Origin: Bisporella sp. PMI_857
Lineage: Eukaryota > Ascomycota > Leotiomycetes > Helotiales > Helotiaceae
Assembly (NCBI GenBank): GCA_021307315.1
Contig: JAJSPD010000137.1
Coordinates: forward strand, 1-62,652
DNA: 62,652 bases
Direction: 5' to 3'
Shown here piece after piece: positions 1 through 62,652 of the stretch (its first letter is position 1; each line of letters begins with the position of its first letter). The notes under the pieces are model-generated. The model saw only the letters and a list, made by a program, of their open reading frames with translations. It was not told where the DNA came from and made no database searches. The position numbers were made by a program, and so were the translations under genes.

Positions 1-3
1 TTT

Positions 4-1092
4 TCACTCCGGCTGCTCGAGCCGCTGCCGTACAGCCGCTAGCTGTTTTGCCGTAGGCCTTGTTTCGAACTGACGAGCTGTTGACCCGGTCACAGCCAGC
101 TCGAGCGTAAAGCAATCGATCGGCTCCCAGCCGTGCGAGCCGTTCTTTCTGCAAAGGCAGGCTTTTTTTCCACTTTTTTTTCCAAGCGTTGCATGCACCG
201 CAATGCGTAATGGCAACTGTTGATTTGTTATGCTTTCAAAAATTCGTCCATACTCGTCGAGCGTGAATGTAGGCTTGCTTAGCTCCTGAGCAGTTATATG
301 ATCTTTTAAAACTCTCGTTCCTCAGCTAGAAAGGAACTTCCGAGATACTGTTTCCAGGAAGTCTTTAACAGCTAAATTACTTTCCACAAGCTTGACCCTG
401 TACCGACGCGCTGTTGTCAGAGCTCGGAACTACTCTTTGTGCTATGTCGAAAGAGCCGTGTTTCCAAAGTGCGCCCGCTCAAGCACTTTACGATACTTTT
501 CTCGAGCTTTATTGGCTACACTCTCCTGGCTAGGCGCGAGCTTCGTACGTAACGCCCGAACTACATTCTGGAGCGTTAGTCGACTGTTTGCTATAAGCTG
601 TTCCAAGTGAGAAGCCAAAATATCGTTATCAACAGTTCGCATCACCCAATTCTATATATGCTGATATTTAGTAGACCTTGTCGACTATCTAGCGTAAGCA
701 GCCGTATAGCTTTTCAAGCGCGCGGCGTGCTTTTTTCTGACGTCTGCGAACGTGGCAGCGCGCGGCTTTGCCGGCCTATACTTTCTGCCTGGGTCCTTAT
801 TAGCTTCCTATGCCTGCACAACAGCATAGCGTTCTGCATTGACCCGTTCGATTATCTCGTCGATAAAAGGAGGCTCTACAGGCTCTAAGGAAGGAATATG
901 GAGTGCGTCGGGAGCGTCAGGATCGATCATCGGCCACAGATCCCTCGACTTACAATGCACGCGGAGCTGGAGAAACCACTCTGGCCAGCTCTCACGTCCA
1001 TTTATAAGTGTAACCGTAAACGCGGAAAGAAGCTTCGAATCTATTGCTACAAATCCGTAATAGGAGTAAAAACAAATAATTGGTGAGAACAA
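4..1092 (-). mobile_element. Decayed Ty1/Copia-type gag relic
   Basis: Read on the minus strand, three open pieces in different frames resemble the gag of fungal Copia elements. The piece from about 1092 to 808 has the WPEWFLQLRVHCKSRDLW and IDPDAPD region. The piece at 645-442 has an LAPSQESV...AREKYRKVLERA region. The piece at 216-4 has a CLCRKNGSHGWEPIDC zinc-knuckle-like stretch followed by LELAVTGS. They are in the expected order for a gag but are separated by frame changes and stops, so the element is dead. Integrase and reverse transcriptase would lie to the left, outside the window. The identification rests on motif recall, not on a search. Confidence 0.55.
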
Positions 1093-2059
1093 CGTTTTGG
1101 CGCAGCGTGCAAAAAGAGAGCAGGAGAATGCGGATTAGGCCGGGCTCATAACTGTCACAGACTAGGTTCACTCATGAGCTTGGTATGCGTAGGTCGCGTG
1201 CGCAGAGATATCGTGATGATATTGTTGTCTAGAGAACAGGAGAACTCATGAGGAGATCTTCACTAAAAAATAGGAGGTTCCGCATGCTTGGCGAGCTTGG
1301 CAAGCTGAGGGCCTGTGCTCTTCCCGTGACACAAAGTATATTTTAACGTTTATTTTATTACAGAAAAACTTATTATAATAAGTAAAACTGTTAGCATATT
1401 TTCAGTATATATTTTGTATATGTTCAGTATGTACTAAATATATACTTTATAAAAACTTCTATTTATACTAGGCTTATTTATTTATTTAATTATAAATTTA
1501 CTTGTAGTAGTTCTTATAGTCGAATCAATTAAGCATCGCAAAAATACAAAATTGTAACGTTTTATTTCAAAGTTCAAAAGTTATATTGTACGCGTCGCTA
1601 TAAAAAACGCGAAGCGCGTTTTTTTAGCGTGGCTTATTTTATGCTTGGCATATGCCGAAGTAGGTTTCTAGCTTAGCTGAGCTTTTAAAGTTACGATTTC
1701 TAGCCTAGGCCTGTCACGACACGCGCTGTGGATCTACAGATACAGAGGGCAACGGTGGTATCATACGAGAATCTATAGCTGAGGAAGGAAAAGGAGCTCG
1801 AGGAGAGCAGGCTATATATACATGAGGCGCTCCGAGAGCTCGGCTAATATAGGTCATGTATGCTTGGGGGCACGGGACGTGACAAGGCCAAGATTTTTCT
1901 AGCCTGGCCAAACTGTAACCCGCGATCTACTTTGCTGAAGCTCCCTGAAAATAGATTAAAAAAGTCTTGGTGGAAGAGCAGGAAATTACTTTACAAGTAT
2001 TTTAGGGATGAGGAGAAGGTCTAGGATATCACTTTTGCGGTGTTTCGACATGAGGATAG
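1093..2059. other. AT-rich decayed repeat DNA, no gene seen
   Basis: No coding region is supported. The stretch 1320-1560 is strongly AT-rich with many TATA/TTTA words, as expected of RIP-mutated repeat DNA. The only ORF (1911-1714, minus) shows no recognisable family. Confidence 0.5.
1596..1629. repeat. Perfect-core hairpin inside AT-rich repeat
   Basis: The arms AAAAAACGCG (1602-1611) and CGCGTTTTTT (1615-1624) are exact inverted copies around the 3-nt loop AAG. The match continues outward as CGCTA/TAGCG with one bulged base. It is probably a piece of a transposon terminal structure. No function is claimed. Confidence 0.5.
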
Positions 2060-2395
2060 AAGGGCAGAGTTGGCGACAGATTTCGATCCATGACCTTGTG
2101 TCGTAATCCTGAACTTTGGCAGTCCCTCCCGGTAGAAAAACAGAATGAGCTTGAAAGTAGCCTAGAATTTACCGCTATCGAAGGGGAGCTAGAAGCTCTG
2201 TTCCTAGATCCTAGGGACGACTCGGCTATCACAGATCGTCGAGAGTTACGCCGAGAGGAAAGAAAGCTTATTGCTGAAGAGCTCGCCGAGCAGAATCCCT
2301 TCCAACAAAGACAAAGACTACTCGATCGGGTATCACCAGACTATATTTTCCTGCGTCCGTGTCTTGATGCTAGAACGCGATCGTTTGGCATCTAG
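2060..2395 (+). pseudogene. Possible DUF3435/FluG-domain relic
   Basis: The frame is open from 2060 and the first ATG is at 2090. It encodes a charged helical stretch (SLPVEKQNELESSLEF, then ITDRRELRREERKLIAEEL). This resembles the helical linker of fungal DUF3435 (FluG-domain) tyrosine-recombinase-like proteins, which include Crypton and Starship captain relatives. Upstream sequence is closed in all frames I checked, and downstream the frame ends at 2393-2395. At best this is a small internal fragment of a dead gene, and the assignment is tentative. Confidence 0.35.
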
Positions 2396-3060
2396 TCTGT
2401 TATAGTCGCTTCTATTCGTAGTGAGGAATGTAAAGTAGTCCTCCGTGATATGATCGCGCTCTATTAGCAAGACTAAAGTAGTGGTTCGTCTACGCTTGGA
2501 GCCAGAGAAGTGCCTTTGCTTACCGACAGAGTCTAAGAAGAAGATAGATAGGCCCGTATGATGCTTAAAACCTTTTCAGAGTTCGTATAATATAATTGCT
2601 AGTGTTAGATTTTTGGATAGTAAGCCGGCTGCTCAGAGATGGAGGCATATCTACAGCTATTATAAAAAGAGCCTTAGAGCCACCTATGCATTCGTAGAAA
2701 TGTGCTTCCTCTACAGCGAATAATGGAAAAAGACGACTGGGAGAACCATTGCCAAGTTCACTTGGACGGCCATAAACCTCTATCAGCTTAGTATGATCCG
2801 CTCTTCTAGTGATGAAACGGTTAGCTGTTTGCCGGGTCTCGGAAGAGTTTAAGGAACCAGAGAACTTACTCGATAATAAAGGCCACTGTTTAACCCAGGA
2901 TGGTAGGTTGATTATATATACTCACCGACTCTTGCCGATGTGAATACTTGCAACTATAGCTGGCCCCATACCTTCTAATTTTATTCTTGGCTTTCTATAA
3001 GGACGCCAGTTATTTGACCAGAGCTTGTTCTAAGGTGAATAAAGTAAATCACCGTGCCAT
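2396..3060. other. No supported feature (decayed repeat DNA)
   Basis: I see no ORF with coding character or family resemblance. Sequence composition resembles the flanking relics. One isolated CGG-N11-CCG match (2818-2834) lies here and is regarded as chance. Confidence 0.4.
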
Positions 3061-3637
3061 ACCTCCTCTCTCGCTTCCTATAGCGTAGGTCGATTTCCCT
3101 TTGCAAACGACCTTCATAAATTATACTCTATTAGCGGTTCCGTATAATCCCTCAAAGAAGTGACGCCTCCTGAACTTATGTTTGAGATGGTGTTAATTAT
3201 TGCAGAGTCTATCTTGGGCTTGTGTTCAGCCCGCTGCCAGCCTGCTAAAATATCCATCCATGAGCGGACAAACAAGCCTAACCTTGCAATATAGTCGCCA
3301 TAAGCACCTACGATGCCACATACAATGCATCTAGCCCAATCTTTGACGTCTCTATATTATCTAGAATAGCTCCAGGGTATTCGAGTTTAAACCTATTTGG
3401 GAAAAAGATAACCGTTAGAAGAAAATTTGCCTGGAGATTAGGAAATAGGCCTTCCTGGTCCCATCGCGTAGCGCACGAGTATAGTTTTTCTCTATTCCTG
3501 AAGTTCTTTTTCACTTTTTCTCCGTTAATAATTTCTGACTTGATAATAGCGCCTTTGCCGCGGGATCGTGCGATGAACTCCTCTGGTGACTCCTTTTTTG
3601 GTATTAAGGATCCTGAAATAATAACCTGTACGGACAA
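3061..3637 (-). pseudogene. Unidentified coding relic
   Basis: A 109-codon frame (3637-3308) has coding-like composition (YSCATRWDQEGLFPN, FFPNRFKLEYPGAILDNIE). After a frame change it continues on the minus strand as AYGDYIARLGLFVRSWMDIL and AEHKPKIDSAIINTIS. Below that, stops accumulate. The two halves read like one protein interrupted by a frameshift. I do not recognise the family. Its position among transposon relics suggests it is an element-encoded or long-dead gene. Confidence 0.35.
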
Positions 3638-4840
3638 GTAGATAAGAGATACAGTAATTGGATAAAATGAATTGTGTAGAAAGATTTAGGAAATCGATCG
3701 AAAGATGAGATTAAAGAAGGGAGGAGGTTTTCAGATTAAGACAAATACGGAGCAGGAAGGAATTTATAGAAGATTAGTACTCTCCTCAAGGGCATCCATG
3801 TTGTACCAACTTACACTGTAGGCAAAGCACTAAGTATATTTTTGGAAAGTGTCTACTTTAGGTTCCTTGGGAACTGGTTTGGGCTCCTTGAGCATCGTCG
3901 TTAAAACTTGACAAAACTAAATGTGAGAGAATATAGGTCAGATCAAGTGTGATAGGATAAAAGCCGCACGTGATGATATGGTAAATCTTGCTCAGGATGC
4001 TCAGGCCGGCTTAGTGGCTGCTCAGGGTGCTCGGGGGTGCTCGGGTTCTTCGGACGAGTCGACTGAGCCGAGGGTGAGCCGAGGGTGATTAGCACCTGGG
4101 CAAGAGCAGCAAGCTTCCTAATCCCATACGGGACACAAGAATAGGAAAGCTGATTCATGATACTATAATATCCCTTTCAAACTCTGGTAGGATGGCCACC
4201 AGGAAAACAACGTAATCAAAGAACGGCAGCGACGAAGAAGAAATCCGAATGGTCGAAGATGCGCTTGAACAAAATATTGAGAAAGACATCCTAGCTCTTT
4301 TCAGCCACGCCGTAGAATTCGAGAAGGTGGAATAGCAGGAAAAGACACGTGGCGGAAAGCTCTTCATACAACGCAAATGTAAGCCACAGTGCACTAGCGA
4401 GTAAGTTGCGTCCGGCTCTGCGTCGTCTAGATTCTGCAATGATGCGTGCGGCCATTGTAAGTGGACTGCTCATAAAGCTATCTGGAGGAGTTGCCTGTGT
4501 TAGCTGCTGCGTAGTCATAGTCAGGTCTCAAGTAGGTAACTGATTGTCACAAGATGGTGTTCAGGTACCACAGACGGGAAGTCGCATTCTATTATTTGCC
4601 GATATAATAATAATAGTGAAACAATGATAAGGGAAGACACAATTTGCCAATAATACAAGTGGAGGATTGTTGGAACAAAAAATACCCGTTCCGAATATAT
4701 AATAACTTTATTAACCAATGTTCTGAGATCATATTTAACCTTACGCAGACTTCAACTCACCCAGACCTTTGCCTTTTCCTTATATTTTTGGACTTCAAGG
4801 GACGAAGCTTTAACTTCGTACTGTAATTAGACTGCGGACT

Positions 4841-4860
4841 GGGTTGGGTTGGGTTGGGTT
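4841..4860. repeat. TTGGG short tandem repeat
   Basis: There are four uninterrupted GGGTT units, followed by TTTTCGACTTTTCGACCCAA, which partly folds back on them. It is not the TTAGGG telomere unit. It is probably simple-sequence DNA within an old repeat. Confidence 0.7.
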
Positions 4861-5006
4861 TTCGACTTTTCGACCCAACTCACTGGGCCCCAGTAGGTTG
4901 GCTGGGTTATTATAATATTTTACAACTCAACTCAGTAAGTTAATAATCCAATTCAGTAAGTTGCCAAGCTATTATTAATATATTACTAATACTAACTAGT
5001 TTCCGG

Positions 5007-5125
5007 TTTTTGGCTGTATATTGTCACGTAGTTAATTTATAGCTATTTGGTTTTGGGCTAGTACGTAGTCAATTTATAGCATTTCGTTTTTAGCTATTAC
5101 GTAGCTAATTTATTGTCACGGAGCA
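5007..5125. repeat. Degenerate ~40-bp tandem repeat, three copies
   Basis: The core ACGTAG(T/C)(T/C)AATTTAT recurs three times (near 5026, 5062 and 5098). Each is preceded by a TTTTxGGCT/TTTTAGCT-like word and spaced 36-43 bp apart. The copies differ at several positions. Confidence 0.5.
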
Positions 5126-5552
5126 GCTCGTACGTCCCGCGAGAGCTCGTTCCTAGCCTATGAGAGCTAGCGCAACGTATTCGACATATGTGTATTCCCA
5201 CTTGTAGAACTAGGGGTCAAGCCAGGTAGGCTCTTATAGCCTAGGAAAGTGGGTCGCACGCTCATGAGCATGCGCGGACCCACTTCTCCGTGACACACTT
5301 CTTACGGGTTCAACGCGTCACAAAGAGCTTCGTGCTCAATTTAAATAATATTGTTATACTTGTTATTAGTATTTTGGCTATACGTGACACACTTAATTCT
5401 CCCAGGAATTTTCAGCCTTACTAGATCTTTCATATAGGTCATAACATGTATAGGCCGTAACACCCATGTCCTAAATAGAAAACCAGCTTTTATACTTCGC
5501 ATTATTTCAAGTCATTTAATGGATTCCAAGCCACCCTTTTAAAAATTCCGTA

Positions 5553-7299
5553 TCATAAATGTTCTGTCTTCCTGGAACTTTCACCGATCCATGTTTTCAA
5601 CTGCCTTTCGTTCCGGGGAACAAATTTTACCTTGAATGGCTTGGGTTGAATGATCATGCTAGTGGGAACAGAGTTACACTCGATTGTGTCTAGATTTGGC
5701 CGACTTTTCGGATCGCTTGTACCTTCAATGCGGAAAGCCAGAATCAAGCGAGTGAAAATGGTATATAGCTCACGATTCGCTAAATGAGCACCAGCACACA
5801 TTCGTGTACCGGCTCCATAGCCATAATGTTGCGTGCCTATCTCTTCGACGCCGATGAAACGCTCTGGAATAAAGTCCATTGGTTTTTCAAAATGCTCAGG
5901 ATCGTGGTTTGCGCCCCACAAGTTCTGTTAATGTTAGTCTAAGGCTATCAGTTTGACGAGCTAGAACGGTTTACCATCAAGAATGGAGTGCCTTCGGGAA
6001 TAATGGCACCCTTATACTGAATAATTTTGGTACTTTGCCGGTAAAAAGAGAGATTGAGTGCGGACCAAAAACGCAGCACTTCCTTGATAAACGATTTGAC
6101 GTATGCGGACTTCTCCTCGGTCAGACAAGCGTGCCACGGGTCTTCATCCGGGTACGACTTGATAATTTCTGCATACAAGCGAGATTGGATTTCCTGCCCA
6201 TGAGCAGAGGACAGGTATGCGATGGTCATAGTAATGTTTCCAGGAAGCGTATCCAGGCCAGCAGCGACCATGGTCAAACAAATAGACTTGAGCTCATCTA
6301 CGGGATGTTAGCTACCCAATTTAGAACAGAGCGAAGTCAGGCCTGCCTTCATTAAGTTTTGCCTCTGGGTCCTTCAGAACGTTTCCGGCAATACATGGAT
6401 AGTCCGTTCCTTTGGCAATGCGCTCTTTGAGCTGGTCGAAGAAACCAAGAATGTACTCATCTCTGCGATTGCGAAATTTGATGGCATTCTTCTTATAGCC
6501 TCCCCAGAGCCGAAGCAAGGGCACAAAGTCCTGCCAATTGTGGGCAATGCCGCGAATATTACTCAACTCTCGCTCCACGGTAACCACTTCCTTTAGCGTT
6601 TGATCGTAAATAGTGCCGTCAATTCGAAATCCGTAATTGAGTGTAAGACTGATATTGAGCGATAGTCGTTGAAAGTAGCTGATTGGGTTGATATCACCGA
6701 ATTTAATGTCGTCAAAAATTTCGCTGATGCTGGTCGACGATTCCAAATCAATGAACGGGAGATACGTTTGTACCGCCTGTCGGTTGAGAGCGGTAGCAGC
6801 AGCTTTGCGGACACGCTTTACGGAATCACTCCAAGGAGAGGTCCCTAAGGTGTAGACGCCTTGTGTCTCGGAAATAACATTATGAAACGTCCAGAACTTC
6901 GGCCTAGATATTAGAGCAGACTGATTTTTGATCCAAAGTTCCTTGACCGATTCAAAACTGTTGGCATAGACGAATCGCTGGCGCAATCTAATTAGTGACA
7001 AAAATTTGAGAAAGGTGTTTCGAACATACTCGATTGCCTAGGCGAACTTGGAAAACATCTCCATAAGTTCTGGCCAGCCTCGCACAATTTCGAGCGTGGT
7101 ACTTCCCAAGGAGAAAGAGACTCCCAAACATAGGGATACCTGGAAGCTCAGGAAGGCCCTTGATTTTGGGAATGTCTGTCTTATTGGCCCGTCTTACAAT
7201 GGAAATAACTAAGCATACGAAGAAACAGAAGGAAAAGACATATAGTCCCTTCACTTGTGTGGGCAATTGAAGGTCAAAAAGAGTGGTAGTACAGTCCAT
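5553..7299 (-). CDS. Cytochrome P450, CYP504 (phenylacetate hydroxylase) type
   Basis: Four exons (7299-7030, 6977-6347, 6297-5975, 5924-5553) give 531 residues, the usual length. Residues 15-35 form an N-terminal membrane anchor. The proline-rich hinge reads GLPELPGIPMFG. The I-helix is AAGLDT (312-317), ExxR is EVLR (373-376), and the haem loop is YGYGAGTRMCAG with Cys451 as thiolate ligand. The stretches QSALISRP and KAAATALNR are characteristic of CYP504, whose known members ortho-hydroxylate phenylacetate or 3-hydroxyphenylacetate on the way to homogentisate. The substrate here is not proven. Introns are 49-52 bp. The second (6346-6298) must use a GC donor, because no GT fits before the in-frame stop. 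Three CGG-N11-CCG sites lie 113, 292 and 374 bp upstream of the ATG. Confidence 0.9.
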
Positions 7300-7411
7300 A
7301 GGGAATTGATCAAACTAGTCCCTGATGTGAAGTTACAGATATGGCGGATTGTCTGTGTATTTGCCTGCGTATTTAACTGTAGTTACAATTATCCATACCC
7401 CGAATACTACT

Positions 7412-7428
7412 CGGCCTTACACACGCCG
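7412..7428. promoter_or_regulatory. CGG-N11-CCG site, P450 promoter (proximal)
   Basis: Inverted CGG triplets are spaced by 11 bp, 113 bp upstream of the P450 ATG. This is the spacing bound by Gal4-type Zn2Cys6 homodimers. The inner bases do not carry the CGGA extension seen at most other sites here. Confidence 0.5.
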
Positions 7429-7590
7429 ATCCGCTCCGCTCACCAACACTATCATAGGGTCCGCAAAGGTGGGGGATAAACACAAAGTGACGTATGATTG
7501 TGAGTACTGAACTAATAATCCTTGTACTGCCCCGGATTAAAAGAATGCTGAGTAACTATGTCTGGGTTGTGATTATTTTCGAGCTGAAAA

Positions 7591-7607
7591 CGGAGGGATA
7601 AGGTCCG
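7591..7607. promoter_or_regulatory. CGG-N11-CCG site, P450 promoter (middle)
   Basis: CGGAGGGATAAGGTCCG has CGGA/TCCG arms and the CGGAG half-site. It lies 292 bp upstream of the P450 ATG. Confidence 0.55.
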
Positions 7608-7672
7608 ACCTATAGACCAACCTATTCAACACCGACAAATGTCTCACGTCGTCGTGGGGGCTGGCTAGTAGT

Positions 7673-7689
7673 CGGAGATTCGAACACCG
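7673..7689. promoter_or_regulatory. CGG-N11-CCG site, P450 promoter (distal)
   Basis: CGGAGATTCGAACACCG carries the CGGAG half-site. It lies 374 bp upstream of the P450 ATG and 65 bp from the middle site. Confidence 0.5.
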
Positions 7690-8774
7690 CGCCTGATCTA
7701 TATTATATTTTCTTGAGGGACATAGAGCATAGATAGCATGCTGCAACAGACTGCAACTAGGTGACACAATAAGAAACAATAATTTATGTGTAATATAAAA
7801 TGATTTGTCTTACAGGTGACGAAAGATTATGAATATTAATCCCTACAATTTTTTTTCTCCAGATATTGCTGCGATACTAATGGTAGTAATGAACTGTACG
7901 AACGCGTCCCACACAGAGTTACAGAGGCTAATTTTCTTGGAAATAGGTGCATTGCACGAATTGTAGTTAATAGGGTTTACAGAGGCAGATTTCCATTAGA
8001 TGATGAGACAAACCCATGACATGTTTCCTGCGATTGATGGCTTTTTGAAGAACATTTGCATTGTCTGAAGGAGAAAGATACCGAGATATGAAATTTCAAG
8101 GAGGTTGCGATTATCTATATTGTGTTCGGGTTAAGTAAAAACTATCTACTGGTTTGAAGAAACCGTATCGAGCTGCCCAGCCTCATTTGTAGTGAAATAA
8201 AATGCACAATTTGCAAAACGTGAAGGTTTTGTTAAGGCAAGCTTACGCCAAAGCAGCTCCGAGAATCATTTAAAACCGTTCCAGAGAGTGGACTTCGCAT
8301 GATAGCAATAGCGGCTGCCGCTTGTGTTTGGTATCATATCTCCCGACGCTCAGTCACTGACACTTGATGACATGAATATCATTTTCGTCAATTATCCCTT
8401 TTCACCTTCTCGATGTGTTACCGTAACCACGAATCAACTTTCAACAAACTTAGACTTTGCTCGGAAAGTTGGCTCTAGGCCTGACAGCAAGATGTCTCTC
8501 ACCCATTAACGAGGGTTCCAAATATCCATTGAGCGGGACTACGATTCTTAAAAAATTGTTAGGGAATCAGAAAAAAATGATTGTTTTTAGATGTCTTAGT
8601 AAGCGTTATGTGGTTTAGAGGCCCTAGTTCTGCAGAAATTAGAAGTCTCACCATTGGCGGTCATAAGTAATCAAGAACGAGCGGGCGTAATGATATAGAA
8701 AATAGAGTTAACTGATGACAGAAACTTAGCGCAACGGCAATCCCGAAGGACAATCGACATTACGCTTTATATAC
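7690..8774. other. Intergenic, between P450 promoter and OYE1 3' end
   Basis: No gene is supported. A 61-codon ORF at 8324-8509 shows no family resemblance or splice support. The left part belongs to the P450 upstream region and the right part is the downstream region of the OYE gene. Confidence 0.5.
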
Positions 8775-10169
8775 TCATGGGAGTCTTACTCGCAAAGACT
8801 GACTTGGCCATGCAACATCGACACCCAGTTGCCATGCTACCCTCAACACCCATTCTGGTTCTCTCAAAAATTGCCTAGCAACTAAGATAACATCTGCCAT
8901 AGGCCCAAATTCACCACCTTGCTCTACCATCGACGCAGCAAGTCGCGATTCTGCCCTCATAGCCCCAATATCATTTGGTGACTCAGCCTTATTCCAATGC
9001 TCTTGTAGAATTTCCTTCGCAGTTTCCGCCTCGGTGATCAGGCCAACAGCACCGATGAGCAGATTTTTATTTAGCTTCCTTACTTCTTGTCGGATTCTGG
9101 CAGCCTTTGATATCTGATAGTTTTTATCAGCGAACATGTCCGTCTTTTGATCCTTATGATTTCCTCCACTGCTGACGTCTAGTAAGTCAATTCCCCAGTC
9201 AAATAACTCCTTTGCCAGTCTCATCGAGTCCTCGAGGTCCCAGCTGCCACCAAATTTCTTCTCAACCTCGGTACCTTCCAACCAGTCTGTGCAGCTGAAT
9301 CGAAAAAATAGTGGCATATCGGCCGGAATTATTCGTCTAATCTCCTCAACAACCTCCATGGCGAGCTTCGTTCTTCCTTCAAAGCTTCCACCATATTTGT
9401 CAGTCCTCTGATTGGTAACCGGACTTAGGAATTGATGCAGGAGGTATCCATGTGCGGAATGGATCTCGATAAGGTCAACGCCTGCCTTGACTGCCCTTGC
9501 CGCGGCCTTTCCAAAATCTTCGACCAGCTTCTCAATCTCCGACTCCAACAATGCTCGAGGAGGGAAAAAACCGCCTTCCTCTGCCAGGCCAAGTCCATCC
9601 CAACACTGATCCATACCTCCCATAGGCCCAACAACATCATCTGGCCACCCACCAACGTCTTCGGTGGACCTGATACTGCCCGCACCCCAGCCTCGCTCGC
9701 TTCTGTACCGCGATGCGATCCAAGGGGCAGTTGTGCTCGCCTTTCGACCTGCGTGAGCCAGTTGAATGCCACACGCAGCGCCTTGGCTGTGCACAAAGTC
9801 GACAATACGCTTGATCGGTCCGATCTGTGACTCGTCCCATAACCCAGGGCAGTTGGGGGTTATCCTGCCATTTGACTGTACACTGGTGGCTTCGATGAAT
9901 ACCAGTCCTGCGCCTTTGAGTGCGTATTGACCTAGCGTCACCAAGTGGTAATCTGTCAAGTGACCAGCCTCTGGCCCTGACGGTGCAGCAGAATATTGGC
10001 ACATGGGAGAGACAATGATTCGATTACGCAAGGTAACATTGCGAATTTTCAGTGGAGTAAACAGCGTAGGAGTTGTCTTGTCGACCTTACAAGGTGCACC
10101 AGGAGTTCTGGCATGACGGGGAGTGAAATAGGGTGCTGCAGCCGATGGGTTCAAATTTGTTGTTTGCAT
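8775..10169 (-). CDS. NADH:flavin oxidoreductase (old yellow enzyme, class III/YqjM-like)
   Basis: This intronless gene encodes 464 residues, an FMN-binding TIM barrel. It begins with an Ala/Pro-rich leader, then TLFTPLKIRNVTLRNRI and SPMCQYSA, in which Cys is the redox-tuning residue of YqjM-type enzymes. The substrate-binding region reads QLAHAGRKAS. LIEIHSAHGYLLHQFLSPVTN and DKYGGSFEGR are typical of the family, and the phosphate-binding end is near residues 390-440. Such enzymes reduce activated C=C bonds of enones with NAD(P)H. It lies between the P450 and the ADH on the same strand. A CGG-N11-CCG site sits 261 bp upstream. It is longer than bacterial YqjM (about 340) mainly through internal loops. 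Confidence 0.92.
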   Translation of the reverse strand: MQTTNLNPSAAAPYFTPRHARTPGAPCKVDKTTPTLFTPLKIRNVTLRNRIIVSPMCQYSAAPSGPEAGHLTDYHLVTLGQYALKGAGLVFIEATSVQSNGRITPNCPGLWDESQIGPIKRIVDFVHSQGAACGIQLAHAGRKASTTAPWIASRYRSERGWGAGSIRSTEDVGGWPDDVVGPMGGMDQCWDGLGLAEEGGFFPPRALLESEIEKLVEDFGKAAARAVKAGVDLIEIHSAHGYLLHQFLSPVTNQRTDKYGGSFEGRTKLAMEVVEEIRRIIPADMPLFFRFSCTDWLEGTEVEKKFGGSWDLEDSMRLAKELFDWGIDLLDVSSGGNHKDQKTDMFADKNYQISKAARIRQEVRKLNKNLLIGAVGLITEAETAKEILQEHWNKAESPNDIGAMRAESRLAASMVEQGGEFGPMADVILVARQFLREPEWVLRVAWQLGVDVAWPSQSLRVRLP

Positions 10170-10429
10170 TGCGACTGCTCAGCTTCTAAAATGTGACTAT
10201 TTGTGCTTTTTAGTCACCATTCCGCTCAAGCTTGATATCAGCAGAATCGACAGCAATTTGGTTTCTGAAGTTTCGCACGGAGTGGTTTAGAGGGGTCTTT
10301 AATGCCGGTCCTCTACTTTGACAGCATTTACAGTTTCTGCACGTGCATACATAGCTTGCTTTTTATCTAAATAATTCCACAAAAATTGCCATAAATTATG
10401 GTTCATGAAACGGAGGATTAAAATCATGA

Positions 10430-10446
10430 CGGAGTATCAAACTCCG
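10430..10446. promoter_or_regulatory. CGG-N11-CCG site, OYE1 promoter
   Basis: CGGAGTATCAAACTCCG is the best palindrome of the set, with 6-bp arms CGGAGT/ACTCCG around ATCAA. It lies 261 bp upstream of the OYE1 ATG. Confidence 0.6.
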
Positions 10447-12131
10447 GCGGGAATAGACTTGGGTACGCAATTGCGAACCTATCAAGGTGCTTACCAATCC
10501 TTGGAGATTCCCATACTATTTGCCGCTTCATGCGTGGTGGTACACCACAAACTCTCTCCTTCTACTTCCGCAAGGCCGTCTCTGCTTTACACGTATCGAG
10601 CTTTCCATGGCGGGATTAGCTGGTCAGTGCTGCGCGAGACTTGCGGGCAGTGATCGATTGTAAACCAGCCATCCTCGTTCTCACATATCGTTATTATTCT
10701 GATGCACAATCAACCTCACCCGCTTCCATCTACCAGTCCCGCAAAACAAAGGCGACTTCAGAATCTCCCCAGCTATTTAACAAAGAGGAGCCATCCAAGG
10801 AGACCGTTGCCCTTATCGGGCAGTTATGGTACCCTTCAAATTATGGAAATTCGGCAGAGGAAAGATATAGCCTATCAACAGTAGAGTTACTGAGAAAAAG
10901 AAACGCGGGGTTGAAGTGTATTCTCTAGGTTCTGTGCCAAGAAGATAGTGAGAGAATAGTGTTAGCATAGTACCAAAGATTCATGGATCTTCAGGCGTTC
11001 TAGTGTTGAGAATGATGTTAAGGATCTCTCTACTAGAATCAATTTGAATCAAGTCGAAAATTTTAACTCCCTGAGGGTTATCTTTCTGTACGTCTACTTA
11101 AAAATTAGGTGAGAATGTATTGTATTTCGAAACGCGTCTAGTACACGGGATCGCATTCAGAAAACGCAACACTCGTTACTCTATGCATTTGAACCCTTTC
11201 TGTTTTCGTCTAATGGCTAGATATTTTTTAACGGCAGCCATTTGATAAGGTCCAAGACAGTACGAATTTTAGTTGTTTAAATCGAAGACAACTTTTATTC
11301 AACTGACCATACTGAAGTTGTTGCAAAGCATAGATATTTTTGCCACTAGCAGCCTTAATCAGTAGTGCCCGGGCTGGTATTATCTCTTCGCCACGGCTCA
11401 GTATTCAAGGGCCTCAGGAAATTTCATTTGGCAACAGCGTCAATGTCTAGTATTCAATAGATTAAGTCCAATATCAGAAAACGAGAATATCATACATCAG
11501 GTATTAGAATAGTCCTCACTTAAACTTGTTGAAGCAGACTGAATTTGTATAGCTTGTTCAAGCCGTTGGTCTACATCTCTTTCTGATCTTCAACATATTA
11601 AATCGATTTGTTAAGGACCATATATGTCATGTGATCTGTATACGGAATAGGTTTGGTCTCAGCCTATAATATGTGTATAACAATCGTTTTCTTCTTTCTT
11701 AGATGAATCAAGGTTTCTCGCTTCAATACGATTTCACGCCACATATATGAATAATATCTCATGTTTCAATTACTCTTAAATTTTGTCTATTTGTCAAACT
11801 TGTTAGTCTCGACTTTATCCATTTTATCAGTCTTTGCTGCAACTGCTCTCCAGATGTCCCTGGTCTGTCAGATAATGGTCCTTAAGCGTAATGGCGGCTA
11901 CTGCTTTACAGATAGAACGATGATAGGGGGAAAAAGTGGCGGTAGCCCCATTAGGATAGAAGGTCTACTTTAGGTGTGACGAAGACCACTTCTATATGAG
12001 CTTCTCACTGTAAATCTCTACTGTAGACTCTACATAGTGATTAATTAATTAAAGAAGCGAACTTTAAGAGACTACTGCTATCTAAACTTGAGCTTTGCAT
12101 GGTAAACTTAGGATAAATTACTCTATGATTG
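10447..12131. other. Long intergenic region, no gene supported
   Basis: Overlapping ORFs at 10405-10653 and 10641-10928 show no recognisable domain and no good splice junctions. The rest is AT-rich, with ATTAATTAATTAAAG near 12040. The left end is OYE1 upstream DNA and the right end is the 3' flank of the ADH gene. Confidence 0.45.
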
Positions 12132-13533
12132 CTAAAACCTGGGAATCATGCCGTTGGGTTTAAATACAACCTTGTTCAATTCAGCGCGTTCGAATCTTTC
12201 TAACGCATCTGAGAAAGAATTGTCCAAGTCAGGGAGAATTAAATCAATGAAGCCCATATTCTCGACCGTGCTTTGATTACGAATCAGTGCTTGAAGAGCA
12301 TCTGCGAAAACGTGTCTGGCTGGGCAGCGGCCGAATTGGATATGGATATTTTTGTTGTAGCAATCTGCAGCAGAAAAGGGAAGCTCGGCATTATGGACAC
12401 CTATCTCAAATGTAAGCAAATTATCTGTCTCTACAGTTGGGACTCTCTTGCCTACCGAAAGAACTAATCTTTCCACCGGGGCAAATGATGTCAAAGGCTG
12501 TCCTTAAAGCCACGCTAAGACCGACGCCTTCAATTACCGCATGGACACCATTGCCGTTTGTGGCATCCCGAATCTCTGTAATCACATCGACTTCCTTGAA
12601 GTTTATAGGTATACACCCTAAACCCTTCGCAGTAACAAGGCGAATTGGGACTGAATCAATCGCGAATACCTTCGCAGGCTTATATTCGAGAGCACAGATT
12701 ATTGCACAAAGCGCAACAGGTCCGCAACCTATGACCGCGATGCTCATATCCTTCCATTGGCCGCTCGGTGTACTACTAAATGCATTCTTTGCGGCATTAA
12801 AACTAGGGCCAGTCAAAGTCAGAACTTCATGTTCACAATTTGCCACGTTGTGCCACAAATTAGATACTATACGTACCCAGTAGGAAATATGTCAGTCATC
12901 AATATCATTAGTTCACCTAGATTCTCTTCTTTGGGGACATGGAATAAGGTGGTATCAGCCAAGGGAACTCTAAAATACTGCGCCTGAGAGCCGTCCAAAG
13001 CGACGGATCCGAAGGATTTGGATTTGGAGCAACGTCCGGTCATTCCTCTCATGCAATGGAAGCACTCGCCGCTCGAGGAGAGTCAGAGATTTATTTTTTT
13101 TCTTGCTCGGAAGGGGCATGACAATTACCAACTGACAGTGAATGGTGCTATCACGTAATCACCTTCGGCGAAGTTCTTGACCTCACTACCAACTTTGTGA
13201 ATGAAACCCATTCCCTCGTGACCACAGATGTAGCCGGGTTCCATATTGATTTTGGAATGCCCTCGATATCGATGTAGCTCACTAAGAGTCGACGTGTTAG
13301 GATCAAAATACTTAGAATTTGAGATTGCAATGGGTCGGACCTTCCACACAAAGCTGCCGAAGTTGTCTTGATAACCACATCTGTTGGTTGATCTAAGCGA
13401 GGGACTAATGAGCGAGGCAAGACAATCAGTAATTTGTTGTGTAAGGTGCGAGGTTCGTACTAGGTTTTTGTTCCAGTCTTATATCATATGGACCCCGGAA
13501 TACGAGTGCTTTCATACTGACTGGACCGGACAT
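12132..13533 (-). CDS. Zinc-dependent alcohol dehydrogenase (MDR family)
   Basis: Six exons (13533-13461, 13404-13341, 13281-13129, 13071-12877, 12802-12456, 12400-12132) join to 366 residues. Five introns of 55-74 bp explain every apparent frame change. The catalytic zinc ligands are Cys44 (ALCGSE), His67 and Glu68 (GHEGMG). The structural zinc Cys97/100/103/111 sit in CGECFHCMRGMTGRC at canonical spacing. The NAD fold is VIGCGPVALCA. It should oxidise an alcohol (or a glutathione-independent formaldehyde-type substrate) with NAD(P). It is divergently transcribed from the aldehyde dehydrogenase across a 653-bp shared promoter, so alcohol-to-aldehyde-to-acid oxidation is a natural reading. 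An internal ATG at 13515 is an alternative start. Confidence 0.9.
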
Positions 13534-13869
13534 GATATCTTAAATTGTTGATTGATTATGTAATACTCCAAGGTCGTTGTTCGCTAGATTATAAGATCGC
13601 GGCATGGGAAACTAGAATTCTTTATGATGGTATCAAAAGGCGGATCTTATATAGATCACGTCATGGAACTCTGTTCCTTGTGGCGGACAATCGAATCTCT
13701 ATTATTTGATCTCTGTACCGATAAAAAGTGGATGTTTAGTATTTGAACCAATTGCATCCTTTATCAGCGAGCAGGTGTGCAACCATTGGGACACTGCTGT
13801 CCATTGGCGCTCTTTAGAGTGGCAGCCTTGTATTTTGCCGAGGTTCTCCATTCAGTCACTGAACCACGC

Positions 13870-13886
13870 CGGGGAAAGTTTACCCG
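13870..13886. promoter_or_regulatory. CGG-N11-CCG site 1, ADH/ALDH promoter
   Basis: CGGGGAAAGTTTACCCG has CGGG/CCCG arms. It is 337 bp from the ADH ATG and 301 bp from the ALDH ATG. Confidence 0.5.
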
Positions 13887-13949
13887 TTAAGTTGTACGTA
13901 TCAATTCTTACAAGAGTGTAATCCATAGCGGGGAAGAACCAAAGTCGGG

Positions 13950-13966
13950 CGGACTCATACTCTCCG
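13950..13966. promoter_or_regulatory. CGG-N11-CCG site 2, ADH/ALDH promoter
   Basis: CGGACTCATACTCTCCG has CGGA/TCCG arms and reads CGGAG on the opposite strand. It is 221 bp upstream of the ALDH ATG. Confidence 0.55.
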
Positions 13967-14186
13967 CACTGTGATACGGTCGGACGGCCCTTGCTAGCTT
14001 CATATGAGAAGTTGTTCTACTTCTCTGTTATTTGATTTCGGCGCCTTAAAACATAAAGGCAAATGAGCCCATGCCACATTTGCTAGATTCAGTCATAACG
14101 AAGACCGCACGCCCAAGGACAACTTGCAGAACGCTGTCAGCAAAATATTGCAAAAAGAAAATACAAAAAGATCTAGTTTCCTCAAA

Positions 14187-15889
14187 ATGATCCCAGAGCT
14201 ATTATTCAAAAAATCCATTCCTTACGAAGTAAGACCCTATAGAATCGTATATGGCATTATGACTCATGCGCAGTGGTAGTTTGAAGAATTATCCTTAATC
14301 GACAACAGATCCTTTATTGATGGTAAGTGGGTAATGGCAGCCACTGGCAAGACTTTTCAGGTTTTAGGTTAGCTCTCGAACACTTATACAAGCGCCTCAT
14401 TTTAACAAGTGAGCCATATAGACCCAGAAAACGATGCCATAATTTGCGAGGTAGCCGACTTAGACAGTGCAGATACCCGTCAAGCTATTGAGGCTGCAAA
14501 CAAAGCCTTTCTGATGTATCGAACCATGCCTCATCGCGAGAGAAGATGGCTCATGAGACGATGGGGTGATCAGATCAAAGCTAACAAGGCTGATCTTGCC
14601 GCGTTATGTACTATTGAACTCGGCAAGCCGTACACTGAATCACTGGGTAGTGTGCAGTATGCTATTGATTTCATCGACTGGTTTGAAGGCGAAATTGAGC
14701 GAACTTTCGGTGAAACTATCCCTGCAGCGCGAGGTAATAATCGAATCCTCACTGTGCGAGAACCCCAGGGGGTCGTCGCTTGCATCACACCTTGGAATTC
14801 ACCAGTAGCGATGGTGACTCGCAAGGTGGGTGCTGCTTTGGCTGCTGGAAACACAGTAGTGTGCAAACCTGCGCCTGAAACACCTCTTTGTACTATCGCT
14901 TTGGCAAAGCTCTTTGAACGTGCAGGCGGTCCCCAGGGAGTTTTTAATGTCGTTACGGCAGGTCCCGAGAACACCCCTCTTGTTGGTCAAGAGCTGTGCA
15001 GCCATCCGGCGGTAAAGCATTTGAGCTTTACGGGCTCGACTGCCGTTGGCCGTATCCTCAACACCGAGTGTGCCAAAACAATTAAGAAAACCAGTCTTGA
15101 ATTGGGGGGTAATGCACCATTCATTGTCTTCGAAGATGCCAATATTAAAGAGGCGGTGTTAGGTGAGCTTGGGATATGTGATATTTCACCCATCCAATAC
15201 CAAACAACATATTCTTATCAAAGTTCAACTATAATTCATAGTTCATGCTAACTATTCCTACAGGCTTAATTTCGTCTAAGTTCCGTTCATCAGGACAAAC
15301 TTGTGTCTGCGCCAATAGAGTTTTCGTACACGCTTCCATAATGAATGATTTTGCAGACGCTTTAACAGAGGGTCTAAAATACTCTCTCGTCTACGGCTCT
15401 GTCTGGGATAGAAAGGTCAATTTTGGACCCTTGTATTCAAGAAAAGGTATTATGAAAGTCGAAGATCATCTCGAAGATGCCGTTAGGCACGGCGCTACTA
15501 TCCACTCAGGTGGTAAAGATACTAGTCTTGGACCAAATTTCTTCCCTGCTACTGTGGTGAAAGGAGGTAGAGCGGGTATGAAATTCCTGACCGAAGAGAC
15601 ATTTGGTCCCATAGCGTTTTTAGTGCCGTTTGAGGATGAAGATGAAGTTATTGAGCTTGCAAACAGCAGTGATGTAGGCTTAGCTGCGTACTTCTACACT
15701 GAGAATATTTCGCGCTTGTGGAGAGTGAGTGAAGCATTAAAGGTGGGTATGGTCGGCGCGAGAGTTGGGCTTGTCAGTGCAGCAGAACAACCTTTCGGCG
15801 GCGTTCTTCAAAGTGGACTAGGCCGAGAAGGTGGTAGTACAGCACTGGAAGAATATTTGGACATCAAGAGTATAACCATAGGGATCTAA
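14187..15889 (+). CDS. NAD(P)-dependent aldehyde dehydrogenase
   Basis: Four exons (14187-14228, 14280-14367, 14422-15162, 15264-15889) encode 498 residues. The tiny first exon (MIPELLFKKSIPYE) is inferred from a good donor (GTAAGA) and the continuity FEELSLIDNRSFIDGKWV. The acceptor at 14421 rather than 14408 is chosen because it restores FQVLDPEND. The general base is Glu270 (LELGG) and the nucleophile is Cys304 (GQTCVCANR), 34 residues apart as usual. FTGSTAVG is the cofactor loop. It resembles succinate-semialdehyde dehydrogenases and broad-range ALDHs. The expected role is oxidation of the aldehyde formed by the divergent ADH or by the pathway's ring-opening steps. Confidence 0.93.
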
Positions 15890-16416
15890 AGATCTATAGA
15901 ATTGCTGCCTACAAGGAGCTGTAGCGGTAGCCAAAAATTTGTTAGGAATATTAGTACTCTTTTAATATCGGATTCAGTATTTGACTACTTTGAGTAGCAT
16001 AGCATTGCACTATTGCGAGTCAAATACTAAATAGCAACAATAACGCCATTGGGAGCTGGCTATTTCTTTTTATCAATTTGAACTATACTCCTTAATATTT
16101 GTTAACCATAATGAAGGTTTGATTTCGAAGCTTGCAACGTCTGCTCTCATGTGACGCCGCCAAGCCTGATTACCTATTTTAGACTAGCGTGTTCTTAGCC
16201 ATCTACGCCTTGATATATGGTACTGTAAATAGATTCTATTCTAGTTCCTCAATCAAATTGATATACCCTATTTGAGCCTATTTACACTTAAATACTAGAT
16301 CCTACTACCGGTTCGACAGCTCTCATCAAAAGAGCTCTAGGAAATACAACAAAGCCACTGTCATAAAAGCAGGTGATACGATGCTCAAAGCCTGTACATT
16401 AAAACTTTGCAATTGG
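15890..16416. other. Convergent spacer between ALDH and flavoprotein genes
   Basis: This 527-bp region holds two 3' flanks. It is AT-rich and I see no ORF or structured element in it. Confidence 0.5.
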
Positions 16417-18021
16417 CTATGACTTGAAGTCTCCGGCACCTTCGGTACCTTTGGTTGTCGAAACAGGCTTCGCAATAGCGAGCTGAGCGGCAGCTCGACC
16501 AGCTCGACGACCAAAGACTACACCGGATGTTAGACCGCTTCCTCCAGGATAGTTCGAGTAGAATAAACCTCCCATCATTTCGCCAACACAAAAAACTCCA
16601 GCAATCTTTTTGCCAGTCACTGTACTGATAACGTGTGCATCTTCAGAGTCAACCGACAAACCGCCAAATGTGAAGGTCACTCCGCACGTAACCTTGACAG
16701 CAAGAAATGGTCCTTGGTCCAATGGAAGTGCCCAATTGGACTTCGCCAGTGGCAGTTTCATCGACAAGGATTGGGTCGAGAGACCATCTTTTATTGCAGG
16801 GTTCCAAGTAGCATTAGGATTCTCCTTACGATGGGCGTATACAGCCTCATTGTATGAGGACAAAGTTTTAACGAAAGCTTGGCTGTCGTGCAGCCCTCGC
16901 TGAACACATTTACTAGCAAGCTCCTCAATAGTTGCAGCTGTGATTCTCTCCACACGCTCTTGGCGGTACTCTTCTGAGCGTAGCCAAGGAATTGTGCGGG
17001 AGTCCCACACCTGGAACGCGGTGCTTTCCGGTTGTGCAAGAATTGCCCGGCCAAATTTAGCGTAGGTGTAATTTCTTAAATCTACACCTTCATCAACAAA
17101 TCGTTTACCCTCCATATTGAGCATGAGGCCCAAAGGGTAGCCTGATTTGGTGTGTTCATTGGAGGCTTCCCGATCTCCTGTATTAGGGTCTGCATTCGCA
17201 TCCCATGCAACGGAATGGCACCCAGACCAATTACCCGTTGGTTGCGCAAAGAGGTCCCGCATAGCAATTTCCAAGCAACCACCATTGTTAAAGGGGGTGC
17301 CACGCACTCTAGCGATATCCCAGTTTGGTCCTAGGTATTGACATCGCATCCGTGGATTTGCCTCGAACCCTCCGCCTGCGAGGATGAGAGCGCCCGCTGT
17401 GATGACAATGTTGTGTCCTTTGTGTTGCACTGTTGCGGAGATGGTCCCACTTATCCCTGGATCTACTGATATACTTACTAGTGGCGTCTCCCACCGTATG
17501 TCCACTTTATGTCGCTTGGCAATATTCATGTGGTCTACAATAAGACCTTTACCACCGTCCTCTGTTTTCAAAGATAGTCCTCCCCAAAACTTGAACCGAC
17601 CATCAACTTGATACGCTTGACGATCGAATGAGAGTTGAAATCGTATTCCATTTTGTGCTAGCCATTTTATAGCCGAGTTGGAATCTTGCACTAATGTCTT
17701 GCAGAGCTTCGGGTCAGATCGTCCCATACACACACGCCGCATGTCATTTGCAAAATCGTCCTCAGAATAAGGGTCTAGATCGATCTTTTGTGAAAGCTTG
17801 TCGTCCACATTATTCACAATCGGTAGTAGGTCCGAGAGACCTTGGTGTACAATCCGATATGCTCCAGCTGTGAAATAACTGTTGCCACCAGCCCAGGACT
17901 CAGGGCAGCTGTCGATGAGTAGGACTCTCTTAGCTCCATTCTGGGCGGCAGAAATAGCTGCCGAAAACCCTGCATTACCGCTTCCAACGATAAGGACGTC
18001 GCATTCTCTTGGTATCGTCAT
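16417..18021 (-). CDS. FAD-dependent dehydrogenase, TcuA/fumarate-reductase-flavoprotein family
   Basis: This intronless gene encodes 534 residues from the ATG at 18021. A further 45 codons upstream are open but look like leader DNA, and MTIPRECDVLIVGSG is the natural start. The FAD dinucleotide fold is VLIVGSGNAGFSAA, followed by SWAGGNSYFTAGAYR as in tricarballylate dehydrogenase (TcuA). VCMGRSDPKL, ILAGGGFEANP and the C-terminal GLFYSNYPGGSGLTSGVVFGRRAG complete the FAD_binding_2 fold. Family members dehydrogenate carboxylic acids or 3-ketosteroids. In this cluster it could desaturate a ring or an acid intermediate. It is convergent with the ALDH gene and on the same strand as the regulator gene that precedes it. 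Confidence 0.88.
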   Translation of the reverse strand: MTIPRECDVLIVGSGNAGFSAAISAAQNGAKRVLLIDSCPESWAGGNSYFTAGAYRIVHQGLSDLLPIVNNVDDKLSQKIDLDPYSEDDFANDMRRVCMGRSDPKLCKTLVQDSNSAIKWLAQNGIRFQLSFDRQAYQVDGRFKFWGGLSLKTEDGGKGLIVDHMNIAKRHKVDIRWETPLVSISVDPGISGTISATVQHKGHNIVITAGALILAGGGFEANPRMRCQYLGPNWDIARVRGTPFNNGGCLEIAMRDLFAQPTGNWSGCHSVAWDANADPNTGDREASNEHTKSGYPLGLMLNMEGKRFVDEGVDLRNYTYAKFGRAILAQPESTAFQVWDSRTIPWLRSEEYRQERVERITAATIEELASKCVQRGLHDSQAFVKTLSSYNEAVYAHRKENPNATWNPAIKDGLSTQSLSMKLPLAKSNWALPLDQGPFLAVKVTCGVTFTFGGLSVDSEDAHVISTVTGKKIAGVFCVGEMMGGLFYSNYPGGSGLTSGVVFGRRAGRAAAQLAIAKPVSTTKGTEGAGDFKS

Positions 18022-18589
18022 CTTGAATGATATGTATACTGATAGGACTAACCAAAGCACAATGTTGTATGGTAAATATGGAAGTGTGACAGCGAGGGGA
18101 AGTGAAAATGAGAGAATTCTGACACAAATATAAAAATTAACTTGCTGCACAACCAACCAAAGAAGAACTAAACCAAGGGCGATGTAACCAGGGCTGGAAG
18201 CGGAGGTTCAGCCACTACCATTTGCACACTCGCCATACGCTAAAATCACAAACATAGGAGTGCAATTGACTAGATCTTGCTTAATTCCTCCTACCCATTA
18301 ACGGAGCTCCGTAGCCGAAGGGCAAAGGTTCTTATCCCAGCAGCATAGCTTGCGGAGGTTGGGAGTCCGTAAGAGCTAGCCAAGACTTCCCCGTAAGCTA
18401 ATCCTCCGCAAATTATCTCAAGCCTAGTTACAAGCGACTTAAGCCAAGTCAATGGCTCACTAGGCTTTGTCACGCACAATGGATTGTAATTGAGCGTGAG
18501 TGAAATGGTCCCATTTTCGTAGCCGCTTCTTTACATCCTTAGCTGGCTCGTAGAGGTCGTTATTCTCCAGTATCAGGTGTCGTTAGTAA
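18022..18589. promoter_or_regulatory. Promoter region of the TcuA-like gene
   Basis: The 568 bp between the regulator's stop codon and the flavoprotein ATG contain a CGG-N11-CCG site and nearby CGGAGCTCCG (18302-18311). An ORF at 18291-18479 shows no family resemblance. Confidence 0.5.
18353..18369. promoter_or_regulatory. CGG-N11-CCG site, TcuA-like gene promoter
   Basis: CGGAGGTTGGGAGTCCG lies 332 bp upstream of the ATG. Its first nine bases (CGGAGGTTG) are identical to the site at 49412 in block B. Confidence 0.55.
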
Positions 18590-20862
18590 TCATTGCAATC
18601 CTACTTCATCCAAATTTGGAAGAGACATATCCGAAAAGGACATTGCGGGCATGTTCATCAATCCATATAATGGGTCATCGGGCAGATCTGAAACCATTTC
18701 TGCTGTTGTGACAGATTGCATATTCATAATTGAAGTATTTTTGGTAGGAAACATACTAAAGATTGCATCAAAATCGAACGAGGATGGCGAGTAGTTAGGT
18801 TCATTGACCTCCGCTTATTTAGTGTTAGCATTTGGAATTGCTCCAGACTTTAATTACTTCCTTACCCAAACTTAAGTCAATTTTACGTGCGTCTATCAGT
18901 CCTCGGATGATTTTTAAAGGCTTAGAAACACCTGGATTAGCTAGACATAGTTCGTCGAGACAACCCAAGCTAGCTGCAAGGAGGGATGAATACTCTCCAG
19001 ATTGACCACTACTTGCCTCGCCAGCGGCATTCCTGACATGAATCGTGCTTGCGACATATATCACATAACTCAGTAAATATGGTGCCCCTATAAGGCCATA
19101 AGCATTCTTCCATGCTAGAGCGATTTTCGTGATACTTCTTGCAGCGGACGTGCAGCGGCCCCATGATAATGAAGGAGTGGCAGTAGAACGTAGGTGCCCA
19201 TCGGATATGAATGGTCGGTGTAGTAAAATTATTAGAGAATGATAGATGCCATGTAGGTTCATTACGTTGGGGGCAGGGTATGGTGTAGGATCGAATTCAT
19301 CCTGCGACAACTCATACGCAAGATATTCAGGCAAGTTCTCTTGCCAAGTTTGAAGGGCATTGTCGACAAGTTGTAGACTAATTTGACCGTTGCGTGGTGT
19401 TGCACCAACAACATAAAACGTTGCAATGATCTTGTTCATGATCCTCGAGAGTAAGCAAAGCTGTTGGAAGGTTGCGACTGAATAAATAGGTGAAGGCCTG
19501 CAATGGCCGGCATTGTATGCGGTATTGGGAGACTGAGGGTCGATATAAGGCAGATAGAGCTCCTGGTCTTCGAATGTGTCCATGAAGTCTCGCGAAACAT
19601 GCGAGTCATGCAAGTTGATCGCTACTGGGCGACCAAGATAAAGGCTCTGGAGCTTATCACAAACGAAAGCGCCCCAGAATACTCGACGACGAAGTTCCAC
19701 GCCCTCTGGAGAATTACTTGTGCCTTTGGGATCAAGGTGTAGTCCAAGGTCGTATACCATTCTAAGTGCATATCCCGTATACAACCATCCCTTCGAGGTC
19801 TCGCCCCGTGCATTGTAGGTGGATCCGAGTAGTAAAAGTCCCACAACCGTGGGCACCGTGGGATATATCAGTAGCAAATCCTGCGCAAGTTGTTCGTCAC
19901 ACTGCTGGAAGAACCAACGACCTGCTGACTTCGGATCAACAGGATCGTCTCGAACTTCTATCCGACCAGAGAATTTGCTCGAAGAAGCAAATATTGCGTA
20001 CAGCAAGAACTTGGAACAATTAGGACCATTACACATGAGATCTCGCATTATGGCGGGTCTATAAGTCAGCAGGAAAGTATGGTGTTGTCTACTCCAGTGA
20101 AGATCAAGTAAGTGCATTGCAAGCTCAGTGGGAACCCCATGAACATCAGGCATGAAGGCAAGGTGGCGCTCGCTTTGCCTCTGCAAGGCTGCCTTAGCGA
20201 TCAAAGAGTTCCTCACATTTTCTCTTTCCAGGGAGGCTTCTGACTGCGTAGATTTATTGACATCTGTGTCGGGACAATGAAGGGCGGACGAGGGCCCAAA
20301 GCTGCTGGGTTTTCCAGCTTCATCTAAAGAAATGAATGGACTGATATCGCATTCCTCATCTGAAGAAGCAGCTAGACTCTCGGGACTACCACAGCGACTA
20401 CGAAGGGTTGCATTGGCTGCTGAGGTCTTTGGTATTGATGGCGAAGATGGTTGCGGTTGACCCCGATAGCACGCCAGATCATTGTCGTCTTCCGGAAGCT
20501 GAAGGCGACTATTTCGAACTTGGATTGCAACTAAGAGCTTTTCTCGAAGGTCCGCAGGTGAGTTTTGAAGCTTGATAATGAAGGACTCCAAAGTAGAGCG
20601 TTGCTTCTTAAGTTCTTGGATCTCAGCCAGAGTCGGTCTAGACCTTGTTGTCAATCTTGAATCGCTATGAGACTTCTACGGACATTTGTTCGATAACATA
20701 CCTTTTTGAGGGCAGCTCTAATCGATAAATACAATTTATATTCTGGGCGGCGCACTTGGCACATTGAGGACGTGCTGTATCACAGCGGATCTTCCGAGAT
20801 CGACAGAAGACGCACGCCTTTGCAAGTGATTTGGGATGGTCCTGCGTCGTTGTACGGCCCAT
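18590..20862 (-). CDS. Zn2Cys6 transcription factor, candidate cluster regulator
   Basis: Three exons (20862-20702, 20643-18866, 18813-18590) encode 720 residues. The binuclear cluster CVFCRSRKIRCDTARPQCAK has CX2CX6CX6CX2CX6C spacing. A linker and a likely coiled coil (TLAEIQELKKQRSTLESFIIKLQ) follow. This is the layout of Gal4-like proteins that bind inverted CGG sites as homodimers. The fungal-specific regulatory domain spans roughly residues 210-480 (GETSKGWLYTGYALRMVYDLGLH, RRRVFWGAFVCDK). The third exon is inferred: a GTAAGG donor, a GCTAAC branch site and a 52-bp intron replace an early stop with an acidic, Met-rich tail (DFDAIFSMF...LPNLDEVGLQ) typical of activation regions. It sits among the genes it probably controls. 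Its own promoter has no N11 site. Confidence 0.88.
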
Positions 20863-21351
20863 GATAATTGCGCGATAGGGACAATGCGAATGTGAAGAAT
20901 ATGGCGGGAAAGGGGGCCGCTCTCATCTGCACTAAGTAATACGTGATAGAAGAATGTTCAGTTTAGAATTTTGAGGCGTCCTGTTCTGGTCTGCGGGGAA
21001 ATGAAACAAGATCGAGAGGAAAGCGGGGCTAAAATGAAGAAACCATGCGGATAGATATATATCGGACATTTGACGGGGGGCTACTCTTTTTATAATGACT
21101 AATCTCGTGCCAATTATTCCACAGAGTATGGATTTGATTGAGCCTAGTTCATACGTCATTTTTCGACCTCCGCTTACCTCTCCGACTTCCGATCACTGCC
21201 GACTGAAGAATGCTATCACATAGCCTAGCTGGACATGGGACAGATGTGCGATAAGCGGTATCGGACCGAATGTAGAACGATGAGAATATTGCCTACAGGA
21301 GAGCTATTATGCTGGCTATCAGAACGCTCATGAATGCCCCTACGCTTCTAG
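20863..21351. promoter_or_regulatory. Regulator promoter / BVMO 3' flank
   Basis: This 489-bp region holds CGG and CCG triplets at other spacings (N9 at 20904, N7 and N1 near 21257) but none at N11. No gene is seen. Confidence 0.45.
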
Positions 21352-23370
21352 CTAATAATACGCACCCCTTGTCTCTTCCATCATATGCCTTAATCTCTCT
21401 CGTGGAGGCGCGGTCTCGATCTCGCAATTCAGGTAGGCAGTTATGTCACCATTTGGATCAAACTCACTCAAGTGAAAGCCATTGCCCAAGAAGGAGAATC
21501 GATTCTGAGACTGATACTGAATGTCATAGTCTTCCCATTGTGGTTCCCGAACAGTCTCGATGAATGAGATTCGCGACCCTGGCCACATGACAACAGGACC
21601 ATCAACACGACCCTGTTTGAACCAACTAGGGCATGGATCTGCCCAGCAAGTGCGTGGGAGATATGCACGACAATGCTCCATAAAATCATCAATCGACTGC
21701 TTTTTGGGCGTCATCTGGCGGATATGCTGCACAACCATTTTACGTATAACTTTGACGAAGTAATTCGACAAAGCACTGTGCAGCGGCAAAATCGATCCCT
21801 GAGCCACAGGAGTAAAGGGTCCAGTAAACATAAAGTAATTTGGCATATTTAGGGCGGCTATTCCTAGATATGACTCAGGAACTTCCTTCCACTGTTCGGA
21901 CAAGATGGCATCGTTCAGACCTAATACTGGGAAACGTGGTCGGTAGGAGGTATCAAACCCTGTTGCGCAGATGATAACATCACATTCGTACTCAATGCCT
22001 TTGTGGTCAATGAAACCAGAAGGGGTTATCCTGGAAATTGTCTCTGTAAAAACAGTAGATTTTTCACCAGCAAGGGCTTCCAAATACCCGTTCCCAGGAG
22101 TCGGTCGGCGGCAGCCCACATTAAACGTCTTCGGGATGACTTTGTCCACGAGTCTCAGATCGTGTCCCAGCTTGGTACGCATTTCGTTGTAAGAGAACTA
22201 GTTCCGAGGTTAGCTTCATAAAGAATCCAAATGTTATGTTCAGTCAGTGTAACGTGAAACTCACCTCATTAGCCTCTTGAGATTCGGCACTGTTTCTGAG
22301 CACCGCCTTATATCGCTGATTCAGTTCGGCCTCGATCGTTTTTCTATACTTTCGGTACTTCTCTGGATCTTTTCGCCACTTTGCCTTCTCTTCTGCCCCA
22401 TCTAGACGATCTCGTCCTCAATAAGCGTCTACAGGCCCAATATATGGTTACTCACACTCAAAGTTAGCGCCACCCTTCCCAGCATATTTCTGTGCAAATC
22501 CAGCAGTGATCCAGGTAGGACTTCTGACCCAGGTATATAAATGTGAGACCAGAGGGTAGATTGACGCAACCACTTGAACACCGGAGCTCCCTGAACCTAT
22601 TACTGCGACTCGCTTTCCCGTCAGATCATAATTTTCGTCGAATCGCGCTGTGTGAAAAAGGCGGCCGTGAAATGTGTCCAATCCTGGAATGTCGGGCCAC
22701 CTCCAAGCACTGAAGGACTGTCAATCTATGTATGGCAATTACCAGGACAATGGCCTTACTTCAAGAACCCTGTTCCATTTAGGAAGACGTTGCAATCTTC
22801 GTCCCATACTTCAGAGCCATCAGTTTTAGCTAGAGTTAACGTCCATGTCGAGCTATCATCATTCCACAACGCCTTTTTCACTTCTGTATTCAATTGAATA
22901 TAATCCATAAATCCTTCGTCGACAGCAATACTCTTCATGTACTGCCATATCTCCTTAGAACCACTGTAGAAGTGTGACCAATCCGGATTAGGTCTCCATG
23001 CGAATTGATAACTCGCACTAGGCCCATCGCATGCGCAACCGGGGTATCTGTTTTCGTACCATGTCCCCCCAACATCGGAATTTTTTTCAAAGCATTTGAC
23101 TTCAACGTTTAAATCAGACAATGCCTTCAGTGAGTGATGCAGGAAGTCAATTCCTGCGGCACCAGCTCCCATCATAATCACTTTGAAAGGTTTCCCATTG
23201 TACCCCGGCCATTGCTCACCCAAAGTATGAGGCGAGCATCCGTAACCGCTCACCAATGGCTGCGACCATTCACTGTAGTGTACGGGTCGGGATGATGAGT
23301 TGGGATGCGGCCCTGGGCCGTTGCTTCCAATGGATCGAGCGCCATGTCCGCTGGCACTAAACTCACCCAT
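21352..23370 (-). CDS. Baeyer-Villiger-type flavin monooxygenase
   Basis: Four exons (23370-22760, 22709-22456, 22401-22265, 22197-21352) encode 615 residues. The first Rossmann motif is MGAGAAGID, then the BVMO motif GGTWYENRYPGCACD. The FxGxxxHxxxW-type motif appears as FHGRLFHTARFD, with Phe in place of Trp. The second Rossmann motif is VIGSGSSGVQ. The C-terminal region has NVGCRRPTPGNGYLEAL and ICATGFDTSYRPRFPV. Such enzymes insert oxygen next to a carbonyl using NADPH, giving esters or lactones. It is divergent from the SDR gene, and a CGG-N11-CCG site lies 195 bp upstream. An alternative acceptor (GACGAG) would add three residues at exon 3. The chosen one aligns better with relatives. 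Confidence 0.9.
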
Positions 23371-23822
23371 GACGGTATCACCTAGTGAGCGAAAACTAGA
23401 AATATCAATGAGAGATTCTATGCTAGCCCAAGTCGTTGAATTATATGTGTATAAGTATTTATGTCTTAGTCATGGAAATTAGTGTAATTCAAATATGGTG
23501 ACGTTAAATAGTATGTTCTCCACAAAGTTGATAAGTGGACCTTTCAACACAGTATACTTGGAAGCGGGGGATGTTTCTCCGTCCAAGGGTATCCACGGTC
23601 TTCTCCCGCCTGCTGGCGACCTTTGCATTCAAGAAAGCGGCGAATAGGGCATCGAAATAATTCATCCAGCCCGCGGAGAAAGCAAAGATGTATTTTACCA
23701 AATTGAGATCATGATTGGCTTTGGACAAAGTTTTGGTTATTACAGGAAGTGGGATGCAGTATCTTTTCCCCTAGTTTAAAGGGAACAGATAACTTAATGC
23801 TGGCAATGCAAGTCTATTCATC
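23371..23822. promoter_or_regulatory. Divergent BVMO/SDR promoter
   Basis: This 452-bp head-to-head promoter carries one central CGG-N11-CCG site. It has no coding potential beyond random ORFs. Confidence 0.6.
23565..23581. promoter_or_regulatory. CGG-N11-CCG site, BVMO/SDR promoter
   Basis: CGGGGGATGTTTCTCCG reads CGGAG on the opposite strand. It is 195 bp from the BVMO ATG and 242 bp from the SDR ATG. Confidence 0.55.
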
Positions 23823-24711
23823 ATGCATCAGGAATACGTGTTTATTACGGGCGGTGCTTCTGGAATTGGCTACCAAATTGCAAAGTTCCTCACCGATAAA
23901 GGGCTCAAAATTTTTATTGCTGATTTAAATGAGGTATTGCTAGAGTCTACGGCAAAGGAACTCGGTGCTTCCTGTGGCGTTATGGATGTGACAAGCTGGG
24001 AATCTCAAGTCAAGGTCTTTAGCAAAGCAGTAGCTGAGTTTGGTCGCATTGACTATGTATACCCTGTTGCTGGCATTGGAGAGAGAACATGGCTACCTCC
24101 GACGGTGATGGCGCAATTTGGGCCGAATTATTCTCGGCCAGATCTCCGTGTTTTGGACGTGAACATCGCCGGCCTTATTTATACTGTTTCCCTAGCTGTA
24201 CAGCAATTTAGACGGCAAGAGTTAGGACCAAGTGGTTACAAAGGGAAAAGTAAGTGCTGAGGATTCGTATCTGTACTCATATTAGACTAACACAAATACC
24301 TCCAAAGTCCTCTGTGCTGGTTCCGTGTGTGGCATCTACTGTTGCTCCAGCCTACCAATCTACACAACATCAAAGTTCGCCATTACAGGTCTGGTACGAT
24401 CATACGGAAAGCAGCTCCCTCTGGAAAACATCACCATGAACGCCTTCTGTCCAAATGTGGTCCGCACCAGCTTTTCTTCAAATGCCTTCTATTCCAAATT
24501 GGAAAAGGAGCATCTTCTGACTCCAATGGAAGGTGTACTAGAAGTATGTGGAATGCTATTAGGAAGCGATGGAACTAGTGGGGAATGTTTTGAGATCGGT
24601 CCAAATTATGCCAGAGGCCAAGGACTGATCAAGCCAAAGTTTCCGAGCTTTGTAGATGAGGATTCTAGGCGCGTATTTGATCAACTGGAGGGGAGAGGAA
24701 ATGTCAAGTAA
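23823..24711 (+). CDS. Short-chain dehydrogenase/reductase
   Basis: Two exons (23823-24249, 24308-24711) encode 276 residues, the usual classical SDR length. The cofactor motif is GGASGIG near the N-terminus, followed by an Asp after the second beta strand (IADLN), suggesting NAD(H) preference. Catalytic residues Ser148, Tyr161 and Lys165 (YTTSK) are present, and the NAG-like motif reads VAGIG. It probably interconverts an alcohol and a ketone, for instance supplying the ketone used by the divergent BVMO. The 58-bp intron has a GTAAGT donor. Confidence 0.9.
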
Positions 24712-25200
24712 TATTTATCTAGAGCATAAAAGTAGGGTTGTGGCACTGAATTCAAACTCATTCTATCACCTGAAATAATTTATCATCCATCCGATATTAC
24801 TCCTTGAATGATAGACACTGTTGGTATGGATAATGAGTGCGATCTGGGGCTTCCTTAGCCAAGATAGCGTCCAAGCGTGGTATTTCCTAATCCTGCTACG
24901 CTTCTGAGCAGTGTATCATTTTCTCCAACGAGCATTCCTAGTAGCATGATTGAGATAAATTTCCACAAGGCAGATTAAATAACCCCACGAATATGAATTT
25001 GGCAACTTGATCATATCTCAGACTACCAGATCCTGTTGCTCCACAAGCTGCTTGTGAGATATGATCTCTGGCTGAGTGCATAAATCTTATCGCGAGAGCG
25101 TTCATGGACATTCAATCTCCGGGCCTCCATTACAGTTACTTGACATAGGCAGGATTAAAGAGTCAACCGGGATGAGAGAATATTATCCCCCTCCTGCTGA
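24712..25200. other. Intergenic, no feature seen
   Basis: These 489 bp lie between the SDR stop and the transporter relic. I looked here for the missing transporter N-terminus and found no membrane-like coding stretch. Confidence 0.45.
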
Positions 25201-25596
25201 GACAGAGTCCGAGTACAATTGAACTTGATCGCTCGATGTAGCGCCGGTGTCTTAACTGCTGTCGGTATCCCAATCACGTGGGTAGTATCTAATCAACCTT
25301 GTTATGCTAAGAGAGCACTCGCCAATGATGTTCAAATCATGGTGTGTAATTCTGCTGGAATCGCGGCACCATTTCTCTACGCAAGCTCCCAGGCCCCAGG
25401 ATATCGTACTAGCTACGCTAGCACGATTGGGCTTCTAGGGCTAGCGATAAGCATTTATTTCTTAGTGCATATATATTATCGGAGGCAAAACGCATCTAGA
25501 AACGCTGGCAAGCAAGAATGGAGAATACAAGGAAAGAGTAAGGAAGAAATTGCCGAAAGGGGTGAGCAAAATCCACGATTCAGATTCACGGTATGA
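25201..25596 (+). pseudogene. 5'-truncated MFS transporter (Dal5/allantoate permease type)
   Basis: Only about the last 125 codons survive. They contain the final transmembrane pair (GIPITWVVSN..., ASTIGLLGLAISIYFLVHIYYRR) and the cytosolic tail ending NPRFRFTV. The words KRALANDVQIM and GIAAPFLYAS are typical of the Dal5-like anion:H+ symporter family of fungal carboxylate and vitamin transporters. The frame has a stop at 25198 and no start codon of its own, and nothing transporter-like lies upstream. It is a remnant. It suggests that the cluster once contained an uptake transporter for its substrate. Confidence 0.7.
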
Positions 25597-26758
25597 TCCT
25601 CAAAACTATGGGAGTATGAGTAATTATCTCCACAAAGGACTCGAAACAGACTTCTCCAGGAATCCATTCCCAGAGTAGAAGGCACTTTCTGCCGACAAAA
25701 CATTTGAGAATGAGGATCGAGATGTTTGAATCATCTCTCTGGCGCGAAGTTTGTACTGTACAATCAACTCGGTTAGGTGTTCGCCACATGGCCCACAACA
25801 TTTGCCATGATGCGGGGCGAGAACGCACCTAGATCCGACTCATAAGTCTACTTTTAAGTGTGTTTCCAATTTGGGTATCACATATTATAAGCCTGGTGAA
25901 GCTCCCACAAACTGGATCGATTCGCTCGAAACCGCTATGCGCGAGTGTCGTAAGCCTGGCCAAAATTAACTTCTGCGACAATTGGCGTTATGAATATGTT
26001 GGCGCTACTTACGGTTAAGAAAAATAGGCCAAGGACGCAAAGCCGCTTTTTGTTCAATGCTGCAACTAGTATACCACCGTATCAAGACAAATTATTTGCA
26101 CACGGATGTAGCACGCCAGAACCTGCAGTAGGTGCTGGTTGAGACCGGTAATCTAGTTTTGGCGCCTGTGATTAGAGTCGATGCTACGGAAATTTCTTGG
26201 GAAGTTGATTAGGCGTGGGAACTGAGGTACGTTTAGTAGTCGGCTGAACAAAAGTTATCCGCCAGTGTGGAACATGAATAAATGAGATGATCTATGAAGC
26301 ATCCTAGTCTCGTCTACGATTTCATGCAAAATATTACATCACTTGCTCCCAATCCTAGTCTACCATTCCTCCTACACAGGCATAGGCGAGTTGAGTTTGA
26401 GACTGGAGGCTAGTTTGATGGATAGTTGACCTTAATCTGGAGAGTCTGGGTGTTGGAACGCATGTAAATAGAATCACGTAAACACGAAGTTGTGGGTCCT
26501 TTCAGGACCTACAACCTCGCGATACCGTAGCTTAGAACAATCAATCAACAGACAACAGAACCACAATCACACCAGCAAGAGCGTAGTCAATAGCTACTAC
26601 GCCTTTTGCTACGTGATAGGCGTTCCGACACTGTAGGCAATCGACACTGGGTATTCAAGCTTGGCGATATCAGTCCGATGAGGAAATATACAGAGATTTG
26701 CGGACCAAAACAAGCTCCGCTTGTAGCGCATTCAATGGCCTTTTAAAAGAATATATTT
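25597..26758. other. Intergenic, no gene supported
   Basis: These 1.16 kb lie between the transporter relic and the second Zn2Cys6 gene. Minus-strand ORFs at 25476-25828 are antisense or overlap the relic and show no family resemblance. Confidence 0.45.
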
Positions 26759-27958
26759 TTACAATCCAACCTTCATCTTCGCCCATTTCGTAGCCTCGTC
26801 CCACTCGTTTCCGTATCCATCAAAGCTCCAACACAGCTCTTCCACAAGCTTCTTACCCGAAAATTTCGCCCACCACATCTCATCCAATTTATCAAGAAGG
26901 ACACCCCAGTGGATAAAAATCATCAACGCCATCGGCTCTCTTTTTTGTAGTTCGTTCGCAAAATCCTTTCCTGCCATAGCCAGCCACGGTACTGCCGTGG
27001 TTGGACTTTCTGCGAAGCATATTTCGAGTTGTGCTATAGCATGTTCGTAGGTCTCGTGTAGAGAATTGATGGCGCCAGTAGCCGCGTTATTTAATCTCCT
27101 AAGCCGCCTGATTGGGAGCATTATCTCATCCTCTCCCAGAGGCTTAAATGTTCGATGGGAACTGAAGATTGCTTTACAGGGCCCACTTTTAAGCCAGTGG
27201 CGGCTTATATTGACAACAGAGTTGATGCCACCAAGAAAGTCATACAGAAGTAAAATGCTTTCTGTTAACGACTTTGCTGCATCGTTGTCTCCAGTAGGGA
27301 GAAGAGGAGAAACGATTGAGCATACCATAGTCAATATCGAAGACACGAAAATGGCATCACAATTCGACTGCGTCACGTTGTGTAAAGCAGCGTGAAAAGT
27401 AGAAACCGCATTGTTTTGGTACTGTAGTGCCACACTGACATAAGAGGCTGCAGAAACTGGATCGCTAGTCTCGCTCGCGATATGGAGAGACGTAAGTGCA
27501 AAAATAAAATCTGCGAGATATTCGTGCTTAAGTGCTTCTTTCACAACATGGCCTCGAAATAAATCAGCGTGAGCAGTTGTGAAACTGTAGCATGTATTCG
27601 TGAACCAATAGTGCATTAGTTCAAGGTCTTTTTGTCGTGATGATGAGCAAAAAGGCGTGTTGTTGAAACTCATCCCTACGTAAAGGCATTGGTGCGCATC
27701 CGAGCTAATTCTGGGTGAATTTGTGGTGGAATAAACCGTGGGTGAGCTGGATCCAACAGATGCAGGACCCTGCGTATTAGATTTGGAGCTCATACCAGAA
27801 CGAGAGCTTCGTGGTCGAGCCGGTCGCGAGTAATGACATTCTGCTTGCCTAGTGGTACAATTTGTACAGGTTGGTACTCTTTCATCGCACTTAACGCGCC
27901 GTGTCTTGCATTGGTCGCATCCAAAGCGTGATTTTGTATGTATACGTCTCGGTGCCAT
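26759..27958 (-). CDS. Zn2Cys6 protein, UPC2/sterol-uptake-regulator-like
   Basis: This intronless gene encodes 399 residues from Met at 27958 (MAPRRIHTKSRFGCDQCKTRR). The frame is open to an upstream Met at 28015, which would add 19 residues. The zinc cluster is CDQCKTRRVKCDERVPTCTNC...C. It is followed by a Ser/Pro-rich linker and a compact all-helical C-terminal domain starting with DLELMHYWFTNTCYSF. This is the arrangement of small UPC2-like regulators. There is no coiled coil next to the zinc finger, unlike the larger regulator at 18590-20862. It is less likely to be the binder of the palindromic CGG sites. No N11 site was seen in its upstream DNA. Confidence 0.85.
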   Translation of the reverse strand: MAPRRIHTKSRFGCDQCKTRRVKCDERVPTCTNCTTRQAECHYSRPARPRSSRSGMSSKSNTQGPASVGSSSPTVYSTTNSPRISSDAHQCLYVGMSFNNTPFCSSSRQKDLELMHYWFTNTCYSFTTAHADLFRGHVVKEALKHEYLADFIFALTSLHIASETSDPVSAASYVSVALQYQNNAVSTFHAALHNVTQSNCDAIFVSSILTMVCSIVSPLLPTGDNDAAKSLTESILLLYDFLGGINSVVNISRHWLKSGPCKAIFSSHRTFKPLGEDEIMLPIRRLRRLNNAATGAINSLHETYEHAIAQLEICFAESPTTAVPWLAMAGKDFANELQKREPMALMIFIHWGVLLDKLDEMWWAKFSGKKLVEELCWSFDGYGNEWDEATKWAKMKVGL

Positions 27959-28015
27959 ACTTGTTCGAATGGCAAACGTTGTAAAGTACTTAAGATTAAG
28001 CTTGACGTCTGGCAT

Positions 28016-30430
28016 AGTGGAATCTTAAAGGTGAGAACCGCCAAGTGAAGCGGCCCCGGAGACACCATTTTCCGACACAGCCTTCATGGCTTAGACACTA
28101 TCTTGGCATACTCGGCCAAGCACGCCAAGCACGAGCGTCAAATAAATAATTATCCGCGAGCGGCCTTTAAAAAGCCAAGGAATACGTCGATAGAGTACGT
28201 ATTAGTGCAAGGAGTAGACATATATGCGTATCAAACTAATGGGTTGTAACTTCGTAATGTATTTTCCGTTCCACTATGGAGCTTATGCTAACACCAGGTC
28301 GGCACACGTTAAAAGAAAGAGTAAACTTATTCAGGCTGCCTATAAAGAAACCATTCTTTACATAGTATTCAAACTCAACAATAATTTGCCTCGTTGGATC
28401 TTTAGCCTTCTTAAACTACAACTTTTACAATAAAAGAAATTCCGCCTTTAAACCGCTAACAACACCTAGGCAACTTTCAGTAGGTAAAAATATCTGCTGG
28501 TATGTAGTGATGACACCTTGACTCACAAGAAAACAGGCTGGCTTAACAAGAAATGCCATCGGCCTTACCGTAGACTCTATAGCGGATTGTACATACATCA
28601 CGCTATATGCTATATGACTGGCAGACAAGCAGGAAACCTGTGAATTTCTGCTTTACTTGGCCCTGCTACAAGCACTTCAAAACATGACTTCGCTACCAAT
28701 AATACCCAAAATCGTCCAAACTATTAGTCCCACTCTTCTCTCTAACCACTTTGTGAAATTTCATTAAAGATTTACGCACAAACTTTGAGTTACGGCTAAG
28801 GCAATTCTTGATGGAAGAATCACTAAGGTTATAGCAGGGTAAACGGAAGTAGGTGTATCACGTATCACTGTAAGTAACTCCCAATAACAAGTATCAGGAT
28901 GCTATTTAAGTTGATCACGAAGCTCCTGCCTAGAGGTTGAGTGTCTACTTATATAGACATTTGTGGTATTAGATCACTGAGACCCGAAAGTCCCCAAGGT
29001 CCGAGGTCCTTCACAGCTCATCACGGTACGACCTCCTTTCTTGCTTTTAATTAACTTGGTTTTCGATTACCTCAGATAACATCCGTGTTAGTAAATGACA
29101 ACACCCTATAGTCCCATTGGAACATGGGAGATCGTCTCCCTGGGAACTCAATCCTTCCGGGGTTCTTGGCCCCTGGGAGACGCCTAAGCATTTGCGTAAC
29201 ACTTTACATATTTTTTAGTTTGCCGATTAAAGCATACATCTGATAGTGTTATAAAAGCAATGATCTTGGACTACTAACGTTTGGTGTTAAAACAGTTAGC
29301 CTCAGTCGTTCCTTTAGGTACGCTAATGCTTATAGCACCAAGAATGCCGTTGGTGAGGGTAGCTGATTTTAAGCAGATTAATGCTTCTTACGTAAGTTAA
29401 TAGCTATTCGTCCAAGGAAATGGTAGCTGATAAACACGTTTAAGTGAAGGGCGACAATAATAATTGATACAGCTAATAATCGCAACTTCGATTGGAAACA
29501 AGATGGAAGTATGGACAAGGACTGCCACTCTCTTGATGAACTGAGGTACTTCGGTATTAAACTGCTAGCTACTGCTTTCTACGTAGTATATTAACACTAT
29601 ATGTTTTTCTCAATGCCTTAGATGTATATATAAATGTGTGTGTGTGTTTTCTATTTTTATTCAAGAGAATCAATTCTTATTATGCCTCCTGAAGCAAGTC
29701 CCAATATTTCAACATCTCCTCCTCTGATTCTGTTTAGGATCTCCTAGATCCGCCCGTAGTGACTTCGATTGCGTCATCATTGCCTTGCTACATTACTGTG
29801 GCTAGTCTAGGCTACTCCAAGCATAGTTATTTGGCTATAACTTTATTAATAATGGTAATGATACGAAGATGTGTTAATCGCTGTCAGCCGTGCCCGCTGT
29901 TATAAATCTTTTAGGCGAATCATAATTCAGTCATAAGTATTTCCTCTCGTGCATAATCTTCATACAAATGCAAAAGTGCCTCGCCAATAGTTTTATCGGG
30001 GCAATCTTACTTACAATTGAGAGTGAAGATTCTGTTGAAGGGGAGGTGAGGACCCTATGAACTTCATTTCCTAGTGGATTGGAAATCTCGAATAGAAATA
30101 GCCCCGATTTCAATGCCCTTAGTTTTATGTTTACACGTAACCTTAGACGCTAAATTTATATCCTCTTTCATGTAGTTAGTCACTAAATTTCCATGACAAG
30201 GCTCCAATATCACAAGCCGGAAATTCCTGCTTCGACAGATTCGTTCGGACAACGTCCCCATTCTTGGCGCATATCATTTTGGCCCCTTTAATATCCCGAT
30301 AGTTCTAGGTCTAAATAGGGTAAAGTGGACCATTCTCAACTTTTATTGGGCTCGTTCTCGTACTCGCGTATTTAAGGTTTAAAACTGGCAGGGATCAAAT
30401 GGTTTGACATGGGTGCTGGAGTCTAGAATG
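28016..30430. other. Gene-poor DNA with hairpins and a TG microsatellite
   Basis: No gene is supported in 2.4 kb. GGGAGA-TCG-TCTCCC (29126-29140) and a third copy GGGAGAC (29175-29181) make overlapping inverted repeats. A short TG run lies near 29634-29648. ORFs at 28224-28628 and 29931-30261 lack family resemblance. Confidence 0.45.
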
Positions 30431-31482
30431 GCTTCACCGTCGTGTCAACTGACACTGGACACAACTCAACCACCATTGATCTCTCCTTGGCTCTAAACCG
30501 ACCAGAAGGACTTTGGCTTCCACGCCATGCATGTCTCGGTAATAGTAGCGAAGAAAGTTTTCACAGGATATTACAGTTTGCCCATCAGATATTCGTATTA
30601 CTCGGCTCAACAGATGGCCCGTAGGGGGCTGAGAGAGGCAAGCCTATATCCCGAAGACTTTGATGGCCTTATAGGAGGAGCGCCAGCTTGGTGGACTTCT
30701 TCTTTGCAACCCTGGACCACTAGGCTGCGTCAATCGAATTTACCGACAGATGCCCCAAATCATATCACCTTCACCCTGTCCTATCATTGCTACTGGGGTC
30801 CTCAAGCAATGTGATGGAGCGGACGAGGCTCTTGATGGGATTATCCGTACGCCAAAACTCTGCAAATTTAACTCCACGCACAGCCCACTTGGGTACATGT
30901 ACAACCAGTTCTTCCTGGGCTTCGGTCTAGACTGGCCCTAGACCCAGTACAACGGCAGCATAATTGAGATTGTGAGGCACCTTGATCAGGCAACTGTATC
31001 TCAGACAATTATAATCTGTCAGGCCGAGCCCGCCGCGGTGGCAAGATATTATGTCCCAGACGGCAGACAGGCTAATCTCGACAGACAGTTCCAACTTCTT
31101 TTATGAGCAGGTAGCCGCTGCCATAGGTGGAATTGGCTATGATAAAAGCTTCTTCCGTTTCTTCCTCGGGCCGGGCATGCAGCACTGCGCTCAGACCGTT
31201 GTTGATGCACTGTGGTACTTTTCAGGGCCGAATCAGGCGCACACTCTCGGAACCGGCTTACGCTCTGTACCTGGTTTCAAGATGCAAAGCATGACGCTCC
31301 CTTTGCACCGATGGATTGGGTAGAGAAGGGGAAAGTTATGGATCAGATAGTGGCGACAACGTGGAAGACGTCGAATGTACCAAATTCGGGTACGCTGAGG
31401 CAAAGGCCCTTGTATTCATACTCAGAGTGGGCAGTGTGGAATAAAGAGGGAAATAGCGATGCCGTTGCTGTAGATTCATAAT
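30431..31482 (+). pseudogene. Tannase/feruloyl esterase pseudogene
   Basis: Family-typical pieces occur in order but in different frames: FTVVSTDTGHNSTT (30433 on), FHAMHVSVIVAKKV and YSYYS (30520-30600), YPEDFDGLIGGAPAWWT, VLKQCDGADEALDGII, FLGPGMQHC, and the C-terminal DWVEKGKVMDQIVATTWK...RQRPL. At least three frame changes and internal stops separate them. The serine-nucleophile region, normally GCSTGG, is corrupted (reads SAQQMARRG). The N-terminal signal and first domain are missing. Intact relatives are secreted esterases acting on gallate or ferulate esters. This copy cannot work. Confidence 0.75.
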
Positions 31483-34400
31483 AATATGGTAAGAGGGTGA
31501 CTGGTTGCAGCTCAGTAGACTCAGTGAAACCTTGACATTGAATTGCATTCAGTAACAGGGGGCGTGCATAATAACCTGTGATTTCACATTTTCGTGTTTA
31601 CACCTTCATCTAAAATCAATGAGGGACGAATGATCAGCTTTGGACTCCAACACATCGAGTATTTTCTCAGCCACATCTTCGGCGACATTCAAAGTTGGGG
31701 AAGGTCTAATGAAAAATTTTGAGTAAATTTAATTGCTAAACTACTAATTACGCTCAAATATTGTCATTTTTCCAAGCGCTATTGGCAAGTGTTACACTTG
31801 CAAGGTCGCTGACACTTTCAAGGCTGATTTCGGTGCGTTCAAGAGTCTATATCAAGCTTAAAAGGCATCAATACCGGCATTAGGGCCATCCCACATTCAT
31901 CTTATTGAGAAATCTAGAGGATTGATGACGAACTGCTGGCGTTGCAAATGATGTCCGGTCAACACTCTGACCAATAAGTGTAAGTACTGTATCATTCCAT
32001 TCAAACCGTAGCGCAATCTCCTCTTAGATTATTAGTAACCTCAAGATAGATATCCGCCGTAGAATCGTTTATCCAGGAGTGCTCACATGGTCCAATAGAG
32101 CGGGCGGCTTCGTTAATTATGATATCTTCCTCGTTGTATTAACATATACCTATGCGGCGGATTTCTGATAATCGAGATTAATGCCAGGTTTCTCAGCATC
32201 GTTCAAAATTGAGAGCAATGTGAAGATATGATTTCGGGGGTCGTGCCCGAGTGATTGATAAGAAATGTTGTTGGCGAGGAAAGAGTGTTATTGCGTTGGA
32301 CTTATACCACAGAACTTTGTTCCAATTTAGACGATATCAGGGCTGTGAGAGTATCCACTCTCTTGCGAAAAGTGGCCAAATATTTCCATCGAAAAGGCCG
32401 CCTCAAAGGAGCAGGGCTATTGCAACAGGAATCTAGGGCAATATTTGGCTTCCATGAAGCATGAGGGTATCTGCATTTAAAACAGGCTTTCTTGAACCAC
32501 TTATAACCGTAAGATCCAACGTTCAAATGGCATATCCCACAGTCCAGACCAACCGGGTGATTACCGTCTATAGACTTTAGGATATTCTAGATTAGGATAG
32601 TTTGTATCTTCATGTCTGAAGACCTGTATTCTACTGATGTGTTGCTCATAATTTAGTTCAAAATATTTGTGCAACTACATGATCGGGTTGGTTGAGTCCT
32701 GGTCATTTTCCTCGTTGGGCTGAAGTACGTGATTGCTTGGGTAGCATGTTTGCAAATATCTCTCATCATCGCAACCTGTAAACCACTTTCATGTTCGTCT
32801 TCTTGATTTATACATAGTTCCCAGTTTGGGAGTAGGGGTTGTCTATGAGCGAAGCCGCAAATAGAGCTCTCGCGGTACAGGTTCGACTTATGTTTGCTAC
32901 ATTAGCCAACGGAAGGTAGGACTCACTATAATTTTAATAACGGCAAATGACTAGAACACCATCATTTTTTGCCCAAAACCCCAGATTACAATGCCTTGAT
33001 TTGGAATAGGACTCAAATACCACTTTGATGGTATTTTAAGAAATTACCAAATTAACGATATTATTTTAAAGATAGTGCAACTACTATAAACAGTCTGTAG
33101 TATAGAATCGAAGTACTTTAACTTATTCTAACTGTAATAGGCAGGATTTGGCAAACTAGTTAAAAACCCCGGGTATGGAATAAATTTACGGAAAAAAAAT
33201 AAGGGTTAGGGTTAGGGTTAGTTTTTCACACCATTATAGTGGTAAGTAAATCTAGAGGTGTTGCTTGCTGCTTTGTGCGGGTTATTTATCTCCCATCTTA
33301 CTTGATACAACGCTTTGCCTAAGTCTTAAGAATGTTCGCAAAGCTCTAACTCTAGCAATATTAAGTAAAAGTAGCCTAATTAACTTATCGCATCTGAATT
33401 TGTCTTATTCAAAATAACTTGAAGTTTTGTGCACGAGCATCCGAAAATATCGCTCAACTATTTGCATGCTTTAAATCTGTGGCCACAGGTTAAGGACTGT
33501 CTCAATCGTTACAGAGTTGATATAGCAGTAGATAACTATGCCCCTATTACCAATAATGGATACCCAGGCGTCTCGTGGATTAAGGCTTTCAGGCTGTCAT
33601 TATAGTAACGGACTGACACTGGGCGATTCCTCCTTCCCTCACTCAGGGACAAGCGGCCGTACGAGGGAACAGAAATACGCCGATTCGGCCGCATATTTGC
33701 AGGAATTTATGATCAGCAGTAGGCCGACCTCTCGTAACTTATATTATGATGCTCAGCAAGGAGAGTCAGCAACGGCACGTATCTGGCTTGTTGAATATGA
33801 TTCTATCCCTATAGGCAATTTATCATTTAGTCGGAGTTCCTGACGCAAGAAGTCATCATACTATTGCATGCGTTACCGTTCTTATGGCCAAATTCATCAG
33901 AGGCCGTCAGGCCCATTTAGGTATCAGCCTCTTTATAAATGCGTTTTTCAATAGATTGGCCCTCTTTCCTTACACAGGTAAATTGGATTCTGGTATGTGT
34001 ACATGAGCTCTGTCTCTCCAAAACAATATCTGCAGAGTAGGGTAATCAATTGGTTGTTCTCGCGCTATACTTGATAGGAAAACTGTGAGAAGCATCGAAA
34101 TGGCTCTTTTAAAGACGGACCGAGGCAAAGTATAGCTGGAATAGATAAACTAGTATAGCACCATCTAGGGTTGTTGGTGACCACCGAAATGCTACACGGA
34201 CATCATCCTCATCATGATTCGGAGAGTCGAACATAGACCGATGAGATTAGGTTTTGTGTGGCGGAAACTATCCCAACATCCTCCGAGGAAACATCCCTAA
34301 CAGGACACAATTGCTTGATGACTGGCACTCTTGACATTGGCGGAGTAAGAAAGAATGATGTGTGACCCAGGCCTCCTGACGGCCCCTTCCGCAAGCATAT

Positions 34401-34999
34401 TCAAGTTAGAAAGCATTCTATATAGGCGCGATTTGGCCGTGCGGGGAGTATCTGTGGTGAACAAACAACATTGGGGAATAGGAATTTTCCGGCTAAGACA
34501 ATTAAGATTATCCGGCCGGGTCGTTGAACAGCCACCCTTCCGTACCGCATAGCTTGACGCTAACCCTCTCCGCTGGTCTGGCCGGGAAGACAACACGGCT
34601 TTCACTTTTGCTGTTCTTACTAGAAAGGCGTTGCCGTTTTTCGCATCCGGATCTTGCGGGAATCCTATTGGTTGTAAAAATCCGAGATTTTAATTTGGAT
34701 ATTTCATCTGCATTGTCCTTCACTCCCAAATTTCTAAACAAGATGATTCAACGCAAGATTTATTGCAAAGTGTCACTGCGTTATGCGAATACCTAGCTGC
34801 CGTTACTCACTTCCGGATTCAATGAATCGTCACAAGATACGAAAAAGGAGGGGCTCAATATAGATGTCATTTTTGAGACAGGAATCCTGGAATTTAGATG
34901 ACGTTGGCAAGTATATAAGGATGTATTCAACAAAAGATATGAATAATCATATCAGCACTGAGACTGAATACATTCCTTACAGAATTACCAGAATACAAA
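31483..34999. other. Gene-poor AT-rich DNA
   Basis: No gene is supported over 3.5 kb. The 101-codon ORF at 33538-33843 and ORFs near 34300-34800 show no domain. The notable item is the TTAGGG array at 33202-33221. The region separates the two halves of the gene cluster. Confidence 0.45.
33202..33221. repeat. Interstitial telomere-type repeat (TTAGGG)
   Basis: About 3.3 uninterrupted AGGGTT units sit in AT-rich DNA, flanked by an A run on the left and TTTTTC on the right. It is the standard fungal telomere unit located far from any chromosome end visible here. Confidence 0.8.
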
Positions 35000-35611
35000 A
35001 TGATTTTCTCGCCTCTCTACTTGCTGGCTACCATCAGCACCATACTCGCAGCACCCTCACCACAAAGCACTCCAGCGCTAGCAGCCAGATCAATGGGCTT
35101 CATCGGCTGCTCCATGGCCGAGAACGTCGCACAAGGCTACATTGCAAACAATGGCCAGCGTATGTGGGGTCCTTACGGCACTGGTGGCGCCGTCGTACAG
35201 TCTTGGACCAACACCAACTCCGCGTCCTGGAAACTGTTCGACCAGCAATCAGCAAAATACAACAAGCCTTCCGCAGTCTGGGTTCAGATTTGCATCTTCG
35301 CACAGAACGGCGCTACGTATGCTGAGGTCAAGCAGCTGATTGCAAACGCGAGACAGCATAGTGTGGCCGGTGCGCAGATTTATATCACGGGCCAACCGCT
35401 GTATGATGCTGGGCAGACGTGCTTCCTGGCGGGGAGCAGCGGTCCGGAGTTAACGGATAGTTTGGCGAAGCAGGCGGGCAAAGATACTACTCAGAATGTG
35501 ACGTATGTAGGTTCGTTCATCTTACATAATGGGGAGGTGCAGGATGGGTGTCATGCGAATACGGCCGGGCAGTCATCGTTGGGAAAGCAGGCCATTGCAT
35601 TCTGGGGTTGA
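35000..35611 (+). CDS. Secreted SGNH-hydrolase-like protein
   Basis: This intronless gene encodes 203 residues. Residues 1-17 form a clear signal peptide (MIFSPLYLLATISTILA), then APSPQSTPALAAR, a probable propeptide. The mature part starts GFIGCSMAENVAQGY, where GCS stands in the place of the GDS block. GPYGTGGAVVQSW, AVWVQICIF and IYITGQPLYD follow. The end QDGCHANTAGQ supplies a DxxH pair as in SGNH block V. I recognise it as a conserved fungal secreted family of uncertain activity, possibly an esterase. The gene is visibly more GC-rich than the surrounding 7 kb. No promoter motif links it to the neighbouring genes. Confidence 0.7.
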   Translation: MIFSPLYLLATISTILAAPSPQSTPALAARSMGFIGCSMAENVAQGYIANNGQRMWGPYGTGGAVVQSWTNTNSASWKLFDQQSAKYNKPSAVWVQICIFAQNGATYAEVKQLIANARQHSVAGAQIYITGQPLYDAGQTCFLAGSSGPELTDSLAKQAGKDTTQNVTYVGSFILHNGEVQDGCHANTAGQSSLGKQAIAFWG

Positions 35612-35807
35612 GTCATCTGCTACATAAAATCGCGACCAAGAGATCAATGAGCTGGTTGATTCAGTGATAGCTACAGTAGCTGTCTTGTTTCTGCTCGAGA
35701 GGCATACAAATTGTACCAAACTATAACATCTACTTGCCGTGAAAACTGGCATTTTGCATTTCCTTCCATAGCTCTCTCACCCTTGCACTTCTCCATTATT
35801 TGAACAT

Positions 35808-37215
35808 TCAAATTTTTGCTCCGAGTACATCTCTAGACTTGCTCAGTGGTACCCCGAGCTTGTCTCTCCATCGTTCGGAGATAACGATTCTTTCAGAGCG
35901 TGGACTCTGTTTCCGCCGCTGCTTTAAAGCTTTAACCTCTGCCTCCCATCGAGTTAACTCGTCGTGAATAAAGCTAGCGCTTGATATAGCACATTCCATA
36001 ACGCGCTCCATAGGTATGAGATGACCGCAAGGAAGGACAGTTTGTTTTACTCGGTCATGAAGCCTCCCGCCGCTGCCACCCACACCCGACCCTGTAAGCT
36101 CCATTTTGTCCTGACGTGCCGTTGGTGAAGCTAGTTCTGACTGTTCTCCAAAAATGTAGAGGACGCTCGGCTTGATTTCTGGTAGGCGACGGAATACCCG
36201 TGGTGGCTCAGGTCGGTAGAAGGGATAATTATCTTTAATATCGTCTAGATGTACATCTTCATAACTTAATTCATCACCTTCAGGAGTGCCAGCAGCACCA
36301 TAAGCCGGCCGCAAGAAAGTAAAGGCTTCTTGTGCTTTGGAGGTTACTAGAGTCACCGCGGTGCCAGTATCGTTGCAAGTCTGAGGATAGACTTCTGTTG
36401 GTATTTCTCGAAGCCCATAATTTATCCATTTGTCTAAAACACGAGGATCCCATTTTTGGTAGAAGTTACTAGCCCGAAACTTCTCAGCGGCGTCTGCCCT
36501 AGTAGGCCATTTATCCCGTCTGTATGCTGAAGCTAGGGCATAGGGTTTGCTGGGATTCTCTCGCTGAATCACTGGGTCTATTAGGATCAGGGCCTGAAAA
36601 AGTCGGGGATGCAGAAGAGATAAGTCAGCCCTGTGGATTGATCAGCTTCTAGGTCAACTTTTAGAACAAGCGGTAACACTCACAGATGCATACCCCCCAT
36701 ACTGTGTCCGATACCTATGATAGGTGCAGGCATTTGGTCTTGGTGTTGGTTGATGAGGGATAAAAGATCTCGCGCATGATCCGACCAGCTGGCTAGCAAA
36801 GATTAGTCTTTTAGATCACCCATCGCAATTCGTAGAAGTACGATCGTCACCCAAGCTGATTTCATTATGTACACCACTCACTCCTTGGTTGACAACATCA
36901 GCAATCCATATTCCTCTTAGACGTCTCCCTTTCAATTCCATCTGCTCGTAAAGATCGTCCCACAAAGGCTCGTATAATTCCTATATCTAATTAAGACTGA
37001 GTTCTACTGCCACAATGGTGTTATACCTTCGGAAATCCATTTGCATGAGCACCAACGATGGTTACGTCAGTTGGGCCTGGTTCAGAGTTGTTCCTTGGAA
37101 TGTATTGTTTGGCCACAAGAACAAGTGAACCTTCGTGCCCAAGTTCCACACTATTTGGCCATTCCCGAATATGCTGAGCTCGAGCAACATGCTCAATAAC
37201 TCTAAAATGTGACAT
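35808..37215 (-). CDS. Alpha/beta hydrolase, peroxisomal Lpx1-like
   Basis: Four exons (37215-37027, 36980-36842, 36792-36684, 36630-35808) give 419 residues from MSHFRVIEHV. An in-frame Met at 37290 would add 25. The fold starts VTIVGAHANGFPK with a strand and oxyanion loop. The nucleophile elbow is IGIGHSMGG. HPRLFQALILIDPVI follows, then a late acid/His region (LPCGHLIPMERV). The C-terminus is AKI, a plausible PTS1 peroxisomal signal. The family includes yeast Lpx1 and hydrolases of fungal secondary-metabolite clusters. Introns are 46-53 bp. No CGG-N11-CCG site was found upstream, so it may not belong to the regulon. Confidence 0.82.
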
Positions 37216-37846
37216 GTTGCGTATGATGTTTGTCACACGACTTTTAAAGGTTCTGGATTGACGACCAAGTAACATTGAATTGTTGTCCAAAATTTAGTTC
37301 GCCCCCGGTGCAAAGGCAAAAGTAACGTAGGCAATGATTTGGCGAAATAGAATAGAGTGGTCAGCAAGACCGAGGTAAATTGGAGCCAAATAGTTTCGAC
37401 CGAGGCATTCTAATTTCATAACACCTGAAAATTCGAATATCTTTAGAGCCAACGCTGCGACCGCAATCGACTTGCCATTACGTAGATTGAAGCCGTTCTA
37501 GTCAGCACACTCAAGCGGAGAATTCTGGCTGGGAAGCTTAGCGCCACTACGATAGCTCGTTCCAACTATCATGAGACACGCAAGTCACATCGTAGGGCGT
37601 GGGAAAGTCTAACGAAAAGTGGCAAAAGTATAGTTACATCACTCCACTTTTCATAGTCTAGTGTCGAGTCAGTCGTATCCTCAAGAAAGACCCGGGTTCG
37701 ACCCACCATGCTCTACTTGAACAATTGTGATAATTATTGTGAGTTACTCATATCAAACGAGTCCCAAATATCGATTCGACAGCTTTTGTTGTTGTCAATA
37801 CGATCCAACATCGGGCCCTGGTTCCAGGGATATTCGGGAAATCAAA
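37216..37846. promoter_or_regulatory. Divergent hydrolase/amidase promoter
   Basis: Head-to-head spacing is 631 bp (556 bp if the longer hydrolase start is used). It contains a tRNA-like stretch near 37650-37710 with a GGTTCGAC box, which is too degenerate to call a tRNA. There is no N11 site. Confidence 0.45.
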
Positions 37847-39896
37847 ATGGTTAAAACTTACCTTGAGCGCGCTGCCGAGAAGAAAGCCCGCCAGATCCTT
37901 GCTATACCACCAGAATGGCGCCTCAAAGATATATCATCCTCTTATACAGCCCCAGATGCTCTAAATTTCATACGTACTTCTGGTCTAATGTCACCGGAAG
38001 AGCTTGCCCTCACGGAAGTCATCAACATTGGCAGTCTACTCCAAGAGATTGCACTAGGAAAGGTTACTGCTCTCTACGTAACAAAGGTTTTTTGCAAACG
38101 AGCGGCGATTGCTCATCAACTTACTAGTTGTTGTACTGAGATTTTCTTCGAAGAAGCTTATAAGGAAGCTGAAAAGCTCGACCACATTCTGAGCACAACG
38201 GGTAGGACGGTCGGTGTATTGCATGGCTTGCCTGTGAGCGTCAAGGACTCCATCCAAGTGAAAGGGCAAGATACTACGATTGGTAGGCACCCGCAAGACA
38301 CTATTTGAATAACGAAGTGAAATAGATAGAGGTCTCTAAACAATGAAGTGTAGTCACAGACATGCTGACTGAAGTATAAGGATGGGTAGGATTGATCGAT
38401 AGGCCTGCGGGGGCAGACGCAAATTCTGTTACTGTGTTGCGAAAACTTGGGGCAGTCCTTTACGTGAAGACCAATGTACCTCAGTCTCTCATGGTATGCT
38501 TTGTGTGGCTCCAACTTGTTTAGAAAATGCTAAGATACCACCTCTTGGAGATGTCAGACTCGTACAACCATGTATTCGGGCAATGCCTGAACACATTGAA
38601 CCGCAATCTCATCTCCGGAGGTAGTAGTGGAGGAGAATCGTCTCTAATTTCGGCCCATGGTAGCCCCTTAGGAATTGGGACCGATATCGGGGGCTCTATC
38701 CGTATTCCAGCTGCCTTGTGTGGCTTATATGGACTCTCGCCGTCTATGGCTCGACATCCGCACGAGCGAGGAGGGTTAGAATGTCCTACTACTGTCCCGT
38801 CTTATGAAATGGAAAGGCATTCGAGACTGACAATGTTCGTCTAGCGCAAAGCAAAATATGGTACTCCCTGTTGCGGGGCCCATAACCACGAGTCTTGCAA
38901 GTATTGAGTTTTATATGGAAGCTTTACACTCTGCAAAGCCGTGGGAGATTGATCCACGAAATGCCCCTCTGCCTTGGAGAGCAGAGAGATGCTCGATTCC
39001 AGCAAGGCACAAACTTAGAATAGGCTATGTCATTGATGATGGTGTGGTCAAACCTCAGCCGCCGATAGCTCGCGCCGTAAAGCAGGTTGTAGAAGCTCTC
39101 AGAACTGACGGTCACGAAGGTTGGGCGAAATTCTAACTTTAGGTCAGAGGAATTGTTCTAACTGTTGTGACTTAGTGATGGAGTGGGATAGCACATCTCA
39201 TGCTTATGCGTACGAGCTGTTCAGGAAGGCTATTTTGTCGGATGGTGGTGCAGCCTGCAAAAAGATGTGCGACATGTCGGGTGAGCCATTGATCGAAGGA
39301 TTGTTTGTGGGAACGTCAGATCATCTGCTTACCACCACCGAGACGCATGAGGTATGGGTGAATCTTACGATATGAGGTGCACACATCCATTGACGATTTC
39401 GTTGCTAGCTACACGCACAGAAATTTGATTACGAGGCCACATATCTAGCTCGGTGGTACAATGAGGGTTTCGATGCTCTGATAATGCCAGTAACACCTTG
39501 GGTCGGCTACAAACCGTGGACATGGGTTAAGTCTAATCAATATGTGGGGTACACAAGTATATTTAATTTGCTGGACTGGCCTGCGCTGACCGTCCCTGTC
39601 ACCAAAGTGTCGAAAAGCTCTGATGAAGAGATCCCACAAGATTGGCTGGACCACCAAGGCAGAAATCTGTCCGATGAATTTAACAAACAACAATGTGAGT
39701 TTTCCGTGCCAAGTTATGGCCCTCTCTCGTTGTCACGCTAGGTTATTTTATTGACATGCACCTTTCAACAGATGACTTTAAGTTGGTCGAAGGAATGCCA
39801 GTTGGAGTGCAGGTTATATGTGGAAAGTACGAAGATGAGAAATGCATTGCGGTTGGAAAGCTGATCAGGAGTCTACTAGACGATATACAGGAATAG
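37847..39896 (+). CDS. Amidase (acetamidase-type, amidase signature family)
   Basis: Seven exons (37847-38282, 38381-38493, 38551-38774, 38845-39119, 39176-39351, 39421-39694, 39772-39896) encode 540 residues, the size of fungal acetamidases. The Ser-cisSer-Lys triad is complete: Lys133 (GLPVSVKDS), Ser208 (GGSSGGE) and Ser232 (GTDIGGSIR). Spacings of 99 and 24 residues match fatty-acid amide hydrolase. Stops near 38843 and 39134 that suggest a pseudogene fall inside 70- and 56-bp introns. It hydrolyses an amide to acid plus ammonia. The substrate is unknown. It is divergent from the alpha/beta hydrolase gene. Confidence 0.88.
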
Positions 39897-40467
39897 ATAA
39901 TATCGACACTATATGTAGATAGATTATTCAAATCGATATGACATGTGATTTGATACTTCCTGTCTTCACTACCGCTGGCAATATATGTCGGTGGCTCAAC
40001 ATTACCATTACAGGGGGTTCTGCTGTACCAAATTAGCGTTATATGGAGCGCCAAGCTTTTTTAAGGTAATTTATGGAACCGGAAAGATAGATATTTACAT
40101 GGAATGTTTATTGCCGAACGCCAAGCGCCAAGCCCTTATGGTCCGTTGAGCCGTTTTCGGCATTAGGTGCCAGGGGATAGCGGGCTACTGTACACTATTA
40201 AGGTTAAGGGCGGCTGGTTTCGTTTTACAAGGATAGGATGCTCGATTTCTTTAGGTCAGCTCTTAGTTAGCCATTAGCATGAAATCTTCCCCCTTCCCCG
40301 CCACAAGACAAAGCAATTATTCTTCCAAAACGCATCATCATTCTCTACGCATTGGAGTTTCATACGAGAAATTGCCTTCCCCTCAGCGACATTAAGCTGT
40401 TATCACTAATAACAAGAAAAAAAAATCACTATCGAAAAATCAACGTCGCTGCGAAGGTCAATTGTAA
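39897..40467. other. Intergenic upstream of the C2H2 gene
   Basis: These 571 bp hold the amidase 3' flank and the C2H2 gene upstream region. A 64-codon ORF at 40352-40546 overlaps the proposed first exon of the next gene in another frame and is not supported. Confidence 0.45.
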
Positions 40468-42414
40468 ATGGAGGAGGCAGAAAGACAGACTGCCAAATCA
40501 CCGTTGCTGGTCGATTTCGACAGTTGGTGGCCTATTGAGGATTTGACGCAAGGTTGGTCTTTCGAGCGAACAATTCCTAATTCCACTCTACTGTATAAGA
40601 TTTTAGTCTGACGATTCCGAGAAGTCCCAGTGACCACTTCATTTCAGCACGATTCATCTCAGTGGAATACGGGTTTCAACCCGTCTTCTTCGAGTCCATG
40701 TTCGGAGTTCCAAGCTGCAGAGTTCAGTGAAAGCCTTAGCCTAGGGCTTTGTAATCCCCAGAGCTTCTCTGACAGGTCTGCCCTAGCTGATGCTTTCTTC
40801 GACCCGTCCCAGTCAGCGCAATGTGATTCTCTAGAAGCGTTATCGATGTCGTGGCCTGTACCGAGCGTTCATAATGAGAAATTGGTTCAGAACAGTGGGG
40901 GAGCGTACATCAATAAAGTTTCACGAGGAGAATCTTCGGAAGAGTCATTACCGTTAACGATTCTGCCAGCGTCTTCGGCCTGGGTGCCAAATATGGAGGA
41001 TCTGTCACATCCTTATTTGAAAGATGGACTTGTCATTGAGAATCAGAACGCGCAATTGCACAATTCACATCGTACGTTCGGTCCAAGCGATCTCATTGGT
41101 CTCCCACGGCGACGGAGTCGGTATCGCCTCTACAAATCAGGATCAACAGCTGCCCCGACATTCATCCCAAACCAATCGATTGTACCCGAATCGATACAAC
41201 GATGGCAGGATTCTCCACCTAAGGACGAGCCAGCCTCAATGTCTGCGATTATGAGAGCGCTAGACCCCCTGTCGACTACGCAGTCAACTGCACACCATTA
41301 TGGAGATGAGAATAGGTATCATGATCGAAAACACGACTCATTTCGCCGTTATCGTAAAACAGCATCAATAGCCAGCTCACCAAGCAGTGCAAGTGCTTCC
41401 TCACGCCAATCCGCTGGGTCTAGCTGCTCGGCAACGTTGCCCATCGCGAAATCCTCAATGCCTCGGACAAAGCGAGCTTATGGACGGGCACGCAGGAACC
41501 AGCCTGATTTAGCCAAAGGAACCAATCAACGACGTATATTTTGCTGCACCTTTTGCTGCGATCGTTTCAAAAGCAAATACGACTGGGTTCGACATGAGAA
41601 ATCCCTGCATCTAAATCTTGAGTCTTGGGTATGTACGCCTCACGGTGGCTCGGTAGTTTCACCTCTGACCGGAAGACAACACTGCGCCTACTGTAACGCC
41701 CTGGACCCAACTTCTCAGCATCTTGACGAGCATAACTATCAGGCCTGCTTCGAAAGCAATCGTGCCTTTCGTCGAAAGGATCATCTAACGCAGCATTTAC
41801 GACTAACCCACCGTCTTAATACTATGCCTCTTATCGACGACTGGAAAGCAAATATGCCAGCAGTTGTATCGCGATGTGGTTTCTGTGATCAACACATTGG
41901 TACCTGGGAGGAACGTGTCGAGCATCTTGCCGGCCATTTCCGTAAAAACTTAACAATGAATGATTGGAGGGGGGACCATGAGTTCTCACCGGAGATAACA
42001 GCACAGATTACCAATGCCTTACCACCATATCTTATCGGGCCCGAATCCTCTAGTGTTGTCCCCTTCTCAGCGACCAACCCCGATGTTAAGGATCATTTTG
42101 CTCAGATCTCGACGCGGGCGGACTGGGATATTGGTGCCAAGCACCCTCTGAACAGGGATTGTCTAACGCTATCATCTGAACAACATCAGGTGCAAAACAC
42201 CCCTTTGAATACTTTCACAGAGATCCTCACTCTACATCTAAGTCGATACGCACGTCAACAGATGAAACAAGGGATCTGCCCCACAGACGAAAGTTTCCAG
42301 CAGGAATCTAGACGTGTACTTTACGATTGTGAAGATTCGTGGAACCAGACCATTGCTGATAATCCCGAATGGCTGTCTGCCTTTCGTCAGCTATATTGTG
42401 GGAATCCCGGATAA
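40468..42414 (+). CDS. C2H2 zinc-finger transcription regulator
   Basis: Two exons (40468-40552, 40631-42414) give 622 residues. The first exon is inferred, because the main frame opens without an ATG. A 78-bp intron ending in CAG joins MEEAERQ...DLTQ to VTTSFQHDSS. The N-terminal half is Ser-rich and unstructured. A classical finger FCCTFCCDRFKSKYDWVRH...H lies about residues 330-355. A HCAYCNALDP region and a third finger-like RRKDHLTQHLRLTH follow, then CGFCDQHIGTWEERVEHLAGH. This arrangement is a common fungal family of unknown targets. It lies between the amidase and block B and could bind the GC-rich repeats in the BCAT/MFS promoter. Confidence 0.8.
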
Positions 42415-42594
42415 CCAAGAATTGAATGAAAAAGAGGTTTGGTAAATAGAAAGCCCATTAGCAGCATGTTAAGCATATTTAAAAATGTATTTGAACTCTG
42501 CATCGTTTACAACTTGATATGCTTGCGGTAAGTATTTCGATTTTTATCGGTGCAACGAAGACAGTCGACATTTCACGACCCCATAACACATCCA

Positions 42595-43866
42595 TCACTC
42601 CTCTTGAATCACATCAGTCCATGCGCTGGGCTCATTTCCATAGAGTATATCAGACATCCACTTCTGTAGGGCTGAAACATGGGGGATTGAGTTAACATTG
42701 ATATCAATCTGCTCATATTTGTATCTGATGTGGGATATGGGCACGATAAAACAGGCTGTCCCAACAGCAAATGCAGCAAGGAGCCTTCCATCCTTCGCCG
42801 CAGAGATGATGTCAAAAATAGTGAATTTCGTCTCCACTACTTCCAGCGATTCGAACTCTTCTCCAAACTTCGAAGAATATGAGAATCTTTCTTTGGCCAA
42901 TTCCAGTATGCTTTGCCGGGTTACACCCGCCAAAATAGTATGCTCATCCAACGCTGCGGTAACCATCTGCAAATTGCCCCTTTCTGTTCTCCAGATTACA
43001 AAGAAGTTGGAAGACCCTGCCTCCGTTACATAGCCCTCTGGTCCAAACAACCAAAGAACTTGATCGAACCCTGATCTCCTGGCTTGACTATGCACTAGCA
43101 ATGAAGGTCCATAGTTTGCGCTAATTTTTGCCGACCCAGTACCACCGGGCCATGCCCTAACCATATCTTCTTGGCTAGCGAGAAGGCGCATCCCGTCTTT
43201 TGGAGTAAGCTGTGCACGAGGCGTTACGTCCTTTGTCTCCCAATACGAGATAATAATAAACAACAGCGCCTCTTGCGGTACCTGAAACCCAAGACTTGGG
43301 TCGGACCCTACAAGTGTTGGTCTGATATAAAGCGACGAGCCCCCTCGATCTCTCGGTAGCCATTTCGGTCCGTCCACCGCACAGAGTTTATGAATGAGCT
43401 TGAGCAGCGCTTGTGGTTCGAACTCTGGGAGGGAGATGCGGGTCGCAGACGCGAGCATCCGTGAAACATTGTGGTGAGGTCGAAATAAGCGGAGCTTCCC
43501 ATCATATCCCCGGTAGACCTTCATGCCCTCGAAACAAGCGGTGGCATAATGCAGGACGCTCGCTGTTGGCATTATCGGGAGGGCGCCATATGGTATAAGT
43601 TCTGGGTTCGCCCAACCATACTCGGCTGTCCAGCCAGCGGTGATCATGTGGTCTGTGCATATTCTATGGGACGTGACTTCCTTTGACCCTGGCGCTGGAA
43701 CGGGTCGTGGATTAGTAGTATATTCAACTTTTAATTGAGAGAAGTCAAGCTTGGCAAGTCGTGATGAATGGGTAGTGGTAGTAGAGGCCAGACGGAGGAC
43801 TGATGATGGCAGAAAGGCATCTGCACCTGGGAATAATTGTGCCTGTCCATTGACCAAAGAAGCCAT
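42595..43866 (-). CDS. Branched-chain-amino-acid aminotransferase (class IV, PLP)
   Basis: This intronless gene encodes 423 residues. LHYATACFEGMKVYRGYDGKLRLFRP is the class IV signature area. SSLYIRPTLVGSDPSLGF follows. The PLP lysine is in GSAKISANYG, and VTEAGSSNFFVIW is the phosphate-binding region. The first 30 residues, rich in Ser/Arg and lacking acidic residues until Asp, could be a mitochondrial presequence, but this is weak. It converts Leu/Ile/Val to 2-oxo acids or the reverse. It is divergent from an MFS exporter and close to two 2-oxo-acid reductase-like genes, so it may supply branched 2-oxo acids to them. Confidence 0.92.
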   Translation of the reverse strand: MASLVNGQAQLFPGADAFLPSSVLRLASTTTTHSSRLAKLDFSQLKVEYTTNPRPVPAPGSKEVTSHRICTDHMITAGWTAEYGWANPELIPYGALPIMPTASVLHYATACFEGMKVYRGYDGKLRLFRPHHNVSRMLASATRISLPEFEPQALLKLIHKLCAVDGPKWLPRDRGGSSLYIRPTLVGSDPSLGFQVPQEALLFIIISYWETKDVTPRAQLTPKDGMRLLASQEDMVRAWPGGTGSAKISANYGPSLLVHSQARRSGFDQVLWLFGPEGYVTEAGSSNFFVIWRTERGNLQMVTAALDEHTILAGVTRQSILELAKERFSYSSKFGEEFESLEVVETKFTIFDIISAAKDGRLLAAFAVGTACFIVPISHIRYKYEQIDINVNSIPHVSALQKWMSDILYGNEPSAWTDVIQEE

Positions 43867-44382
43867 AACTTTGGTTATAATGCCCTAAGAAACGGAAGGT
43901 TCGCAATCAAACTTAACGTTACGAATAACGAATTTCTCTCTTATTAAGGGCCTGAACTCGATATTGTTATATGCCCTCATTTCGAGCAATTCTCGTTCAG
44001 ATATTGTTGATTCTGATGTGTTTCGTAATGTTACGACTAGCTTGGCGCGATGTTCATGGTGAGTGGCAATATCAGCAGTGGGGCTGCGGATGCAGGGCGT
44101 GGCATTGGCGCCAAGTTGTATGTAGGGCGTGACACGGGCGCCAAGTTGTAGGTAGGGCGTGCTTTACTTTTGCCGAATAAGCTCGGCCGAAGATGTTGCT
44201 GCTAAGAAGTATACTAGACTTAGCAAGTCGAGTGAGGCTTCGTCTGGGGGTCTGAAAAGAGGGACAGAGTGGAAGATTTACACAGACATGCACTGTGAGC
44301 CTCCAAACCTTCAGAAATGAAGATAAATGGCCCTCCCAAAGTCCCATGATGAATGGGATATTACCATGTTCACTTTGTATGG
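43867..44382. promoter_or_regulatory. Divergent BCAT/MFS promoter
   Basis: This 516-bp head-to-head promoter contains a GC-rich 30-bp tandem repeat but no CGG-N11-CCG site. That sets this pair apart from the regulon promoters. Confidence 0.55.
44091..44161. repeat. 30-bp tandem repeat in BCAT/MFS promoter
   Basis: There are two full units (44091-44120, 44121-44150) and the start of a third (44151-44161). Each begins with a (C/T)AGGGCGTG word, has GGCGCC in the middle and ends AAGTTGTA. Units differ at four positions. The repeated AGGGCGTG and GGCGCC words could be stacked binding sites. Confidence 0.75.
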
Positions 44383-46028
44383 ATGGCGTCTCTATCAGAT
44401 GATGATCCTGAGAATCCAGCTAACTTTTCTTCGGTATGTAATTCAAGCTAGAGAAAATTTATCATGATACTGATGCCGCCCACGTGAAGGCAAGAAAATG
44501 GCACATTGTCTGTGTTGGCAGCTTCTTTACTTTCAATAGTGCTCTTGGATCATCCCTCCCATCCGGCGCTCACACCGCGATAGCGGAAGCATTCCATCTA
44601 ACGTCAGATGTATCGCTCGTCCTCCTTAACTCGCTGTACCTTGTTGGGTTCACGATAGGGCCTTTGATTTTTGGACCGATGAGCGAGTTCTATGGTCGCC
44701 AACCTGTTCTCATTTCTACATATATCGGCTATATGCTATGTACCTTAGCATGCGCATTGTCACCTAGTTATGTTACTCTGGTCATATTTCGGCTACTATG
44801 TGGGATGAACGCTGCTGCTCCCAATGCCATAATAGCGGGCCTATACTCTGACATCTACCACAACCCACAGCATCGTGGAATTGCAATGGCATCTTTCATG
44901 TTTATAACCACGTTGGGTCCGCAGGTTGGACCTATAATCTCTGGATTTGTTTCCGTGGTATCCTGGAGATGGACCTTCTGGGTTGGTTTATCCATTACTG
45001 CAGTCGGGTTACCGGCCGTTCTTCTACTGCCAGAGACTTTTCTTCCCGCTATACTCCAGCGGAGAGAAAAGCGACTTGGGAGAACCGATTTGCCTATGGA
45101 GACATCCAGTACACCACAAAATATGACCTCTGTGGCACGCGAAGTTGCCATGACCTTTAGCAGGCCATTTGTCATGACAATCCAGGAGCCAATTCTGCTG
45201 TTCTCATCACTATATCTTGCTTTGATTTATGCAGTACTGTATCTTTTCTTCCAAGCGTATCCGGTTATTTTTCAGGGTGCGGATCCAATTCGAAAAGTTT
45301 ATAGGGGATATATGTTAATAAAACAAACATAGGACTCTACGGAATGTCCGCGGGCGTTAGCAGCTTAGCTTTCATACCTAGTGAGTTACTCTTTCCACGT
45401 TCTGCTTGTGCCTTCGGAACGCTGATTGATCACGTAGTAATGATCGGCGCTGGAATGGCGTTCCTCATATTTCTCTGGTATAGTTCATTCCACGCCAAAG
45501 CACAGGTTGCCAACATGCCTTGGGCGCAAGTAGAGGAATATCGACGCCTTCCTCTCGCAGCTGCTGGTGCCCCTCTGTATGTCGTATAGTACTTGTATCG
45601 CTTGTTGATAGAGCTGCAATACTAACTGTCTCACAACTCTTAGGATCGTAATTGCTCTTTTTTGGCTCGGCTGGACCTCCTCTGTGTCTATCAATCCCAT
45701 CATACCCATGATAGCCGGCGTTTGGTTTGGGATAGGATACTTACTCATATTCATGGCAATGCTGAATTACCTCACTGATGCGTATAAACAGTACTCAGCA
45801 TCAGCACAAGCTGCAGCAAGCACTATTCGTTCTATCGCTGCAGCATGCCTTCCACTGGCTTCAGGCCCAATGTACCGCAGCCTGGGGATTCACTGGGCCA
45901 GCACATTGCTAGGTTTTATTGCGCTCCTAATGGCAATCATTCCGTTTATATTTGTCAGATATGGGGAGGTGATTCGAAGGAACAGTCCGTTTTGTCAAAG
46001 GATAATGCAAGTGGCTGTGGTGCGATAG
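44383..46028 (+). CDS. MFS transporter, DHA1 drug:H+ antiporter type
   Basis: Five exons (44383-44433, 44490-45276, 45333-45380, 45438-45576, 45644-46028) encode 469 residues with about 12 membrane segments. The N-terminus MASLSDDDPENPANFSS precedes ARKWHIVCV, the usual entry to TM1. Between TM2 and TM3 lies GPMSEFYGRQPVL, the MFS A-motif. RLLCGMNAAAPNAIIAGLYSDI is the TM4 region and GPQVGPIISGF the antiporter C-motif. It is likely an exporter of a small hydrophobic product or toxicant. A shared promoter with BCAT suggests linked expression. Confidence 0.88.
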
Positions 46029-46474
46029 AGTAGTTAGTCGTAAGAAGCTTGTAAAATCCACCGAGGCAAAGCATGTGCATTTACTCATTTCCCTAATACC
46101 TCCTCGCAGTTTAATTTGCAATTTGCCACCGAGCCTTGTAGCGTAGTCAACATGAACCATTTCCCACCCCATGCTGCGCCTCCTTCTCTCCAGCCTTTGG
46201 TTTTTCCAAATTATATCTCCCTCCAAAAACATTTTAGTGGAATACCTGGAGTGTCTGGTCTTTGTGCATGATAGTCATGGAGCGACTTAAGAAGTGGATA
46301 CTGGCTAGTGAAGCATAATGCCCACAGGGCGTATCGGGACGCGCCCTGTGAGAATCCTTGCAAGGCGCAACAACTACGCTACGAATATCCATAGACTATC
46401 AACATCTGGGACGTTTGAACTGGCAAGGAAGTATATGCCCCAGCAGCAGTAAGTTCACGAGAAAGCGGAGAATT
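46029..46474. promoter_or_regulatory. Upstream region of ketopantoate-reductase-like 1
   Basis: These 446 bp hold no supported gene. The frame of the next gene is open upstream without an ATG before 46475. A perfect inverted repeat is present at 46323-46350. Confidence 0.45.
46323..46350. promoter_or_regulatory. Inverted repeat CACAGGGCG-N10-CGCCCTGTG
   Basis: Exact 9-bp arms lie 125-152 bp upstream of the ATG at 46475. The GGGCG core resembles the AGGGCGTG word of the tandem repeat in the BCAT/MFS promoter. It could be an operator-like site or a hairpin in the leader. Confidence 0.5.
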
Positions 46475-47680
46475 ATGAAAAGACTCGTGCGATCGCAAGC
46501 ACTCTCATCCTCATTCCAGACATCTAACTATGGTTCATCATTGATGACCACCATGACAATTCCACAAATAAGGTCACGGCAACCCCGACCACGAGTCCAT
46601 GTGCTAGGCCTAGGCAGTATAGGAACATTCGCAGCCTACTGTCTTTCCGACATTCCTAACGGCCCAGCTGTCACGCTTCTCCTTCACCGGAAGTCGCTTC
46701 TTGGCGCATATCAAAATAATGGGAATATCATTTCACTCGAAACAAGAGAAGGAATCCATGTAAGCTCAGCAAACTACGACTTTGAGGTGCTACACGATGG
46801 TCAGTGGTATCACGAATATCCGAAAAACTTCGCATCGCAGTGGCATTCAGACTCTCCTGCCCAGGCTAAGCAGGTTGCAGCCGATGTGATCGAACATCTC
46901 ATTATTTGTGTTAAAAGCACTCAAACTGTTGATGCGCTCCGCCCTCTTTTACCTCGTCTGACAGCCCAGTCAAGGATTCTATTCCTTCAAAATGGGTTCG
47001 GGACAGTCGAGGCAGTTAACGAGCAACTTTTCGCGGATTCACAAACACGTCCAAACTATCTGATTGGCGTGATTTCTCACGGCGTAACACTTAACAAACC
47101 GTTCAATATCACCCACACTGGATTCGCCGCCACATCTATCGGGATGATACCACGGGGAGATCGCACTAGTGGCTATTCGAGTGACGAATTCAACCTAGAG
47201 ATGGACTACTTTCTCAAAATCCTCCCACAGTCCTACTATCTCAATGCAACCTCCTTTCCTTATACCTCTATCCTCCAAATTCAGCTCGAAAAACTGGCCG
47301 TCAACGCCTTTTGCAACCCGCTGTGCGCACTCAACGACTCCACCAATGGATTTCTTTTCACCATCCCAGACACACGGAGAGAAATCCTGACCGAAATCTC
47401 AAATGTGGTCCTCGCTTTACCAGAGCTAAAACATATTCCTGAAGTCAAGGAGAGGTTTTCAGTAGATGTACTCGAAGAGATGGTCAACGGAATTATACAA
47501 AAGACATATAATACTACTTGTTCAATGGTCTGGGATCTCAGAGCAGGCAGGGAGACTGAAGTGAGGTTCATTAATGGGAGTTGGTCACGCATGGGGCGGA
47601 AACTAGGTGTGGCAACTCCAGTCAATGATCGATTGGTGCGAGAGATTGAAATGAAGACAAGAAGTGCTCTACGGGGATAA
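46475..47680 (+). CDS. Ketopantoate reductase-like (ApbA/PanE) 2-oxo-acid reductase 1
   Basis: This intronless gene encodes 401 residues from Met 46475. The open frame starts further upstream but without an ATG. The first 40 residues (MKRLVRSQALSSSF) are basic and Ser-rich, resembling a mitochondrial presequence. The NADP fold is VHVLGLGSIGTFAAY, followed by HR after strand 2 (LLHRKSLL). FLQNGFG is the nucleotide/substrate loop. The catalytic Lys/Asn region is EKLAVNAFCNPLCALND, and the C-terminal helix carries TEVRFINGSWSRMGRKLG, close to the conserved E(I/V)xxINGxI stretch. The family reduces 2-oxo acids to 2-hydroxy acids. Fungal relatives include ketopantoate reductase and ketoisovalerate reductases of depsipeptide clusters. 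Confidence 0.87.
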   Translation: MKRLVRSQALSSSFQTSNYGSSLMTTMTIPQIRSRQPRPRVHVLGLGSIGTFAAYCLSDIPNGPAVTLLLHRKSLLGAYQNNGNIISLETREGIHVSSANYDFEVLHDGQWYHEYPKNFASQWHSDSPAQAKQVAADVIEHLIICVKSTQTVDALRPLLPRLTAQSRILFLQNGFGTVEAVNEQLFADSQTRPNYLIGVISHGVTLNKPFNITHTGFAATSIGMIPRGDRTSGYSSDEFNLEMDYFLKILPQSYYLNATSFPYTSILQIQLEKLAVNAFCNPLCALNDSTNGFLFTIPDTRREILTEISNVVLALPELKHIPEVKERFSVDVLEEMVNGIIQKTYNTTCSMVWDLRAGRETEVRFINGSWSRMGRKLGVATPVNDRLVREIEMKTRSALRG

Positions 47681-47921
47681 ACGCGACGCAAATATGTCTA
47701 CGATATTGTAAAGATATAAAAGATAATAAATATTATGAGAGTAATAATGAATAGGAAGTTGTATTCTTGAGTATCACCAGCATTACTACAATTGCAATGG
47801 CGCAAAGGTGTCCTGAACCATATCTGTATGTACAACCCGTGGCCAACTAAACAGCTCAAACAGTGGCCTATGGTTATCCAGAAATTAAAATACGTCATCC
47901 TCTGTGATTCACTTCGGAGCT

Positions 47922-49314
47922 CTATAAACCACTGCCTTCGACGTTCCCACTCAAGCTAAGCAAATGTTGTTTCGCATCTTCCCACTCTTCTCCATCCCGC
48001 CAGTAGCCATAGACCACAGGCTCTCTGCCTGGAAAGCCGGCGCGAGACAAGAGATTGAGCCAGTCCCAGTGACAACTCTCTTTCCAACCACTAGATTTCC
48101 ACTTATTGAGATCCATATCAGGTCGGGAGCTTATCGTTGGCAGATAAGTCGTAAGAGATTGGTCGTGAGTAAAACAAACTAATATCGACGGGGATCCGTC
48201 AAACTTGATCAGTTGATTGACAGATCGTTGTGCGATTCTAGGTTCGTTATAGGCTGACGTGGAAATTGTAGAGATCTCGTGGAATGGGGTCGTCCGTGGA
48301 TTGAAAGAAGGATGCTCGAGCGTCGTTGCTTGGGGATGACGGTCGGTAAAGATACTTGCTGGGCAAGGCATGGGGAGGGAGTTGTCTTGATCCAGAGTTC
48401 CTTTAGGAAGAGGATCAGGTAGCGGATAATCCGGCGACGGCCTGAAGCAGCTTGCAGAATGGCAAATATCGCCACCAAGGAAGATGAACGTGCTTTCTGG
48501 CTCCGGGGTTGTGCGAGCAAGACCACATATATGCCCAATACAGTGACCAGGTGTGTCTTTCGTTCAAATGTTAGCCGGAATTGTAACACCATCTGATATG
48601 ACTTAAGTTGACATAATCATATAGGCAGAACAAGAAGGCGCGTACCTAGAAGATAGAAAGATCCATCCAAAAAGAAATCAATTGCTCGAAAACCTCCTAT
48701 AGTCAACTCTTGCGAAGAAAAATCAAGTTCTCGTAATTCTCTGTCTGTAAAACAATCGGCTGGAACTGGCGAGATGGGATTGTTAGGGTAGCCCGGCATC
48801 AATGTCGGCGATGCCGTAAAACCTGGTCCTACAACGAGAGATGTTGAAGGTGGAAACAACGATACATCGCCAATGTGATCCCAATGGTAATGAGACCATA
48901 CGACGGCCGCTAAGAAGTAGATGCTAATTAGCTTGGCGAATTGGCCTCGAAGCTTTACTCCCAATATTGCCACTTACATATTTGTCCAAGTTCAATTCCA
49001 TTCTCCATAAGGACCTCGGGGACATCTTTCTCAACTCTAAGTGAAGGAATACTATTTCCGCCTCCAAGTCGACTCAGAACGACAGCAGGAAGATTCCAGT
49101 AATCTTTGCGAATGCCGAGATCAAACATCACTTTTTGCCCTGATACCTCATGTTCAATCAGGAAAGCAAGGTCAGGGACTTCGAAAAAGTCTTGAACCTG
49201 TCCAAGAGGTTTGATGAACGACTCTGCCTTGATAGTGAACGAACAACTCGTATCAACAATGCGCACGCGCACGATGCTTGTGGAACAGGGTATATTCAAT
49301 TGACCTCTCGTCAT
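47922..49314 (-). CDS. Metallo-beta-lactamase-fold hydrolase (lactonase-like)
   Basis: Three exons (49314-48978, 48909-48646, 48556-47922) encode 411 residues. The metal motif HxHxDH is H119-Y-H121-W-D123-H124 (WSHYHWDHIGD). A further ligand region is DTPGHCIGH, and FIFLGGDICH supplies the bridging Asp and His. DLAFLIEH...KVMFDLGIRKDYW is the usual N-terminal sandwich of acyl-homoserine-lactonase-like fungal proteins. Lactone hydrolysis is the family activity most consistent with a Baeyer-Villiger partner, but glyoxalase-like thioester hydrolysis is possible. It is divergent from OYE2. Two CGG-N11-CCG sites in the shared promoter (98 and 236 bp from the ATG) tie it to the block A regulon. Confidence 0.87.
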
Positions 49315-49411
49315 TTTAAATATTTAATTAATTAAACTTAATTAAGATGATCTGAACTTTGTTTAACACCAGATTGGCGGGCTCGTCAAACACATGGACC
49401 AACATCATGGA

Positions 49412-49428
49412 CGGAGGTTGAGTCTCCG
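49412..49428. promoter_or_regulatory. CGG-N11-CCG site 1, lactonase/OYE2 promoter
   Basis: CGGAGGTTGAGTCTCCG has CGGAG/CTCCG arms. It lies 98 bp upstream of the lactonase ATG and shares nine leading bases with the site at 18353. Confidence 0.6.
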
Positions 49429-49549
49429 CCGAAAGCTATTCTTATATCCGCACAACTAGCGCACTAGGATTCTCGGACAATCGTACAGCAATAATGTATA
49501 TCATTTCCTTCGAACGTAGAGTTGCCAAGCGGGTTGTTTCCAGACTTGA

Positions 49550-49566
49550 CGGATGTCTGCTCTCCG
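49550..49566. promoter_or_regulatory. CGG-N11-CCG site 2, lactonase/OYE2 promoter
   Basis: CGGATGTCTGCTCTCCG has CGGA/TCCG arms and reads CGGAG on the opposite strand. It lies 149 bp upstream of the OYE2 ATG. Confidence 0.55.
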
Positions 49567-49714
49567 GTGATCCCTGACGAGTCGACCGAAGGCAGCCGAA
49601 CAATCTCGCCTTCGACCTCTCCCTGTCATTTTCGGTCAAGGGTAGATCATTCAAAGACTAGTCTCGGTATCATATTTACGCTTTCATCAGTTCTATGACG
49701 CTCAAGCTCTAAAG

Positions 49715-50859
<1,145 letters not shown>

Positions 50860-51384
50860 GAACGTTATGTTGAGTAATGGACCAGAGCTGCACAACGGAC
50901 TCGCTCATTTGGGATGTGGCTGGACCAATTTATGCGAGCAACTAGGTTCAGTCGTTTTATAGATAACTAGTGGTTCACCCATATATACGATGGCTCAGAC
51001 ATTTTGATGCATGGCTGAAAGCTGCTAATTACCCTATATTGAAGCACGGTTCAAATATGGACGATGTAGCGATTCGAATGGGGTTCCTGATTCATGCCAG
51101 CTTAACCTATGAGATATACCTGGTATGAAGATGGTACAATGGTTTACCAAGTTGTTTGACTTAAGTTATTGCGCCAAGAAACAAGATGACTTTTATTCTA
51201 TTGGGATTTTCACACGTCTCAATATACCGGTGCCAATTTGTTGTTAAGTCGAAAAGCCTAAACTAATTTTGTAAAAAAAATACGGCTAGAGTACCTGCCT
51301 CTATTTGTAATCAAGTAGAAAGTATACTTGGTAACCTATAACCCTTACGAACCACTCGCCTATCGAATACTTTATATTTTATAG
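50860..51384. other. Intergenic, 3' flanks of OYE2 and LcsJ-like gene
   Basis: This 525-bp convergent spacer holds no supported gene or structured element. Confidence 0.5.
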
Positions 51385-52473
51385 CTAACTCGGCCATACT
51401 CTCGTAAGTGCCCCCTGACTACCCCCATCAAATAGAGTCTGTAAATCCTCAAGAGCGTGAAGCTTGTCAGCCAGTTTCATACCCTTCCGCCGCTGTGCTT
51501 CTACGCGGCGCCAGTCCCACGCGTCTTCACTCGACAGGTCCACGTCACTAACGTCAACTGGCTCATCTCCGACTTGATATCTCCCACTCATCCAGCCACC
51601 TGGGCGCTCAGGCAGCATGCCAGCGTTGTCTAGCACCAGAGCCGGGTGGACCGTGAACCGTCCCACTTTGATCACGTACTTGCTGATGGCGGTTGCAATA
51701 ATCTTTGTATCCCAGTCACCGACAGAATCGCCGGGTCCGCGAACTTTCGCTTTGCTCATCAAAGGGTCTAACCACTCTGTCGGCTCCGTAAGCCCTTTAG
51801 GCACAAAGTGAGTAATTATATACAGCCATTTGCGATCCCAGCAAAGCGTACGAGTCCAAAGCTCATATGACTGGTATGGCGCCACTTCTTTCTTGAAGCT
51901 GCACTCCACGGCCCCAAGGAGAATACTAAGGGAACCCCTGATAGGCTCGCCGGTCTTGGGGTCGAGAACGAGACGGCTTCGACTGTTGTATGTGAGTTGA
52001 CCTAGCGAGGAACGAAAAAGATAAGAGATGAGATGCGACCGTGAGACGTCAAGATCTGTAAAAAATGTTGAATTTGATTTGTGCAGGTTGTAGTCGATCT
52101 CGAGAATAGGCGCGTAGGTTGTGGAGATAATGGGCTTGAAGAGAGCCCGTGGACCAAGGTATGGGGACTTGCGGACGAAACGGTGCTGGCTGATACCATA
52201 GAACACGCGGTACTAGAGTTTGTTAGGACCAGCTTCATGTAGTGATAGGGAATAAAGTTTTACTGTCCAAGCAAAGGGCATATTTTTCCAGTTGAAAAGG
52301 ACAAAGACAAGAAGCAAAATACGCGACGTGCGGCCCGGTCCAATGATGAACGACTGTATAAGTGTCGACCAATTGATCTTGTATACCGCATATCCCACAC
52401 TGCCGACACTCAAAGGTGCAAAGACGGGTGCAATAAGTGCGATCATGTCTAGCCTATTTGACTCGGTCACCAT
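51385..52473 (-). CDS. LcsJ/AtnL-type thioesterase-like protein
   Basis: Two exons (52473-52264, 52212-51385) encode 345 residues. An in-frame TAG at 52213-52215 seems to break the gene but is the last codon of a 51-bp intron (GTAAAA donor, CCTAAC branch, CTCTAG acceptor). The N-terminal part has one or two membrane segments (MIALIAPVFAPLSVGSVGYAVY, ILLLVFVLFNW). EIDYNLHKSNSTFFTDLDVSRSHL is the hallmark of the lcsJ thioesterase family (known from leucinostatin and aspercryptin clusters) with a hot-dog-like fold. LGAVECSFKKEVAPYQSYELWTR and YIITHFV follow. The substrate is unknown. A longer start at 52515 is possible. Confidence 0.8.
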
Positions 52474-53125
52474 GGTCGCCTGCAAATGAATTGGTAGTGT
52501 CAGGAGCCGCACCAAGTCGCAGATGGTTATTGGTTCGAGCGCAACAAATTAAGACAACAAAAAAAGTTCAGGAGTTATGAAAAGCATATAGCCTATAGGG
52601 GATCAGGGTGAAGTTAAATAACAAGTTGGAACAATGTGGGCTTTGCTAGCGGAGATAAGGATAAGCCAAGGCATGAATAGAAAAAGGACGAACCGAGGCA
52701 CAAATTGCTTACCTATCACTAAAAGGATTACAGTTCCTCTACAGAGTAGATCATGGTGCTCCAAGCTCGCGGTGACCCAGGATCACTATCATCCCGTAAC
52801 ATTGTGATCCCTCACAATTCCTTCAATATATAGAACAGGTCTTCAGTACTTTTCATAGACTTTAGCCACCTCAGCTATCAAATATAATTTGATTACGATA
52901 ATAACTTTCAACAATATTATTTATCTATTATCAAACGCGACATTTCTTTATTGCTCAGACCACTTACCAGCTTTCACCGTCAGCATGAACTAAACATGGT
53001 TCAGTTCACGCAGTTAGGAAACCTCACCAACACACAACTAGAACAACACAAACCTGTGCGCCTTATCCCAGCAAGCATAACTGTAATTGTAACACATTAG
53101 GCTATCCCGTAGGGAGTATTAAGGT
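52474..53125. other. Intergenic between two thioesterase-like genes
   Basis: These 652 bp hold the promoter of the LcsJ-like gene and the 3' flank of the 4HBT gene. They are AT-rich, with no N11 site and no gene. Confidence 0.5.
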
Positions 53126-53589
53126 CTAAAGTTTACTCCTCTCTAAACCAACATAAAGTTCCTCGAGTCCTTTTCTTAATATTTGACTAATCCCGCTCTG
53201 CGATGGTCTCCCTGTTGAACGCTCGACAAAGACGTGGACACACTCCGCTACTACCTTGACTTCATCATGGCCTCGCTCAAACACGCCAACTTCATATGCA
53301 ACGCTGGATTTGCCTAGTTTGTTTACGCGAAGGCCTACCTCAGCAATGGAAGGGTAGGCGATTGAGGAAAAGAAGTCCGTATGAGCGTCAACAGCGACTC
53401 CATACATTTCGGCTGTCGGCGGATGGAAGTTGCAGTGCTCAATAAGATAGGCATATATGACGGAATCAACCCTAGATCTTCCTATTAGAAAGGGAGTATA
53501 TTTTATAACATCATTAACCGGGGGCCTTACAAGAAACCATAGACCGACTTGTTCATGTGGTCATACATGTCATTGTCGCACCTAGACAT
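53126..53589 (-). CDS. 4HBT-family acyl-CoA thioesterase-like protein
   Basis: Two exons (53589-53531, 53471-53126) encode 134 residues. CDNDMYDHMNKSVYGFLVDSVI corresponds to the 4-hydroxybenzoyl-CoA thioesterase active-site region (consensus WxDxDxxxHxNNxxY), with Asp and His present. HTDFFSSIAYPSIAEVGLRVNKLGKSSVAYEVGVFE is the hot-dog sheet. The N-terminus is a few residues shorter than typical, so a small upstream exon may be missing. The 59-bp intron has a GTAAGG donor. It may release a CoA-bound intermediate. A CGG-N11-CCG site lies 376 bp upstream. Confidence 0.78.
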
Positions 53590-53964
53590 TATTAATTAGT
53601 ACGGTGGCTGATGATTTTAAAAACGTGAAGTATCTTCACTCTGCTAAACCGCTGTATTCTATGTTGAAAAAATAGCAAGAGACCAAAAAAACAAGGATTC
53701 CAATGAATGCAAAGTAAGATATATATACGCATGTAATTATCTGAGATAAACTTGCCATCGCGTGCGATAGTCGAGGTGATAGGGGTAGTCTAGTCGGCGC
53801 CGCGCCTTAAGCTCTAAGGCAGATACCATTGCAACGGCTTTACGGGGCAGCAGTGGGAAGCTATGTAGGTATGTTCGGCAAAAATTAAAAATGATGTAGG
53901 TTGAAAGTGAACCACCCAGAGTTCAATTAATTGCCTAGCATTTAAAGCAGGAATACAAAGGTTC

Positions 53965-53981
53965 CGGATTTAGCTGAGCCG
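53965..53981. promoter_or_regulatory. CGG-N11-CCG site, 4HBT side
   Basis: CGGATTTAGCTGAGCCG lies 376 bp upstream of the 4HBT ATG. It has only the triplet arms, so it is among the weaker members of the set. Confidence 0.4.
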
Positions 53982-54636
53982 AGGCTTGTGAGTGTATTTT
54001 ATCTACGTGTGCGGCCAAGCCTCAGGAGGATTTCGGATATGCGCGAACAACTGATATTCCCGTTGCGCTAGTCTCACAACATCTCTTTGTGGCGCTAGTT
54101 CTTGTTCTCGCTTAACTCGGCGTTTCACTAGGTCGTTTGATGAGGTGCGTAGGTCAGGTGGATGTTACGGTCTTGTATTACTCTGATAGCAATAGAAGAT
54201 GGAAGGTCTAGTCCGTGGGGTATGTCCCTATACAGCTGAACATTCGGGTCCCCGCATACCCTGAACAGCAGAAGCTTCAGAGTCTTCAACCCCTATAACT
54301 ACAATGGCCAATAGCCTGTAACTGCTACATGCTTAGGGCCCTATATCCAACAAGTACTACTGCGATTGCGGAATAAGAATACTTTCATTCTTATTAACAT
54401 CTCGATATTAGTCAGAGAAATGACAGGGGAGTAATAAGAACCTTTAATTATACATAATTTCACTCATTTGTAGTCCGAAAAAGTCACTTTGTGGTGCGCT
54501 GTCTCAGCGATTCCCGAGAAGTGTTAGTTTTGCATTCGCGCATCACTATTTTTTCGCTGACTATATGGGAGTGACCCTGTAGGAGGACACTAACACGCCA
54601 GTAGCTGACTTTCGCCAAAAGAGCGAGCGTCAATCT

Positions 54637-54653
54637 CGGGAAGACCTGACCCG
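54637..54653. promoter_or_regulatory. CGG-N11-CCG site, reductase 2 promoter
   Basis: CGGGAAGACCTGACCCG lies within longer 7-bp arms TCTCGGG/CCCGAGA (54634-54656). It ends 137 bp upstream of the reductase 2 ATG. Confidence 0.55.
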
Positions 54654-54789
54654 AGAATACAAAACTACCTTTTATCAATGACTCACAAACCCTGTTTAGG
54701 TATAAACAACCCACCATCCCCCCCTTTTCCACAACGCCAATCATTTTGAGCAGGATATACCCATTGACCTCAAGCGCTTGTTTTATTGA

Positions 54790-55791
54790 ATGCTTGAAAT
54801 GCCACCTAAATCTTCCCCGAGAGTTCTGCTCTTTGGCACCGGCTCGATTGGAGCAGTCTATGCCTTCATCCTCGCACGTGCAAAGTGTCACGTTACTGCA
54901 GTCTGTCGTTCAAACTACGATGCAGTGAAATCCGAAGGCATAAAAATCACATCTACAATATTCGGATCTCACGAATTCATGCCAGATGTTGTCGCTGCTG
55001 AGGTACCACAAGGTCGATATGACTACGTCGTTGTCGCGTCCAAATCCTTTCCGCTTTCCAACCCAGCTGAGCTCGTTGCGCGCGCTGTCACACCAGAGCA
55101 CACAATTATAGCTCTTATCCAGAATGGTATTGACATCGAAGCTCCGTACAAAGAGAAATTCCCGAACAATCTAATTCTTAGTTGCGTCGTCTACCTACCG
55201 GTCACCCAAACATCTCTTGGCATCTTCTATCACAAAGAGATCGAGCGTCTAGTTATCGGTACCTATCCTCATAGCGCGCCACCCGCTCACAAATTGAAGG
55301 CTCAGCATTTTGGAGGTCTTATTAAGGCAGGAGGCGCTACAGCGGACGTTAAGGATGATGTTCAAGGCGAGCGTTGGCTCAAGCTTCTGGCCAACGGAGC
55401 TTGGAACCCAATTTGCGCCCTTACTCGCTCTCGAGATGCTGAGTTCCTCACTCAAAACAGCAGTGAGATCTACAAACCCGCTCTAGATATCATTGAGAAG
55501 GTGCAGACGGAAATATCACTGCTTGCTATTGCTTCGGGATATCCGCAGATTGATGCGTCGAAGGTTGAGTTTCAGATATCGCGTGCCAAAGCTAGGATCA
55601 CTGGGGAAGAGAACCAGGGTGTTGAACCGTCAATGATGGCTGATGTACTCTATGGAAAGCAGATGGAGGTTGATGCTATTATTGGGAATGCAGTAAGGAT
55701 TGCTGAGAGACTGGGCCTGAGAGAGAAGGTGCCGATGTTGAGATTGTTGTGGATTTTGGCGGAAGCACTGAACAACAGTGTGAGGCGATAG
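54790..55791 (+). CDS. Ketopantoate reductase-like (ApbA/PanE) 2-oxo-acid reductase 2
   Basis: This intronless gene encodes 333 residues. The NADP fold is VLLFGTGSIGAVYAF, with CRSN after strand 2. VVVASKSF and LIQNGIDIE are the expected loops. The catalytic Lys/Asn region is LKLLANGAWNPICALT. The C-terminal GVEPSMMADVLYGKQMEVDAIIGNAVRIAERLG contains the (E)VDAIxG substrate-binding stretch. It is distinctly different from reductase 1 and lacks the presequence. It reduces a 2-oxo acid or related carbonyl. A regulon site lies in its promoter, unlike reductase 1. An alternative start is the Met at codon 4. Confidence 0.9.
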   Translation: MLEMPPKSSPRVLLFGTGSIGAVYAFILARAKCHVTAVCRSNYDAVKSEGIKITSTIFGSHEFMPDVVAAEVPQGRYDYVVVASKSFPLSNPAELVARAVTPEHTIIALIQNGIDIEAPYKEKFPNNLILSCVVYLPVTQTSLGIFYHKEIERLVIGTYPHSAPPAHKLKAQHFGGLIKAGGATADVKDDVQGERWLKLLANGAWNPICALTRSRDAEFLTQNSSEIYKPALDIIEKVQTEISLLAIASGYPQIDASKVEFQISRAKARITGEENQGVEPSMMADVLYGKQMEVDAIIGNAVRIAERLGLREKVPMLRLLWILAEALNNSVRR

Positions 55792-57296
55792 TAGAAACGA
55801 TTAAAGATGTGCTTCACCCGGTCCTTATGAGAGGGCTCTGGAGACAATCAGCGCGAAATCTGGGTTGACATTGGTTGTACTGGCGTGAAGACATCTCCCA
55901 GCTTTGAAAAATAGTTCAATAGGAACATTTTTAGCACTCGAATAACCAACAGAGCTTAGCTTTGCCATTTTTTATTATTAATTTGCGCAGGACCTTAGAT
56001 CCCTTGTGCCGTTTGTACTAAACTTTCTATGTAAAACTGAGTATACGAAACTGGAACTTTTATAAGTACTATAACTGGCGTTGTTTTTTGAGTTACAAAG
56101 TTTGTTTGTTTATTAAAGCGGTATTTTACAACGTTCACGGGCCAATCCGCTTGCGCGCTTTTTTTTAATATATATTTCAGAATTTTCTGCCTGCAAGTAC
56201 TAAATCAGTTTTGTCCGGTACGTATAAGGGTCGGGTGACCAAATGTTGAGATATCGAGATGAATCAACAGCTATGACTTGTAAGCCCAACCTAAGCTATA
56301 GTGAAAGGTGTATCTAAAAGGGTAAGGTTTGGACTCAACCATCATCGCATAATCTATCTTCGTAAGTCTTCCATCAATGAACATAGTCACGGGCCTGCAA
56401 GGGAGTTTTTCGCTGCTCTCTAGAGCTGCCCAAGACTTGTAGCAGGATTTTCAGATAACAGATTCATACCTCAGCTGACATATCTACTGCGCTCTCACGT
56501 CGTTGAGGCGAAGATCCCTGACAGCTTTAAATAGTCCGAAGTTGAGATATTTGATCCCTGTCTCACTGTGGGTCCCATCTTTCAGATGCGCGAATAGGGT
56601 GGCGCTCGTTCTCGTTTTCGCTTAATTCAAAGTTTTACCAAGGTGGTTCGATGTATTGGAGTTTACATGTAACAATACTAGGCATGAGACGTAATCTCTG
56701 TTGTCCGAAGGCTGCAATACATAGTCTAATTCGGGGGCTTTGTTCAATCCGAGCGAGTGTTTGTGTGCATTTCGGCCTGTGCAAAGGTTGAACTTCATGC
56801 CACGCTACAACAGTTCTGCCTGTACCGAGGACATCCCGATGCTTATTTTCCTCCACACTCGTTCCGCCATGATAATTTCTTGAAGGAGTCCGTCCTGCCT
56901 GCTCTTGCTTTCATTCAAAGTTAAAATTTTGGCTTCCTTCCACATAGTCGTAATCCAAAAGCTATTTTGACGGCTTGGCAAGTATGTACCGCAGCGTATA
57001 CATTAATAAGTCGTTTTGAGATCCAATCTCATCGTTTTGAAAGTATTACTAGAACACTTGGCGATTCTCGTTCTCGTTTACACACGCCATGGCTGTGTAA
57101 GGCACGAGCAGCGCCTTGTCATGAATATAAAGCATATCTCTTCTCTCTGGCTATTATGTTCCAGTCAACTCTATAACACTACAGCCTTATCTTATATACT
57201 ACAATAACATATTTTCTCCGTTTGACCTGTCACTTCCCAAAGTGCATATCTCTCAATCACTCTTTAGCTTCCTCCGGCAGTCATCAAACGATCAAC
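55792..57296. other. Intergenic, no gene supported
   Basis: These 1.5 kb hold several short ORFs with no family resemblance. They contain two further fragments of the GGCGxTCGTTCTCGTTTTCGC-like dispersed repeat (near 56610 and 57060) and an A/T-rich stretch at 55960-56180. Confidence 0.45.
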
Positions 57297-58258
57297 ATGG
57301 CAAAGTTTTCGGAATATTGGGTATATAGGCCCTCCGCAGTGGCGGGCTTTATCACAGCGGCAGTATTTGGCATTTTAACTGCGTTCCATTTGTTTCGGCT
57401 TTTCAAAACTCGAACATGGTTTTGCATTCCTTTGGTCATAGGAGGTATCTGTAAGTGGTGATCTGATTGCAATTTACACCATTTACTAATCTTATTCGGC
57501 AGTTGAAATAATCGGATTTGCTTCGAGGGGAATAGCACACAACAAATACAACATCCTCCTTCCCAGATTACTCGACGGTCTTCTCATTCTTCTTGCTCCA
57601 ATCCTCTTCGCGGCCACGGTCTACATGATCCTCAGTCGGTTGATCAGAGCTACAGCCGCCGAGTCTTTCTCAATTATACGCGTTAAATGGCTTACAAAAC
57701 TTTTTGTTGGAGGCGACATCTTGTGCTTTTTTATACAGGCAATCGGTGGCGGCATGAAGTCCGGAGCAGACACTGAAGCTGAGAATAAGAAGGGTGATAG
57801 AATCATTCTAATTGGTCTTATACTCCAGATCATTATTTTTGCTCTGTTTCTCCTGTCAGCATTGGTCTTCCATAGGCGGCTACGGGCGCGGCCAACTGCT
57901 AAGTCTCGTAACGTCGAATTCAACTGGGAACGCTTTATGGTAGAACTATATGCTGCCAGTTTTCTTATCACTTTCCGTAACTTGTTCCGAGTTATCGAAT
58001 ACGCTATGGGCAGTAAGATCCCCAAGCTTCTTGAAATTCCTGGTTCTTTTATTTTTACTTGCTAACTCACTTTCAGACGATGGCTACTTGCTTAGTAGAG
58101 AGTGGCCGATATATGTGTTCGATGCACTTCCTATGGCAATTGTTCTGCTCGTCTGCTCGAAGTGGTACGTGGGGAATATTAAGCTCGAAAAGGATGTGGT
58201 TGATCTCGAGGCGATGAACAATAGTAATGTTAGAAGTTATCAGGTCCAGAGTGCCTGA
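57297..58258 (+). CDS. RTA1-family membrane protein (lipid-translocating exporter-like)
   Basis: Three exons (57297-57450, 57503-58012, 58077-58258) encode 281 residues with seven predicted membrane segments. Family words are YRPSAVAGFITAAVFGILTAFH (TM1), FEIIGFASR, LLILLAPILFAATVYMILSRLI, VGGDILCFFIQAIGGGM and FRNLFRVIEYAMGNDGYLLSREWPIYVFDALPM. RTA1/Rsb1/Rtm1 proteins confer resistance to toxic compounds or move lipids. Introns are 52 and 64 bp with TAC/CTAAC branch words. There is no regulon site upstream. It may protect the cell but is not clearly part of the pathway. Confidence 0.9.
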
Positions 58259-61200
58259 TCATCATTGCACCTCCTAGAAGAGATAACATTAGTGGATTTA
58301 AGGTTTCTATCTAGAATCAAAATAAAGGTTACAATTGTTCGATGGTTGACGGTAGAGCGACGATGCTGTGGTCAAGAGAGAGGGTATATAGAGTCATTTT
58401 TATTGTCATGTAGAATATTTGGATTAGTCTCGCTTTGGGTTAATGTAGTCTTCAAATTGATTTGATTCAATTCATTCCACGCAATAAAATCGCAAAGGGG
58501 GAGACGCCAGATTAGATAAGTTTGTATTGATATTGCTACTGCATTGATAATTATCCAGAAAAGAGAGCTATTGGACACACAAGTCTATCAAAATAGACGC
58601 ATAAAAAGCGCAGCTTTCAATCCAACCGCCTTTGTTCTAGATACTGCCCTTATCATGTACTTATATACTCCTGAAGGTGGTTTTCCGTTACATTGATTTT
58701 GCTTGCATTATGAGAAGCTAGTTGCCACCCATATCAAATACGACATAAGCGGCTTTCATGAAAGGCGCGAACGGCTAGCGGAGTTCCCGTCCCTGTTAAT
58801 TGGTAATGGGCCGCCTATTACATTCCCTGAATTTTACCACTAACATGGATAGAGAAACGTCGATATCCACCTTGTTCGCAAAGTCCAAGGTGAATTCCCG
58901 TTAACACCTTATACGACGGCGTCTGTGGAGTCCATCCGTTTCGATACAGAAGTACCACGTTTCAACCGCAGATGTATCATCCCTCGAAGTTTAATTGTCA
59001 GAGCTTGCAATAGTCGCATCAAGCCAGAGATATATTGTTGCAAATGCTAGGAGCAGGGGAGAAACGCTCTCAAATATTGTCGTGATCTTTCATAATACTC
59101 TCGGTGTAGTTGAGAAATGATATTTAAGCTAAACCCGACACTAACTCAAGAGTAAATCAAAACCTTTGCCTCCCACTAAGTCAACTGCCAAAGAGGAATT
59201 ACCAATATCAAGAAGAGAAGTGGCAGAAAGCAGCAATGTACAACTTATTTACGCGAGAGAAACCAGCAATAATGAAGACATCGACTGGAATGCGAATCCG
59301 ACGCTAGTGTCGGGATCACGACGTGCTGCTGCTATGGGCGTGAGCAGTGGATAGGTAACGCAAACTGGCTTTATAATTATACTACTATTGATTTCTTCGG
59401 AGAGCATTTGCGGATCTATATCTTTTAATCACGGTTTTTGGGAGCTGTAGAAACTAATCTGAATGTCACGAAGACAAACACTTGACAGCTCGCCCTGTCA
59501 TTTCGTCAATAGGTCGCTGAAAGATAGATGTTCCAGTATCTGTAATTACAAAGGGGCAAATATCGCCGCCGACAGGGTCTGCTTGGATTTCTTGACTTTT
59601 GCAATTTTCTAATGTCATGAGGCTGTGGAGGTCGCTCTGGCAGCGGCTGGGCTTGTACTTTGGATATAAATGACGTACATTATTCTTCACCAGGGAGCAA
59701 TCATATAAGAGATTTGAGCGCCTTCGGCTTTTGATACTTCTGGAGCTTCTTATAGCATGCTTAACGTTCTTTTTACAAGAAAACTAGAACGCAGCGGTGG
59801 AGAGGTGGCATGCTGCATATTCAAGGTGAAGGTACTCAGCCTCACTGGTGGCTATACGTCTAGCTAGTTTCGACCTTAAATTTTTACTTCAGCGTATTCG
59901 AGATAGTATGTTACGCGTAATCCTACGAATTAACTATAAAATAGTTGCGTTAGTCTAACTATTAAGGATAAATTAATTGGTTTGTGTCTGAAAAGGCGTT
60001 TAGGCTGATGTTCGCGATGCGAATTTTAGGTACGATTGAAATGGCAACATAGCATGACCAACAGGATTCTATTATAATTGAAAACTTTGTTTGCTCTATA
60101 ATTAGACCTTTAATTAAGGATCTCGTCCGATAATTGCCTGTAGTTTCGGACCACACATGTTCAATAAATGGAAACTGCTAGTGCAAGTCGTCCAGGTCCA
60201 GGAAACCACTCTGACCGAAGATGATGATGGGTGAGCTTGGATGGACGGAGAGAAGAGCGTTCATACGCTTCAGAGGTCGGGTGCAATCGTTTGCAGATCT
60301 GCTTCAAACAGTGCAGCTACGTTGTCGATATATCCTCTACTTGCCATTGCACAGCTCCTGGTAACGCACTTAAGGTTAATAATTGACGTGGTATGGTTAT
60401 ATCTTCATTGTTTACCTATCATTATAAAAAAAAGAATATCATCTGCAATTCGAAAGCCATTTACTCGCTACAAGAATTGCTACTGGTTAGGAAAACAATA
60501 GATTAGTTAGGAACTTGGAAATTGGCCACATTGTCACGTCCTGAGCAACAGTGGCAGCATAGCCCCTAGAATAAAAATGCAAAGGTGTAATGGCCGAATT
60601 GACTTCTTGCTCAGAGGATACTAAGGTGTGGTGGCAGAACTGGCAACTTGTTGAAAGGATGCAAAAGGACAGCTGCACAACTGGCTGCTTGCTGGAAGGA
60701 TAAATTTGGTGCTTGTTAATAACTATAGGTTTGCGAGTTTGACCTTCTCCACTATACGTCGCTCAGTTCTGGAAGCTCGAAATTCATTTCTTGATCAATC
60801 ACAAACGCCTACTATAATCCATTTCTCGGCCGTTCCTAGCCTAACCTACAAGTCATTTCTTGACTTTGTGTTCTGCATCGCTGCCATAGTAGAATCCATT
60901 TTTGTACCCCTGCCATTAATGACACTATACATCATTGTCTAAGTGATAACCCGTTTTTTAACCTTGTCTTTCTCACTTCTACGCATCCTGTTTCTCGGCT
61001 TTGCTATTCGCGCCGTATCTGGACTTGTCTCCCGCATTGTTTTCGGAGCATAAGCCGTTTCTTGACTTTGACATTCATATTACTTTATTTCCAGTCTCTT
61101 CCACACCTTTTCCTTATATTATTTTCTTTAGCCTTTGCATTCTACGCTATCAATCGTGCCTAAAGTTAAGTATGGTGTAATAGCCGATTTTAACATTCAC

Positions 61201-62065
61201 CGTAAGCGATAAGCAACATGTAGCTTTTAGATCTGAGGCTGTTTAAGCGTTTGCCACAAACAGGCCACGTTTTATCTGTTTTTAGAGTCTGCGTCCTATT
61301 CAGCACGCTAGTTCATCTGACTTTTCGCAAATTGTATATGATCTTTTAGACCATCTTCCTGGCGAAGTCCTGCGCCGAGTGAGGTGCAATAATCTAATAA
61401 AAACGAACTATTTATATTTCCATATTGTGAGGTTTGTAGATTTGTGCTTGTACATGTGCGTTTTCTTTTCTAATTTCCCGATCACGTACTTGGGCCAAAC
61501 ATGTCTTACCCCGATCACTTGGATCATATGTACTCTTCAGGCTTTGGAAGTTTTCTCCGCCCCAATATAGCAATTAAGGTACAACATCGACCTTATACAT
61601 GCTCAGGTAGGTCCTCTTGGGGAAATATAAGTTGATAGAGCGATACAGAATACCATGAGTGCCTTGGGTGGGCACTCCAAAACTTCTCCATCATTTGGCT
61701 CTTGAATAATTCTTCACTGGAGCAAAGGTCTTGTTCCAAAATATGACAGCCAAATAGCGTGGGTAGCGAAAAATGACAAAATAATTATATGTCATCACAC
61801 ACTCGACTCAATATTGAGAGCTCTTCTTGGGTTAGCACATGATAGAACAAGAAATACACAATGATAATCAGAAGGAATTGGGGATGCCGTTCAGGCTCTC
61901 TATTGTTGTCTATGTGCATGTAGAATACAGATCTGTAGAAATTTGTGTGTGTGAAAAGTCTTCCGCGCTAGCGTTCTCCACTTAGTCAGAGACACGTCAG
62001 CTACCTGGATCTCAAATCCTAACAGCACATCCTTCACCATAGAGAATGTGTTAAGGACTATATTT
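58259..62065. other. Gene-free AT-rich DNA with minisatellite and simple repeats
   Basis: Over 3.8 kb I see no gene. The ORFs are short, overlapping and without domains. A 41-bp tandem repeat lies at 60580-60702. From 60780 to 61070 the word TTTCTTGACTTT or TTTCTCGGC recurs about five times. Composition suggests an old repeat-rich flank. Confidence 0.45.
60580..60702. repeat. Degenerate 41-bp tandem repeat, three copies
   Basis: Units run 60580-60620, 60621-60661 and 60662-60702. All begin CxAAxG and end GGAT(A/G), with an AACTGGC/AATTGAC word and a CTTGxT word in the middle. Divergence between units is considerable. Confidence 0.6.
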
Positions 62066-62067
62066 TA

Positions 62068-62089
62068 GTCACGTGATCAGTCACGTGAC
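62068..62089. repeat. Transposon left terminus with internal palindrome
   Basis: Immediately after a TA dinucleotide (62066-62067), the likely target duplication, stands GTCACGTGA-TCAG-TCACGTGAC with perfect 9-bp arms. Such CACGTG-containing ends are typical of fungal pogo/Fot-type elements. Confidence 0.7.
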
Positions 62090-62225
62090 ATAAGTCCGTG
62101 CACCCCCATCCGAACCACCTAAAATTAAGCGATTTTCAGACCGCTACTCCTACTATTTTTGTTTTTATTGAATTAATTCTAATCTAAATTACTTCAAACT
62201 TTGGATTTTACTTTTTAAGCTAGTT

Positions 62226-62652
62226 ATGCCTCAATATACCGAAAATTATATAGCTCAAGCTATAAAAAATGTTGGAAATAGCAAGTTTATTAAGCTAGCT
62301 GCTCGAGAATAAAGTATTTTTTACTTTACTTTCCGAAGTCGAATTGCAAGCAAAGAAAACTATTTTATTACAGCGAAAAATCAACAGAAGTTATTAAAAG
62401 TACAAAAAGAACACTTAGCTTTATAAGTTTTTGTTCAAAAAGCTTTAAAAGTGCTTTTGACTTATGCGCAAATCAAACAGTTTGCTTAGCGCTTTTTAGA
62501 CTTTAAAAAAAATAGCAAATTACTAAAAAAACGCTGAATGCAAGCTTTTTTACGACGCAATTTTATTTTTAAAACTCAAAAGTTTCGTAATATTAATTTT
62601 TAGCGTGTTAATAAAGCTACTACTTCTATAATTAAGTCCTAGTTTCAGTTTT
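62226..62652 (+). pseudogene. pogo/Fot-type transposase, RIP-decayed, cut by window edge
   Basis: Read from ATG 62226, the sequence gives MPQYTENYIAQAIKNV...KLAARE and later TYAQIKQFA, MQAFLRR and RVNKATTSIIK. These are the N-terminal HTH (psq and CENP-B-like) parts of fungal DDE1 transposases. At least four in-frame stops interrupt it. The stop after AARE sits where an intact element has Trp, consistent with TGG to TAA, and strong A/T bias is seen throughout, both signs of RIP. The catalytic part lies beyond the right edge. Confidence 0.8.

What the first reader, a model, noticed from the sequence alone, without database searches (positions are those of the whole stretch)
7412..54653. A CGG-N11-CCG regulon marks seven promoter regions across two gene blocks
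Reading the whole window for CGG followed exactly 14 bp later by CCG, I found 17 matches. Twelve lie in seven intergenic regions totalling about 6.7 kb: 7412, 7591, 7673 (P450); 10430 (OYE1); 13870, 13950 (ADH/ALDH); 18353 (TcuA-like); 23565 (BVMO/SDR); 49412, 49550 (lactonase/OYE2); 53965, 54637 (4HBT and reductase 2). Five lie in the remaining 56 kb (2818 in repeat DNA; 35104, 35176, 35430 in the GC-rich SGNH gene; 40937 in the C2H2 gene). Random expectation at this base composition is roughly 4-5 for the whole window. Other spacings (N9, N10) gave only one or two promoter hits. CGG-N11-CCG is the Gal4 homodimer spacing, and a Zn2Cys6 protein with an adjacent coiled coil is encoded at 18590-20862.
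Basis: partly seen in the sequence, partly recalled or inferred. Interest (0 to 1): 0.87.

Follow-up and report, generated by a model that had tools for sequence, protein, structure and literature searches.

The report
Gal4-like switch for fungal enzyme cluster
In a helotialean fungus, twelve CGG/CCG DNA palindromes with an 11-bp gap sit in front of eleven predicted enzyme genes and are likely the docking sites of a Gal4-type regulator encoded among those genes; a related regulator elsewhere in the genome has sites with the same gap in front of its own neighbouring genes.

Summary
All 17 CGG-N11-CCG matches are at the stated places; 12 are intergenic, 98-374 bp from the nearest modelled start codon. 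In nine intergenic regions of the two blocks (7,390 bp) N11 occurs 12 times and each of the other 30 spacings 0-2 times; the gene bodies (18,357 bp) hold none. N11 ranks first of 40,926 gapped trinucleotide pairs, and 0 of 2,000 shuffles reach 12.

(2) The adjacent Zn2Cys6 protein TF1, with a corrected splice site, aligns gap-free to Gal4 through zinc cluster, linker and coiled coil. (3) The genome (Bisporella sp. PMI_857) holds a TF1 paralogue and an FAD-enzyme paralogue on contig C49; that neighbourhood has six N11 sites in promoters. (4) TF1 and the FAD enzyme stay linked in other Ascomycota.

Best reading: TF1 homodimers bind these sites and co-activate an oxidative, probably catabolic, cluster. 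Binding and expression are untested. It is a well-supported new member of a known kind.

The parts
7412..7428 (.). CGG-N11-CCG site, 113 bp upstream of the P450 start
7591..7607 (.). CGG-N11-CCG site (1 mismatch to CGGAG-N7-CTCCG), 292 bp upstream of P450
7673..7689 (.). CGG-N11-CCG site (1 mismatch), 374 bp upstream of P450
10430..10446 (.). CGG-N11-CCG site, exact CGGAG-N7-CTCCG, 261 bp upstream of OYE1
13870..13886 (.). CGG-N11-CCG site in the divergent ADH/ALDH promoter
13950..13966 (.). CGG-N11-CCG site (1 mismatch) in the divergent ADH/ALDH promoter
18353..18369 (.). CGG-N11-CCG site (1 mismatch), 332 bp upstream of the FAD enzyme
23565..23581 (.). CGG-N11-CCG site (1 mismatch) in the divergent BVMO/SDR promoter
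49412..49428 (.). CGG-N11-CCG site, exact CGGAG-N7-CTCCG, in the divergent lactonase/OYE2 promoter
49550..49566 (.). CGG-N11-CCG site (1 mismatch) in the divergent lactonase/OYE2 promoter
53965..53981 (.). CGG-N11-CCG site, 136 bp upstream of the 4HBT thioesterase gene
54637..54653 (.). CGG-N11-CCG site, 137 bp upstream of KPR2
18590..20862 (-).
5553..7299 (-). cytochrome P450 gene (3' end approximate)
   Evidence: Pfam p450; start
8775..10169 (-). OYE1, NADH:flavin oxidoreductase
   Evidence: Pfam Oxidored_FMN; start
12139..13533 (-). zinc alcohol dehydrogenase (3' end approximate)
   Evidence: Pfam ADH_zinc_N; start
14334..15889 (+). aldehyde dehydrogenase (start 14259 or 14334)
   Evidence: Pfam Aldedh; starts
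16417..18021 (-). FAD-binding_2 enzyme (fumarate reductase / tricarballylate dehydrogenase-like)
   Evidence: Pfam; PDB
21352..23370 (-). Baeyer-Villiger-type flavin monooxygenase
   Evidence: Pfam; PDB
23688..24660 (+). short-chain dehydrogenase (3' end approximate)
   Evidence: Pfam adh_short
47922..49314 (-). probable metallo-beta-lactamase-fold lactonase, named from an HYHWDH motif (recalled); the pieces scanned have no Pfam match
49715..50680 (+). OYE2, flavin oxidoreductase; best PDB match chanoclavine-I aldehyde reductase (3' end approximate)
53126..53829 (-). 4HBT thioesterase-superfamily gene
   Evidence: Pfam; start
54790..55791 (+).
   Evidence: Pfam ApbA

Best explanation
The twelve CGG-N11-CCG sites are likely operators bound by homodimers of TF1, the Gal4-type Zn2Cys6 regulator encoded at 18590-20862, which would switch on the eleven flanking enzyme genes together. 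Shown by sequence: the sites, their restriction to intergenic DNA in the two blocks, the extended half-site, TF1's zinc cluster, the gap-free fit of its linker and heptads to Gal4, and N11 sites in promoters around a TF1 paralogue and an FAD-enzyme paralogue. Inferred: each zinc cluster of a TF1 dimer reads one CGG; linker and coiled coil hold the half-sites 11 bp apart; sites in divergent promoters serve both genes; TF1 acts as an activator under some inducer. Also inferred: the pathway is catabolic, turning an alicyclic or terpenoid-like substrate by P450, ene-reductase, dehydrogenase and Baeyer-Villiger steps into a lactone that is hydrolysed and oxidised to an acid.
For: Promoter-only N11 enrichment with spacing specificity and shuffle controls. 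Gal4 is TF1's best PDB match, gap-free over 64 residues; hydrophobic heptad positions +16, +19, +26, +30, +33 from the sixth Cys in 91-95% of 44 family sequences; the Gal4 Lys18 equivalent is kept (role from passages of PMC5559640). Paralogous neighbourhood on C49: six N11 sites in promoters, expected 0.47. TF1-FAD linkage in other Ascomycota. Thirty window ORFs scanned with Pfam (of 46 of at least 120 aa) show no polyketide synthase, NRPS or terpene synthase, which fits catabolism.
Against: No binding or expression data. TF1's own promoter has no N11 site, nor has the paralogue's, so no autoregulation is visible. Gal4 Arg46 and Arg51 (backbone contacts) are not at the aligned positions of TF1. 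Heptad position +23 is hydrophobic in only 34%, and +29, outside the Gal4-like a/d register, is hydrophobic in 95%. A second Zn2Cys6 gene lies in the window. Block 2 has no synteny support from KPR2 relatives. The region limits on C49 were set after the sites had been seen.
Confidence: 0.7

Rival explanations
1. The sites are real operators but are read by another Gal4-spacing regulator encoded elsewhere, for instance a CLR-2-type protein, and TF1 has a different target.
For: Neurospora CLR-2 is said to bind CGGN11CCG (passages of PMC6498484). Genome-wide N11 (6,120) exceeds N10 (5,157) and N12 (5,633), as if other regulators also use the spacing. TF1's own promoter lacks a site.
Against: TF1 lies among the genes with sites, fits Gal4's linker length, and its paralogue is likewise near promoters with N11 sites.
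Confidence: 0.17
2. The second Zn2Cys6 protein in the window, TF2 (26759-27958), is the regulator.
For: It lies between the two blocks.
Against: By eye no heptad repeat follows its zinc cluster (translation), so a dimer with fixed spacing is not predicted; Pfam finds only the zinc cluster.
Confidence: 0.05
3. The pattern is chance or composition: a reader's selection among many possible spacings.
For: The whole-window excess is modest (17 vs 6.9), other spacings reach 13-14 in the window, and the promoter regions were examined because sites had been seen there.
Against: 12 against 0-2 for each of 30 other spacings in the promoters, none in gene bodies; shuffles that take the best of 31 spacings do not reach 12; the C49 neighbourhood repeats it.
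Confidence: 0.03

Closest known systems
Gal4 and UAS-GAL of Saccharomyces cerevisiae
   Same: Inverted CGG with 11 bp between, CGGAG/CTCCG flanks like the ideal Gal4 17-mer (recalled), zinc cluster, linker length and coiled-coil register.
   Different: Different genes and probably a different inducer; two backbone-contacting arginines are not at the aligned positions; no autoregulatory or Gal80-like part was looked for.
CLR-2 / ClrB of filamentous fungi
   Same: Reported to bind CGGN11CCG in an ascomycete (passages of PMC6498484).
   Different: Controls cellulase genes; orthology to TF1 was not tested and no CLR-2 sequence was fetched.
Proteins named Nit-4-like or nirA-like in public records
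   Same: TF1's own sequence family (47-67% identity among the 120 listed), repeatedly on the same contig as the FAD enzyme.
   Different: Only names given by sources; I know of no binding site for this family. NIT4 and NirA sites as recalled do not have this spacing.

Membership tests
Gal4-type Zn2Cys6 homodimeric regulators (CGG-N11-CCG) | CX2CX6CX6CX2CX6C zinc cluster | tested here: met
   sequence pattern; alignment
Gal4-type Zn2Cys6 homodimeric regulators (CGG-N11-CCG) | linker length and coiled-coil register as in Gal4 | tested here: met
   gap-free 64-residue alignment with the corrected splice; heptads in 44 sequences
Gal4-type Zn2Cys6 homodimeric regulators (CGG-N11-CCG) | base-reading Lys (Gal4 Lys18) | tested here: met
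   Lys at the aligned position, invariant in the 21-sequence alignment; role from passages of PMC5559640
Gal4-type Zn2Cys6 homodimeric regulators (CGG-N11-CCG) | backbone-contacting Arg46 and Arg51 | tested here: inconclusive
   aligned residues are Ser and Leu, with Lys-Arg one and two positions on
Gal4-type Zn2Cys6 homodimeric regulators (CGG-N11-CCG) | inverted CGG sites 11 bp apart in target promoters | tested here: met
Gal4-type Zn2Cys6 homodimeric regulators (CGG-N11-CCG) | dimer binding to the sites and activation of the genes | not testable with these tools
   needs EMSA, DAP-seq or expression data
CLR-2 orthologues | orthology to Neurospora CLR-2 | not tested
   no CLR-2 sequence was fetched

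The most novel reading that the evidence does not exclude
Duplicated Gal4-type regulators split two paralogous gene neighbourhoods into separate regulons: both keep the 11-bp spacer, but TF1 reads CGGAG...CTCCG while its C49 paralogue reads CGGR...YCCG without the following G. So 8 of 12 window promoter sites but 0 of 6 C49 promoter sites lie within one mismatch of the extended palindrome. The TF1-FAD cassette behind this is an old, unnamed metabolic control unit of the Pezizomycotina.
Probability: 0.3. Interest if true: 0.6.

Novelty: new member of a known kind. Interest (0 to 1): 0.46.

Why it matters
It gives an anonymous, generically named transcription-factor family found in many Ascomycota a concrete predicted operator, a target set and a paralogous control. 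It offers a route to the substrate and to switching on an enzyme cluster (Baeyer-Villiger monooxygenase, ene-reductases, lactonase) of interest in biocatalysis. The two paralogous regulons would be a small natural experiment on how regulators keep spacing while changing base preference after duplication.

Tried and rejected
The extended palindrome as a genome-wide regulon was rejected: the genome has 31 exact copies and the reversed control pattern has 39, so copies elsewhere look mostly like chance. I read 19 stretches holding 15 of the 29 exact copies outside the window. C215 has four strong sites, but among HET, ankyrin and zinc-knuckle ORFs. C113 has two exact sites in a region with BVMO-like, alpha-galactosidase and Fungal_trans ORFs; its Fungal_trans protein is only 25% identical to TF1; left open.

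Synteny of block 2 was sought through KPR2 relatives. There is a clean orthologue set (12 others at 67-81% identity, then 54% and below), but I saw by eye no contig length shared with the TF1 or FAD lists.

Literature: exact motif strings, motif and enzyme terms, zinc-cluster spacing, CLR-2 DAP-seq, Bisporella (8 of 20 listed). No listed title or abstract start concerned this cluster or family; the library is open-access only and searches returned nothing at all. Only passages of PMC5140021, PMC6498484, PMC6080790 and PMC5559640 were seen.

My first splice of TF1 added two residues (used). The family alignment pointed to an acceptor further on, which restores the family linker.
Full report
WHAT WAS CHECKED. 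The window is one whole contig (C43, 62,652 bp) of a 55.64 Mb fungal genome. A protein named from Bisporella sp. PMI_857 (P0112) is encoded residue for residue, 648 of 648, on contig C49 of the same genome, whose length, 57,068, equals that listed for the protein. The organism is therefore Bisporella sp. PMI_857 or a near-identical strain (genus in Leotiomycetes, Helotiales).

OBSERVATION. All 17 CGG-N11-CCG matches are present. With my own gene models (translations; Pfam; starts), 12 lie between genes, 98-374 bp from the nearest modelled start, and each of eleven genes (P450, OYE1, ADH, ALDH, FAD, BVMO, SDR, lactonase, OYE2, 4HBT, KPR2) has at least one within 450 bp. The nine intergenic regions of the two blocks (7,390 bp, two of them without sites) hold 12 N11 and 0-2 of each other spacing from 0 to 30; 18,357 bp of gene bodies hold none, against 0-5 for other spacings. 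Genome counts: N10 5,157, N11 6,120, N12 5,633. The genome expectation for the regions is 0.81 (P 8e-11). Dinucleotide shuffles average 0.57 and 0 of 2,000 reach 12; with the best of 31 spacings per shuffle the maximum is 6 in 500. Among 40,926 three-plus-three dyads with gaps 0-20, CGG-N11-CCG is first and its overlapping form CGG-N10-TCC second; the next ranks are AT-rich dyads with P down to 7e-7, so the P scale there is rough. The background is 244 kb, 189 kb of it picked for holding exact sites, which works against the result. The whole-window figure alone (17 vs 6.9, P 8e-4) would not convince.

EXTENDED SITE. Of 24 half-sites, 15 have A and 14 have G in the two positions after CGG. CGGAG-N7-CTCCG occurs exactly twice in the window (10430, 49412) and six times with one mismatch, all eight being promoter sites. 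The genome has 31 exact copies and 1,012 with up to one mismatch, so 0.035 and 1.14 would be expected here (P 3e-5 for eight). CGGR-N9-YCCG occurs 1,232 times in the genome and nine times in the promoter regions, against 0.16 expected.

THE REGULATOR. TF1 (18590-20862, minus strand) has a Zn2Cys6 exon and a Fungal_trans domain. An alignment with 20 homologues showed that the splice acceptor lies a few bases further on than I first assumed; the intron is 64 nt. With that splice the DNA-binding region aligns to Gal4, its best PDB match, without a gap over 64 residues. In 44 sequences (TF1 and those of the 120 listed relatives with this Cys pattern) hydrophobic residues stand at +16, +19, +26, +30 and +33 from the sixth Cys in 91-95%, at +23 in 34%, and also at +29 in 95%. 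The linker generally sets half-site spacing (passage of PMC6080790). Gal4 Lys18 reads the CGG and Arg46 and Arg51 touch the backbone (passages of PMC5559640); the first has its counterpart in TF1, the other two are not at the aligned positions. TF2 (26759-27958) has a zinc cluster but, by eye, no heptads behind it.

THE REPLICATE. Apart from TF1 itself the genome has one near-full-length relative of TF1 (49%, C49) and two partial ones (45% and 31%), and one FAD paralogue (66%, C49). The two C49 genes start about 11 kb apart. Reading C49 18001-52000 (loci) gave nine N11 sites in 34 kb (expected 3.7, P 0.015): three inside ORFs (24428, 51378, 51438) and six at 36364, 39815, 39866, 43095, 45072 and 45769. 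Other spacings reach 10 in the same 34 kb (N15, N17), so the point is again the location. The six lie upstream of class II aldolase/ADH, mitochondrial carrier/FAD, an amidohydrolase and a DUF1932 dehydrogenase (Pfam) and of a gene that I read by eye as a transporter (two ORFs without a Pfam match); starts. In about 4.2 kb of promoters N11 = 6, other spacings 0-3; expected 0.47, P 1e-5; 0 of 2,000 shuffles reach six, and with the best of 31 spacings 0 of 500 (maximum 5). I set the region limits after seeing the sites, so the P is indicative. The C49 sites keep R after CGG in 11 of 12 half-sites but not the following G (1 of 12, against 14 of 24 in the window); 0 of 6 against 8 of 12 lie within one mismatch of the extended palindrome (Fisher 0.013, post hoc). 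Neither regulator gene has an N11 site in its own promoter.

CONSERVATION. Of 412 TF1 relatives at E up to 1e-20 and 7,874 FAD relatives at E up to 1e-50, 120 each are listed (one FAD row is the window's own). By eye I found 19 pairs with the same longest-contig length, eight of them on contigs under 60 kb, the shortest 5,299 bp. Four named genomes give neighbouring locus tags (Fusarium nematophilum 012804/012805, F. longipes 8779/8778, Emydomyces testavorans 004321/004320, Tolypocladium paradoxum 07286/07284). One Aspergillus nanangensis record is a fused BVMO-TF1 gene model, though its best listed FAD relative has a distant locus tag (P0077, P0173), and two F. nematophilum records fuse a mitochondrial carrier to TF1. 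TF1 and the FAD enzyme, sometimes with BVMO or carrier, thus form an old neighbourhood. Block 2 has no such support.

HOW IT LIKELY WORKS. TF1 dimers would bind the N11 palindromes, several of them in divergent promoters, and activate the enzyme set. The enzyme content suggests oxidation of a ring compound to a lactone, hydrolysis and oxidation to an acid; this is inference from family names. What is shown is the sequence pattern; binding, induction and substrate are not.

LIMITS. No promoter DNA of other species could be reached with these tools; gene models lack transcripts; paper searches cover open-access text only.

Noticed in passing
window 26759-27958 (-): A second Zn2Cys6 gene (TF2, 399 aa from the modelled start) without a Fungal_trans domain and, by eye, without heptads after the zinc cluster, between the two blocks; not mentioned in the finding.
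   Followed up: partly
window 25201-25596 (+): A short ORF without a Pfam match that reads like the C-terminal end of an MFS permease (by eye); possibly a transporter fragment.
   Followed up: no
L007/L008 (C215:474001-493139): Four CGG-N11-CCG sites within one mismatch of the extended palindrome in 7 kb, among HET, ankyrin and zinc-knuckle ORFs near a contig end.
   Followed up: partly
G000 C241:855264 and 887561; C263:290946 and 323243: The same two 17-mers at the same 32.3 kb distance in opposite orientation on two contigs, which looks like a duplicated segment.
   Followed up: no
L001-L005 (C113:14001-64000): Two exact CGG-N11-CCG extended palindromes 36 kb apart, one nearly identical to the window's 23565 site, in a region with BVMO-like, alpha-galactosidase, Fungal_trans and hydantoinase ORFs.
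   Followed up: partly
genome-wide (G000): CGG-N11-CCG (6,120) mildly exceeds N10 (5,157) and N12 (5,633), as if other regulators also use this spacing.
   Followed up: no
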